Assembly: GCA_032358255.1 (NCBI GenBank)
Contig: JAULBX010022963.1
Span: 1-64,000, forward strand
Length of the DNA: 64,000 nt
Reading direction: 5' to 3'
Origin: Heterotrichella gracilis
Lineage: Eukaryota; Sar; Xanthophyceae; Tribonematales; Xanthonemataceae
Shown here: piece after piece, positions 1-64,000 of the stretch
Position numbering within the stretch: the first letter of the stretch is position 1
Layout: every line of letters begins with the position of its first letter
Position numbers and translations under genes: made by a program
Notes under the pieces: generated by a model
What the model saw: only the letters and a program-made list of their open reading frames with translations
Told to the model about the DNA's origin: nothing
Databases searched by the model: none

Positions 1-157
1 ATGGGCTGACTTACTCCAGCAGGACCTCAAGTCGCGTGGGATCAATAGGTGGTTCAAACAGTGCCAGGAAAGAGCTGTGTGGCGCCGCATATGCAAGACT
101 GACTGCTAATCTGGCTGTATTGCTGAAATGCATGTAACTAACTAACTAACAATGACG
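1..157 (+). mobile_element. 3' end of a LINE (non-LTR retrotransposon)
   Basis: From base 2 an open frame runs to a TAA at about 107-109. It encodes a tail with WFKQCQERAVWRRIC, which resembles the C-terminal end of algal and plant LINE ORF2 proteins. A short 3' UTR follows, then a simple tail of four TAAC units at about 134-150, a typical LINE 3' end. The rest of the element lies left of the window. It sits on the strand opposite to the sphingosine-1-phosphate lyase gene, in what should be one of its introns. The family assignment is inferred from a short piece. The stretch CTGGCTGTATTGCTG recurs with changes near 21.17 kb and 27.99 kb. Confidence 0.5.
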
Positions 158-200
158 GCATCCCATGCAGCACTCATGCAGCCCCCTGTTTGGTGCGCAC

Positions 201-2015
201 CATGACCAGCTTGATTTTGAAGTACTCGGCTGCCTTGAAGTATGCCGCGTGCGCCGACACCGCAATGATCATTTCGGGATGCGTGATCCCCCGCACCGCC
301 TGCATGTAGTCCCGAGACGCCTTCACAGCAGAGAGGATGCTCTCAGTGCCACCGCTGGTCATGGCGCCGCACACCTGGGGGTCGCCCTCGGTCCCGCCTG
401 CACATAGGCGGAGTACAGATTAACCCTAAATCCTAACCCCTAAGTAATCATAACAGTGGTGCAATGGTGCAATGGGTTGCTATGATTGTGGAGGCTCCAA
501 TCGCACAGGGACTTGGGCCTGCACTGGGCACAGCTGCGGCGGCGCCCCAGATGTCAATTCACACTGCGTTGCAAGTCTGCAGACAGGATGCCTCAATGCC
601 ACCGCGTCATGACCCTAAACCCTAAACCCTAAAACCATGTGGGTCAATCACAGGCAATTGTTCGCCGCATGTAATGCCGCTTCCTCCTAGCAGCCGCACA
701 TACTGTGCCCGCATCTCACCTACTGTACCCATACTGCACCCGCCTCCACACCCTGCAACCATACTGTACCCATACTGTATCCGGACTGTATCCGCATCCA
801 CATACTCAACCCGCCTCCCCACCTACCTCCCAGCAAGCCCGCCGTCATGGCCACCACCTCCGCCTCCATCTGGCGCACAGACGGGAACACATCGGCGTGC
901 AGCGGGTTGCTGTTGGAGAAGCGCGCGTACACCTCGTTCAGCAGGCAGCGGTGCGACTCGGGCATGTACACCGCGCCGGATAGCTGCCCAGCCTCCTCGC
1001 TGCTGCGCACATCCTTGCCCTCCTGCAATTGGAAGGTTGGAGGTTTGGGGTGTATAATAACCATATTGCAGACAATCTGAAATACATGAAAGGAGAGCGC
1101 CAGGGTGGGTGACCAGAAATGGCGCCTTACACCCTACACCCTACACCCTACACCTAAAGCCCAGACCATGATTGGGCAGAGGTGCGGGCAGCCATGCAAT
1201 TCGGGCATGTACACAGCGCATTCCTGGCTGATGCGCACATCATTGCCTTCCTGCAGCAGGACTTCTGTGTGCACAAGATGAGTACCAAGCATGGTGCCCA
1301 TCATGCCATACTTGGTATGGATAACCCGGTGCTCGGCTTGCAAGCCTTTCATGTCCCCGCATGTCCTTGGATAATTTACATGGACATACCCGGAGGGCGA
1401 TCTTGGCTTTCAACGCCTCAATAGGCAGTCCAGCCGCTGGCAGCCGCGTGTATGGCTGCTCCCCGTTGGTCTCCTTGCTGCGCAGCTTGTCGCACGTCTC
1501 CTCGTACAGCTTCTTCTTCTCGGCTGCGATGTACCCCCTGATGAATGGCAGCTTTTTGACGCCGTTGAACAGCGCCTGGCGCACGCCTGCACACCAAAGG
1601 ATTTTAGGGTTCAGGGTTTAGGGTTTAGGGGACACAAGTTGCCATCCACACCATCGAGGCGGCAGCAGAGACGATGCACACCAACACATGGCTGCGCATG
1701 GTATACATGCCAATACCATGCTTTGCCCATGCAGCGCAGCTTGTATGGGGCGGAAGAGCATAGCAATTGGTTGCTTTGGGCGTCAAATTTACCTTTAAAG
1801 GTGGCTCCATATAGCAAGAACCCCAGGGTCCTGGCCAGCTTCAACAGTACTGCAGCAGCAACAGCACTCGCCGCCACCAGCTGCCAGGGCTTGTATGCAC
1901 CCAGGCGCCTATCCACGCTATTGGTGAGCTGAAGCAACGAGCTGGCAAGCTTGAGGTGCAGGGTGCGACCCAGCGGTGTTGCATCCAGGAGGGCGAGGAC
2001 GTGGGCGTTCAGCAT
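201..2015 (-). CDS. Sphingosine-1-phosphate lyase, N-terminal half (partial)
   Basis: PLP-dependent lyase of the ER that cleaves sphingoid-base phosphates to a fatty aldehyde and phosphoethanolamine, the exit step of sphingolipid catabolism. Exons in transcription order: 2015-1793, 1586-1390, 1022-827, 397-201; phases agree. Exon 1 starts at an ATG and carries one hydrophobic segment (about residues 47-65), the usual N-terminal ER anchor. Exon 2 holds the conserved linker (FIRGYIAAEKKKLYEE, LPAAGLP). Exon 3 has SNSNPLHADVFPSVRQMEAEV. Exon 4 has CGAMTSGGTESIL and SAHAAYFKAAEYF, the diagnostic lyase blocks. The PLP lysine and C-terminal half lie beyond the left edge. Introns carry CCCTAAA-like tracts and decayed copies of exon pieces (580-612 and 1190-1262). 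Family assignment is firm; exon ends are by eye. Confidence 0.88.
580..635. repeat. Exon-edge copy plus CCCTAAA array in SPL intron
   Basis: Bases 580-612 repeat, with several changes, the exon-4 stretch at 329-364 (shared pieces include GAGGATGC/CAGGATGC and TGCCACCGC..TCATG). The copy runs straight into a plant-type telomere-like array, about three CCCTAAA units, at 611-635. Other telomere-like runs in this gene lie at about 420-441, 1129-1158 (CCCTACA variant) and 1607-1630. Confidence 0.6.
1190..1262 (-). repeat. Decayed copy of the SPL exon 3 head
   Basis: On the minus strand this stretch has an acceptor-like CTGCAG followed by a sequence very like the start of exon 3 (EGKDVRSSEEA versus EGNDVRISQE; VYMPESH versus VYMPELH). 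It lacks about nine bases and continues differently. It lies in the intron between exons 2 and 3, just upstream of the real exon 3, next to the CCCTACA array at 1129-1158. It may be a non-functional duplicate or an alternative acceptor. Confidence 0.7.
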
Positions 2016-3046
2016 GCCTGGGTAGGATTGAAGGTAGGCTTGCCTGCCTACACAGGGCAGGACAACAGCAACGTTAATTGGGTGGTGGGGGGCCCATATG
2101 CATGCATGCATATATTCCGTGTGGACAAGGTGCCGTGCAGCTTGCATGGTTGGTAGACCTACTAAGCCTTTCTCCACCAATAAAAAAGCAACTTGGTGCG
2201 GGGGGCATTGGCGTCGCGTGCGCACCTATAAGGTCCTGTAATTGGCGCAGCTTGGCAGAGGGCCCCATCGAAGGCCCACACCGGAATCCGCTTCCAGCAA
2301 GCTACCTGACCACAGCATGCGTTGCCACAAGTGGGGTTTACACGGTGCGCACGAACCAAGGTTTACCCAGTGGGTTTTCCGCTAGGGATGACGTGTGTTT
2401 CGGAAGGGGGTTGGAGGTGCTGCAAGCAGGGGTCACACCACACGCAGTGTGTGCCAAGCAACAGGTATTTGCACCCACGAACAATGAGTATCGAATGACT
2501 ATCGATAGTGCGATTCAAGTGATGGATTGCTGAGGGCTTCAGCGTTATGAAGACCTGTAAGGGGGTTGCTTTCGTGTGTTTCTCGAGTGCCTGGCGTATT
2601 TTTGCAGCTTCCGCACCACACAGGATAGACACAAAAGTGCCACACCTGCGCCAAAGTACCGTGCAATATTGCAGGAAGCAAGGGTTGTAAACAAGTTGAA
2701 GTTGCACAGTCCTTGGACACACGGAACGCTGAATGTGCCTACGGCATGCATGCAAAACTTGTTAGATGAAATCCAAGGTAAGCTGCCCACAACCCCAGCA
2801 TACCAGCGACCCACCATGCAAAAGCTTCGTAGTTCTAGCAGATCCCGTTATATGACTGAAACCGTCTGAATACGACAGTCTGGAAAGTTTAATTCTGCAT
2901 GTGCACAGGCCATGAGCTGGATCCCAAGCTGGGCCCTTTGTCGAGCACACACCGGGTCCTGCACTTGCTTTCTCTGACGATGCACCCCCTACAGGTGGTC
3001 CTGGATAGCTAGATTTCCTGCAGCACTGATTTTATGCCTTGGAGGG
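2016..3046. other. Intergenic, divergent SPL/sulfiredoxin promoter region
   Basis: About 1.0 kb between two gene starts that point away from each other, so both promoters should lie here. A CATGCATGCATGCATAT palindromic run sits at about 2099-2115. I see no convincing open frame; the reading frames present match no family I know. Confidence 0.5.
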
Positions 3047-4040
3047 ATGCTCGCCCTACACTACCGACCACCAGGTGTTCCCCGCCCACCCCCTCAGCCT
3101 CTCAACCTCAAACACCACAACAGCAGTAAACCTTGGCATCCAAGGGCCAGCCCAGCCCCCATGGCGTCTGCCAATGGACCACCCTCCTCATCCAATGAAG
3201 CTTCAACCTCAGCCGAGGCGACACCCTCAAATGGGACCTCAAATGGGACCCATGCGCCCGCTCCATATGGGTGGGACCTATCCAAACCAGCCGGCAGACC
3301 CGATGACCGCTTGATTCGATTCCTGCCTGTGGCTTCCATCAGGCGACCCTTGCAGCGCACGCGCATGAATGGTGAGCCGCCTCTGCTCGCATGTCCTCCT
3401 TTTCCGGCTCACACGCATGGCACACATATGTTGCAAACACAGGTAAGCTGGATTGTCCCTCTGGTTGCAGATCAAGAAAAGGTCCAAGCGTTGATGAAGA
3501 GTATTGATGAGATTGGTCTGCTGGAGCCGGTGAGTGTGGCGGTGCACCTTGCCATGGATGCGCATCGTTTTCGCCATGGCATTGCCACGCCATGACTCGG
3601 TTTGCGCCATGCCATTTAGTTGGCAAGCGCATTGCATTCCTCTGCATTCGTGGAGTATGGAGCATTGTTGCACCCATCTTGTTGGCAGGTATCTCACACT
3701 CTTGCTCCTGTCCTCGCTTGTTGAGATTAGTTCAATCTCAAATTCAATACAAGAATATGCATTCCATCATGCAGATCGAGGTGCTGGAGGTGGAAGGGGT
3801 TTACTATGGTTTCTCTGGGTGCCATCGGTTTGAGGTGCGTGCACAAAAGTCCTTTTTGTGCAAAAACGTTTTCTGTTTCTCCTATCTACCATATCTTGTC
3901 ACTGAGGTTGCCGTGTGGAAAGTTGCGCGATCAAGCCCCTTACACCTGCTCTGCAGGCCCACCAGCGGCTGGGCAAGGAGATGATCCTGTGCAGGGTGCG
4001 CAAGGCAACCAAGGGGGTGCTGCGCATGCACATGATGTGA
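3047..4040 (+). CDS. SRX: Sulfiredoxin
   Basis: Sulfiredoxin uses ATP to reduce the sulfinic acid form of over-oxidised 2-Cys peroxiredoxins; plant and algal forms act in plastid and mitochondria. Exons: 3047-3371, 3471-3529, 3775-3834, 3957-4040 (175 aa); all junctions are GT-AG and keep phase. The N-terminal 80 or so residues are Pro/Ser/Ala-rich and could be a transit peptide. Then come RLIRFLPVASIRRPL, EKVQALMKSIDEIGLLEP, and YYGFSGCHRFE with the catalytic cysteine in the family signature GCHR. The last exon has ILCRVRKATKGVLRMHM. An internal ATG at 3161 is an alternative start. Family assignment is firm from the order of motifs. Confidence 0.9.
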
Positions 4041-5089
4041 GGGAGGAGATGGGAAATTATTAAACTAATCTAGCCTATTAGCTCCTGGAGAACGGGGATG
4101 GTGGTGCGCGTGAACGCCCGATGAAATTCTTCTCATGGACTTGGATGCAGTACAAGTTGTGGGGTCCAGGGATTTAACGCAGAGCAGACAATGAGCTAGC
4201 ATGGTCACTTGTACATTATGAGTACGTGCAGTTTGTGCACATGGCACTGGCCAAATCCTTTGACGCCAGATAGTGTAATACAATTTTTGGGGAGGGCGTT
4301 TCTGTTTCTGCCGGGAATGGCATGTATGGTTGCAAAGTATGAATCGATGCTCAGCACGTGGTCTGGTAAAAAGCAATGCTAGGGGTATCAGACTGGTTGG
4401 AAGGATGCACAGGGCAATGGTATGTAGGCAATGCCTTGGCTTGGCGTGAACATCTGAGACGTGGCGGTGACCCGCAGCCCCGTACAATTTCACAACAACA
4501 AACTGTGCTGTGCCAATGAAATTACAAGCGGCATAACTAAACCTGAGTCAGGACCTTGTATCCTGGGGTCAGTAGCATGTGTGAAATCGTCCTTGGGGAC
4601 CCATGCACCCTCCTCCAATCCCCACGTTGCCTCGGTCAGGCAACCCCAACCGGCACATTGCATAAGCACGATGATGAGCAAGTTTGAAGGCATATCGTGG
4701 TGCACTCATGTGCAACCGTAATTCAATTTAGTGCTGTGACCTATCCGTTCTTCTGATAGTACAATGCGTGTAGCAGAGACAGTTCCCAAGGCCCCACATG
4801 GGCAATGCATGCAAAGTGACCCGAGCTTACAGACCGCCACAGAACAAGCTTTACGCCAGTCAACTATTGAACCACTCAAATTTTAAACTGCGACTCCATC
4901 GGCTGTGCGCACCTTCGTAATGGTGTAGTCGAGGCCGCATACACACGCATGCATGCATATGGGCACACGCACACAAGTAGTCGCCCGCCCCCACACTAGC
5001 TACAACGGTGCTCGGTGTATCAACACTAAAATCCAGCACCTTTTAAGGCCTTGGCTGTGCGCACGTGAGGTAGCTTGGCAGGGAATGCC
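4041..5089. other. Intergenic between sulfiredoxin and the USP gene
   Basis: About 1 kb with no gene I can support. It should hold the sulfiredoxin 3' UTR and the USP promoter. A run of CATGCATGCATATGG lies near 4948-4962. Open frames here (for example 4065-4493 minus) have no recognisable domain. Confidence 0.45.
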
Positions 5090-8000
5090 ATGACTCTCAG
5101 CGTCCCTGGGCTGCGCAACGACAGCCTGCTGTGCTACTTCAACTGTGTGCTCCAGGTGAAACACCGTCCACACAATCCATACACCCACACCACGCCAATT
5201 CCACGCTTCAGCTTACAAGGCCAACACGCAGCTGCGAACATTGGGAGCTGGGTTCCAGATCAGCCCTGACTAGTACTAATGCCATTCCCCTGGCTGTAGG
5301 CGCTCTCTAGCTCACCCTCCTTCGTGCAATATGTCACTCAAGCCGCAAGCCTTGTCCGCGACACGGTACCATGGGGCCAGCAAGGCTCAGAGGGAGACAC
5401 TGCCGACAGTGAGGTGGGTACACCATGGAATAGGGTTTTAGGGTTTTGCCTAGGGTGTACAACGGTGCACACCTAGAGTTCCTCCACAGCCCTGCTCAAG
5501 CAGCCCTCAAGAGGTTCAAATCCACTCTTATCAAACACTCTTCTTGTGTTCTTTCAGGTGGGGTTGGTGCTAGCCCTGGCGGATTGCTTGCACCAGCTCC
5601 AGCCCAGTGAGGGCAGTGGGCGACCCGCAGTGGCCAGCGCTGTGGGCGTGCTGCGTGCAGTGCAGCGCCACCTGCCACAGCACGTGCTCCAGGTACGCAG
5701 GAAAATGGACTTGAGGTGGAGACCCTAGCGTCTGTACCCTAGATGATCACCTGCCAAAAGAAGTGCTCCACGTACGCATTGCAGCCCCGCTCCAACGCCG
5801 GTGGTGCCCTTTATGTGTACATGCATGCTTATGTATATTTAGGACATTTTTAACAGTTCAATGTGTATTTATATTAATATTGTTTTTTGTATATTTGATG
5901 GCATCGGCAAGGTGTGCATTTCATGCATGCAGGACGGGGAGCAGCAGAACGCTGTGGAGGGCAATATTTTAATACAGTCATATGTACGTGTATGTGTATA
6001 TTTCTATCTGTAAGGGCATTAGCAAGTGTGCGTTTCATGCATGCAGGACGGGGAGCAGCAGGATGCGGTGGAGGCCCATGAGCTGCTGTGCAACGCCCTG
6101 CAGTCAGAGCTGCACGCGCACTTCACACGCCACCGCAAGCCCGCGCTGGAGGCGCGGCAGGCGCTGCGGGGCCTCCTGCAGGTGGTGCCAGGTGGCATGC
6201 AGCTAACTGGGGGTGCGGCGGAGGTCACCGCTGCGTCCCTGGGAGGAATCCGGATGGGTTGCAATGGCAGTGGTGGGGTTCCCCACGGGTTTAGTGGAGC
6301 AGATGTGGTTGGGCAGCAGATTGGGGTGGAGTGCGCCTTGTCAGCAACGGTAGCCAATAGCAGCGGCAGCCGATTAAATCATGATATGGGTCCCGCGAGT
6401 GCTAACGGGGAGTTGGCATCCTGCGGTGGGTGCACCAGCTGTGGCCCATGTTTGCACAGCCAAGGGCAGCCTGGTGACAGCCACTTGCATCAAGATCAGC
6501 GCAATCCTAGCCAGTGCAATCACCATCTGAGCCATCAGAACCAGCGTGAATACCATCAGGACCATCATAGTCAATATGCTCGCGATCAGTGCGTATCCAG
6601 CGGCTGCTGCACGCACCATGCCACGCCGCCACATGGCCCGCATGGAGATGCCCAATGCCAGGTGGCGGCTGCTGGTGGCGCGGGGGCAATCGCACCATCA
6701 TCTGTGCTGCAAGAGTGGCAGCGCGTGTGCAGATGTCCCTTGGAGGGGTGCATGATGCAGCATTTGAGGTGAGGGGTGGGCACCTGAGGTAACCTCAAAT
6801 TTCAAAACCCCAACCCTAAAAACCGTAAACCCACACCTTAGGTGAAGGGTGGGCCTGCCATGTTCAGACAGCAACACTTGAGTTGACTTCAATGCGCGCA
6901 CTGTACCGCTTGCTTCCTAGCCTGACACCCACCCTGCACCCCAACAACATCCGGCACCCAGATGACAGCACATGATGCCCGTGTGAGTACCAGAATGATG
7001 ATGGGATGCCTGCCGCAGACACCCACATGGAACCACATGCCTGGCACCACTCGTACATCCTCACCTCGCCATCTTTTTTTGCTCCCTTCCTCACCCTGCC
7101 ACCCTTCTTCCCGCTCCTTTCCTCCCCCCGCCACCCCTTTGCCACCCGCAGGTGTACCCGCTGCAGCAACCTGCTGCCCATCCACACCACCCCCTGCCTC
7201 TCCCTGCTCCTCCCCCTGCCACTGGCCCCCACCACCCACAGCATCCTGGCGGTGCCACCAGCCACCACCCTCAGCAGCTGCATGCGCCAGCTGGCGGGCT
7301 ATGAGGTCATCCATGATGCCAGGTGTACAAAGTGCTCGCTCATAGCCACGCTGGCAAGTGAAGGGGCCACGCATCCCGGGGCGCGTAACTGGGGAGGGGA
7401 GGGCGGTGGGCAAGGGGGCGATGGGGTGGATGCAAGGGGAGAGGACGGGGATGCAAGGGGAGGGGAGGGGGATGGGCAAGGGGTGGATGAAGGGAGCAGG
7501 GAGGTGGGGAGGAGGGTGGCAAGGTTGCGCCACCTGGCGGCTTCCCATGTGCCGCTGCCTGACTGCCATGCGGAGCGGCTAGCGGAGGAGGCAGGTGGGG
7601 ACAGGAAGCACATGCAATCTAAATCCTACATCACAGACCTTAAACCCTTGCCTGACTGCCATGTGGAAAAATCCATGCCATAGTCATGTCGTCCATCAAG
7701 AAAGAACTTTCTTTTGCGCAGTAGTATTCCTGAGAAATCAGACCTGCAGAAGGTCCTGAATTTGAAACCTTGGAGGTACCTTGCTAATGTGCGTGTACTC
7801 TCTGGCGCAGGCCTGCGGTGGGTCACCTCGCGTTCCACGCTCATCAAGCACACACACTTGGTGCGCCTCCCTGCACTGCTGTGCCTCCACCTCAGGAGGG
7901 CAGTGTGGACCGAATTTGGCACATGCGCCAAGGTCTCGGGCCATGTGGCTTTCCCTATGGACCTCACCATGCCTGCTCCATCCCCTGGTGGGGAACCATG

Positions 8001-8661
8001 GGAGGAAGGTATGGGGGTGAAGGGTAGGAGGTACACCCTGGTGGCGGCGGCGGTGCACTGCGGGGGCAGGGCCAACAGTGGGCATTACATCATCTTCCGC
8101 CGGCTGCGGGGGTCAGGGGGGCGCCAGGTGGCGGATGCTCAGCAGTGCCAGGTGGCGAGCCAGGATGATCTGCAGGGTGATGATGAGGCGGGTGGGGTGG
8201 CGGGTGGGAGTGATGCGCTGCCGGCTGGGTCATCTCACAGCCGCACGCCTATGAGGACGCCGATGGAAGCACGGGGTAGGGGCGCTATGGGCATGGGAGA
8301 CGTACAAGGAGAGGCTACCATGCAGGGAGGCGCCACTGGCTTGGGTGTCATTGCTGCGGTTGGTGCAGTCGACGCAGTCCCGAGGAGGCACCCTCACCAC
8401 CCCAATGATGATGATGCAACCCCCGTGGATCACCCGCATCAGACCAATGGCACACTCCCAGCGGGTGCATACCAGCCTGCCGCAGGTGCGAGCGCGTCCT
8501 GGATGCCCTCACCATCCCCAGTGGCCGCTGCCACCATTGCCGGTGCTGCTGATGACGATGTGTGGGTGCGTGTGTCGGATGCCGATGTGCAGCCTGCTGA
8601 CGTGGAGGAGGTACTGGCCTGCCACGCAACGGTGCTGTTCTACGAGAGCGTTAGGATTTAG
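5090..8661 (+). CDS. Ubiquitin-specific protease, UBP27/USP30-like
   Basis: Cysteine deubiquitinase; USP30/UBP27 relatives act at mitochondria, but location here is not visible. Exons: 5090-5155, 5300-5413, 5558-5692, 6047-6768, 7152-7594 (3' end tentative), 7811-8661, about 776 aa. The Cys box is VPGLRNDSLLCYFNCVLQ, with the catalytic Cys and the upstream Asn kept, but the usual GNT before Cys is changed to SLL. QQDAVEAHELL follows in exon 4. CxxC pairs (CTRC, CTKC) give the zinc ribbon. The His box reads HCGGRANSGHYIIFRR, and the chain ends ATVLFYESVRI, like the family C-terminus. Exon 4 has a His/Gln-rich insertion and exons 5-6 Gly-rich ones. The start may lie further upstream. Exon edges are duplicated in the introns and beyond the stop. 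Confidence 0.82.
5668..5778 (+). repeat. Duplicated donor edge of USP exon 3
   Basis: The exon 3 end with its donor (5668-5699, CACCTGCCACAGCACGTGCT then CCAGGTACGCA) recurs at 5748-5778 with about four changes, including a broken donor (CCACGTACGCA). The copy lies 80 bp downstream inside the intron. Confidence 0.75.
5900..6076 (+). repeat. Duplicated acceptor edge of USP exon 4
   Basis: A unit of about 60 bp with the polypyrimidine-poor acceptor TTTCATGCATGCAG and the exon start GACGGGGAGCAGCAG occurs at 5900-5961 and again at 6016-6076. The second copy leads into exon 4 (QQDAVEAHE). The first reads QQNAVEGN and soon stops. Both acceptors look usable. Confidence 0.8.
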
Positions 8662-8785
8662 GATTTACAGTTTAGGGTTTAGAGTGCTGCTGCCACGCCA
8701 TGGTGCTGTTCTACGTCAGCTTTAGGGTTCAAGGCGTAGGGTTTAGGGTTTTACTGCCATGCCATGGTCCTGTTCTAAGAGAGCT
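8617..8785 (+). repeat. Three copies of the USP 3' coding end joined by TTTAGGG-like tracts
   Basis: The coding end GCAACGGTGCTGTTCTACGA (8621-8650) recurs at 8690-8720 and 8754-8785 with substitutions. Between the copies lie TTAGGATTTAGGATTTACAG, then TTTAGGGTTTAGAG, then TTTAGGGTTCAAGGCG and TAGGGTTTAGGGTTTT. The stop codon at 8659-8661 is formed by the first such tract. Confidence 0.8.
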
Positions 8786-10174
8786 GTGCGCAGGGTGGGG
8801 GCTGCTGAGGGTGGAATGGGGCGGATAACCACCTAGGATCAGCGTTAGGATGCGCCGCTTGCAGGAATAACGGCCCAAGAAAGCAGTGGGGACTCGTTGC
8901 GAGCTGAGCTCAGCATGCCATGTTATGCCCAGCAAGATGTTATCCTGCTCACGGAGACAGCTGAGACAGCTGATAGCCTTTCTCGAGTGTAAACATACTT
9001 TACTCAGGATTATGTATATGTGTGCTGTGCGTTCCTTTTCTTGTTTAGGTACCTCGTTTACATTGTTTTTTGGGTTTTGTTTTGAGAGAACACTGCGAGT
9101 TTCATACCCCATTGCATTGTTTTCGCACGAAGTCAATTGCGCCAATATGCCATAATAAGCACTTAAAAGCAACGCAAAGTACACTTCTGTCGACCGCATA
9201 GCATGGACTTTAGAGCATGAACATGAGCACCTTGGTGTGTAGAGGGCACCACAGGGCTTTATATATACATGCGGCAGCTGTAGATGCAGTTGCAAGGCCG
9301 GCCACTGGCGCCACTGGCTGCACAATGGCGAGCTCGCCATTGCTAGCATTTTTAAAAGGGTGCAAAATTACATAGGATTAAAGCTGGAAAGACAGTGTCA
9401 CATCCGCTACAATTATGTGGAAATTGCATTGTGAATAATATATTGTACAGCAATGTCAACGTGGCACTGAACACATTCGGCTACCAGTACACATGAAAAT
9501 GTGCCATGGCCACTGGAAGTCCAAACATCGGATATTGTCGCATAAGTAAAAGTTGCAACTGGTAAGTAGTACTACAAGACATAGTCGCATTAAAGCGCCG
9601 CCTCTAGATGCCATACCACAAATATACATGGTGTCACACATCTGTGGCCCAGATGATGGCTCCCAGTACTAAACAAAACGAAGAAAACAGAGTCTCACCA
9701 AGAGCCTATTGACTCGTACGCCACTGACATCATGACTAATGCATAGTGTGTGAATGCAGTGAAACGTTCTCCAAAGCCTGCCACTGGCAGTGCCAGCATG
9801 CTTAGCCTTTATACCCCCAAAACCCCCGCCCCTGTCCTTGTCTCAGGAGCCTACGCTGTGCTTCCAAGGTCCTGGCACCAGACCCTATGGTGCCACTGGC
9901 TGCCATGGCGGTTGAATGTGCAAGGACAGCCAGGCATACACTTGCAGTTTCAGCGCCACTTTTCGCAACTGATCAGCCCTGCAAGCGGCTACCACACCCT
10001 GGCCAAGCTCAGTTTTGGCCAGCTCCCGCCATCATACACCTCCCTTTGAGAAGTTGGTCAATCAGGCAGAAGCTGGTGCTGCTTAGCACCCTAGCCATGC
10101 ATGCACAGGAGCGCTGCTCTGCGAGCGGCTGTGCATCCCCCAACAAGCTGCGCGCATGGGCTGGAATGCCCCCG
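8662..10174. other. Intergenic, 3' flanks of USP and the thioredoxin-UBX gene
   Basis: The two flanking genes converge. The stretch contains copies of the USP 3' end (8690-8785) and a decayed copy of the UBX exon (about 10006-10145). An AT-rich GCTTTATATATAC lies near 9257-9270. Between them I see no supported gene; a long minus-strand open frame (8729-9349) has no recognisable domain. Confidence 0.45.
10006..10145 (-). repeat. Decayed copy of the UBX exon downstream of the gene
   Basis: Plus-strand CCAGCTCC..CATACACC and GCTGCTCTG.GAGCGGCTG blocks here match 10237-10290 and 10343-10366 of the last exon of the thioredoxin-UBX gene, in the same order and orientation, at an estimated 75-80% identity. 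The copy lies just past the stop codon, so it looks like a tandem duplication of the terminal exon that then decayed. Confidence 0.65.
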
Positions 10175-11746
10175 TCACTTCTTGCGTGAAACAATCAGCT
10201 GGCCCCGCGGCGCCAGCCCCTCCTCCTGCAGCGTCTTGGCCAGCTCCCCACCCTCATACACCTTCTTTGGGAAGTTTGTCATGAGGCTGAAGGCGGTGTT
10301 ACCCAGCACTGAGGCCACGTAGTCGTGCACCGCCTGCACGGGGTCGCTGCTCTGGAAGCGGCTGCGCACCACCTGGCCGTCCTGCAGCCTCACCTGGATG
10401 TCGCAGTCGCCTGCAGGGGTGGAGGCAGTGGTCAAAGCCCAAATGACTGGCCATACATATACATCTATAATAACCGTGCGATGACGGTAGTGTAGACATT
10501 TTAGGACGGGGAAGCAGAGCATCCTAAAACAGCTAGTATTAGTATTTTTTACCCTGAATGTTAGGGTTTTCACAGTGTTGTGCGCAGGGATGGCAGGTGC
10601 ACTGCCTGGACGAGCAAGGTCCCATCAGATAATGCAATGCAATGGACTGGATGGGTGTGACACACACCGTGTGTCCCATGGCCACAGCATCCCTTCTCTG
10701 CAGGCAGCATCCCTTTAGGGTTGGGGTGTAGGGTTTGCAGCTGCACAGACAGTACCAGCAGCAGCAGCGCCTTGTCCTTGTGGGGTAATTACCGGTGCTG
10801 CTGGCGCTGGTGCTGGTGGTATAGGTCTCAAATCGTAGGGCAAGCAGTCCTGTACGAGGGCATATGCACATAAACCAGTGGGCCTTACCGGCAGCGACCT
10901 CGCCTTGTCCTTGCGGGGCAGCTGCAGTTGCTGCTGGTGCTGGTGCAGCGGGTGCAGGGGCGCTGGTTGAGGGTGCGACAGACGGGTTTGTCAGCTTGCG
11001 TCCCGACCCAGAAAAGGCGTCCCACCCCGCGTAGTTTGCCTCTATCATGGCTTGGATGGCTGGGGGGTTGGCCCCCACCACCTCCCCAACTCGTTGCCCT
11101 TGCTTGAAGCACAGGATGGTCGGCATCGCGCTGCAGGCAAGGTTTCCAAGGGTGAGGAACCCAAGGGTGGGCTGAGGCGGGGTGGGCGTGCATGCAGGCA
11201 CTGGGCATGGACTGGATCGACTCCTGTATATGCATGCATATAAGACAGACGCGCGTTGCACCACCAAATGAAAACGGTTCTAGGTGTCCCTGGAACATCG
11301 GCAAGCTTTTCTGAATGGTCACAGTGGTTTGCAACTTCGTTTTGCGCTGTCAGACAGCGAACCGGCAGGTACCGTACCTGACTCCACAGCTCTGGGCGGT
11401 TGATTGGCAAGTGTCCACATCCACTTTGAGGAACACGGCCTTGTCGTACTTGAGGGCGAACTTTTCAAACAAGGGTGTCAGCATCTTGCAGGGCCCACAC
11501 CACTCTGCATACCGAAACAACTGATGTCAACAACGGCTATTTCGCCTGGCCAATGGCCAGCCTGTGCTACACCAAATGGAGTTTGTTGGTATGCAACCCA
11601 GCAGTCAGAATTGTCACCAACAAGTGCCACTGTACACTGTCCTCACATAGCTCACCTGCGAAGAAGTCCACCACCACCAGCTTGCTGCCTGCAGCTCGGA
11701 GCTCGGCAGTGTACTCCGCATCGGTGGCAATATGCTTCACCATCAT
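10175..11746 (-). CDS. Thioredoxin-UBX domain fusion protein
   Basis: Exons in transcription order: 11746-11656, 11504-11378, 11130-10889, 10410-10175, 231 aa, phases consistent. Residues 1-105 form a thioredoxin domain: VVVDFFAEWCGPCKMLTP with the redox pair WCGPC, KVDVD, and the cis-Pro loop SAMPTILCF. A Pro/Ala-rich linker follows. The last 78 or so residues form a UBX domain (IQVRLQDG, SDPVQAVHDYV, FSLMTNFPKK), the ubiquitin-like fold that binds Cdc48/p97; FPKK stands where the FPR contact loop is expected. A soluble redox adaptor for Cdc48 would fit but is inference. Known relatives usually pair UBX with a UAS domain, or thioredoxin with PITH. Partial copies of exon edges lie in the intron (10757-10825), upstream (12047-12111) and downstream (10006-10145). 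Confidence 0.85.
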
Positions 11747-12111
11747 GTGCAGGGAACCGGACAGCGTCCTGCGTGTAAGGATGCAACTGGAAGACAAGGT
11801 TGTTGCACTTTCGTCGTGCCTTTGTGTCCCGAAAGTTACTGTCATCCATGTCACTGCTTATGTTGTAAACCCTAAACCCTCGACCCCGGCTCGGTACAGT
11901 AAAGTTCAGCAAATTCGACCAAACTTACTGGAAATTAGCCAAAAGTCGAATCGGCGACGACGAATTTGCCCAGACAGGGGTATAATATAACAAAATAGGA
12001 GGGGAGCTCAACTTGAGAGCTATTGCAAAAACTTGAGCTTGTTGGCCAGCAACCCAGCAGTCAGCCTTCTCACCAACAAATGCCACTGTACACTGTCCTG
12101 GCATAGCTAAC
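11592..12111 (-). repeat. Exon 1 donor edge of thioredoxin-UBX copied upstream
   Basis: Bases 11592-11656 (donor of exon 1 and the first 60 bp of the intron) recur at 12047-12111, about 300 bp upstream of the start codon. Shared blocks include CCACTGTACACTGTCCT and AACCCAGCAGTCAG. The copy has GTTAGC instead of the donor GTGAGC. A CCCTAAACCCT tract lies between them at about 11870-11881. Confidence 0.75.
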
Positions 12112-12553
12112 ACCCCTGAAGTGCAAACAAATGTACTCTTAAATGGGTTGTCTGCCCAAAGCATCGAGGCAGCAAGTTGTGGGTGGCCCTCTAGTCTACA
12201 GCCACACTACAAATATAGTACATGTAGTTGTCCAAAATCCACTCCCTAAATCCTAAAACAGTACAGCAACAAAACAGTGTAAAATAACAGCCCGGCTTGC
12301 TAATCTGTCCCTGCATGCCACCACTGGTGGGGAGGACACACAACCCCTGCCACCGAGCCCTTCGCGAGGAGTAGGTGTCCCATAGCGCAATGGCTCAATC
12401 AGTGACTGCTGATCTTCCTGTACGCGGGTATGCAAGCAAGCAACTAACAAAACAGCAACAACAACAGGAACGATGGGGACAACTCCGCAAATGAATAATA
12501 GCTCAGCTTGCCACCATGTCCCTCCACGCATGCCATCATCGGGGCAGCAGCTG
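11747..12553. other. Intergenic between thioredoxin-UBX and the WD40 gene
   Basis: This holds the upstream region of the thioredoxin-UBX gene and the 3' flank of the WD40 gene, which are transcribed in the same direction. I see only the two duplicated segments (12047-12111 and 12270-12395), telomere-like bits (11870-11881, 12243-12257) and no independent gene. Confidence 0.5.
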
Positions 12554-12610
12554 TCATCGAGCGCTGGGTGAGGAGTAGACATCCCACAGCGCAATGGTTC
12601 CATCCCTGGC
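12270..12610 (-). repeat. Tandem copy of the WD40 gene's 3' end
   Basis: Bases 12270-12395 match 12483-12610 in order: GCTTGC..ATGTCCCT, CATGCCA.CA.., GAGGAGTAG..ATCCCA.AGCG and CAATGGTTCCATC. The unit spans about 130 bp and includes the coding end with the stop codon region. Identity looks near 75-80%. Confidence 0.7.
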
Positions 12611-15590
12611 ACTGGAAGCCAGCAGGAAGCTCTCTGGGTGGAACGCCACGCACGTGACGTGGCTGGTGTGGTACTGCGGGCACGCCACACAACCTAGGTT
12701 AGGGTTTAAGGTGTAGGGTTTTGGGTGTAGGGTTTTGGCCGGTGTGGTACTGCACGGAAGCCATAGCGCACACGCTGCGCTTCAGTGCACCAACAGGACT
12801 CGAGTGCACTTCAATTTTGCCAGCAACATTCTGTGCCAAGAGGGTGCACGAGGTCACCTGGATGCGCTTGATGTGAACAATGACAACAACGCATACGAAA
12901 AAGCACATAGATGGTACACATACACACGTGAGAAAGGATACAAGTTGTACAGGTACAAGCACGGTCGCCCCAGCATGCACGCCATGACAACCTCACCTTG
13001 AGGCTTGCCATCACCACCCGCTTGGACTGATGGTACATCAGCACCCTAATCCTAGCCTCTAAACCCTGAACAACCTCGCCTTGAGGGTTGCCAGCAGCAC
13101 CCGCTTGCGCTGATGGTACACCAGAAACCTAAACCCTAAACCTAAACCCTAACCAACCTCACCTTTAGGGTTGCCAGCAGCACGCGCTTGCGCTGGTGGT
13201 ACACCAGCACCCTGCCTGGCCATGTGCCCACCGCCATGATGCGCTCATCGCCCCGGATGGCCACCGCACCCACGCCAGACACATCCAGCTTGATGTTTCT
13301 GTGTGCCATGGCTGGCGGGCTGTGGTTGAGGGAGAAGGTGGCCAGCTGGTCCTCCGCACTACCACTCACGCCGCCTGCAAATAATGAAAAATAAATCAAA
13401 ATTTCCATTTTATAAAGCAAAAAAGAAGACTATTTATTATGTACCGTACTGCTTTTAAGGAAACGCAAGGGAATGCACTGTCAGCAATTCCTGCTCCCAG
13501 ATGAGCGCACATCCACTATATGACTGCCCATCCCTACACCACTGACCCGCCTGCAATTACAAGGATGCTGCTGGGTTCACCATGCCATGCTTGTGTAAAA
13601 CAGCGCCAGTTGTCCCATGCCAGTCAAGGGACTCTGACGAGCGAAGGTTGTGCAGGGCCAGGTACACCAAGTGGCAAGTGAGGAGTGGGGTGAACATGCA
13701 TTGGCCAATTGGTCCACGAGCCCCACCTTGCCCGCTCGCGCTCACTGCAAGGCACATCACCGGCTCGCTGTACAGGCGCTGCACCACAACCACCTGGGGG
13801 CGCTGCGCCGCATCCCACACCGCCACGCTGCCATCCTCATACCCCACCGCCAGGTGGAGGCGCTGCGGGTCATCCGCGGGGCGGAACAGCGCCATGGCCA
13901 TGCACATGCCGCACTTGATGCCGGCGCTCGCCTGGTCCATGCGTGCAAGGATGGCGCCATCCTGTGCGCCAAAGGACATATGAGGTGTTGAACCAGTGCC
14001 CTGTGGCGACCCCAATGCAGCGTACAATACATGTGCTGAAGAGCCAATGGTTGCACTGCTGACGTGGCTGAATCGGGTGCTGATCTGAAGGGGCTAGGCC
14101 ATGCAGGAGGAGCAGCACCATTGTGGAAATCAAACAACCGCGTTACACCTCATGCAAATGTTAGGCAGTGCAACTCACCTTCAGGTCATGCACCACTGCT
14201 CCATGCCCACCGCTATCCGGCACCGCCACCAGCCTGCAAAAGGTCTCCTTTGTGCTGTCAGTGTGCACTTGCGCTAGCGATAAGCAACTATGTCCGTCAG
14301 TGTCAAGGCAATGCCCATTCCAAATGGCACAAAACGGAGCACCAGTCTATTTACATATTTATTAAACTATTTCTCCAAATATTTTTTATTATTATTCATA
14401 CAACGCAAGCACCACACCCCGGCCAGTTGCCTCAGGCGCACCCACCCTTATTTATTAATTAATATTTTGGTGCACCCACCTGCATGGTGAGCCCAGTATT
14501 CTTCCTGGTGCAGTCGTGCGAGCTGCGCCTTCCTCTCCCTGTGTCCCGCATGCAGGTTCAGCATTGCCCTGAAAATTGTCGCTCCTGCTGCACTCTGCTT
14601 CACTCCAGAGCACCGACGCCTGGCAAAAGCTGAAGTTGTTGGCAGGGATGGTCAGCACCGGCTGCCTGCAGGACGGGAATACACACGCAGTTGTGCCAGC
14701 ACCCATGTATTGAAAGTTTCATCTCGAGGTGTTTGCTGCAGTACTGAGGACTGAGGGGGTACTGAGTCTGTAGCAAGGGGGACAGTGGTGCTGCAGATGG
14801 CACAGCACAGCAGCAGCACAGCAGCAGTATCATACCATCGCGGCACCATACCTGGACAACGCCCCTTGGTCACCCGTATCCCACAGCTTGACACTCCCGT
14901 CCCGACTGTGACTGCACAACAATGGACGTGGGAAAATCCATTAGCCAGCAGTAGCCAGTGCTAATCACACAGCAAGAGGCTTTCTATTGCATACATCAGA
15001 GCAACTGCAAGGCAGACGCAATCCTACCTCAGGACCTGCACGTGTTGTCTCCCCAGTACAACTAGTGACAACACGCCGCCTGCCTCACTGTCATGCACAC
15101 TGCAGACAGACACAGGAGAGTGGTATGGGAAGGGTCGCCAATAAACAAACTAGTTCAGCCCTGGCGGCCGAGGTATATGTGGTTCTGGTGAGGATTCAGC
15201 TTGATTCTCAGTGCGGTGCTTTGCAACTGGGAGGCAGAGTGGTACAGGCCAGGTGGGTATTGTCAGTGGTGGTGGTGGTGGGTGGTGGTGGCAAGCAACT
15301 TGCCTGGTGGTTGCAGCAGGGCGCCTGCTCTCTAGATCCCACACCCAAAGCTGACCAGCAGAGTCCCTGGGATCAAACAACATTGTCAACGCTACAACAT
15401 TCGGCTTCTTGCCTCCTGAGCTAAGGACCATGGTGATATACGCATGCATGTGAGCTCATGGTGTATGTTATGCACACCCTCACCCAGAGTACAGGACGGG
15501 CAGTGAAGGATGGAACGCCACGCTTTGCACGTCCGACCTGTGGCCTCTGAGGACAGCGACAGGGTCCGGAGGTGGCTTGGCGCTGGGCAT
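12554..15590 (-). CDS. WD40 protein, GNB1L/ASTRA-associated (DSE1/GTS1-like)
   Basis: Seven-bladed propeller of the GNB1L family; relatives act in the ASTRA/TTT assembly of PIK-related kinases (yeast Asa1) and in plant growth (Arabidopsis GTS1/DSE1). Exons in transcription order: 15590-15484, 15366-15304, 15099-15028, 14905-14852, 14665-14480, 14233-14179, 13961-13727, 13374-13163, 12673-12554; 367 aa with all phases consistent. WD signatures: [75 protein letters not shown], and the final [20 protein letters not shown] with [10 protein letters not shown]. The second intron has a GC donor (AG then GCAAGT). The edges of exons 8 and 9 are repeated in the flanking intron, separated by CCCTAAA tracts. 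Confidence 0.85.
12655..12757 (-). repeat. Duplicated acceptor edge of WD40 exon 9 around a TTTAGGG-like tract
   Basis: GGCTGGTGTGGTACTGC at 12661-12677 (minus: the acceptor and first codons of exon 9) recurs as GGCCGGTGTGGTACTGC at 12737-12753. Between them lies TTAGGGTTTAAGGTGTAGGG and a second TGTAGGGTTTT, a degenerate telomere-like array. Confidence 0.75.
12988..13211 (-). repeat. Three tandem copies of the WD40 exon 8 donor edge
   Basis: The donor edge of exon 8 (13154-13211) is present again at 13070-13125 and 12988-13043, each about 56 bp and each with a recognisable CTTGAGG/CTTTAGGG and GCTGGTGGTACACCAG core. CCCTAAT..CTCTAAACCCTG and AAACCTAAACCCTAAACCTA separate them. Two copies keep a GT donor (GTGAGG); the middle one reads GCGAGG. 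The coding end of exon 8 itself contains ACCCTAAAG. Confidence 0.82.
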
Positions 15591-16207
15591 ACCTGCCCTC
15601 ACATGTGTCTGTGTCAACGCATGCCGGACCTTGTGTTGGGAGGATGAAGCAGCCAAGGGTAGCACAAACTGATGTCAATAAGTATTCAGTGCTCGTATTT
15701 GAATGAACCAGAGCCTGAGGGGTTCTGTGAGGTTCTGCCTATATACGGTATAGATCGCAATACTTGTAGTGTAGTGCAAGAGTCACACCCCCTTGCCACG
15801 CCTACATATGCAAAGTGGAACAGAAGAAGGGTTTCGCACAGGTGATAAGTACGGTTGCGCTGCTTTTCCGCCTGTACCTTACTTCACGAGTGCCTTCGTA
15901 CGCCGTAGACTCCTGTCACTGGACACTTCTTTCTTATTGGCTGTTCGCATGCATGCATATGGCCGGACACACATGTGCGTGCATGCATCCTCTGCTGTGT
16001 ATGCAACAGTGCATTAACCACCGAGGTGAAAGGTCGTAACGCTGCCAGCTTCTTCCAACTGTATATGGCCCCGCACTAGTCGGCAACCAACTAGCCTCGG
16101 CTTGAACAACCTCCAGCAGCCATGCACCGCCGTTGAACTAGTACACTTGATCTTCGCAGCAAGCCTGAAAGTCACACATCAGCGGCTTTGTACACACTGT
16201 TTACACC
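15591..16207. other. Divergent promoter region, WD40 gene and VPS72
   Basis: 617 bp between two start codons that face away from each other. GCATGCATGCATATGGCC lies at about 15948-15965. I see no open frame of interest. Confidence 0.5.
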
Positions 16208-18916
16208 ATGGGACGGGACCTCCCTCAGCGCGCGACACGGGGTCAGCGTATGGGTACCCTCATGCGCCAAGAGGAGGAGGAGGGTGATGAGGACTTTTGG
16301 AACCAGGAGTTCTTCGCCGAGGAGGAGCAGGACCAGGGCTATGATACAGAGTCGGAACCTGAAGACGTATCTGACAGCGACATCAGTGCATCGGTAAGGG
16401 TTCGCACCGTACCTGGCTTTTTCTGCTGAGTGATGCAGCTGGTGATTGCATTCCATTCAGGGCATTCTATTGCACCCACTCACCTAATTTGCAGGCCAAT
16501 GCTTTGTTGCAAGTGCACGTGTGGTTTTGGTACAATAAATTACTCGAGCTATCTTTTGGTGTGTTTGTGCAGGAAGATGAGGGCGATGATGAAGATGAGG
16601 AGCCGCAGGAGCGCACCAGGTAGGCGAGGCCTCATAGTCCCTTTGAATGCACTCTTAAGTGTTGCTTGTTGCACTTTTGCGTGTTGCATTATATTGTAAC
16701 AACTCGTTACCGCTTGATGCACTGCATTGTGCTGAATGCACCCTTCAATGGAGCCTCGCCTGCCATAAGCAATCTATCAGACTGTCTGATGGATATACAC
16801 AATAACGTCCCAAAATACTTTGAGTGTATACTTCTGTGGCCAAACTGGCGTTCAGCCGGTTGCAATACGGCAAGCACCACTGCGCAGTCAGCCTGCGCCA
16901 ACCCTGTGTTGCCATCCCCCTGCAGGCGCAAGGCGCTCAGACCACCCGGTGAGAAGGCCAAGCGAGCTGCCAAGCCGCCCACAAAACCACCCACGAAGGC
17001 TTCCACACCCCGCTCGCCGCAACCGACGGCAGCGGCCACCCCTGGCGAGAGGGGCACACCCGTACCAGCCGGCGCCTCGCCCTCCGTGCCCCCAAAGTCC
17101 TATGACGCGCCCACGCTGCGCGCCTCCACCAAGCAGCGGGTGATGAAGGCCGAGGAGGAGCGCCAGAAGCAGGACAAGGTGAGGCCGTGATGGGAGCACA
17201 CTAGCAGCACATATAGGATTCCAGTGTTTACAATCGTGTACCATTACAGGCCCCTTCCCATCCCCCACCGCACCCCCACCCCCTTGCACCAACCCTCAGC
17301 TCAAGCAGGGCAAGCGCAAGTACGAGGTACATGTACACAGGGGCTTTCAATCATCTAACCGCATCTTTCAATCCTCCAGGATCGTAACAAAGTACCATTT
17401 CATTACCCCTTCCCTCCCCCTTCCCTGAACCCCCCGTTCCAAGACCACACAACCCTCCCCTGACACCCCCTCCCCCTCCCCTGCCCCCAGCTGAAGCAGC
17501 GCAAGCGCAAGCGTGAGGTTGGCCCCGAGTGGCGCCCCCTCACCCAGGCCGAGATGCTGGGCGAGGCCGCCAAGACCGAGATCGAGAACCAGAAGAGCCT
17601 GCAGCAGTTGGTGGCGCAGGAGGAGGAGACGCGGCGCAAGGCGCACACGCACAAGGCGGTGTACACGGGGCCAAAAGTGCGCTACCACTCGTTCGTCCAG
17701 GGGGAGGTGTCAGTGGTGAGTGGGTGGGGAAGGGGGGTTGGTTATGTGGTGTGTGTCCAAAATTGAACTGCTTCGCCCGAGAGTACGTATTATTGTTTGT
17801 TGCATGCACTGGAGTTGCCTGTGGGTTAACAAGTTGTGGGCAGGCCTTTCATTGTTATCAATGAACATAGTAATGGACATTTACCAGTCTATTTTTGTGA
17901 AAAGGGAGGCAGTAATTTACTTGGTGTATCAATTGTCATGCTAAAAGCACTGATGCCATGGTTTCATGGCGGATCCTGCGGTCAGTGGCAATGTTGGCAA
18001 CCCTTTGTATAGCATATGCCCTGATTACTAGCTGATGATGAGCTCATTGTATATGATAGGAAGACTCTGAACATCAGAATGTCGATAAAACAACCTCTGA
18101 AGCTCTCATGTTAGGGTATGTGGCCTTGGCATATGGTAAAATTGATAGTTAGCTGGTTGGCATGTGTGTGGCATGGCAGCTCCTGTTGATGGCTGGTGAT
18201 GATTTCATTGTTACATGATAGGAAGAATCCGAACTAAATGTCGATACAGCATCGACTGAAGCCATCAACGGGACAAGCTGTCATGCCACCACATGTTAGG
18301 TACCTTTTGGTGCACTCAACCTGTTGCTAAGCTACAAGCCGGCGCCCATGTTCACCCACCTAATTCCTCTGAACCGTCACAACAGCCCTGGACCCTTGAT
18401 CGTTGTGGCATCACATCCAGTGCATGCCCCTCCTTACAAAGGAGTGCCAATGCCTGCCATCCCCCACCTGCCACCCATCACACATTAGGCACATGATGCA
18501 CACTTACACACAGAGTTTGATTTCGTAGGGTTTCAAAGCTTTACAAATCTAGTAGTTGCTACATAGGAGCACAAATTATACATCATTTCTATTTACAATT
18601 ATATTATACTTATTATTTATATTGTACAATGGGACACACGCAACATGTAACCACTTGTACAAGCGCCACACCCGCTGCCCCGCAGAAGCGCTACGAGGTC
18701 CTCAACTCCAAGGAGCTTCCCTATTTCTTCAAGCCGCGCCATGCGCCACCCAAGCCGCAGCCGCAGCTGTGCGCGGTGACGGGCCTGCCTGCCCGCTACC
18801 TGGACCCCCTCACGGGGCTGCCCTACGCCAACCTGGACGCATTCCGGGCGCTGCGGCAACGCCACGTGGCGCTGCAGCGGGAGCTGCCGGCAAGGCGGGA
18901 GATGGTGATGTTGTGA
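16208..18916 (+). CDS. VPS72: VPS72/YL1 (SWC2), SWR1/SRCAP chromatin-remodelling subunit
   Basis: YL1 family histone chaperone subunit that brings H2A.Z-H2B to the SWR1 remodeller in the nucleus. Exons: 16208-16393, 16573-16619, 16926-17178, 17491-17715, 18686-18916, about 313 aa; a further small exon in the 970-bp gap before the last exon cannot be excluded. The N-terminus has the family start RATRGQRMGTLM and an acidic EEEEGDEDFWNQEFFAEEE block that in relatives binds H2A.Z-H2B. A Pro/Ala/Lys-rich middle and a basic LKQRKRKREVGPEWRPLTQ helix follow. The C-terminus is the YL1_C zinc-less module: CAVTGLPARYLDPLTGLPYA then FRALRQRH. The start is the first ATG in frame. Confidence 0.9.
17294..17523 (+). 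repeat. Duplicated acceptor edge of VPS72 exon 4
   Basis: CAG followed by CTCAAGCAGGGCAAGCGCAA at 17297-17322 precedes the true exon 4 head CTGAAGCAGCGCAAGCGCAA (from 17491). The copy is about 32 bp, ends with a GTACAT donor-like site, and could even be a micro-exon (LKQGKRKYE). Confidence 0.7.
18031..18305 (+). repeat. Direct repeat of about 100 bp in the last VPS72 intron
   Basis: Bases 18031-18125 and 18192-18305 share TGATAGGAAGA(C/A)TC.GAAC, AATGTCGATA and CTGAAGC in order, with one insertion in the second copy. Each copy has an AG before an open stretch that starts GAAGA, so an unrecognised exon duplicated in tandem is possible. Confidence 0.55.
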
Positions 18917-20060
18917 GCAGGAGGGGGGCGTGGGCATGTGGGCCCCCGGCAGTGTTGTACCGTGTTGCTGCCATTCAAAGGCTGCCTTGGTGTACAACAT
19001 TTTTGTATTATAGCGGCGCGCTCCATGGACTTGCAGCCTCAAAAGTGGCTGCGTTTCACTGTACGCTAGCATCATGAATGAACCCTTTGCACGACATTTT
19101 CAATACAGTTGTACTAATAGCCCAGCCTGCGTCTGCAGTACTGTCCTTGGGATGGACTCAACCCTTAATCTTTGGGATGAATGAACCTTTGGGATGAATG
19201 AACCCAATATTGATTTCTTGTGATCTTGTTGGGCCAGGCGCGTTGTTTGAAGCGCTTAAGAAGGCACCCAGTCTGGCTTGGGGTTGAGATTATCAACTAA
19301 ATGGTGCAGCACATGGTGCTGATTTTGCTGCAACTCTGCGCTAACGCTGTGTATTTGGCAATCGCATGGTGAACTTCGCCAGTGCTTGAACTGCGGTGCA
19401 AATGTAACATCAGTATGACAGTCCGATGTTTACCAGTGGCACACCGCTGTGGGTTGTCCAATGGTGCATCACACAGGACGTCCACTGTACAATGATTGCA
19501 ATCGATGATGCTCACGCCTGCCAAAAAGGCAAGGAGGTGATCATGAGCACAAACAGAAGAAAGAAATGAAGGGACGTGCACAGGAGACCAGCCAGGAACA
19601 ACACACACATGACCATGGGTATGGTATCTTGAGCAAACTGTACGTTTCTCATTGGGTTACAGCCCGTCCTGAGGACTGCTGCGTGGGAGGGTCACAATGG
19701 GAACACATTGGCAAAGGACGTCAGGTGGTTGCAACTTGCAAGGGAGAAATCACAGTGAGGACAACAGCGCACTTCTGAAAATCACGGCACAGCATCCGCC
19801 AGCAAGGTTTGGCCCTGGTCTATGGCGCATGGTAAAAAGTACTCGGCATGCGAAGCAAGGCCAATGAGAGCAACGCGTAGGTAGTTGGCCACATGCATAG
19901 ACCAGGCACGCCACATAAATTAGCAATGGGTGACGCATGGCAGCATTATGGTGCATGCGCCACATGACCTGCGCTTTCAAACGCAAGCCCCATGCCGTGG
20001 AGGCCATTTGACAACCGCCCTTCGCCAGGGTGCTGTCAGAGCTGAGGGGCTGCACGCCGC
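18917..20060. other. Intergenic, convergent 3' flanks of VPS72 and RPA43
   Basis: About 1.1 kb between two genes that end toward each other. TTTGGGATGAATGAACC occurs twice in tandem near 19170-19205, with a related ATGAATGAACCCTTTG at 19074-19089. No gene is supported; open frames on the minus strand have no known domain. Confidence 0.45.
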
Positions 20061-22289
20061 TCAATGCTTCTTCTTTTTCTTGGCGTTGCCGTTAGACTCC
20101 CCTGCTGTGCCGTGGTCGCGCTCGGAGCTGTGCTCCTTGTGAACCTCTGCACAGTGAAAACCCCCGCAGGTCAAAACACATTTCACTACCAGGCAAAGTT
20201 GACAACATGCACGCCACCCAGGACTAGGTCAATCGAACCACAACTGCCAGAATGGGTGCAGCAATGCAGGTACAGGCGGGGCTGCATCACATGCCATGTG
20301 GATGCTCTATGGACCACTCACCAGAGTTTTTGCCACCAGGTGAGACAAGGGAGTGACCGCCATTGGCCAAGGATGGCGCCAAGTCACCAGGCTGCTTGCT
20401 GGCCTTGTGTGTTCGCTTGGACGGCGTGGAATCCTGCCCTTTTTGCCTCCCCGTGCTCGCATCTGACACAGCTGGCGCGGTGGTTGTGGCAGACACCCCA
20501 TTGACAGCAAGGCCACCGTTCTGCTCCTCCCCGCTGTGCTTTTTTTTCTTCTTCCCCTTCTTCTCCCCTTGTTGGCTGACCCCATTTTCCATGGATTGCT
20601 GGCCACCTGCCCCTGCCTGTTGAACCCCTGCTTGCCGGTGTGCGGATGGCTTAGAGGACGATGCATGTGGTGCAGCGGGGTCGCTGGCGGGGTCCCGAGC
20701 GCCACTGTTGCCCCTCGCATGCCTGCCTGAGGTGGTGGTGGTGGCTGTGCCAGGGTTCTCAACCAGCTGGCTGTGCTCCCGCAGATACTCCATGTTACCG
20801 GTGCCATGGTCCAGCAATGAGCCCGTCATGCTGAAGAAATCGGCTCGGTCATGGTAGCTGTGTGCACACAAGACAAGAACACTCTTCAACATCATAACAT
20901 GACACAAATGAAAATGTATGCAGCATCCCCCCCCTTCTCATAAACAAGTGCAGTAATGGCCCCATGGTGCAAACCGACAGGCTGTAGGGCCCTGCTGCAA
21001 GGCCTGCACAGGTGCAGGAGTGGGCACGCAGTTCAGTTTGTGGATGATTTTTTATTTGGCATCGCTTTACGCAACTTGGCTGTGCTGCAACCACCAGCAC
21101 AGCGATGGTATACGCAGTCCCAGGCCGGGGCTGGCTGGTGCGGGGCCATGCAGAGCAGACTGCCGATCCTGCTGTATTGCTGGAATGCGTGCAGGTAACA
21201 GCTGCATTCTGCGCACCTTTTCACCTTGAACCGCAGCTGTGTGCCCTTGGATATTGTGTGGCTCCTGTCCGATCGCTGGTACCACAATTCATCCTGCACA
21301 GACAGAATGGTGGATTCCTTAACTGCATGCAATCATGGCCTGCAAGCTGCATGCTATGAGTGTGGCGTGTGCTGCCACCACATACGAGTTGAGCGGTGCA
21401 TACGGCATTCCGTACCTCCATATCACACAGGTACTTTGCCTTGAGGTCCTGCGACCGAATGGAGGCATTGAACACCCCGCACACCAGCAGCCCGATGTAG
21501 TCCGTCCCGATGTTGTTCACCGTGCCAACTGCAACAGGAACCAGTGTGAACACATTGTGAGCAGTGCTTTAAGGCAGCAGGGGTGGAGCAGGTGCCCTGA
21601 TGTCACCAGCAGGGCAGGGCAGCGCAGCTTACCCAAGAAAACGTTCTTCTTTGGTTTGAACACTAGCAGCTCAGCTTTGGCGTCGATGTGGAGAAGAGGG
21701 AAGTACGTTGATATTCTCGCCTGCAGCAATAGATCCATGTCTCCAGAATTTACTCAGCTAAATTCTCTATTGCACGCCAGCTATGGCCAATGAACTCCAC
21801 ATGCCCAGAGGTGACCCCAGCTACAGTCTTTCGGGGCAAAGCGGGTAGCCAATATGCATGAGTGTGGCGTACGCAGCACACAAGCAGGTTGCTTGCAGTC
21901 CTGGCCAGTGGGCAACCCTACCTGCTTTGACACCACGCCCTCATTGCAGTATGAGAGCACCACACCCTGAAAGCTGTCGCTGTACCTGTGGCGCACAACC
22001 CCAAGGATCCTCACCCAAGAGCCCCAAGACTTGCGTGGAAAGCACGTGCAGAGACAACACGGTGCTCGGTCACTTAAGTAACCTACTGAGCCCCAGTGTA
22101 CCGCAAGGAACTGGTGTGGTGCTCCAAACAGTAAACGGCAAAGTAACTTTTGGTGGGCTAGCTACTGCCTTACCTGAGCAGGAGGTCGTTCAGGTGTTCC
22201 CTCACTCCCTCTAGTACGTCACCAGAGCGTGAAGGGTGCAGTTCAATCTCAAACCTGGCTTTGGCTGATTGAATAACGGTTGTGTCCAT
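20061..22289 (-). CDS. RNA polymerase I subunit RPA43
   Basis: RPB7-like stalk subunit of nucleolar RNA polymerase I, which docks initiation factor Rrn3/TIF-IA and makes pre-rRNA. Exons in transcription order: 22289-22174, 21985-21922, 21720-21633, 21528-21416, 21293-21217, 20857-20322, 20146-20061; 359 aa, phases consistent. Seen: ARFEIELHPSRSGDV and HLNDLLLR, YSDSFQGVVLSYCNEG, AELLVFKPKKNVFLG, then the OB-fold signature VGTVNNIGTDYIGLLVCGVF with NASI, and DFFSMTGSLL closing the barrel. The last third is low-complexity (Ser, Thr, His, Gln), with Lys runs and a KKKKKH terminus, usual for nucleolar tails. It diverges from the DCL-like gene across 540 bp. Confidence 0.85.
21150..21202 (+). mobile_element. 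Possible relic of a LINE 3' end in an RPA43 intron
   Basis: GATCCTGCTGTATTGCTGGA followed by ATGCGTGCAGGTAAC resembles the 3' UTR of the LINE fragment at 110-137 (CTGGCTGTATTGCTGAAATG then CATGTAAC). The match is short, so this is a weak call. Confidence 0.3.
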
Positions 22290-22829
22290 CTGCCCCAACT
22301 GCGGCGCCAGACTACATGCATGCAAGGCCTCTCAATGCATGCATGCCAAGCAGAGGCCCAACAGAGTTTGCTACACAGCCAATAGCCGTGGTTTCAATAT
22401 TAAAAACGTTCCTGGGTGTGCTGTCAGCTAGTACTGGACACTAGACGTGTTTGGCATGGCAGCGCCGCATGCATGCAATTTGGTACCAATTAGAGACTCT
22501 CGCACTGAGCAAGTAGGTTATAAACTCTCAGGTATCACGATGTAACGATGTAGAACTGGAAGTGGTATCGACATGATAAGCCTCCGTGCTTCAAAGAAAG
22601 GGGTATTTCACTCGTGCAGTTGGTGCTGGCACCAGCAACGTATTATTTAGTGTCGGCGCAAATCCTATTTTTCGTTCATAACTCCAGTTACGGGTTTTCA
22701 TTCCGTGCAAGAATCGAACTGGATAAAAGACACTGTAAGTGACTGTTACCGACCTTGAGCTTACAAGTGCACCTGTAGGACGCTTTGCAAAGTTGCAGGA
22801 CATAGCCATCTTGCCAGTTGCCAAGCAGA
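22290..22829. promoter_or_regulatory. Bidirectional promoter region, RPA43 and DCL-like gene
   Basis: 540 bp separate two start codons that face away from each other. Both products point to the nucleolus or rRNA. CATGCATG runs occur at 22317-22325, 22338-22346 and about 22470-22477. No TATA box is evident. Confidence 0.5.
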
Positions 22830-23814
22830 ATGGCTTCAGAAGCAGAGCCCATGGCTGAGGGGTCCACCGAGGAGGTTGTGGATGCAGCACCAGCTGAGGG
22901 AGAACCGGAACCCGCAGCAAAGAAGCAAAAGACGGACGAGCAAGCAGCAGAGCCCATGGCTGAGGAGGTTGCAGTGACAGAGGAGGTTGCAGTGGCAGAG
23001 GAGGTTGCAGCTGCGGAGCCAGCTGCTCCCAAAGCACAGGGAGGACCCATCCAGATTGGATACAAGACCTTCGCGACAGTCGAGGAGGGCCTCAAGTACT
23101 TCCACTACCTCATCACGCACATCACCTTGGACCAAGACCTGAACGAGGTATGCATGCAAGCTGAAGCAAGCCTTATTACATGGACACTTCCTGCGTTGGT
23201 GTGTCCCTGCTGACGACAAGGTTTTGTTGTTTTTGCAGTACGAGTTCTACAACACGCTTGAGCTGCTCAAGAAGGGTCATCCAGAGCCAGCAAAGAAGGT
23301 AAGTGCCTGGTCAAGGGTGTGCTGAGATGTGTGCTGGGCGGGTTCAAAGGAATACAACTATCTTGCAAATGGAGCACAGCTGGTTCACACAATACAAGTC
23401 TGGTTCCAACCTCGCTGTTCAGGGTGAGCTGGCTTCAGTCGCACATTATGTGAACGCTGCACCAGCAGGACAACATGCATATGCCTACTTGTCCAGGCCA
23501 CACACCCTGGTAACACCGGTCCTTTGCCCTTGCAGATCGGCTCCGGCGTCCGAGCCATCCAGGTGAAGAAGTACACCGAGAAGGAGTCCACGTGCTTCTT
23601 CATCATGCGCACAGACGGCACCAAGGAGGACTTCAGCGTGCGCAAGTGCCTCAGCAACCTCTTTGGTGTGGACCTGACCGTGAACCCCAGCGGCAAGGCG
23701 GGCAGTGGTGGGCGAGGGGGTGGCAAGGGGAGGGGTGGTGGCCGTGGCGGTGGCGGTGGGCGGGGAGGAGGCCGCGGGAGGGGAGGACGTGGGCGAGGGA
23801 GCGGCAGGCGGTAA
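22830..23814 (+). CDS. DCL/EMB514-like (DUF3223) protein with RGG tail
   Basis: Exons: 22830-23147, 23239-23298, 23536-23814; 218 aa. The start is the ATG at 22830. Residues 1-70 are acidic with three EEVAV-type repeats. The DUF3223 domain follows: IGYKTFATVEEGLKYFHYL, QDLNEYEFYNTLELLKKGHP, then IGSGVRAIQVKKY and DGTKEDFSVRKCLSNLF. Members in plants include DCL (plastid rRNA processing) and EMB514/DOMINO1 (nuclear, nucleolar). The last 30 or so residues are almost only Gly and Arg, a GAR/RGG tail typical of nucleolar RNA-binding proteins, so a nucleolar rRNA role is the better guess here than plastid. No transit peptide is evident. Confidence 0.82.
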
Positions 23815-24376
23815 TCGCAGGGTGGGCACCGTCAACGTGCTGAAAACGCAAGTCTTAGCTGTCTGTGCTGCAGCAGGCGCAGACACTCCAGCCGCATAGC
23901 AGTACCACGTGTCCGGAATAAGTAACCAGGGGACAAACGTTGAAATTGATTACACCATGGTTTGCCCAGCTGTGTGTGGCCTTGTCTGTCCTGTTGTGTT
24001 GCCTTGCCTAATAGCACCTGTGAAGTGCTGTGAGGCAAGGCAACACGACTGGACAGACCCTGAGGATAAGGGGGTCATCCGATGGCTTAGATTTGGGCTA
24101 CAGCGGCACAGCACACAGGCAGTTGTTGGAAGGAAAGGGGTCACTTTGGATTCTGAAGTTGCACGCAAGGTTGAGACATGGTTTGGCAGGATGCTGTGTG
24201 ATCATGTGCACTTGATGGCCACTGGCTGCATCTGAGTACACATGCTGGTTGGCAAAGATTTTTAGGGAAGGCTCAACCTGTTCACAAACACTTTTACCCT
24301 AGTGGCTCAGCCTGGCAGGGTAAGTTTTCCAAGATTTACTCATATTTTGAAGCCATGATCATTTGGACCATTGCAG
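23815..24376. other. DCL-like 3' flank with a strong inverted repeat
   Basis: Contains the inverted repeat at 23983-24059 described separately. A donor-like GCAGGGTAAGT at 24316-24326 and an acceptor ending at 24376 suggest an intron of a following small gene. Confidence 0.4.
23983..24059. repeat. Inverted repeat, 27-bp arms, 23-bp loop
   Basis: Left arm 23983-24009 and right arm 24033-24059 pair over 27 positions with three mismatches; the inner 14 bp (GTGTTGCCTTGCCT) are perfect. An RNA of either strand would fold into a stable hairpin. It may be the DCL-like 3' processing region, a small foldback element, or a small-RNA precursor. Confidence 0.75.
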
Positions 24377-24615
24377 GCAAGACCCTCAGAAAGCCCAGGA
24401 AAGATAAGAAAGCAAGAAAGCACAATGCAAGTTCAGCGCAAGGTGGATTCATGGGGCACAACCACACACACGATGAGATTGCAATCGCGAAAGCAAACAG
24501 GACGGCAGCAAAGAAGCAGCGCAAGGCAGAGCGAAAGATGGCAGAGCGAGATGCAGCAGACCGCACCATGACAGCCAGCCTGGCCATGGCGTTCAAGGTA
24601 GCCAGCCTCCGGTGA
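24377..24615 (+). CDS. Unidentified Lys/Arg-rich terminal exon
   Basis: After an acceptor TTGCAG an open frame of about 78 codons runs to TGA at 24613-24615. It reads GKTLRKPRKDKKARKHN, then GGFMGHNHTHDEIAIAKANR, then a charged helix KKQRKAERKMAERDAADR and ASLAMAFK. I do not recognise the family. An upstream exon ending at the GTAAGT near 24320 would fit. The composition suggests a small nuclear or nucleolar protein, but that is a guess. It could also be an alternative 3' part of the DCL-like transcript. Confidence 0.35.
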
Positions 24616-25611
24616 ATGCACAGTGTGGCATTGGATCACTATCACAGTGACACCACAGCTTAGTTGCAGTACCTCAGGCTGGTGCCATGCCATACCAGTG
24701 GTCTGGGACTCACACGTCGTGCTGTGAGCCACTGGCACCAGATCGGATCAGATCTTATCAAAATGACAGAAGGAAATTCAATGTATACCGAAAGCAAATT
24801 GCAGCAAATGACATCACATCGTGCGTGTGTGTGTGATCATCTGAACTGAATCGATTCCAGAATATATCGTCCTATGCAGTACAATTTATATCACAACGTT
24901 GCAATGCAATTGCAATGCGCAAATGAGTCATGTCAGACAACAACTCTTCCCATTGTCAAGTGATTATAGCTGCATATTATACAGGCCAGCCAGCTGTGCA
25001 TTCATGCCATGCCGTGCCATTAAATGTTAATTAATTTAATGGCAGGCAGCTGTGCGCGTTGCCTGCACTACAATTTGCAATTCAGCAGAGTACGTGCTGT
25101 TCAGCGCATGCTTTTGACTGCCTGCCCAGCAGCACTGGTGCTGCTCGGTTTACCATAGGCGTTGTAAAACATTACAACAAAGGCATGCTCTCACCAACAG
25201 CATAATCAGCCACTCAGTGGTGGCCAGAAACCCCCATTGAGGGTGACAATGTCATGCAAGTGCCAGCTCACAACGTCTCGGCTGGCTGTCGAGTGGTATA
25301 CCTACAGGTCTCCAACGTCAACATGGCTTGCAAGCAGGCGCACACCCAGTGTGCCATTGCTGCAAACTGTAGCGCGCTACCCCTGCCACACATCCAGTCC
25401 CACACCTATCCTACAAACTGCAACTGGTAACGCTGGGCTGACAGCACCAGCAGACAAGCAAAGCACATCCACCAACTACCATAGCCCCAGCTCCCCCCGC
25501 CCTCCCACTGCAGGCGCCCACCGCCCGAAAACCCTCCACTAAGCAACCTCCGCATGCATGGCCTGGGCCCCACCCAGGCCCCGCAGTGTACGTGTACCCC
25601 ACAGGGCCTGC
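24616..25611. other. Intergenic, eEF2 3' flank
   Basis: About 1 kb. AT-rich in the middle (TTAAATGTTAATTAATTTAA near 25020). A small open frame at 25237-25542 has no known domain. I see no supported gene. Confidence 0.4.
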
Positions 25612-28600
25612 TTACAGCTTGTCCTCGTACTCGTTGAGGGGGGACGGCTGGGGCTTGAGGCCCTTGCGCTTCCTGATGTCCAGCATGATGCCGTTGGCTG
25701 TGGTGCCGTCGTCCATGGGGTCGGAGTTGAGCTGCTCCCAGTGATCGAACACGCACTGCACAGCCACACACAAGGGTTTAGGGTCTCACACCTGTGCATG
25801 CACATGTGCAGGCCTGCATGCACAGTGCACTATCCTGGACTGTATGCCAGCCGCACACATGAAAGTGCAATGCACAGGCCTGCAATGACATTGCGTGCAG
25901 GCCATGGACTGCCGATGGCGCAACCTGCAGCAGCTGCAACCCCGGCCCAGCATACTTTTGACTGAATGCATCCTGCCGAGCAGGTTGAATACTGTGATTG
26001 ATATATTTTATTCCACTGCACTTTTTCAAGGGCATATACCCCTGCCCACACTATCAAACTGATATCAACAGTGGCAGGCCAATTGTTACATGCTTGGCGC
26101 TGCTGCTAGAATGCATGCAACTACACGACCCAAAGCACCCCCCCTACCTGTGGGAAGGCCTGGCCACCGGTGGCCGCGCGCAGCGTGGCGGTGAACCCAA
26201 AGGACTCGATGACGGGCAGGTAGGCCTTGAGGTTGAAGATGGGGGTGCCCACGCGCTGCATCTCCTCAAACACGTGGCCGCGCTTCTGGTTCAGCACGGA
26301 GTACACGCCGCCCAGCGCCTGCTCAGGGCACTGGATCTCCACCAGGTACACCGGCTCCAGCAGGCGGGGCGCCGCGGTGAGCATGGACGCATAGTACACG
26401 CGCCTGTGGGGGGGAGGAGGGGGTTGGGAATCAGATACTCGCAAGCCAGAGAGCACGCAATTATGCAGGCGCCAACACAGGCAAAAAGCCAATCCAGGGA
26501 GCACAAAGTGTGCAAACAAGCGTTTGAGCCAACACAGGCAAGTACTAGCTACCAAGCCCAGGCTGGGGAGACAGCCAAAGAGCAGCCCTGCATGTGGTAC
26601 AAGCCAGCCAGCCTTGAGCATGCAAGCAGCAGTACTAGCCGTTATTACAAGGGCTGGTGGACAATGCTGCAGTGTGTGCAATTGCAGCGCAAGTATAATC
26701 TAAAGGATAATGATTGGGTAAAAAATAACATGAAATTATTTCTAGTGCTGGGCACCCTGTCAGCAGGATGGGGATGTCGCACCTTGCGGTGGGGATGATC
26801 TGACCGCCTCCTCTGTGGATGGCGTCTGTGTGCAGCACCACGTCGCAGACCTCAAAGGCCACCCCGCGCATGTTCTCCTCGGACATCACCCCCTCCTTGG
26901 TGGCCCACTGGAAGGCAGCCACGCACGAGTCCTTGATCTCGTTCAGGTACTGCACTCCCTTGGTCACGTCCATGAGGATGTTGGGCCCGGTGGTGTCGGG
27001 GCCAAAGCACCAGATCTTCTTGGCCTGGTCCTTGTCCCAGCCATACTCCTCCGACAGGATCTTGCCGCGGATCTTGGGGTCGTCGCGTGGGCCAATCTTG
27101 CCGTCGTCGATGGCCTCCGCCAGGCCGTCCTCAAGGGGCCTGGCCTGCATGTACAGCCTGCGCAGGGGAGAGAATCACAGGGTTAGCAAGCTGTGCCGAC
27201 GAGGTGTACAGATGTGGGGGGCACCCTCCCAAGCTGCTGTCGCCATTAGGGCATGATGTCACAATGTGCATCGAGTGCAAATGCAGCCAAATCATGCAGC
27301 TACCATGTGACTGATGAGCACCCCCCTTGGTGGAGATCCCCTCCCAACAGGGTGGTTTAACCTTGCTAGGCTGCACCCATTAAAAGTTGCAATTATTTAA
27401 CAATGGCTTTGGTGTTTGGCAAATATATGAAGAAAAAAAGCGCCCCATTTCTTTGCAAAAGAAATTACAAATATAGTTTTTATTTAATTATTGACTCATA
27501 AAACCTTACTACAGCCCCCGCCTACCTGTTGTGCTTGTTGGGCGACTTGGACATGCACACGTGGTCGGACATCTTGCTGACCGTCTCCCTGAAGGACACC
27601 ACGGGGTCGGACACGCGGATCTCGGCGCCACCCATGAAGTCGTCCTGCAGATCCTTCAAGCAAATCTCCAAGTGCAGCTCACCGGCACCGGCAATGATGT
27701 GCTCCCCGGTCTCCTCGGTGGTACATTGCACCATAGGGTCGGACTTGGCCAGGCGCTTGAGCCCCTCAATGAGCTTGGGCAGATCGGAGGCGATCTGCGG
27801 GAGGTGGGGCACAGTCAGGGTTGATGCCATTTCTGCGGAGCGGCTGCAGCGCATGGTGTTGTGGATGCAAGGCCAGTGCAGCCCACATTGGTGGCATCCA
27901 GACAGGCTAACAGTTCCCGCACTGCAGGCTGCAGAATTGCACAAGTTGCTTTCTGCACTGGTTGCCGCAAGCTGTGCCAAGGTGAAAGCCAATCTGGCTG
28001 TACTGCTGGAAAGCTTGTAACTCAATAACCATGTCTTGGCAACCCCCGGTTGATGCAATACCAATGTAGCCCTCAAGACTGCTGTACATTCTCAGCTGCT
28101 ATGTGCCCATTCTTGGGTTTTGGATGGGAAACTACCTAGGGTTTAGGGTTCACATGTTTCCTGAACTAAACCCCCTAAACCCTTGAAAAGGGCACAGCCC
28201 AGGCGCCCCACCTTTGGCTCCACCGCCACGCGCACGACGGGCGACACCGAGAACTTCATGGCGCGGATGGTGTGCGAGTCGTCGGCCTTCTCGTTGGCCA
28301 GAGTGGCGTTCTTGGTGATGAACTGGTCCAGGCCCACCAGGGCGACGGTGTTGCCGCAGGGCACGTCCTCCACGGCCTCGGTCTTGCGGGCCATGCACAG
28401 CACGGTGCGCTGCACGGTCTTCACGTACAGGTCCTTCTTCTGGCCGGGCACAAAGTTGGGGCCCATGATGCGCACCTTCATGCCTGCAGAGGAGCGGGCG
28501 GGGTCAGGCAGGGCCGCCAGGGTTGCAAAAGTGTGCAGTGAAGGTTGAACACCAGGAATGAATGGACCAGCACGCAACTGGTGCACCATTGCAGCCCGCA

Positions 28601-30503
28601 GGTCACCAAGGATGCAAGTGCACACATGCATCATTGTGGCAACACCATGCGGCGCAGGATGCAGGATGCATGTATCCGGTGGTGTTCCCCCCCACCCACC
28701 TGTCTTGATGGTTCCACCGAACACGCGGCCGAAGGCCAGGAAGCGGCCCTTGTCGACGGAGGGAATCATCTTGGACACGTACATCATCAGGGGGCCGTTG
28801 GGGTCGCAGTTCCTGATGGAGGTGGCGTAGATGTCGTCCAGGGGTCCCTCGTACAGGTTGTCCACACGGTACTTCTGTGCGGTGGCTGGGGAGGGCAGGC
28901 AGAAGATCATCATATCCAGCAGCGCCTCATGGGCTGGCAGCCACGCCTGCATGACGCGCTTCATCAGGGGCTTGCCGGTCAGCTCCTTGTCCTCGCTCTT
29001 GATCTTCTTGTCGATGCCCAGCTTGCCCAGCATGACAAAGAGCTTGTCCTTGTTGTCGTTGATGCAGGCCTCGATGATGTTTTTGATGGGCTCGTAGATG
29101 AACTGGCAGAAACCGCGCTTGCAGGTGGCTGCACAGGGGGGATGAAAACACATTGAGCTTGGCAGCACTGGGGTGGGTGGGGTGAGGGCCACTACTGTAC
29201 TCACCAGCACAACATAAGCTGAATGCAGGTGCTGTTTATAATGCTCGCAGTGCGTACAGGCCAACCCATGCACGCCATATGCACACATGTCACATGCCAA
29301 TGCACAGGTGGCGCTGCGCTGCTGGGCCATGCACGCCACATGCAGGCGCGTGCCATCCAATGCCCAACTGCACAAGGTGCGCGCGGTCCAGCGCCTGCCC
29401 CGGTATGCAGGGTTTAGGGTTCCAGTACCTGCGTTGGTGTTCTTCTTGGTCCACTTCTTGGTGGCTGGGTCAAAGAAGTTGTCACCCCACAGCTTCTCCA
29501 TCATCTTGGTGGTGTCGGTGCCAAACTTGGATGCGTACATCTTGGCGAAAATGGTGAGGGTGAAGGCCCAGCCGTGCAGGCCAGCTGAGAAGGACACGTT
29601 GCCCAGCTCTGGGGTCACGGTGGTGTCACCCATGGCCTCGTCAGCATAGGTGGCCATCACCACGTTGGAGTTCTCGATGGAGCGCCTGAAGGCCAGGTAG
29701 GCCTCCTCGGGGTCCAGCATGAGCTCCAGGAAGCAGCGGTCGATCTTGTTGACGGTCAGCACGGGCCTGATACGCTCACCCAGCGCCTGGCGCAGCACGG
29801 TCTCGGTCTGCACGCACACCCCCTCGATGCAGTCCACCACCACCAGGGCACCGTCGGTGATACGCAGCGCGGCTGTGACCTCGGAGGAGAAGTCGACGTG
29901 GCCCGGGGAGTCGATGAGGTTGATCAGGAAGTCATTGCCGTCCTTCTCGCCCTTGTAGTCCTTGAGCACCTCGTCCTCCACTTGGTAGTACAGGGAGATA
30001 CCGGTGGACTTGATGGTGATACCGCGGTCCTGCTCGTCCTGCCTGGTGTCTGTCAGGCGGGCATCGCCGGCCTGCACAGGGAAAGCAACCGGAAACGTCA
30101 CCAAAAACGTGCACATGCAGCATTGGGTACCCAGTACAACTCCAGTGCCAATGGACAAGGCTGCGCAGCCCAGTAAAGCAAGCCCCACAGGATGTAGGCG
30201 TGTGCGCCTATGCAAGCATTGATAGAGCCTTGATAGCGATTGCTCACCTGGTCCATGGCCATGATACCGGCAGCAGCCACTAGGGAGTCCGTGAGGGTGG
30301 ACTTTCCTGTAGAGCATCAAACAATATCAGGTCAGAAAACTGGGCAAGAAGTGGGCCCCAGCACCAAACCAGTACCGCAACAACACAAATATCTTTTAGA
30401 GCAGCCCCTCACCGTGATCCACATGAGCGATAACACTCATGTTACGGATGTTGTGTTTCTTGTCCATAAGCTGACGAATCTGCTCGATTGTGAACTTCGG
30501 CAT
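25612..30503 (-). CDS. EEF2: Translation elongation factor eEF2
   Basis: GTPase that moves tRNA and mRNA through the ribosome after peptide transfer. Exons in transcription order: 30503-30413, 30306-30248, 30071-29429, 29128-28700, 28483-28212, 27794-27526, 27157-26783, 26403-26148, 25755-25612; 845 aa, the usual eEF2 length, all phases agree. N-terminus [21 protein letters not shown]1 is [14 protein letters not shown] (split by intron 1), G2 [18 protein letters not shown]3 [17 protein letters not shown]4 VNKIDR. Domain IV has the diphthamide site [14 protein letters not shown], and the chain ends NEYEDKL. Thr in RGITIK is the eEF2-kinase-region residue of other eukaryotes. The intron between 28212 and 27794 carries a possible LINE relic and telomere-like bits. 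Identity is certain. Confidence 0.97.
27930..28031 (+). mobile_element. Possible LINE 3' relic in an eEF2 intron
   Basis: AATCTGGCTGTACTGCTGGA followed by AAGCTTGTAACTCAATAAC matches the 3' UTR of the LINE end at 110-150 at most positions. A frame leading into it reads [17 protein letters not shown]. It suggests an old insertion in the intron. Confidence 0.35.
28136..28184. repeat. Telomere-like runs in an eEF2 intron
   Basis: CTAGGGTTTAGGGTTCAC followed by CTAAACCCCCTAAACCC; the two runs are in opposite orientation about 15 bp apart. Another run (CAGGGTTTAGGGTTCCAG) lies at 29408-29423 just inside the donor of the intron after exon 3. Confidence 0.7.
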
Positions 30504-31721
30504 CTTGGCTAGTTCTGTTGGCACCCCTCACAAACAAATGGATTACAGCGGGCCCCTGCCGCCGAGTACTCTGCTATGATTGCAGAGGAAGAGAATCAGG
30601 ACGCATTGCTGCATACGCTATATGCGTGTTAAAGAGTGCCGGGCTCGTCGAGATGCCTGGAGCCAGGGCGGCGCAGCACTTTATCCTCCCTCCCCGCTTT
30701 CCAATATTGGGGATTAATGAGTAGGGTTTCTGATTAGGGTCCAGATTCCCTCGGCAGCTGATCCTAGGAGCTCGCTGGGCTTGAAAAAGCTGACCTTGTA
30801 TCAGCTTGATAACGAAAGTTGTTCGACACTTTTCATGCTGTAACAGGCAGTAGCGTCCATGGGTGTATGCGCACGGTATTTTGGGAGTTCAGTGGGCTCG
30901 TACTGACAGCCCATCGCTGGAAGTCTAGTGTTGGGGCATGCTGTGGTCCCACACCCGTTTCACGACGTGGGAGTTCCACAACTTTGACGTGCAACAGTCA
31001 TATCCACTCAAGTGATTTTCTGGTATCGTCTTTCCTGGAAGAACGACAGCGTCCCTTGTTGAAAGCCTGTGCTTTAGGGGTACAGGCAATTACACAAGCT
31101 GTGGCCCATGTGGGCACCCTGATAACACCCACTTGACAACCTTCAAGGTACGGTTGCACTGAAACCTATACACTGTACCCATTGATGACCTTGACAGAAT
31201 AATTTATTTGTTCACGACACCTCCAGCTCCACAACGCGGGCTTGGGCAGACTTTTTCACCAATGCCCTCTAGCTCCCATTCTGAGTGGCCACAGCTGCCT
31301 TTCTTTCCTCCACTGTTTCCTGACCTTGTCTACAATTGTACCTGTTTCCGAGATGAACTTTAAAACCATGCAAAGTGGTATTCTTGCTCATACATACTCC
31401 AGTCTTGCCCAAGCGCAGAAAGGCTTTCTCAATTTTTGCTGCAGTTAGAGACTCAAGTGCACTGCGTGCCCATGCCAGCTTGCAGCTCCATTTGCTGTAT
31501 ATTTTTAATATGTTACACTACTTAAAAGGCACCAACATAAGGCATGCACCTTACATATCAGTAATTAGGCCGTGTTGACCACCTGCACCTTGCAATGCAG
31601 CCTGTAACTCGAGATGACAATGTGGCATGCACTGCAGGCCTTGAAACTGGATATGACAATACATTATCAATTTTATATGAAGATGTTCAGCCTGTGGGGC
31701 CCCACCTAGTCACCAATTTCC
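30504..31721. other. Divergent promoter region of eEF2 and the SHOC1-like gene
   Basis: 1.2 kb. On the minus strand GGGAGGGAGGATAAAGTGCT near 30678-30697 is a TATA-like site about 180 bp upstream of the eEF2 ATG. The last telomere-like bit (TAGGGTTTCTGATTAGGGTC) is at 30722-30741; none is seen again until about 45.6 kb. Confidence 0.45.
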
Positions 31722-34700
31722 ATGACCAGTGTATCTCACTGCAGTGACTTTACCAGGATGGCGCATCAACCAATCAACCGTGGCTCAGTGGCTTGCACAA
31801 TGCTGGAGGGACTGGTGACAGCTGGTGGGCGCACCAGGGTGCCTGATGTGCAGTGTCCGCTCAGGCTGCTCATGCAGGGTTGCTCCAAGCCTTCGTTGCG
31901 CTACCTCCGAGCTGGATTGGGGCCCCAAAGAGAAACGCTGGAGATTGCAAGTGAGGACTGCCAGGCAAAGGGGGAACCTTGCAGGGCAGTGGGACTGGGA
32001 GCACTGGGAATTCTGCGTCCTCCAATGATGTTGGAGGAGTACGTGGTGGTGGCACCCAACACCCCACAGAGTGAGAAGAATCTGGCAGTGGTATGTGACG
32101 ACTACGTTGAGATTCTGTAGAGCCCTTCCATTAACTTGCACTGCAATGATTATGGTCCCCATGCCGGTTTTTAATAATTATTATTGCTGTTGACACGACT
32201 TTCTGCAGATGCATTTCAACCGACTGCATTTGCACTAAGGTTGCAACATGCATTATACAAGCAAGTTACCACATCTGCAAGTATTGTGAAGTGCTGTGCA
32301 TTTACCATGGGCATGTTACTGTCGTGAAACATGGCAACTTTGCGACAGGTGCAGCTTGCAGATCAAGTGATAAGAAACCTCCCTAGGATGCCAATTACCG
32401 AGGACAGCATGTCTCCAAAGGTGATGCCATGCCCTGCCAAATGGGCTGCACATGGCTGATTGTCACTCGTCATGCAGTGTCAATCACATGATCTAACTCA
32501 TTGTTTTCTGACTTGTCATAACGTGGGCCATTCTATGCCTTCATATGCTACTCAGACTGGCCAGCTCAAATGCAGCTGTGCGATGCTAGCTGTTGCCGCC
32601 AGTGCCGCGCCTGAAATTTGACATATGCGTCAGCATGCTTTTGGCTGATTTGACACGACAGTGTACCATGTTCGCAGGTCATAAGTGCTCTTAAGTCAAT
32701 GACTGCAAAGGAGCCGCTTGATGCTGATGCCTTCAACAGCCACCAGGTCTTGGAGCCTGGCCGTGAGCAGAAAGGGGTGGCAAACTCGACAGTGGATTGG
32801 AGGCAGCCTTCAGTGCTTGAGCCAATGGTACCCTACTGCAGCTCAACAGGCAACTCAACTGCCCAGCAGCTCATGTCAGATTTGCTAACACTGGATGCGC
32901 AGCCTGCCGTACAGACAACAGGTCAGATCAAGACAGGTCTTGGCAAGGATCTGCAGCTGCTGCCGGAGGACTGCAAGTTTGCTGCCAGCGTCAAGGACAC
33001 AAGGTTGCAGCTAGAAGGCTGCGTCACAATGGATGAGTTTGTTGCAGTTCATTGTGCGGCACCAGAGGACATCCAACCACTTGGCAACCAGAACTCAAGC
33101 ACCGTCCCTGGGGAGTTATCGGCAGCATGCAATACGGATGGCGCGCAAGGGGCTGGCGCTGGCGTATGCATCGATGCTGGAAACGGTCCTCAGGAATCAC
33201 ACATCCTCTTGGAGCTCCCCGTGCTTGGTCACAGTAACTCACATTCCCTGCTGAAGGAGATGACCAGCCCACTGACATTGGTCACAGTTCCTGGCATCGG
33301 CAGCCTGGCAAGTTTGCCATCATGGGGCATCACGGGACAGGATCTCATCGCAGTTGATTTCCTACCTGATGATGACAACTGCATGCTGCCAACAGTAGAG
33401 CTGGGAGCCACAGATGGTATCTGGCAGTCCAGTGAACTTCAGGCCAAGTCTGCCATGGACAGCATGCTGGCTGAGATGACCCAGCTGGCAAGGAAGCATC
33501 CTGTTGCGCACCTGCTGTTGCACCTTGACTGGACACTCTTGGAACCTGGATGGGCTAACAACACAGCTGACAGCAAATGCATTGTTGCTCAACGTCTGCA
33601 AGAGATCACTACAATAATTCAGCCAGATCCATGCACGCTAGCAGATCAATCCATTACCACTGCAACCTCCCAATTTCCACTGTCTTCGATCAACAACATG
33701 TTATGTGCCACTGGGCCTGACCAAGCAAAAGAGCTTCTGCCAGTGGCTGTGCAAAGGACGCTATCACATTTGCCAGGAGCGGGCCCCAGCACCACACATG
33801 CAGCCTGGATTGCAAATCCTGGTAGAGCAACAGAGACATCTGAAGTCTTTGGATCCAAAACGCCCGCAGTCACGCAAGGCACTGCCTTGGCGGTGGAACA
33901 GTCAGGGAAGAATAAAGCTGTTGCAGCTAGCCATTCCAACATCAGCCAGGGCAAGCCACCCTCCAACAGTGCAAAGCAAGCCACGCGTCAGGCTGCTCCC
34001 AAAGGTGCGTGCACCTCAATGAGGCTTCACTGACCAGTGCCAGATTTGTGTAAACTTGTTGTGTCACGTTGCCGCAGAGTAGTACTACACGATAAATCCA
34101 GCATTTGGGCTTGGCTCAGGAGTGGGACAGTGACTGTTGTGCATGATATCAACGACGATGATGCAGCCTGGCAGCATCCATGCCTTCACATGTTTGCACC
34201 AAGCTGAGGCAATAGATCTATACATTGGGTTCAAGTGCTGTATTCTACACAGGTGAGGACGCAATTCAAGACAACATCTCCTACTTCATGCGGCTGCACG
34301 GGAAGCAAGCACACAGCCCGGCCAGTTCCAGCTCTCACAGTGAGCAAACCACCAGGGTAGCCGCAGAGCCGGATGCGCCAGTCGAGTGTTTTACAGAGAA
34401 GTTCACAAATCAGGTGGGGTGTACATTGTCAATGTCTATTGCCATATTCTGAAGGCACATGTGATCACTGTTCTGGTTCCTGCATGTGTGCCCACAATGC
34501 ATAAAACAGTGGAACTTCAGCCTGAGTGTGTCACTTTGTGATTGGCTTGCTGGTTGCTGCACATGGCCCTATCCATTTTACTACTTTCATGAAGTGACCT
34601 GAAGTGCAGGAGTGTGTGCTGCTGCTATGCTGCGCTTGTACCTGACAGGTGCACTGCGCCGCACCCAATGCAATCCCCCCCTTCCATTGCAATTTTGTAA

Positions 34701-37700
34701 ATAATCCATAATGTTTAATTTTTTCTTCGCAGGAGGTTGCTCTGCTCAGCCACTATGAGGCGTTATTGGCTGTGATCAAGGCTGACCACGACATGTACTT
34801 TGCATCATTGCTGGACATGGATCCATCTCTGGCAACGCTCTCCTCAGATTTCCTTTGTGCGGAAGCAGTTGAAGCCAGAATCAAAGCCATGGCTGAGCAG
34901 GGCAACCAGGCCAATGTACACGCATGCGCTCTCCTTGCTGTACTTCGGCATTGCGCGTTCCTGCTGGTAGGCTTTGCTGTACATTGTCCTCTGTTTGTGG
35001 TCTGTGTTGGGTCTTCTCTAATTGGGAACTTTATGGCTTCTTCAGGTCCACTATGGAATTTCCGTTGCTCACCTGTTTTTGAAGTACAACACCAGCACTA
35101 TGCCCAAGCTAGCACAGCTCACCAAGCTGTCGTCTAGCGCGCTGGCGCATACCTACAACCAGGTGCAACAGGGCAAGGTGGATCACAGCAAACACACATC
35201 ACTGAGGAAAGATGTGAGCGTGATGAACATCACCAGTCCAGTAAGTGATGACACACCCCCCTCCTGATTCTGATTAGAAAATAAAATTGCAGGAGAGTAT
35301 GACATTGCAACTGCAAATTGTTTCAATTTAACCGTAAAAAATCTAGGTAGGAACACAGGTGACCTCCCAAAGTATACACCATTCCAAGGATGCATGTCGA
35401 CTGCTTTTTTGGTGTTTTCAAATGCAGGGCAAGATCCTGATTGTGAGTGACCGCTCTGCGTTTCTTCAGCTACACCAGGTGGTTATTGAGACAGGATTGA
35501 AGTGCAGCCAGTGGCGCACCGACTGCCTTGCATCTGAACAGCCAATCTGTGAAACGCCAGCAAGTTTTGGATGCATGCTCACCGACCATCGCGACATTGT
35601 GAATGGCGAAGTCAAACTGACATTATTCAGGCATGTGATTGTCTACGGGCCAAGTCCCAGCAGCGCGCTGAACGCAGCGTTCCTTAACAGTGTGAACGCC
35701 AGCAACTGTTGCATCAAGGTGTACAGCGTTTCAAGGGAGGGGGTACAAGCACCAGCCAGCCACATTGTGTTGGACAAGTCCAGCCTGCATGGCTCCCTTG
35801 GCCAGCCAGGCGTGCATGACGCATTACCTGCGTTTCTGGGTGCAAACAATGCACAGGCTGCGGAGCGCGGCTGCCAGCAAGCACCTGACCCGCCTCAGAA
35901 TGATCTCCAGTCAAGGCAGGCACATACTGAGAGGTATAACCTGGCCGAGGACTGCTCCCCAGGTATATTATGGATGGGCCAATGCACAACATTTCAACAA
36001 TGGCCTTTGCATTGTGCACTGCAAGTAGAAGACTCTGCAAGGATGGTTTTTATCCTGCTTGTCACTGATTGATGGGCTTACATCATGTGAAAATTGCTTA
36101 CCAACTGTCACTGTACTGACGGACATGTAGTAACATTGTTTTCTGCCATTAACGCAAATGCAGGACAGGACTGGCCGATCATTGTGAGCACATGTCCATT
36201 GTCACTCCTCAGCACCAGGAGAACTCTGTACGAGGCTGTACTGCAGCTGGAGCGGCGATACACGATTGTTGTGGAGCGCAGCATGGAGGTGGCACACGTG
36301 GCACTGTCGCCTGGCCACGCGATGTGCATCTGGCTTGAGGCAGAGCTGAAGGGATCTGCACTGTCAACGATTTCATCAAGGTGTTCGGTTTAAATTTTGC
36401 ACAATCTGAATGGGTTAAATTGCACTCCAGCTTGTGTGAATGAGGTTCATTGCTTCCAAATTACCTAGAATCTAATGCCCTTCTAATGATATTATTAGAT
36501 GGGGCAATGTATAAGATACTGACAAATGCTTCTAAATGTCCCAGCAATACTCGTTCAACTGGATGACATTTCCACCCATAAGAAAAAATAGCATATGCTT
36601 TTGGACAGCTTCAGGTGCTGTACATGCGCTTCTCACTGTTGCGTTCCTATGTCACAGGTTTTTATCCTTGAGCTTTGCATACAGCAAGGTTGCCATTTGC
36701 TTTGAAGGCAGTTTTGGTTTTGAGGCGCAGATCCTCAACTGCATGCAAGAAATCCATGCACTGGGGCGCAGTGCTGGTCTGCAATTGCAGTGTTTCACCT
36801 CCACCCGCCCTGAAATGACTGAGGTACGTACCATTCCTGTCATAGCAACATGCTGCAGGTCACGCTGGAGGGACTCGAGATAAGTAGTGCACAAATTATT
36901 GCAATGTCAGTATGGCCACTGCAGTTGTGCGCTACGTGGGGCATAATCGGACGGATGTTTTGCCTAAGCAACTGCTTGGCCCAGCTGGCGGCAATGATAC
37001 ATGTGTTTTACAGGTTGCACCAGAATATTTCCATCTGCAGAACCATCCATTTAGTGTCTTGCGTAAGTCACACATTTGTTTGGTCACTATTGTAATGTAT
37101 GCAAGCACTGATGCCAGCACATGAGGGGATGTCTGCCTGCAGGACATTGTGCGCACTGCCATCATGGCACAAACCCAGCAAATGCTGCAGAAATACAGCA
37201 CGCTTCAGCTGCCGCATTTCCCCACAGAACCTTCCGCCAAGGAGGTTTTCCTCACGTCATTCCTGTCCATCAACCCATGGAGCGCAGCGTGCCTGATGTC
37301 CACCGGCAAGTCTCTGTACCAGATTTTGTCAGATGCTGGGCAAAAATCCGCAGTAGCAGCTCTATTGCAGTACCACCCACTACTGGAGGAGCGCAGCCTG
37401 CAGCTTTTCCAGCTGCAAGCATGTGCAGGCAAGCCCTTGGCAGCTTTGAACAATGACCACTATTGTGGCACCCACACCAATGCCAGGATGGAAGAGCAGC
37501 AGTACCAAGAACATGCCAAATTCAACAGTAGTGACATTGCAGCCAAAAGGCGACAATATATTGAGCATGTGGGCAATCCAATCAAGCGCCAGAGGATGGG
37601 GTACCTAGAGCAGGTAAGATGAGGGTCACCTAGTGACTGGGTGCTGGCACGCAATATAATGACAATTTTCTGTGCCTGTCGCATGAAATATTTTCTGTGT

Positions 37701-40455
37701 ATCATGCGTCTATCATGTAGATATATTTTGTGTAAGTCACCAAACAAAATCTTGTTTGGATGTTGTGCACAGCTGGTGCTCATTTATGGCTTGCATTGTA
37801 TGAAGCTTAGATGTAATCATGTTGCTGGTGCTCGGTGCAGGATGCAGATGCACAAAACATCTACAACGATGAAGTCAATCTGGGCGGTCAAGGTGGTTAC
37901 AACAGCGCGCTAAGTTCCAATTTACAGCATTCCTGCATGGCCAACACCGGCACAGCATCAAGAGCGGACGAACAGCTACCCCACAATCACAGCGGTCCAT
38001 TCCAACAGCTGCAACACCCATTAGCTATCTTCCCATATGGAGACAATGTATACTCACACCCGATGGCAGCCCCACAAAGCAGAGGACCAGCCATGGTACC
38101 ACGTTCATATCCCATCGGTGGTTTGCAGCCATTGAGCAGCCATTCAGGCCAGGCTGATTTCAGGAACACCAGCCAACAACACACCGATGAGTTCTACCCT
38201 GACTTACCTTCATCAACAACAGCCTTTGATCTGAGGAACCAAGCTGCCTTCATCTCACGCCAGCTGGCACCCATACCACGTCAGCAGGACACAAATGTAT
38301 ATCAGCGCGAGGAGAATCATGGCAGGGTTACACCGCTTGGCATGCCCACAAGGTGGTGCCAGCAGCAGGAACCAACAGCTCATCCAATCAGTACATCACG
38401 GTTTGCCAGCAACAACAACATGCACTCATATGGCACTCAACAGCAAAGGTCAAACCATGATGGGTTTTACAACAGGAAATCAGTGCCTCAGCAAAGGCCA
38501 CTAAACCTTGGCTTGTCAGCAGAATATTTCCCTCGAGGCAAAGCACATCCCCAAGCTGAACAGGGCACCATGCAGGATGACCGATACTCCAGCGCAGACA
38601 TGGACTTACCAGGTTTCTGGGATTTGGGTGAGGTAGGAACCTGCAGCATGTACAAATTCAGCTCAGTGTATCATACTGCGGCAGACAGCAGTACGGTGTG
38701 GCTCCAGTGCCATTGCGCTGTGCACTGATGCTTCCAAAGAATCTATTACAGTTCCAGTCAGGCATGCATGAAACTTTAACATTAAATTACACGCCTTCAG
38801 GGGATGCAGCATGTGCATGATCATTGTGTACAAACTTTTGCCCACATGAACCCCGTTACCAAACCAGGAATAATGTCAACATACAATGATACCCTGCGGT
38901 GGTACCCTCATGCCAGCATGATTCCTACCATTTCATGTCATTCACAGGAAATCGACGACTCAAACGACTTCAACGACGTGAATTATCAACACAGTCGGCG
39001 TTTAGAGGATGAGGCTGCCAGACCTGGTCAGATGTTCAGGTAGGGAGATCTTGACCAAGTTGCAATGTATGACATGGCTGCACGCAAATCCTGCAGATGG
39101 TATCCTGCAGGTCTATTTTATACACTCCGATTAGTGAGCGCAATGTCACTGCATTGAGTGGAAAACAATTTTGTGTGCAGACAGCTTTGTAAGATTTTGC
39201 AATTACTCACGCATGCGCAGAACATGTAATGCGCATGCGCAAATCTTCTGCATTATCCACAGTGCGCATGATTTGTGATACAGGCCACAGGTCCAGCCCA
39301 CTTTTGGAAGCAACCGCCAGGCAGCAGGCAGCAACCGCTGGAATGCCCCTGGCGCCACTGGACTGCGCGGGCACGCACCTCCAGTAACTCCGTACAATCT
39401 GACGCAGAATCCAGCTGGAGTCAATGGCAATCGGCGCTGGGAAAAGGAAGAACAGTTTTGGGACATGGACCATGAGCAGGTGTGCCTAATTGGGAAGAAT
39501 GCTATGTCACACATCTAATGCATTGCCACTGAGTTGAAAATTCCTGGTGCAATGTCATATCAACATCATGATTTTGCAAATTCACAGGACACAGCTGCAT
39601 GGTCAGAGAGCAAGGCGCAGTTTAGCGGGAAAAAGCTGGTGACGCCTATGCACAGTTTGCCCAACAGAGGTCCACAGAGGACGCAGGACAGACTTGGGTT
39701 ACAAGAAGATCTACCAGATGCATCCATTGGTAAGAAGCCATAGGTGTTGATGGGTTTGGAATATTCCTGTTCTTTTGAGCCAGCCTGTCCGGTTTTGGAG
39801 TTTCTGCACTCTTGTTGGTAGGCTTGTCATGACGTGTGCATTTAAACATCCTTGGTCAACTCCACCTCAAGAATTCCCAATGCCAAGTGACAGAGTGCAT
39901 GTTTCAAGCACCCAATATTGCATTGGTATCAAATCAGCTGCAGGGCGTAAGTGAGAGTGGCCAACACCATGTCGGGTTGCCACAGGTACAGGAAAATCGA
40001 ATCTTTTCAAGCAGTTTGAGCTGTGTGCAAAGAGAAGGACAGATGCACCCAGCCACCCAGGTGATGACTTGCAGCACTACAACAACATGCAGCGCCCATT
40101 AGCCAGCTCGAAGTGGGCAGGCAAACGGGCACCCGGCTCCAAGGTTTCCACTTTGGACAAGAAGTAAGTGGCAGAAGTAGATGGATGAGCAGAAATGTTT
40201 ACAACAATGATTAACATGTGTTGAATTGGTATAATCCAGGCTTCACCAACCATGCGACTGTGCAGTCAAACTTGCTTGAGCGCAAAGCATTCCTGCATGT
40301 GAAGCTCTCCAATAGTGCGCCTGTCCAGTGTGCTACACACAGGCTAACATATTTTACCTGTTCACAGGTCAACCAAAGTACTAGGCTACCAGAGGACACC
40401 AGGGGCAAAGCAGACGAAGTTGAAGTGGCGGCCCAGAGGCCGAGGGCGGCACTAG
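31722..40455 (+). CDS. SHOC1: SHOC1/ZIP2-like meiotic crossover protein (XPF fold)
   Basis: ZMM protein with a catalytically dead XPF-like fold; with PTD/SPO16 it stabilises recombination joints for class I crossovers. Exons: 31722-32090, 32355-32420, 32678-34004, 34253-34413, 34733-34915, 35046-35240, 35428-35962, 36164-36380, 36658-36823, 36859-37062 (tentative; the intron before it would be only 35 bp), 37143-37613, 37841-38632, 38948-39039, 39284-39479, 39588-39729, 39986-40163, 40368-40455; about 1,790 aa. Exons 5-12 hold the conserved part: GKILIVSDRSAFLQLHQVV, WPIIVSTCPL, LYEAVLQLERRYTIVVERS, KVAICFEGSFGFEAQILNCM, and the helix-hairpin-helix-like EVFLTSFLSINPWSAACLMS. A Gln/Asn/Pro-rich C-terminal third ends in a basic KLKWRPRGRGRH. 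The start is the first in-frame ATG. XPF-like Zip2/SHOC1 is the best match; other XPF relatives are less likely. Confidence 0.7.
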
Positions 40456-41557
40456 TGCCTACATCTCTGGTCTGGTTTCAAGTTATCAAGCCCATCGCTG
40501 GCTAGTGTACTCTGGTACAATCGATGCTCCTCAATTGATGTACATGCTTTCTTGGATATGCCAGCAAAGTAGTGTGCTATGCAGCACGGCAGGCTGTGTT
40601 AATCCAATGCAAGTGAATGTAAGGAATGGTGTAGAGCTCATTTCAACGTGTTTACAGCTGGGAACACATTTTGTGCTTGTGATGACTATAGGTGACCATC
40701 CCCAAATTACCTGTTTACGCCTAGTGTGTATAATCCCTGGATCCCCAGTGGTTTGTCACAATGGCAATAAAGAAAAACGCAGTTGATGCCCCCGATCTGC
40801 ACTCACTTGTCGGTATAAAACCCACACATACACAAGCTGCCATGCCCAATGCTGCTGGTACAGAAGGTTGTCAGCAGGGTTTGCGTATACCTCAGCCCTC
40901 CATGACTACTCTCCTTGGCCCAGCGGCTGGCTGGCCCATGCCCTAGGGGTACCCGTGTCATTGACTGCATGATGGGCCACGACCGGCACCTTCCTAGTTA
41001 TAACTTGGGTCTGGATGCCTGTGTATAATTCCATTCGGGCATACAGAGGCAAAAAACCCTTTCAATATTCCAGTGCACAAGAGTGTTGGCATTAAACCCT
41101 TACTTAGGGTCAACATGCCAACATCCCTACCGTACTCGTTGCAACGCCAATGCCTGCTAGCTCCCTTGATAGCGTTGTCAGCGTAGATACAAGGTCGTAT
41201 CTCGCGTAAAAGCCCTCTAGCTTGCCAACTACCCACCAAAGCAACGCGAAACCCGTCCCATCCTGCTTCACCAACAAACGGTTATCTGCTGGCATCGTTT
41301 TCCGCACCTTTGTTGCTTGCGCTGTCCACACGCCTCCACATAGACACAGGCACACGCTGCCTCTCTGACGTCGTGTCGTCGTTTAACCCATTTTGTCAAC
41401 ACTTCCTTGGGGTGCCGTGCACCACTTGCAACCCGTTCCCTCACGCTACTTTATATGTATTTCTCTCGCATGCACCCAGTTCCCCTCCGGCGCCGTGGTC
41501 TGCAGCCTCTCGCAAGGATGATATAAAACTGCAATCATCAGTCTTTCGTATCTTGGC
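40456..41557. other. Intergenic downstream of the SHOC1-like gene
   Basis: 1.1 kb with no supported gene. Open frames on both strands (for example 41110-41355 minus) match nothing I know. A TATA-like site at the right end belongs to the next gene. Confidence 0.4.
41520..41529 (+). promoter_or_regulatory. TATA-like box
   Basis: GATATAAAACT lies about 35 bp before the ATG at 41558, so any 5' leader would be very short or the true start lies further in. Confidence 0.4.
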
Positions 41558-42891
41558 ATGGCCCGTTCTTCGATAGCTCACGAACTGGACAGCGCCGGTA
41601 TTGTACCTGGTATGTCTGCACTCTATCTGAACAAGAGGCCAGAATCGTTCCAGAGCCTCCCAACGCTAGGAGATCAAGCCTGGTGTGGGGAGTCTGCGCT
41701 CAAGTTTTCGCTAGCGGAGTGTGACGGTGAGTTCCGGAACACAATCATCATCCACCACAGTGTGCCCTTGCACCTCGTTCTGTTCCACCAATTCTGCAGT
41801 GCTGATACATTCGTCAATCTGGGCGGTTCGCTTTCGCCCGTTGTTGGTGCGACTTGCAGTGCAGAAAGTCAGCTGGCCATGATGATGCCATCAGGGTTTC
41901 TGACGTTCACACGGGTCTTGCTATCCGCAGGTGGCGAGTACTCGCAGGAGTACAAGTGTGAAAACTTGCTCAAAAACGACTATTCTTGCTACTGCTCTGC
42001 GACTGAGAAAAGGTGAGGAGACCCAACTTGGTGTGTCGAGGGCTTCGTTTGAAACCTTCCAGAACGTTTGCCTGCAAGTCTTCACTGCTGTTTGCACAAC
42101 TAGGCAGGCTATGTGTAGCCCTGTGCCTGCGTCATATGGGTTCCTCCTGGGGTTAAGTACTGTGTGGTGGGTGCATGCCCACGTTGGTGTTAAGGATTTG
42201 GTGGGTGCATGGGTTGATGCCAACCCCTCTTCATCCACCTGCAGGGAAGGTATCAACATCGTTGCAGAATTCACTGGTGGCGACTCCTTCAACCTGACCC
42301 ATGTGGAGATCAGGGCTCCTTGTGAAGGCTACACCTCTCCCTTGGGCCAGGGGATGATCTTTGTATCATGGGGTACGCGCCTGCACTTACAGTGGGGGTT
42401 ATCGCAGTCTCGCTTGCAAGCCCAGCAACGTCTCCCTAGTCTGGCGGGCAGTTTTCATCTACAGCAGCTTGCGCCCTACCCAGGTGCTTACCCTCATGGT
42501 CTGTGTGCAGATCGTCCAAGCGTGGAGACCAGCAACAAGTTCAACAGCATGAAAAGCGTTGCAGAGTTCAAGCAGTACATCGAGTACAAACAGAAGCACG
42601 TAAGTTTGACACCAGGCCCCCCTCTGCACTTGCCAGCCCTGCACACAACTCAACACGCGCTGAACGCCGCAAATGTTCTCACAGGGTGGGCTGACTGAAG
42701 AAGACCCGGTGCTGTTCTTTGACCTGAAGAACTCCTATTTGGCCAAGAGCAAGCTGGATGTCGCCAGGTCTGGGCGATACGTGCTCATCAAGCTGCTGCG
42801 CCCACGCTATGGTGAGAACATCGATGTGCAGCACATTGGCTTCCATGGGTGGAGTGGTCCCAGGGGGTTTGCTTGCGGTGAGCTCAACTGA
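41558..42891 (+). CDS. Unidentified conserved protein, possible DOC/galactose-binding-like fold
   Basis: Exons: 41558-41726, 41931-42012, 42245-42372, 42511-42599, 42685-42891; 224 aa, all phases agree and all introns are GT-AG. Seen: GGEYSQEYKCENLLKNDYSC, then EGINIVAEFTGGDSFNLTHV, GYTSPLGQGMIFVSW, a helix FNSMKSVAEFKQYIEYKQKH, and VLFFDLKNSYLAKSKLDVA with RYVLIKLLRPRYGENIDVQH. The pattern of a disrupted surface site, 'N(I/V)(V/D)IV.E', and a closing KYVLIKL..NIDV..IGF strand pair is like the DOC/F5-8 type beta-sandwich in ubiquitin-linked eukaryotic proteins, but I cannot name the family. No signal peptide or membrane segment is seen. Confidence 0.6.
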
Positions 42892-44539
42892 CCAGCCAAG
42901 CCTTGCTGAAGCGTGGCGAGTTATATCTTGCGCCAGGAGCTCTGGGAGGGGTAGCCTCCACCAATTTTCCGTATTTCAGTGTAGTTGGGTCTTGCAACAA
43001 GGCTAGCCATGAACTGTGAGGAGGGGTTATTGGGCTGGAGGTTTTGACTGCGGCGTCACAAGCGCGTCCTCCAGCCTGTCCATGTATGATACCTACCCCG
43101 TTGTACTGTTTTCAAGCTTTTACTATGATGTATCATAAGAGTATTGGTCCCCTGCCTGCATAACGTTGCGTTAGCACTGGAGAATTGCTTATGCTTGTGT
43201 AGACTTTCTGCAGACTTTCAAGTTCGGTGGCCCCTTGCCGCCCTGTACACAACTTCCTGTGCAAGTGCGAGTGGTAGTGGACTGTTATTTTCTCTGCTTA
43301 AACCAAAGTTTACCTTCAACAGCTGACTGTGTTATACTCTATGTGTATGTGCTCCAGGCAATTTTCGGCCCAGCCCACTTTTTGGCGTTTTGCGTTGCGT
43401 GTTTGAGCAAACCCTGTTTGATTTTGGCTGACACTGTAGGCAAAACCATGAGGACTAGGCCCGCATGGTCCGTTTCTTTAAGCCCTGAAGGTCCGCCTAT
43501 CCAATACGCATGATTGTAAGTTGTTTTACCCTCCTTGCCTTGGCTGTGTGTGCTATCCAACTTGTCCAGCCCCTGTTGGAGTGCAAATTGCACTGCAACT
43601 ACCCCATGTGGCTCTAGGATAGTACTCAAACTGGGAGAGTACTCTTTGGAGCGAGAGCGGAAAATAGCAGTATTGGTCACCACGGTTACCTTGGCATCAT
43701 GCACCCTGCATGCTAACACCACCCTCGCCAGATACTGACAGCCCGCAGTGGGCACAGCCGCACCTTGATACCTACAGCCCGCAGTGGGCATCTGCTTCAC
43801 CTAGTTTTGACAATCCCCACCCAGCCCCTTTTCTCCACCGCTCAACCCCTAGTGCTTACCCATCCCCAGTCCTTCCCCCAATTTCTTCTAGTGCTCCCAC
43901 CACAGTCCTTTTGCCGCCCACGCCTGCCCATATACGCCCTGTTTTCGCCACCCCTGGGGCCACGGGGTTCTTCTTTATTCCCTCTCAGACCCTCCACTAA
44001 CCCCCCCCATGCCACCACTCCCTCCACCACCTCCTTTTTCCCCCCAAGGGACGGGTTCCCTGACTGACTTGACTTGGGGGCTATGCGTAGTTGCTATGCC
44101 GCCTTATTTACGCCTTTGGCGTCTGTTTTCTTTTCTTTTCTTTCTTTAAGTTGATGAAATTAATATTGAATATTCCTGGATATCCCATTTAATTTATGGA
44201 CAACCTCCCCGCATTCTCCGCTTACATATTGGAGCATGCATTGTCGACGACAAATAGCAGTGCATGCTCCTGATACCAGTAGCATACCTCACCCCGCTCG
44301 CTGTAAATGTGCTGTGCTGCGCTAACCTATAGGTTCAGTTACATATAGCCGCGTAACAACAATCCTGTCCTCCCCCCAACAACACAAAGTGACCCTGGGC
44401 CATATCTCTCCAAGTTGCTCTTCGCATAGAACAGCAGAGGTGTAGCAGTGCACATCCAATAGCAGTATAAAGTGTACTTTCCCACACGCTTGGTCACAAT
44501 AAACGGGCTACAGTCCACTCCTTTGGGCCCACTGCAGCG
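42892..44539. other. Intergenic with direct repeats and a C-rich tract
   Basis: 1.6 kb. CAGCCCGCAGTGGGCA occurs twice (43739-43754 and 43778-43793). From about 43800 to 44050 the plus strand is strongly C-rich with CCACC, CCCCA and CTTCC runs, then TTTTCTTTTCTTTTCTTTCT at 44128-44147. A minus-strand open frame (43339-43800) has no recognisable domain. I found no supported gene. Confidence 0.4.
44463..44472 (+). promoter_or_regulatory. TATA-like box of ELOF1
   Basis: CAGTATAAAGTG lies about 70-76 bp upstream of the ELOF1 start codon, a plausible TATA position with a 40-50-nt leader. Confidence 0.4.
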
Positions 44540-44785
44540 ATGGGCAAGCGGAAGAGTTCAAAACCGCCTCCCAAGAAGCAGCGGCCTAAGCTGGACACCA
44601 CCTTCAGCTGCCCCTTCTGCAACTCCAACAAGAGCGTCTCGTGCTTGATGGACTGGGACAGGGAGCTTGGCACCGTCACGTGCTCGGTGTGCAACGAGTT
44701 CTACTCCACCAACATCACCCACTTGTCAGAGGCCATTGATGTGTACACTGACTGGATCGACGCGTGCGAGGCTGAGAACCGATGA
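44540..44785 (+). CDS. ELOF1: Transcription elongation factor ELOF1/Elf1
   Basis: Small zinc-ribbon protein that travels with RNA polymerase II through nucleosomes and helps transcription-coupled repair. Single exon of 81 aa, the usual length. The N-terminus is the conserved basic MGKRKSSKPPPKKQRPKLDT; then FSCPFCN and VTCSVCNEFY give the four zinc cysteines (CxxC..CxxC), followed by LSEAIDVYTDWIDACE, the conserved C-terminal helix. The ATG is the only reasonable start. It is one of the few intron-less genes in the window. Identity is certain. Confidence 0.97.
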   Translation: MGKRKSSKPPPKKQRPKLDTTFSCPFCNSNKSVSCLMDWDRELGTVTCSVCNEFYSTNITHLSEAIDVYTDWIDACEAENR

Positions 44786-45154
44786 GTCTGGAGTTGATAC
44801 ATGACAGTTGTGCAGTATTTCCAGCGCGCCCTCTATCAGAGAGTGGATGTGGCACCCTCAGCTTGGCAGCATGGTTTTCAAACAGCACCAATTGTATAAC
44901 ATACAAATTGCCACAGTTTATCCGACGCGGTGTTATAGCACCCTTGCGTGTTTCTATAGAACTTCCTTTTCTGTACCCAGTATCCTACGCAGCTTTGCTT
45001 CCAATTCCTTGATTACACATTGTTGCGAGTGGCGTTGTGCATGGGATAGCCTAAGTTTGCAAACCTCCACATGGCAGCAGTTGTGTTTAGTACCCATCCC
45101 AGCCTGCCTTTTCTAGTGCGCCAGTGCAGCGCAGCGATGAACCCCAGATCACTA
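44786..45154. other. Convergent 3' flanks of ELOF1 and VPS33
   Basis: 369 bp between two genes ending toward each other. It holds both 3' UTRs; I see nothing else. Confidence 0.5.
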
Positions 45155-48100
45155 TTATTGTGTAACCTCATCAGCGAAAGCCTGTATCAAGGTAGTGCCG
45201 CTGATTATCTTGGTTGTAACAACCACAAACTGATAGGGGAACCCAGGCTGCGAGCTGAGGAAGCGCAGCGCAGACGCCTCGGCAAACGTGATGCCGCCAA
45301 TCAGCACCACAACCACCACCTTCTTGCTCCCTGCACACAGCCAGATCACCACTCAGTGTTGCACACCACACACACGCAGCAGGGTTTGCCGGGGTTGTCC
45401 TGCTGGAATCATTCATGCATGGTACCAAACACCACCATGCTGCCCATTAAAGCAGCTGCATATCAGTGGTTGGCCCAGGTTCTCCTGTGAACCCTACCTG
45501 CTTGCACCTTCCTTCCTCCCCCAAGGCCGTTGTCGTCATCGTGCTGCACCACATCAAAGCTGGGACCAGGCAGCAGCCGCAGCGCATCCTCCAGCGCCGC
45601 CCAGCCGCCCTTCAGCGCCTGCACGCGTTTAGGATTTAGGGCAAAAACTAAACACATGCCGCGCCCTAGCGCTGCCACCTCACAAGCACGGCATGGCCAC
45701 TCACACCCACAAACCTGCCTGACCGAGACGTACCACAGCGCTCGTGCCACCCCTCATAACACGTGCCCATGCACAGAATTCCTGGTCCTCTAGTATTCAT
45801 ACCCCAAATGGCATTGGGCACCCACCGAGGTGGGCAGCGCTCCAAATCGCACCGCCGGCCTGGCCAAGGGTAACAGGATACAAAATAGTCCTATAATTAT
45901 TTTATTTATTACCCTTGGCATAGCCCAGCCATGCACCCACCTGCTCCACTATCCGGATTGTGAGCGGCGCGTATCCAGAGTATGTGTATGCGATGTCATC
46001 CGGCTGTCGGTCATCCAAGCTGTCCACCACCAATCGAAATGCGCGCTTGACGGCGGAGAAGTTGCCGCGGCCGCTGTCCTGCCGCCGCAGCATGCCTGCA
46101 ACGGGCAAAACCCATGGAAGGGAGAAGGGGATGACAAGGTAGGAAGAAGGAGATGAGGGGGACGGGTACGCATTGGACCACTTTTGGCATGCGCAACCGC
46201 TGCTCCTGCCCCCTGAAAATCCCGCCTTAGACCTGTTGGATGCCACTCCATGCACCTCACATGCACCCCCCCCACCACCTGCCCCATCGCCCCCCTTCCC
46301 ACCCACCCCCCACCCCCCACCCCCGCGCCCCACCTGCCGTCTGCAGCGCCGACAGCGTGAGCATGTGTTGGTGGCCGTAGGTGATGAGGAAGGTGCGGCA
46401 CAGGCCCCCGTGGTGCTTCTTGGGGATGCCCCCCTGGGTGAGGGACAGCAGGCACAGCAGGCGCAGCACCACGCTGGCGTCCTCCCCACCAACCATCATC
46501 TCCTGCGCACGGGTAGGTACACATGGTGGCTAGAAGGGGCAAATACTGTTTACTGTCTAGGGTTTAGGTGTGGTGGGGGAGAAGAGCATGTGGACCCTAT
46601 GCGAGGCTGTGCAGGCGGGTGCACGAGAAGGCGTGGCAGGAGGGACCTCGGCCAGATGGGTGAGGGACAGCAGGCACAGGAGGTGCAGCACCACAATGGC
46701 GTCCTCCCCACCAACCATCATCTCCTGCACAGGGTTTTTTACTCAAACACGGTGCAGGGGTTTGACAAGGGCGGGAAGGACCCCATGTGAGAGGCAAAAT
46801 ATGTAAGCGGAAGCATAGCCCCATCCACCCCCCCCATCGCCGCCGCCACATCTATGGAGTGCCCCACTATGTGCCTGCATAAAAGCTTGACAACGCTTCC
46901 CCCCCCCTCCCCATCCCCCACCTCTATCGTCTCCGCAGCCGCATCCGTGGAGTGTCCCTCTATAAGCTCCTGCTCCACCCCAATCCTGGCCCTAAAATTA
47001 GGGTTGGATGTGGCCTGCTTGACCAGGTCAGCCAGGTTGACGTGGCGGGTGAGCACAGGCAGGGACTTGAGCTGGGAGGCAAAGTCGCGCAGCTGCGAGA
47101 TGCTCTTGTCGGTCTGCTTGGACTCCTGCGGGGTGGGTGGTAGTAGTGGGTGGTGGGTGGTGGGAGGTGTGTGGGTAAATGAGGAATGGATCAGGGCGCG
47201 GAAGGGTTTATTTTTGTGTGGGTATGTGGGGTACCCTGCATACCAGCGCAGCAAACTGTGCATCTTTGCAAAACAACCCGCACATTCCAATTCATCCCGG
47301 GGCCGTAGCTTGTTCATCTAGCGCACTGGTGCACCCCACCGCATGCGTGGGCACCCACCTATACCACCCACCCCGCCCAGTACTCACCCCACCCCATGCA
47401 CACCCACCTGGTACCCGCTGTGTATGGTCTTGGTTTGCTCCGCCAGCTTGGAGCCCACAGCCGCAAAGCTGAGGTCACGCAGGGGGGAAAACACGGGGTC
47501 ACTGGAATTGAGGGGGACCTTCTGGCGCTGGCCCCCACCCGCATCCACCTGAGGGCAGAGACAGGGGTTGGGTGAGGGATGGTGCAATCATCAATGCCAT
47601 GGGTCATCTCTGTATGTGCGAGTGCGATCATCAATGCATCCTGATCCATCAGCTGAGACAGTGTACCCAACAGAAGGGACTCCCAAAGCCACGCCCCTAC
47701 CTCAGCACAACCACTGAGGTTCAAGGGTCGCCCCCAACTGCCCGAGCACCAAGCGACGAGGGGTCTTCCACACTTGCACAGATATGCGAGATACGAAGGT
47801 TTCCCGCACTGGCAAGACAACAAGAAACTTCAGGGTTTTTTCTCACCTGCACAAACCCGTTTGTTACCCCCAGCACCTCGTCCAGCAGCCCCTCATATGT
47901 GAGCTGCGTGCATATGGGCGTCACCAGATCTAGCTCCCGGTCAAGCAGGATCATGCTGTGGATGGGGCCCATGCCTGAACGCAACAACACGATTGAATCA
48001 GACTTCGTTTGAATTGATGACATTGTAATTGTAAGATTGATTTCGTTTCCATCTAATCTATAATAGACATATTTTGATAACAAGAAGTATCGCAACAAAG

Positions 48101-50729
48101 AGGGGGTCGCTTATGAAATTTCTTGAACTTACATATACGCTATGTACCATTTTAATTGCTAATTTACTCTCAAAATTCCACTGCCACAGCCGCGCCACCC
48201 TCCTCCCCACCTGCGCCCGACAACTCCCCCCCTTGCTCCCGCCGCATGCGCAGCATCATGTCCTTCACAGCAGCAGCGCGCACCCCCTTGCCCCGCAGGT
48301 GCGCCACCACACCCCACTCCCGCTGCAGGTGCATGAGGGCGCGCGCCACGTAGAACAGGCTGGTGGTGTCGCCATGCACTGCGAGCTCCTGTGGGGTTGG
48401 TGGATGTGGGGTGTGGGGGGTCGCATGCAGTGGCGGTGGTGGTGTGGGTGCAGGGGCGGGTGTTGGTGCAGGTGGGATGAGGCCTTGCGCAATGGCAGTA
48501 GCCAACGTAATGGCACTGCAATTTAAGTCAATGGCCGTTACCCAGTGTCTTACACACCCAATGCAAAGTGCCATTGGTAGGTGCGTTAGGTGGAGTCCTT
48601 CCTCACACAGGGTAATAAGATAAGGTTAGATAATGTGAAGTCCTAATATTATCTGATTACCCTTGCTCGCACAATGCCGTATGGACGGTGCCTCAGGTGA
48701 GGAACATGCACCTCTGGGGATGGTGCAGACTTCAGTTGAAAACCCCAAACCCTAAACCCTACCGGCAGCGCCGACCCCAGCTCCAGCGACAGCAGGTCGT
48801 TCTCAAACGGGATGAGGTCCAGCGGGAACTCGCCAAGTGTCACGTCAGCAGCCACGCCCTCCTCTTGGAACACCCGCTGGCACACGATGGTCTGGCGGGG
48901 CATGAAGAAGACAGCGATGTCAGGGTGGTGGCCGGACCTGGGAGTGAGGAGGGGAATGGCGCAGGGGGTAGGTGGGGATTGGGTATAGGGGTGTCAAAGT
49001 GGGGGTTGGCCGGATCTGGCAGGGGTGGGGAGGTGGTGGATGGGCCGGAGGGGGGCCACATGCATGAACTCCATCACCCATGTTCATGCGCAGCAATGGC
49101 AGCTGCAAGGTGTGCATCGGCATGTCATGGAGCCCACCATGCACAACTTGCACATGATGTGGAGTGCAGGCATGTGGGCTGGGTGTACCAATGCCCGCCT
49201 GTGCCTGGCCTTGATCTGCACCATGGTGCGCCGTGAGGAGGCCACATCAGCCCTAGCCATCACCCACCAAACCCTCCGCTAGGGTCAGCACCCCGCTCAA
49301 AACCCTAGGTGACCCTTACTGCTGCATAGTGGTGGGCATGAGGAGGCCACATCAGACCTAGCCATCACCCACCTCCCGTCTCATGTGAGGCGTGCTTAGG
49401 CTGCCATGCACTGCACCAGGGGTATAGTAATAATACTAACTATTAGTATTGTTAGTATACCCCTGACTGCACCCTTGTGTCACGTGGGCATGATGGGGAG
49501 TACAGGCTCAGTAAACGGGGTGCAACAAGTCCAGCCTTCCTCTCACATGCCACACTCCCGTCATGTGCATGATGGTGCATGCCCAATATTGCGTTCACAT
49601 GACGCACTCCTCAGCATGGATGCAGTGCTGCATGTCCCACCACAATCCAACATTGTGTGCCCATGCCGCACACCCCATAATGTAAGTCACGGTGCATGGC
49701 CAAGATTGCCTACACATGCCGCATTCCCCATCGTGTGTCTAACGGTGCATGCTCAAAATCGCGTTCACATGCAGCACTCTCCATCATGTGCATACTGCTG
49801 CATGCCCACCTGTGCGTGGCCTTGATCTGCTCCACGATGAGCTGTGCATTGGCAATCTCAGACCTGGCCAGGTAGATGACGGTTTTGATGTCGGTGTCAC
49901 CCAGTGCCTCTGGGCCAAGGTGGTGCAGCCTGTGGGTGGGGATGCTGATGGCGCTGTGCGGTACCGTGTCGGGTGCGCGTTGGCCCCGGGATGCTATCTT
50001 GTATTCATATGATTGGTTGTGTTAAATAAGCGGTAAGGCATTATGAGGTCCAGTGAACTTATCACATAGACGCTAGCATGTGCATGGTCAAGTGTACCGC
50101 CGGCCCACTGGTTGATGCTAGCACGCCATTTGGTGGCACGGCATGACATTGCGTTGCATGGCATGGCGAGGCATGGCATGACATGGCGGGCATGATTGGT
50201 GGGTGACGCCATGCGTGCCACGTACTGCTCCACTCCATGCTCCCTCAGGATGGGCACCTCTGCGATGTAGCCAAGGAAACCGCTGATCTTGGGGTCTAAC
50301 ACTAGCACCTTCTTGCCCCGCCGCTGCACCAAACCACAGCCCTCGCTCATGGTCCATGACTTGGGTTTTTTATCAAGGATACCGTACTGAGGTATATTAT
50401 CTTATTGAGAGTGCAAGTAGAGGTCACCCGCAAGGTGGAGTGGACAACACAAGCCAGCGGTGTTTGCAGTGCAGGGTGCGGCATGGGTGCCTGCCACTCA
50501 CCGAGTCTAGCAAGTCGATAAGCTGCTTGCGGGCTGTATCCCTGCAGCAACAAACTTGGTTAAGGACAGTTCACGTGCTATACGTGTGCCACATACTTCT
50601 GTCTGAGTTGAACCTGCTCTATGACTGTCTGGCCAGAGAAAAAATGCATGCCCCTTACCTCAGCCTCCCCAGGTGCAAGGGGCCCTTGTCGAACAGTGGC
50701 AGCAGGCCTGCCATGCTGCTATCCGTCAT
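45155..50729 (-). CDS. VPS33: VPS33, Sec1/Munc18 subunit of HOPS/CORVET
   Basis: SM protein that templates SNARE assembly in the HOPS/CORVET tethers at vacuole and endosome. Exons in transcription order: 50729-50659, 50541-50502, 50323-50226, 49929-49810, 48937-48763, 48388-48211, 47974-47847, 47548-47408, 47125-46922, 46502-46334, 46095-45941, 45618-45498, 45330-45155; 591 aa, the usual size, and every phase agrees. Seen: TARKQLIDLLDS, KKVLVLDPKISGFLGYIAE, RQTIVCQRVFQEEGV, FPLDLIPFENDLLSLE, the SM signature LLDRELDLVTPICTQLTYEG, and the C-terminal VVVVLIGGITFAEASALRFL with FVVVTTKIISG. Intron 5 opens with GTAGGGTTTAGGGTTT, so a telomere-like run supplies the donor. Introns 4 and 9 carry copies of exon edges. 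Confidence 0.92.
46436..46734 (-). repeat. Duplicated acceptor edge and head of VPS33 exon 10
   Basis: The head of exon 10 with its acceptor (46436-46513) recurs at 46658-46734 at an estimated 90% identity over about 75 bp. On the minus strand the copy keeps an acceptor (GTGCAG) and an open frame (EMMVGGEDAIVVLHLLCLLS), so it could act as an alternative acceptor. A TTTAGGTG-like bit at 46558-46568 lies between the copies. Confidence 0.85.
46824..46975 (-). repeat. Copy of the VPS33 exon 9 donor edge
   Basis: CCATCGCCGCCGCCACATCT and TGGAGTGCCCCACTAT at 46828-46863 repeat the exon 9 end at 46924-46965 (ATCGTCTCCGCAGCCGCATC, TGGAGTGTCCCTCTAT). The copy lies in the intron just beyond the real donor. 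Confidence 0.65.
49187..49840 (-). repeat. Minisatellite and distal copy of the VPS33 exon 4 donor edge
   Basis: From about 49543 to 49808 a degenerate unit of 53-63 bp (core CACATGC.GCACTCC, ATCATGTGCAT, GGTGCATGCCCA) is repeated about five times and ends exactly at the exon 4 donor. A distal copy of the exon 4 edge itself (TGCCCGCCTGTGCCTGGCCT then TGATCTGC) lies at 49187-49222, matching 49803-49835. Confidence 0.7.
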
Positions 50730-52105
50730 TCACAGCTTTAAGAAGTCATGTTGTGGGTCCTGTTGAGCACCACCTAGCGAGCACCGTATTATGCATGACC
50801 TGCATATGCATGCATTGCAGAATGGGTGTGACCACCCACGGGAAGTTGAGCTGTATGTGATAACAATCGAAGAGAAAGAACGGGTCACACGTTTGCCATC
50901 AGCGTGGGTCGGGGTACCCTTACGTTAGGGACATCGCAAGTGGTCCAACAAGTGGCATGTGGGTGATGGCCAGGTGGTTTCCAGGCTGGTTGTTCAAACT
51001 GAGTGACAGGAATACTGGCACGGCGTAGAGTGTCGAACGACTCAACACGCCTACTGTTTTCCCCTTTACGTCTGAATGTTGAAAGCGTTCTTGGTTACCG
51101 AGGAAGTTTCCAAAGGGTTTAGTGGACAGGTGGCAACTTCCCGCCCTGTGCCAGTCCACCTCGACTCAGTTTTTGGCCCAAGTTGACTCATATGGGCAAG
51201 CACCTCGTCCAGCAGCCCACAAAGTCAAAAACTTACTCGTCGAGCCCTGTGCAACCTGTCCAGTCTGTCTGATCCACCACCCAGTTCCACCCAAAAAGGA
51301 TTGCCAAACCGTGGATTCCGTCGGGCCACGAAAACAGTCGCCAGTGCGCGTTGATTGTGTGTATGGCTACCAACTGAAGATACTAATCACCGGTTTGGGA
51401 AGGGCTTTGCGTAGATCTTCAGGCTGGCTCTTGTCCTTAAGTTATAAAGGGGCCTCGAGCTTCCTCTGTTTGCGTAGCAGTAGAACCCTCTGCTGGCCAG
51501 CCGACCTGCAGGCGTTCAAATGCCCTAACCCAACGCTGGGACTGGGGCTGGCAACCATGAGGGGTAAGCTGCTTTGCACGCTTTGAACATGCTTCGGAGT
51601 AGTGGGAGTAAACGGCTGCTTGATGGCCCACAAGCTGGCCAAACCCACGTGCACCGCATTGCATCTATCCCCCTAAACTTTGCCCTCAGGGTTGCAACTA
51701 CATTCACAGTCAGCAACTGGGTCGATCGAACCACTCTTGCCACTAGGGAGACACAGGAAGTCGGGATGAGGTGTTGAGCTGCACTGCTATACTGCCACAG
51801 GCGAATTGAACACCCACCCAGCTGTCTGCAAAATACATGCAATAGGGACAAGCTTGATTGTTGGTGTTACCAGTACTGCCTTGCAAGGGCTAGTTCAGGA
51901 AAGGAGAACTTGGATTTTTCTTCGCAGCTCGTGGGCAGTTATCTTACCGTGCTGGTGCTTCCTTGTTTCAAACGGCTTGTTGTCAAAACCTGAACCTGTG
52001 CTTGGAGCTTGCACCTGTAGTTAATTCCCACAACCGGTTATAAACCTGGAACTGCAGCAACCTGAGGCTGGCATGGCTCACGTGGTGACGTTGCACTGCA
52101 CGCAG
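50730..52105. other. Intergenic, VPS33 upstream region
   Basis: 1.4 kb between the start of VPS33 and the first recognisable exon of the amidohydrolase; a missing first exon of the latter may lie here. TGCATATGCATGCATTGCA lies at 50800-50819. Open frames (51122-51586 plus, 51525-51851 minus) have no known domain. Confidence 0.4.
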
Positions 52106-54978
52106 GGTTTGCACTGCGCTGCGTAGCGGCGCTCTACTTGGTTGTGGTGTACGCATCTACTATACCGCCAGGGGAGGGACAGGAGCCCATCACAGCATAC
52201 TTGGATTCCTCAGCTGGGATTGAGGACTGGATCATCGGCATCAGGAGGCAGCTACATCAATGGCCAGAGCTGATGTATGAGGAGCGGAAGACCAGCACAA
52301 CTATCCGCCAGTACTTGACAGAACTGGGCATCCCATTCCAGTACGTGCCCGTGGTGCCTCCTCCCTAAAACCTTTACAATTACCAGGTTGATGGTACAGA
52401 ATGGATGCGTGGTTACGTGCATTCCAGAACTGCAGCCGAGTTGACGGTCAGCCTTGCACCAGCACGCGCCACTCACCTCTGTCCTGGCGCTGGTTCCACC
52501 GTTTCTGAGTCTCTTGTGCAGCTGTGTTTGCAGAGTCAAACATCCTCCTGCACCTCATTCCGCAGGTTCCCGGTCGCCAGCACCGGAATAGTGGCGAGCA
52601 TCGGGACAGGTACGCCGATCGTGGCGCTCCGGGCGGACATGGATGCCCTGCCCATCAAAGAGCTGAATGAAGTGGAGTACAAGAGCCGGGTGGACGGCAA
52701 GATGCACGCCTGTGGGCACGACGCGCACATCGCCATGCTGCTGGGTGCTGCGCGGCTGCTGAAGGAGCGGGAGCACTTGCTCAAGGGGACGGTGAAGCTG
52801 ATGTTTCAGCCGGCTGAGGAGGGCGGGGCGGGTGGGGATGTCATGGTGAAGGAAGGTGAGCGCCCACAGGGTGTTGATGCCTGGCGAAGGGTGTGAGCAT
52901 GAGAGCCCTGTATTTGCAGTGACTTGAGGGGGTTGCGGATTAGATGACCTGATTTGGTGCAACATGGCCTATGGCGCAACATGGCCATGCAGCAGCGATG
53001 CCAGGTGAAGCGAAATTGTTGACAGTGCAAATTGATTCGCTCAGGTGCTTTGAAGGACGTGGATGGTGCCTTTGGGATGCACCTGTGGCCCACACTGCCA
53101 TCGGGGACCATCGCGACAAAGACAGGGACTATCATGGCGGGCACCATCCAATTCGACGTCAAGATCATTGGGCGGGGCGGGCATGCGGCCATGCCCCACC
53201 TGAATGTCGACCCGGTGGTTGCGGCATCTGCCACGATCACTGCGCTACAGGTGTGTGTGGCTCTTTGTCAGATGAAAAATGCAGCGCATGTCCAAGTAAT
53301 GATGCCATGCACTATACCATCGTTGAGGATGGGTGGCAGGACCACTGGCATGCTGCTGCATTGAATTCCCAAGGGAAGTTTGTTCATGCCTCCTGCGGCG
53401 CCTGCATTCATGTCTATGTACAATCTCAGGCCTTGTCCACGTGATCACCATGGCTAGCAGGTGCTCAATGCTGCTTCGTTGGGTTCCATCCCTTCAAATG
53501 CCATCCCAAGCGCATCCGCTGGTTGCAAATGTGAATCTTGAACCACTGTCTCAAACCCGCCATTTTTATCTGTTGCAGACGCTGGTTTCACGCGAGACCT
53601 CCCCGCTCTCCTCAGCGGTGGTCAGCGTCACCCGCCTCACCGCTGGCACTGCGTACAACATCATACCAGACAGCGTCACGTTCGGGGGCACGCTGCGTTC
53701 GCTCACAAATGAGGGCATGCAGCACTTGATGCAGCGACTAGCCACGGTACGCCGCCGAAATTAGAAAAAAAAAACACCGAAATTAGAAGAAAAAAACCGA
53801 ATATAACACACTGAATAATTAATATTTATAGTTTTTTTCCAATATAAATAAATCCTGACTTGTCTTATGTAATGATTGATTGATCATTGCATTTTTTATT
53901 CCCAAAAATTTTGCCTGCTGCAACCCTGTCCTGAGTTGCAGCTTTGGCCCAAGGGCACTGGTGTGAGTCAGCTATGCCTGTAGTATGGCTGCTGGCGGAG
54001 GGCCTATGCAAACCTGATGATGTTGGCTGGTGCAGGTAGTGCAGCTGCAGGCGGTATCCTATGGATGCACCGCAGAGATTGATTGGATGCTGGACAGACA
54101 CCCCTACTACCCGCCAACAGTGAATGACCCACAGATGAGCCTGTTTGTCAAGCGCATCGGCACAAGGTACGTGTGGTGTCACATACTCACCAGTGATCAT
54201 CAAATCATCACACCATGTTCTCGTGACCATCAGCGGTGAGAGGGCTGATGGCACCGTGTGCAAATGACCACAGCCTGCATTCCTGTGCCCCGCCGCACTC
54301 ATGCACTGCACAGGCATCGCCACATTCGCATGGGCAGGATTAGCCCATGCTGGTACCCCCTGGCTGAGCCCCAACTTACCCCTTGCGAATGGACCTGCGC
54401 AGCTTTCAACTGTCTGCATGTATGCAAGGGGAATGTCCCGGCAGTTGTGTGCATTCCCAGGCTATTGGGACAAGGAACCTACAATCCCTAAGGTCTTACC
54501 CCTAACCACTTGTGCATTCCCAGGCTGCTGGGCAACAAGACGATGAGCTCTTGCTGGTTCCCCTTTGCCAAGCCTCACCTAGCCCCTTGCCCCTGCGAAT
54601 TGACCTGCGCAGCTTTCAAATCTCTGCATGCACACAAGGGAATGTCGATTCCTGTAGTTGCCTGCATCTGCATCAGGTCCCTAATTCCTCAACCCTAACC
54701 ATGTGTGCCTTTGCAGGCTGCTGGGGAACAAAACGATGGTGCTGGATGCCGAGGCCTCCCTGGCTGGCGAGGACTTTGCGTTCATCGGGCGGGAGGTGCC
54801 CGCCGCATTTCTGTTCCTGGGCATGCGCAACGAGAGCGCGGGCTCCACCCACGCGCTGCACACCCCCAGGTTCACAGTGGATGAGGGGGTGTTGAAGGTG
54901 GGGGCTGCGCTGCACACGGCGCTGGCAATGGAGTTCCTCAACACCTACCGCCCGATTACCCCCCGCGACGAGCTGTGA
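52106..54978 (+). CDS. ILR1-like amidohydrolase (M20 peptidase, IAA-amino acid hydrolase type)
   Basis: Metal-dependent amidohydrolase; plant ILR1/IAR3 relatives free auxin and jasmonate from amino acid conjugates in the ER. Exons: 52106-52340, 52566-52855, 53045-53250, 53579-53746, 54036-54166, 54717-54978; phases agree. Exon 1 opens after an acceptor-like CACGCAG with no ATG in frame, so a short upstream exon is missing. Its start codes a hydrophobic [16 protein letters not shown], a likely signal peptide. Metal and catalytic motifs: [62 protein letters not shown] and [10 protein letters not shown]. The chain ends PRDEL: a C-terminal RDEL is an ER-retention tetrapeptide, as KDEL/HDEL in plant ILR1s. 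The true substrate in an alga is unknown. Confidence 0.85.
54330..54740 (+). repeat. Tandem copies of the acceptor edge of amidohydrolase exon 6
   Basis: The acceptor and head of exon 6 (from 54706, GCAG then GCTGCTGGGGAACAAAACGA) is preceded by copies at 54451-54480 (CCCAG then GCTATTGGGACAAGGAAC) and 54513-54552 (CCCAG then GCTGCTGGGCAACAAGACGA). The repeat unit is larger, about 190 bp: CTTGCGAATGGACCTGCGCA near 54382 and CTGCGAATTGACCTGCGCAG near 54592 mark it. Confidence 0.8.
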
Positions 54979-56377
54979 GTGGGGTGAGCCGGGGCTCGGC
55001 GGGGACAGGTGGGGCCACAATGGATGCAGTCAGCGCCTGAGAGAGGGCTTTGGGGCTGGGTGTTTTCTTCACCCAGTGCCATGGGGGAGTGGATGTGCCA
55101 TGTGGCGATTTCGATTTTTGATTTGAGATTATCGTAGGACCCACACGCTACCAGAAGAGCATATTTCATAAGGGTGTGCTGTCTCTTTACCTCGTTTTCC
55201 CTTTCCGTAGCTGAGCTGAGTAGCTAAGTACGCAGTTTGCTGTGAACCCTGTCATAAGTGGGGAATGTGAACTTGATAACACAACTGGTTGTACTGCTGG
55301 CAATGATCGTACAGGACCTGGGCCAGATGCTACCATCGATAGTTTATCAAGCATTCCAGTGATACAGTTACAGGGAAGGTTTACAAGCGGGGCACCATGT
55401 GCACCAGCGGTGCAGTAAATCATAGAGTTAGTGCGTGACTTTAAATATTGCCCCAGTCTATTACATAGTAACTACAGGAGACGGGTTTGAGTACTGTATT
55501 GATCAGAAATACGCGAAGGACAAAACTGATCATTGCACATGTTTTTTCAAAATCGTTGAGGCAGCCCGCTCTGCCTTGCATTTGTTTGTCAACAGGCAGT
55601 GTAGTGCAGTGACTTCTTTCGTGTTTTCTTGAGTACGCACATCGCTCAACGGCTTTCTGCTACCCTCCGCATTGTTTACTGTATTATGAACTTGAGGCAA
55701 TTCCATTTTGCTTCCATGGTGTGAACGTGGCTGTTGGGACCCGGTCCAGCAACTGTGGCTGCGCCCTGGAAACATCTGCCACCAGTTATACTGCATACCC
55801 ATGCCGTGACGGCTGCAAAACTTGTGAGGTTTGTGATACACGCCGGTAATACATCACGCGTAAATGGATCATTCATCATCTAAGATTCGGAACAGACCAG
55901 GGTTGCGGCATTGCCAACCTGGAAGGATGCCTTGTCCTACAAAACCTCTTAGCACAGAGCACTGCAGGGCACAACGGTTCCTGTGTGTTTCGCCTAATTT
56001 CACTGTCCCCTTTCATCAACTGGTTGCGGTGTTGCAAAAGGTTCGGATTTAATTGTGCACCTGCATATGCATGCATTGCAATCATGATCACGTGCCCCTC
56101 TTATCGCCACGTGTAATGACTACGGGGGCAGTGGCCGAACACTGAAACTTTCAACTTCCAGGGTATCGTGATAAAGCTTTTCCAGACGGCTTGCCAAGCA
56201 CTCTATTTGCTTGTGCACAACACCAGCTGGCGCTACTCTGCGCCACCCTTTGCCGCCGAGGAAGCGTGCGCACCTTGCAGCACCTGTAGACTCCCTCGGG
56301 CCAGCACTCTCCCAGCAGCAGCACACCGCCGAGTAGGTAGCAGCCGGTGAGGGAGGCGACTCATTCTGCCAACGTGG
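54979..56377. other. Intergenic between the amidohydrolase and AFG1
   Basis: 1.4 kb between two genes on the same strand. TGCATATGCATGCATTGCA at 56064-56082 repeats exactly the sequence at 50800-50818. No gene is supported; open frames on both strands are shorter than 105 codons and match nothing. Confidence 0.4.
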
Positions 56378-59300
56378 ATGGGTCGCGCTGCGGCGTTTCG
56401 AGGTATCTCGAAGGCCGCTCACTGGGGGTTACGCGCGGGGCTAGGCGCAGAGGGTCGACACCTCCCAGGTAGGCTATGCACTAATACCTGCCGTAACCAG
56501 CCAGGCAGCTACTGTACTACTGCGCGTCAAAGTCCTTGATTCAGCGTGCATTTGCTTTCAAACTTACGAAGACGTCCTCAAGTGCTGTCCAGCGCTTGGT
56601 GTGCTGTTCCAAGCCTGCGCCTGTGCCGGTTAGGCAGGGAATGGGGTCCAAGGGGGGCGGGTAACCCTGCAGACGAAACACACACCCCTGCGAGCTGAGA
56701 GACCACCGCATCTGCTCACTGCAGGTATCCACGCAGGGCAAGTAGCGGCGGCGAGTGTTGGCAACTGCGGCAGCAGCAGCCCGGCCGCCTGGGGGGCTCA
56801 ACAACAGCACAGTCCCACAGGGCTTGGTGCTGTATCAGCTTTCCACTCTGGCCCCTCCACTAGCCAAAGCTTCCCAGCAGCATCACCAGCATACGAAGGT
56901 AGTGTGCGCACCCCTTGGCGCCTGCGCCACCGCCCCCTTCGTAGTCCAGCTTCAACCACTGTGCAACGGCCCTGCAAACATACCGCACCCCACCCCTCAC
57001 CTCAGAGCACCACCCTGCACGCACCACCCTGCACGCACCACGCACCCACTCGACCTCCCCTACCTCATCTCCCTTGCATTTAACTCCCCCCACCCCCACC
57101 CCACACACACATACCTGTAGAGGCTTCCCCCCACCCCACCCCACCCCCCACCTCCCTCACAACCACCTCCAAAGGCCTTCCCTCCCCTCACCCCACACCC
57201 CCATCACCCCTCCCCCACACTCACCACACCTCACCCCCACCGCACCCCCGCGTGCAGAGGCTGCCAGGTATGGCAGCGATGGCGCAGACAGCATTGGCCT
57301 CACCCCCGAGCGCTATGCCAATCCACCTGAGGCCACTGCAGAGGTTGAGCTTACAGAGGGGCCCCTGGCGCTGTATCTGGAGCGGCGGGCGGCGGGAGCG
57401 TACCGACCGGTGCGTGCAGCTTTGCCTACTCGTGGTGCTATGGCGCTAGCAGAGAAATCCGCCAATGGCTTGAATAAGGATAAAAAATAATTCTGAGTAC
57501 CTGCTGCGGCGTAGAGGCAAAGCAAAGTCATTGACAATTTTCTTTGCCAACTCAGACCCACCGCCATGAGCTGACCGCCGCCATTGGGGAAATCATCTGC
57601 TTTTAACGAACCTCTTGGTTTTCCATTCAGGGCCCCCGCCAAGAGCTGACCGCCACCGTTGTCAAGTACCTCTCACTATTTTTAAACCACTTTAATTTCC
57701 ATTCAAGACCCCCGCCAGGAGCTGATGGCTACTATTGGTGGATCCAGTAATAAATTTGATCTCATTGTATCTCTCCCATCCAGGACCCCCGCCAGGAGTT
57801 GACTGCCACGATGCTCCAGGAGCTGTACGACCGACTCAAGCACCTGCACCCCAGGCGCAGCGGGCTGACGGTCATTGACAGCCACTCAGACGGAGCGGGG
57901 AGCAGCAAAGGGGCAAAGTCATGGTGCGCACGCCTGCCCGCCGCGCACACAATGCATGGATATCACTTGGAATAACAGTGGAGAGCCCGCTGTAAAGGAG
58001 AACTGCAGGTGCCTTGCGGGCGCAAGGGGCCCCTTATGCATGCCATCCACCACCTACCACCACCCATCCTCGCCTTCCAGCAGCGGATGCATGCAGGCAT
58101 GCATACACCATATCGCGCCTTGCATTGCCTTGCATGCATGTGGTCATGTGGGGAGGGGGTCTGCGTGCCGGGTGGCAAACCTAGTTCTAAACCCTAGCTC
58201 TAAACCTAGCTCTGAATCCATGGTGTACCACGTGGGATTGGCTAACCAAAAAATGGCCGAGAATGGGGGAAGATTCCTTACCCCACGTTCTGCCAGTGAT
58301 AATAACCCAACCCAGGCACAAACCCTTGAACCTTAAGTTTACTCACGATGTGCCAGGTGGCAAGGTTTGGGCGGCTTCCTGAGCGGGGGTACAGTGGGCA
58401 CCCCCCAAGCTGAGCCCGCACCCCAAGGGCTGTACATGCATGGCGGGGTGGGGGTGGGCAAGACAATGCTCATGGATCTGCTGGTGGAGGCGGCGCCAAG
58501 GGAATTCAAGGTGCGCATTAAACCCTATACCATAGATTGTAAACCCTAGAATGCGACACCCTGTAGCCTAGTCCCCAGGCCATGCTCATGGTCCTACTGG
58601 TATAGATGGCGCCAAGGGATTTGTTATTGTGCAAGCTGAATTCTAAAGCCTAAACCCTATCATGCAAATGTGCGACGCCCTAGAGCTAAAGGGAAAGCGC
58701 CGTTGGGGCACAGGTGATGCGGCGGGAAGGGTACCGGTTTGCTGCAGAGGGAGGTACGGTTATGGGCTTTTGGGTGGGGAGTGTTGGGTACGCATGAGCG
58801 TGGTGCATGGTGTTGGATGCCGGATGCGCGGTGCAGTGCAGGGGAGGGCGAAATTACCTGCAAGGCTGAGCGCAGCACACGCATGCGTGGCCTGGCTTCG
58901 CAGTGATGCCTATCAGTAATTCAATTGCTGTTCAATCCTACCTGCTGCTGAGGAGGACTGGAAAGCAGCTGAGCGAAGCGACGTGCTTGCACCACCGCAC
59001 CCTGCCACTCCGCCGCCCACGCTGCACCCGCCACACCCCCATCTGGCCACCGCACAATGAGCGACCGTGGCAACCCCACCCACCACACCACGCCCACCCA
59101 AGGCATAACTTTAAGCCCGTAAACCTAAACGACAGGGCATGGTTGTTACCTGGTGCTGCTGCATGCGCCACACCCAGCAAAGCACAAATCTGGCATGCTT
59201 TCTTCCCGCGTGCCGCTGCAAAAAATCAACTTGTGACACCAACCCGTACACCCTAAGTCCGTTTCTTAAACCCATACGAGCGCCTCCCTTTCTGCAGTTG

Positions 59301-62071
59301 CGCAGGACCCATCTCCATGCGCAAACTGAGTAAACCCTAGCTCCATCGAACCCTGAACCCTTACCAGCGCCTCCCCCCCTTGCAGCTGCGCCGTACCCAC
59401 TTCCACGACTTCATGCTGGATGTGCATGGGCGCCTCAGGAAGCTGGCAAAGCTCCAGGACCCGCTGTCGCAGGTGGGTATAGGGTCGTAGGGAATTAAGG
59501 TTTAAGGGTTTGTAGGCGCACTGTTGCACGTGGGGGGTTGGGGTGTTGACTTGCATTGAACTCGAGCCCATGCAGGGGCCCACGCATATAAGATGATAGG
59601 ATTGTGGGCTGTAGGGTGATTGCAGGACCCCTTGGCGTAGGCGGGGTGCAGGGTTGTGGGGTTTAGAATGGGGTCTCACATGGGAGCACATGGCCATGGG
59701 TGCCACATGCAGAGGATATCCGCCTGATTCCACTTGATAGGCACTGCACCTGACCCCCACATTATCTGTCCGCACCCTCTGCACCCCTCTCCACCTTGCA
59801 CATATCCACCACCACCACCACCACCACCCTCCCCCCTCCCCCCAGGTGGCTCTCGAGATCGCCAATGAGACCCACGTGCTTGCGCTGGACGAGTTCTTTG
59901 TGAACGACGTCGCCACCGCTGCCATCCTCAACCGCCTGTTTGAGCGCCTTTGGGAGCGCGGCCTGGTGCTGGTAGCCACATCCAACCGCCCGCCTGACGG
60001 GCTGTACGAGGGGGGCCTGCAGCGCCAGCTGTTTTTGCCCTTCATTGCAAACCTCAAGGTGGGTTGATTGGGGAATATTTTGGTGAGGTAGTCAATGACT
60101 GGCACATGGCGTGCGGTCCAGGCTGGCAGTCCAATGGGCACAGCTGGCATCACCCTGCTCTGCCTTGCACCATGTGTGGGTGCGCATGCTGGACCGTGGA
60201 TCATGTTGGAACATATTGGATCTTGTCAAATCCCTCAAGCTCGTGCTGATCACCCTCCTCGCTACTGCTGCCGCAGTCCGCCTGCGCCGTTCACCACTTG
60301 AAACACACTCACCATGCGTTTTTACCACCCCTTGCACGGCCATGTGAGTACCTACCGTCAAGCCCAGGAGCTCACCCTAAACTTTATAATTGCAAAATCA
60401 ATTAAAACTTGAAAATTCAAATTTAAATTCGAGAATTCAAATTTACAACTCCCCCGCTGCCGCAGTCGGCCTGCGCCATCCACGACATGTCCTCCAAGAC
60501 CGACTACCGGCGCCTGGCGCACCATGAAAAGGGCCTATTCTTTGTGACCCCCTCGCGCCACGAGGATCTGTACCGCCGATTTGTGGAGCTGACAAACCAC
60601 AAGCCCATCGAGCGCAAGCACGTGTCTGTGATGATGGGGCGACAGCTGGAGGTGCCGGCGGCAGGTGGGTGAGGGGAGGAACGGGACAAAGGATGCTACT
60701 GGGGATGTCATTATTCTGGTATTATGTGCGCGCTAGGGGAGGCACAGGGAAACAAGCTCTCAATGGGAACAGGTCTATGGAAGAGTATATAGCAAGGAGA
60801 ATCGCAGTGCCCTTCTGTCCACTGTTTCCATACCACATCAAAGAAACCCACCCCACCCCACAGGCGGCTGCATCTGCATGTTTGCCTTCGAGGAGCTGGT
60901 GCGGGCGGCCCTTACAAACCCTAACAAAACCCTAGAAACCTGTCCAAGCAACCCCACCACACCCTGCAGGCAGCTGCATCTCCACATTTCACCCATCTTG
61001 CACACCCCCGAACCCTCCAACAAACCCTAGCTGAAACCCCACTTCGACCCGCAGGCGGCTGCATCTGCATGTATACGTTTGACGAGCTGTGCGGGCGCCC
61101 CGTGGCAGCGGCTGACTACATCGCGCTGGCTGGGGCATATCACTCGGTGGCCCTGCAGGGGGTGCCGGTGTTCAGTGCGGTCAACCGCCCCGCCGCCTAC
61201 CGCTTTGTCACGCTCATCGACGTGTTTTACGAGCAAAGGTGGGTGGGATGGACATGGGTTGGGGGCTGGGGGAAGCGCCACTTGCTGGCGCCGCTCGGTA
61301 TGGTAAAGAATGTACATAATGTTTACGATATCACATATCATTGTTATTATCTCCTGGCCATAACAATGTCTTGCCTATGGCCCTCGAGCCATTGACGTGG
61401 TTTAGGAGCAAAGGTGGGTGGGTTGCGTGTGGCGGGTGGCATGAGATGGTTGGGATGGGGGGGAGGGGAGGCGAGCGTTTGACAATGGTGGAAGCTTGCG
61501 CATTACTGGTGGCAGTGGCAACTTGCTTCTAGAATGCCATGGTCAGTACTTGGGGCAGTGGCGATCATTTCAATGACCCTGTACAGCTCAAATGGGTCAG
61601 TGACTATTCCAGTAATCTGATCCACATTACTTGGGGACAAGCCCATCTGTCCACCCATTTCATTCATGCTGCAGCAGTGCTTGCTGCATTCTTGCTTGAC
61701 CACACGGCCTCCCCTGATCCCCCCCACACCCCCTGCTGCATGCATTATCCTAAACCCCAAACTTGAAACCCTAAACCTAAACCCCCGCTGCGCGCAGGAT
61801 CCGGCTGCTGTGCTCCTCCGACGCGCAGCCCTTTGACCTGTTCAAAGACATAGTGACACAAGCCGACGCAGCGACCTCCGGGGTCCGCGACAACCCTAAC
61901 TCGGTCATCGACGACAAGCTAGGGTTTTCCAAGGACCGCACCATCTCGCGCCTCACCGAGATGCAGAGCCTGGAGTACTTGATTGCGCACGCAAAGCTGC
62001 ACGCGCCGGAGCTGCTGTTGGCTCTTGAGGAGGCGCAGCAGCGGCAGCGGAGCATGGAGAAGGGTGCATGA
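56378..62071 (+). CDS. AFG1: AFG1/LACE1-type mitochondrial AAA ATPase
   Basis: P-loop ATPase of the AFG1 (LACE1) family, which in yeast and animals acts in mitochondrial protein quality control. Exons: 56378-56468, 57258-57409, 57784-57923, 58357-58510, 59386-59472, 59846-60058, 60466-60664, 61055-61238, 61798-62071; 497 aa with consistent phases. Exon 1 is a basic, acid-free MGRAAAFRGISKAAHWGLRA, a good mitochondrial presequence. Walker A is YMHGGVGVGKTMLMDLL, then THFHDFMLDVHGRLRKL, Walker B VLALDEFFVNDVATAAIL, and sensor-like LVLVATSNRPPDGLYEGGLQ, LPFIANLK. The C-terminal part has FDELCGRPVAAADYIAL and SRLTEMQSLEYL. Exon 9 contains AACCCTAACTCGG and CTAGGGTTTTC. Heads or ends of exons 3, 4, 5, 8 and 9 have extra copies in adjoining sequence. 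Confidence 0.9.
57541..57815 (+). repeat. Four copies of the AFG1 exon 3 acceptor edge
   Basis: The exon 3 head (from 57784, CAG then GACCCCCGCCAGGAGTTGAC) has three diverged copies upstream in the intron at 57556, 57631 and 57718. All keep the core CCCGCCA.GAGCTGA or CCGCCATGAGCTGACCGCC. The second copy keeps an intact acceptor (TTCCATTCAG) and is open for 10 codons to a GTACCT donor. Spacing is about 66-87 bp. Confidence 0.88.
58460..58665 (+). repeat. Duplicated donor edge of AFG1 exon 4 around TAAACCCTA tracts
   Basis: The exon 4 end (58460-58510, with ATGCTCATGGATCTGCTGGT and GGCGCCAAGGGAATT) recurs at 58579-58625 as ATGCTCATGGTCCTACTGGT and GGCGCCAAGGGATTT. Between and after the copies lie ATTAAACCCTATACC, TGTAAACCCTAG and CCTAAACCCTATC. 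The intron donor itself reads GTGCGCATTAAACCCTA. Confidence 0.82.
59281..59413 (+). repeat. Duplicated acceptor edge of AFG1 exon 5
   Basis: CGCCTCCC..TTGCAGCTGCGCCG with TACCCACTTCCACGAC (59369-59413, real exon 5) has a copy at 59281-59323: CGCCTCCCTTTCTGCAGTTG then CGCAGGACCCATCTCCATGC, followed by TGA. GTAAACCCTAGCTCCATCGA and ACCCTGAACCC lie between them. Confidence 0.82.
60861..61100 (+). repeat. Three copies of the AFG1 exon 8 acceptor edge
   Basis: CAG then GCGGCTGCATCTGCATGTAT at 61052-61074 (real exon 8) is preceded by copies at 60861-60910 (GCGGCTGCATCTGCATGTTT GCCTTCGAGGAGCTGGTGCG in two blocks) and 60967-60995 (GCAGCTGCATCTCCACATTT). The first copy keeps the acceptor and matches exon 8 for over 45 bp. 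TTACAAACCCTAACAAAACC and ACAAACCCTAGCTG lie between the copies. Confidence 0.88.
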
Positions 62072-62137
62072 GTGGGGTATTATTTGCTTGTTTCTGTCCT
62101 CCCGGCCCCCCTTGGAGAATGGTGCATGAGTGGGTTT
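62051..62137 (+). repeat. Duplicated stop-codon region of AFG1
   Basis: ATGGAGAAGGGTGCATGAGT at 62054-62073 recurs as TTGGAGAATGGTGCATGAGT at 62112-62131 in the 3' flank. Confidence 0.75.
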
Positions 62138-63150
62138 TGGTACAAACAAACAAAGGTGTCCCCAGCCGCCATCGGCTTTTTAGTGGGGTTTGGAGCTCGC
62201 TCCTGATCTCCCTCCCCCTCCCTTTCGCTTGCCTTTTTCTTTTACCCGCAGGCCCAGTGGTTTGTGGGGTTGGCAGTGGGTTCAGTCTTGGAGTAGTCTG
62301 GGACCTCAGCAGGAGGGTTTTGCCCACAGTTGTGACTTTAGCGGGAGGGTTTCCCCTCAAATTTGGGGCTTTAGTTTTAGGGGGTTGCAGGGAGGCAGCT
62401 GGGGTTGACGCCATTTTGCATCATCAACAACAACTACCACTAGGCCTCTGCGGTTTGACAGAGTTTTGCAGTGGTATCTTGACAAAGTGGTGGTGTTGTG
62501 AGTGCGGATAATATGCAGGGGTTTAGGATTTAGGGTTCCAAGCAGGTGCTGGCTGTGATGGCATTCACGGTGCCACTGGCAGACCGCTTGGGACCATGTG
62601 TTGCTGCATGACTTTCTTTGCAAATCTGTACTTTGTAGGTTGTAGATAAGCCCCTAACGTCGTGATAGTCCTTGGGTTTTGATGACGTGCGTGCCCCCTG
62701 AGGCTGTACTGCAATTTTGCATTGCACCAGTAAGTCTCCTTTACTGAAATGGGCTGGGCATTTTACTTTTTAACGGTTAAAACCTTTTTTGACCATGGCT
62801 CATTGTTGCTACATCTTGCTGAGGTCGTGTCTCGTGCTGTTGATGTTTTATTCTACGCTTGCCAGTCCTAGGAAATGAAAAGACAGCGATAATGCAAGGT
62901 TCAAATAGTAGGATAAATCTGTAGTATGTAAACAGATGCTCATCCTTTCTATCCAATGGATAAAACTCCCCAAGCTGAGCTGGTGCATTGTCAAGACCAA
63001 CTCAGCACAATGTCGTTGACTAGTTACTTGTTGGGTGTGACATCGCACACGTCAATGACTGCAACAGTTCCTATTAGGTCTAGGAAATCACGCTTGTGCA
63101 GCGCTGTAGTGCGTCTATCCCCCCCAAAACGCTTCTGCTGGAACTTATTT
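62072..63150. other. Convergent 3' flanks of AFG1 and CutA
   Basis: 1.1 kb with the duplicated AFG1 end, a TTTAGGATTTAGGGTTCC run at 62520-62537 and no supported gene. Confidence 0.45.
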
Positions 63151-63862
63151 TCACCCATCAGCTGTGCTGTCGAAGATCCACTTGATGTATGAGCTGCTGC
63201 CCCCCGTGATGGGCACGCTGATCACCTCACACTCGGTGTAGGGGTGTATGGACTTGACGTGGGCTGTGAGCCTGTCACAAAGCACCTCCTTGCTCTTTAT
63301 CATGAGGATGAGCTCACTATCCGTGTTCACTTTGCCCTCCCACCAATACACGGACTCCACACCTGGGATGATGTTCACACAGGCAGCCAGCTTGTTCTCA
63401 ATGATGCTGTTTGCCACTTTTTTGGCTGTGTCCTTATCCGGTACTGTCACATAGACAGCGATGGCGCCACTGCCACTTGTACTGACCTCCCTAGCCATTG
63501 CAACTGTGTCTCTGGGCTTGCCTGTGGAAAACCCAAGACCACGCACCGTTACAGGAACAGTTGAGAGCAATTTTCTGGGAGTACTTGGAGCCAAGGAGTG
63601 GGTGAACAGGGTTGTGCAGTTCTGCCAAAGAAACCCTAGCGCTAGTGGATGTATGCAGCTCTGCCCCAGTGCACATAGCACACGTTTGAAACAGGTGGGA
63701 GAAAGTACCTGAACTGGTGAGAAGTGCACAGCCAGAGTGCAAAAACTGCCTCCTTCCAGAGGGCAAGTGTTGAGCCAGCACGGCGGGTTGAACACCCAGC
63801 GGGAAGGGTCTGGTCAGCAGTGGCAAAGGCAACCGCAACAGCCTGGAAGCACCCAGCAGCAT
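63151..63862 (-). CDS. CUTA: CutA-like trimeric protein, organelle-targeted
   Basis: CutA1 family; trimeric, metal-binding in vitro, plastid-located in plants, role unsettled. Exons in transcription order: 63862-63709 and 63521-63151; 174 aa, phase consistent. Exon 1 codes an Arg/Leu/Ser-rich, acid-free MLLGASRLLRLPLPLLTRPF leader, a likely plastid or mitochondrial transit peptide. Exon 2 holds the whole domain: IAVYVTVPDKDTAKKVANSI, LAACVNIIPGVESVYWWEGK, ELILMIKSKEVLCDRL and HPYTECEVISVPITGGSSSY, closing with IKWI. The intron ends CCACAG. An unspliced frame through the intron has no ATG before MAREVSTSG, so the spliced model is preferred. Confidence 0.9.
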
Positions 63863-64000
63863 GGCAGGTCTACAGGCGGCCTGGATGCAAAATAAGGGTC
63901 ACAATTCTGAGTAACTTTGTAGCGTTCCCGTACGTAAAGTGGCTCAAAACTCGCCCTCTGGAATGCATGCATGCATATTGCTGATTGCACCGAGCGCTCT

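Follow-up and report, generated by a model that had tools for sequence, protein, structure and literature searches.

In mammals, telomeric repeats have been reported to be inserted at staggered breaks with a duplication of the flanking sequence, and interstitial telomeric loci with duplication alone amount to 6/130 in rodents, 4/25 in primates and 3/66 in horse; the share of human interstitial telomeric repeats lying in introns is consistent with random insertion, according to the accessible parts of these reports (PMC2246262, PMC7215372). The DNA analysed here, one 64-kb window to which all event counts refer, shows TTTAGGG-type repeats, presumably of the host's own telomere type, inside chromosomes, some with direct flank duplication, but with the motif focused on introns, with duplications common and with insertion as a putative step.

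Two other repair systems come close. CST-guided fill-in by polymerase alpha-primase leads to small tandem duplications (PMC8355091). These are direct and local products of end joining that involve telomere machinery at ordinary breaks, and the accessible part of that report gives 43-bp overhangs in one break geometry and describes no telomere filler (PMC8355091), whereas in our window the copies, now diverged, are separated by as much as 251 bp, and in two events by more. For vertebrates, repair-mediated duplications of nearby sequence have been listed, 824 of them in human; the breakpoints that were examined carry 1-68 nt of filler, and the text available reports no clear correlation with gene density (PMC2671141). 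Closely linked copies, junction filler and copied intron splice sites are common ground (PMC2671141), but our window holds about 25 such events in 64 kb, in genes, half of them with telomere-like filler.

Short AAACCCTA motifs are shared with the plant telo boxes, which their authors proposed to derive from telomerase acting at free 3' ends in transcribed DNA, and which in Arabidopsis and rice are enriched in 5'UTRs and not in introns (150.7 and 72 per Mb); flanking duplication is not described in the accessible part of that work (PMC3022908). Introns in our window, in contrast, carry about 1,530 motifs per Mb, against 193 per Mb in other noncoding DNA (UTRs being unannotated). Plant tandem duplications, another point in common, were reportedly attributed by Vaughn and Bennetzen 2014 and by Schiml 2016 to patch-mediated or paired-nick repair of nearby nicks, and telomere filler is not known to be part of these accounts. 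The individual steps are already known elsewhere; for the density and intron focus described below we found no earlier description.

Gene models and local repeats at exon edges

Gene models were rebuilt from the sequence and then compared with homologues, with some boundaries in EF2, USP, GNB1L-like and VPS33 set by hand. Residues 11-578 of VPS33 aligned to human VPS33A (E 2.8e-108), residues 25-408 of ILR1-like to Arabidopsis ILL2 (E 3.3e-111), and SPL was homologous to sphingosine-1-phosphate lyases (E 3e-39). The Pfam models AFG1, YL1, UCH, thioredoxin, UBX, Sec1 and M20 scored above cut-off, WD40-type models matched the GNB1L-like protein but below their cut-offs, and one predicted EF2 exon had no homologous counterpart (query residues 252-295 unmatched). 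GT..AG ends were present in 43 of the 50 introns used, and their absence from the other seven is attributed to the boundaries set by hand.

At 20-600 bp, direct repeat pairs with a score of at least 30 numbered 38 and inverted ones 5. When the offset was set to 5, 9, 14 or 20 kb, the direct counts were 1, 3, 0 and 0 and the inverted counts 0, 2, 1 and 0. The pairs are therefore direct and local rather than inverted (38 vs 5), the pattern looked for in fill-in duplication. Three dinucleotide shuffles gave no match with a score of at least 36 at less than 4 kb. Exon edges matched the adjacent intron in 15/99 cases and exon middles in 0/54 (Fisher p=0.0012), although the full score distributions of edges and middles differed weakly (p=0.12); this edge-versus-middle comparison is the check proposed in the sequence-only reading. 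Two of the 15 matches fell outside the curated edge events (EF2 29129-29305 and USP 7595-7810). Reverse-complemented edges gave 0/99 matches to the adjacent intron, and edges gave 0/792 matches to distant introns, which argues against a dispersed element; a mobile element or introner was rejected on the same count and on the few long-distance repeats within the window. Chance was rejected on the repeat offsets, the shuffles and the exon-edge tests.

The curated set comprises 25 events out of 28 clusters (Table 1). The three left out before counting were 7556/7649 (19 bp), 22838/22943 (within a coding exon) and 42629/43234, a weak pair 605 bp apart in noncoding DNA near a poorly supported gene. 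Eight genes (SPL, USP, thioredoxin-UBX, GNB1L-like, VPS72, VPS33, ILR1-like and AFG1) had been named as holding duplicated exon-end pieces, always with the acceptor, donor or stop. Each of them indeed carries at least one event, while "always" has to be relaxed to 22/25, the exceptions being an exon-interior fragment (SPL 579-611) and two intron-only duplications (VPS72 17993-18267 and EF2 29266-29411). Copies were spaced 58-251 bp apart, with one event at 456 and one at 611; 11/25 events were head-to-tail or nearly so (gap of at most 32 bp) and 14/25 had a spacer of 36-542 bp. Identity between copies ranged from 67 to 95%, on which an assembly duplication was rejected. The gene finder called copied exon edges as exons in SPL, USP, GNB1L-like, VPS72, VPS33 and AFG1, and gene predictors may annotate such copies as exons elsewhere, which calls for caution.

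Table 1. Duplicated segments and accompanying telomere-like tracts in the 64-kb window (x2, x3, x4, number of copies).
Gene	Span	Strand	Feature	Identical columns
SPL	328..633	-	Exon-interior piece 328-363 copied in intron at 579-611, copy without edge	31/36
SPL		-	Exact 22-bp telomere tract 612-633 adjoining copy 579-611; further tract 422-430 near acceptor
SPL	944..1255	-	Acceptor + exon start x2 (944-1027, 1175-1255)	62/87
USP	5669..5778	+	Exon end + donor x2 (5669-5699, 5748-5778)	26/31
USP	5846..6079	+	Head-to-tail tandem across acceptor, gap 0, telomere motif absent	92/122
USP	8611..8812	+	Coding 3' end x3, TTTAGGG-like tracts between (8670-8682, 8721-8751); edge is donor, or in-frame stop within tract
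Thioredoxin-UBX	9954..10373	-	Last exon through stop, copy downstream	141/207
Thioredoxin-UBX	10753..10958	-	Exon end + donor x2; exon 10889-11131 read by eye	55/73
Thioredoxin-UBX	11574..12121	-	First donor + intron start, copy 456 bp upstream; tract 11866-11880 between	75/92
GNB1L-like	12283..12614	-	Last exon end + stop x2; exon read by eye	90/132
GNB1L-like	12660..12763	-	Acceptor + exon start x2; 48-bp spacer, largely telomere-like, 26/48 bp exact motif	23/28
GNB1L-like	12952..13213	-	Exon end + donor, three 83-bp copies; telomere tracts solely between (A-T-A-T-A)
VPS72	17241..17519	+	Acceptor + exon start x2	65/90
VPS72	17993..18267	+	Intron-only, single TTAGGGT between copies	87/120
EF2	29266..29411	-	Weak repeat, classed intron-only (predicted exon without homologous part)	62/89
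VPS33	46435..46735	-	Acceptor + exon start x2, 92%; 142-bp filler contains CCTAAACCCTA	74/80
VPS33	46819..46973	-	Exon end + donor x2	48/65
VPS33	49191..49870	-	Exon end + donor, copy in next intron; nested intronic array 49543-49810	53/69, 51/61
ILR1-like	54338..54750	+	Tandem duplication of ~204 bp across acceptor	94/127, 59/78
AFG1	57543..57812	+	Acceptor + exon start x4, ~76 bp apart, telomere motif absent	140/201
AFG1	58461..58686	+	Exon end + donor x2; CCCTAAA-like tracts 58519-58548, 58649-58659	78/116
AFG1	59246..59405	+	Acceptor x2, CCCTAAA-like tract between	54/76
AFG1	60267..60489	+	Acceptor x2, tract 60374-60382 between	29/34
AFG1	60838..61101	+	Acceptor + exon start x3, CCCTAAA-like tracts between (A-X-A-X-A)	57/70, 52/71, 37/47
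AFG1	61215..61440	+	Exon end + donor x2, tract between absent	42/53
AFG1	62055..62134	+	Stop-codon region x2	21/22

Under a null of random tandem duplication in gene bodies with selection and detection bias, 54-64% of events are expected to contain an edge; the observed 22/25 has P 0.0004-0.008, or 0.007-0.07 if two events were misclassified. A dedicated exon-edge duplication process is weakly supported, since selection and detection bias alone already give that expected share.

Telomere-like motif between the copies

The top over-represented noncoding heptamers were all seven rotations of TTTAGGG, which is assumed to be the host telomere repeat. Introns held 27 motifs in 17.6 kb (1533 per Mb, versus 193 per Mb in other noncoding DNA). 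The motif covered 9.4% of the DNA between copies and 4.6% of the outer flanks, against 2.3% of the remaining intron DNA, 0.9% of noncoding sequence within the copies and 0.6% of other noncoding DNA, as measured on trimmed copy cores, which places the tract outside the copy in two arrays. With EF2 left out, the exact motif lay between the copies in 12/24 events, in agreement with the earlier statement that it does so often, and was absent there from the other 12; the outer 60-bp flank contained it in 6/24. Direct flank duplication around a tract is clearest at 12660-12763, 12952-13213, 8611-8812 and 60838-61101. Three arrays show n copies with n-1 tracts (GNB1L-like 12952-13213, USP 8611-8812 and AFG1 60838-61101), and their outer flanks are free of the motif.

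Among splice-edge events, the 17 that have a spacer held 200 bp of motif, against 42.9 expected from a distance-matched control, a 4.7-fold excess (bootstrap 1.7-11). In shift tests along introns, the 22 spacer-containing events gave p=0.0002, which rose to 0.011 after removal of two arrays and to 0.049 after removal of the three best cases. Tracts within duplicated introns and flanks numbered 22 against 14.1 expected, a modest surplus, four of the 22 being array copies. Counted per intron, motif and duplication co-occurred in 11/15 against 14/35 cases (p=0.06), with no association within intron length classes, and the 14/24 events with the motif in duplication-rich genes were not above the expected 11.0 (p=0.12). 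The co-location suggested earlier therefore stands between copies at matched distance, but is gone per intron at equal length.

Decay of the copies and intron growth

Across ten acceptor events the exon side was alike at 173/195 positions (89%) and the intron side at 96/130 (74%; -20 to -4), a difference that is expected if the exon is constrained while both intron sides drift. Mismatches per codon position were 43/300, 44/304 and 72/299, showing that the copies are not maintained as coding exons, and alternative coding exons were rejected on these counts. The AG is kept in 8/10 acceptor copies, and in one of the other two the edge coordinate is one base off. Since the acceptor copies carry homologous intron upstream of the AG, the intron pre-dated the duplication. 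The duplications are intron growth, not intron gain, because each copy includes flanking intron and has decayed in the manner of noncoding DNA.

The intron-gain mechanism offered in the sequence-only reading thus finds no support. Birth of introns, with new splice sites supplied by exon tandem duplication or telomere insertion, could appeal to the GT and AG both present in TTTAGGG repeats and to tandem duplication of exonic AGGT, an intron-gain route described in the accessible part of PMC3443670; the copies, however, sit inside introns, and similarity extends beyond the exon into pre-existing intron, on which this explanation was rejected and appears to us extremely improbable.

Possible origin of the duplications

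Locally, these are direct duplications that span exon-intron junctions, their noncoding copies decay, and the motif is concentrated between the copies. We consider that fill-in duplications at staggered breaks, some with telomeric filler, explain the events best, and give this reading about an even chance. Staggered breaks or paired nicks would arise within genes, and filling in both strands before rejoining would leave the stretch between the nicks present twice. In about half of the cases host telomere repeats may first have been added to the broken 3' end, telomerase being the simplest agent, yielding the order copy-tract-copy; a likely route would be telomere end-processing at an ordinary break, with telomerase addition, CST/polymerase alpha-primase fill-in and then end joining. 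Selection would act as a filter, by which duplications disrupting a coding exon are lost, while duplications that straddle an exon edge or fall entirely within an intron persist as harmless intron growth, the exon staying in place and the intron copy decaying afterwards. Repair with telomere filler, as proposed from the letters alone, agrees with duplications that are direct, local and locus-specific and with a motif that remains between copies after intron and distance controls, but half of the events lack the motif, and the 36-542 bp spacers in 14/25 exceed what plain fill-in predicts.

The main competitor is that ordinary small tandem duplications, by slippage or paired-nick fill-in, and tracts that are an independent intron feature both occur in the longer introns of the same genes. 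The motif is missing in 12/24 events, including the tandems at USP 5846-6079 and AFG1 57543-57812, the per-intron association disappears within length classes, and motif and duplication densities covary by region (Spearman 0.74, 19 regions). Against it stand the 4.7-fold excess between copies relative to non-duplicated introns at equal distance and with the same edge kind, and the three arrays of n copies and n-1 tracts; we regard it as unlikely, although with appreciable probability. The tracts might also have come first, with G-rich tracts stalling replication or attracting CST and nearby breaks being repaired with duplication, as suggested by the raised motif density of the outer flanks (4.6%) and by AFG1 59246-59405, where a tract precedes each copy. 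This order of events is improbable, given that the motif occurs in the outer 60 bp of 6/24 events versus 12/24 between copies and that the outer flanks of the three A-T-A-T-A arrays lack it. Recombination between pre-existing tracts was rejected as a general cause, as the tracts lie between and not outside the copies and such recombination would not produce arrays of n copies with n-1 tracts.

A splicing role has also to be weighed, in which CCCTAAA serves as a branch or pyrimidine signal close to acceptors and the duplicated acceptors persist as alternative sites. Sense CCCTAAA lies within 60 nt of an acceptor in 16/38 cases compared to 1/18 for sense TTTAGGG, AACCCT ranks first among 6-mers close to acceptors (16 vs 2.6 expected), CTRAY occurs near acceptors in 9/43 introns vs 15% of mid-intron windows, and the AG is retained in 8/10 acceptor copies. 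However, the enrichment extends to all seven rotations and to multi-unit tracts, neither of which a branch motif needs, the codon-position pattern marks the copies as noncoding, and TTTAGGG tracts near donors and within donor duplications are left unaccounted for; the acceptor bias is equally expected if selection removes TTTAGGG, which contains an AG, from the vicinity of acceptors. We therefore hold this role to be very unlikely.

Under the preferred break-repair reading, a wider possibility, which we regard as rather doubtful, is that telomerase of this lineage routinely acts on breaks in transcribed genes, with telomere-templated DNA and exon-edge fill-in copies as a main source of new intron sequence. 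If this were true, the machinery of chromosome ends would partly build introns in this lineage. A pattern that held across the genome would make the length of introns depend in part on how telomerase or CST acts at breaks inside genes. How and why introns grow is poorly known because the traces decay fast; a conserved exon beside its decaying copy provides a clock, and the telomere tract points to how the break may have been repaired.

Among the other searches, tRNA and Rfam scans of the window found nothing, a PDB search with AFG1 gave no match, and the searches of genome contigs with VPS33 and of viral contigs with the first part of EF2 returned 65 and 25 pattern matches, respectively, with 0 relatives in each. 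For ILR1-like, 12 relatives were found among viral contigs, at 38-40% identity.

Local direct duplications and the gene models beneath them

The local duplications in the window are real. Self-comparison of the window yielded 38 direct pairs (score at least 30) lying 20-600 bp apart, mostly at spacings of 58-251 bp, versus 1, 3, 0 and 0 in four far-offset bands of equal width; inverted pairs numbered 5 at 20-600 bp, versus 0, 2, 1 and 0 in the far-offset bands, and three shuffles of the window gave no score-36 pair within 4 kb. The sequence-only reading had claimed that exon edges (an acceptor, donor or stop codon at an exon end) are copied beside the original in eight genes, often with telomere-like tracts in between, and the test it proposed bore out the copying: 15 of 99 edges matched the adjacent intron, two of them (EF2; USP 7595-7810) resting on an edge or pair outside the counted events, versus 0 of 54 exon middles, 0 of 99 reverse-complemented edges, and none in 792 comparisons of edges with distant introns. 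When each edge was compared with 20 shuffled versions of its own intron, about 1 of 99 edges reached the threshold at least once.

All tests were confined to the 64-kb window, for which gene models were rebuilt with a purpose-made coding and splice-site model. The ILR1 match and the TTTAGGG repeat suggest that the DNA comes from a green plant or alga. The gene models are sound where most important, as judged from alignment of VPS33 residues 11-578 to human VPS33A, of ILR1-like residues 25-408 to Arabidopsis ILL2, and Pfam support for AFG1, YL1, UCH, thioredoxin, UBX and Sec1, some query proteins having been submitted after removal of copied or doubtful stretches. The GNB1L-like protein fell below the WD40 cut-offs in the Pfam search. 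Exons are uncertain in USP, thioredoxin-UBX, GNB1L-like and part of EF2, some boundaries were hand-set, and 43 of the 50 introns used have GT..AG ends.

Forty pairs spaced up to 700 bp were merged into 28 clusters, of which three were dropped (a 19-bp pair, a repeat within a coding exon, and a weak noncoding pair separated by 605 bp), leaving 25 events. Read from models and alignments, these comprise ten acceptor, nine donor (one possibly a stop instead), three stop-codon, one exon-interior and two intron-only events. Eleven are head-to-tail or nearly so (gap of at most 32 bp), and in the remaining 14 the copies are separated by 36 to 542 bp of spacer. At the ten acceptor events identity is 89% on the exon side and 74% on the intron side, the ratio expected if a single duplication spans the junction, with the exon under selection and all else drifting. 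Mismatches in the copies by codon position (43/300, 44/304 and 72/299) indicate that they are not maintained as coding sequence.

Duplication arrays and related features in the window
Gene	Position	Feature
USP	5846-6079	head-to-tail duplication
USP	8611-8812	tracts one fewer than copies; edge either a donor or an in-frame stop
GNB1L-like	12952-13213	three copies, head-to-tail or nearly so; tracts one fewer than copies
EF2	28137-28183	intronic TTTAGGG then CCCTAAA tracts, head to head, 15 bp apart; resemble a small end fusion
VPS33	49543-49810	intronic array of ~50-bp units adjoining a donor and made up from its intron side alone
ILR1-like		tandem of a 204-bp unit, head-to-tail or nearly so
AFG1	57543-57812	acceptor and exon start; four copies ~76 bp apart, head-to-tail or nearly so, without telomere motif; good test case for alternative acceptor use
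AFG1	60838-61101	tracts one fewer than copies

Exon edges and confinement to genes

In a simulation, random tandem duplications took their unit sizes from the observed set, exon-internal ones were lost, and drift and the same detection score were applied. The share containing an edge was 29-38% over the whole window and 54-64% inside gene bodies, with the poorly supported genes at 31.5-43.3 kb excluded, versus 22 of 25 observed; the P value within gene bodies was 0.0004 to 0.008 for at least 22 edge events and 0.007 to 0.07 for at least 20. Most of the edge preference within genes is therefore selection and detection bias, leaving a residual excess that could be real or could come from misclassification of events or errors in the model. 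A more striking feature is that all 25 events touch genes, although noncoding DNA outside annotated introns (31.1 kb) is larger than the introns (17.6 kb); one dropped weak pair falls outside well-supported genes.

Duplications and telomere-like tracts are both unevenly distributed along the window. Region 31500-43500 holds no counted event, and the P32 gene within it has zero tracts in 5.5 kb of noncoding DNA, unlike several neighbouring genes.

Telomere-like tracts between the copies

The link between the telomere motif and duplication is real but partial. Over 24 events (EF2 left out), with copy cores trimmed so that the tract tails of two arrays fall outside the copy, motif coverage was 9.4% between copies, 4.6% in the outer 60-bp flanks, 0.9% in the copies' noncoding part, 2.3% in remaining intron sequence and 0.6% elsewhere. 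In a test that shifted motif positions along introns, p was 0.0002 for the 22 events with a spacer, 0.011 once the two arrays were removed and 0.049 once the three best cases were. When distance to a like exon edge was matched, using 35 introns free of duplications, 17 splice-edge events held 200 bp of motif versus 42.9 expected (bootstrap 1.7 to 11). Other results weigh against the link: 12 of 24 events lack a tract between the copies, the per-intron association (p=0.06) disappears within length classes, in duplication-rich genes the 14 of 24 events with motif do not exceed the expected 11.0 (p=0.12), and duplicated introns and flanks carried 22 tracts versus 14.1 expected, four of the 22 being array copies.

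The motif in introns and a candidate mechanism

Among noncoding heptamers with at least 10 occurrences, the seven most over-represented are the rotations of TTTAGGG (26-56 observed versus 3.9-8.9 expected). Tract density is 3.08 per kb in introns (56 tracts, 18.2 kb, 52 introns) and 0.97 per kb in the remaining noncoding DNA. Across 50 introns (17.6 kb) AAACCCTA was counted 27 times, or ~1,530 per Mb, compared with 193 per Mb in noncoding DNA outside introns and 27 per Mb predicted from base composition; excerpts of PMC3022908 give intron densities of 150.7 per Mb in Arabidopsis and 72 per Mb in rice. In Chlamydomonas interstitial telomere repeats have been noted, with no intron link drawn in the portion of PMC6549138 used here.

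Part of the motif may have a splicing role, recruited to act as a branch or pyrimidine signal: sense CCCTAAA tracts lie within 60 nt of an acceptor in 16 of 38 cases, versus 1 of 18 for sense TTTAGGG, and AACCCT is the top 6-mer near acceptors. Selection against the AG-containing TTTAGGG near acceptors would yield an equal asymmetry, and a splicing role leaves the duplications unexplained. For these the best fit is that staggered breaks were repaired by fill-in, in some cases once telomerase had lengthened a 3' end. A gene would suffer a staggered break, its 3' end would sometimes be extended by telomerase, and fill-in would leave a local direct duplication; we infer each of these, from the break itself to which enzymes acted and in what sequence. 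Excerpts of PMC2246262 and PMC7215372 report that in mammals telomeric repeats have been inserted where breaks were staggered, with the flank duplicated, and one of PMC8355091 reports small tandem duplications from fill-in by CST and polymerase alpha-primase; together these would produce copy-tract-copy arrangements with tracts one fewer than copies. For plant telo boxes, a role of telomerase at free 3' ends in transcribed DNA has been proposed (PMC3022908, in part). The single steps are known individually; among open-licence PMC papers no description was found of their combination, of such a focus on introns or of a density of ~25 events in 64 kb.

Directly upstream of acceptors (60 nt) AACCCT and CCTAAA are enriched and CTRAY branch motifs hardly so. 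The palindromes TGCATGCA (60 strand-counts versus 16.4 expected) and ATGCATGC/GCATGCAT are strongly over-represented in the window's noncoding DNA.
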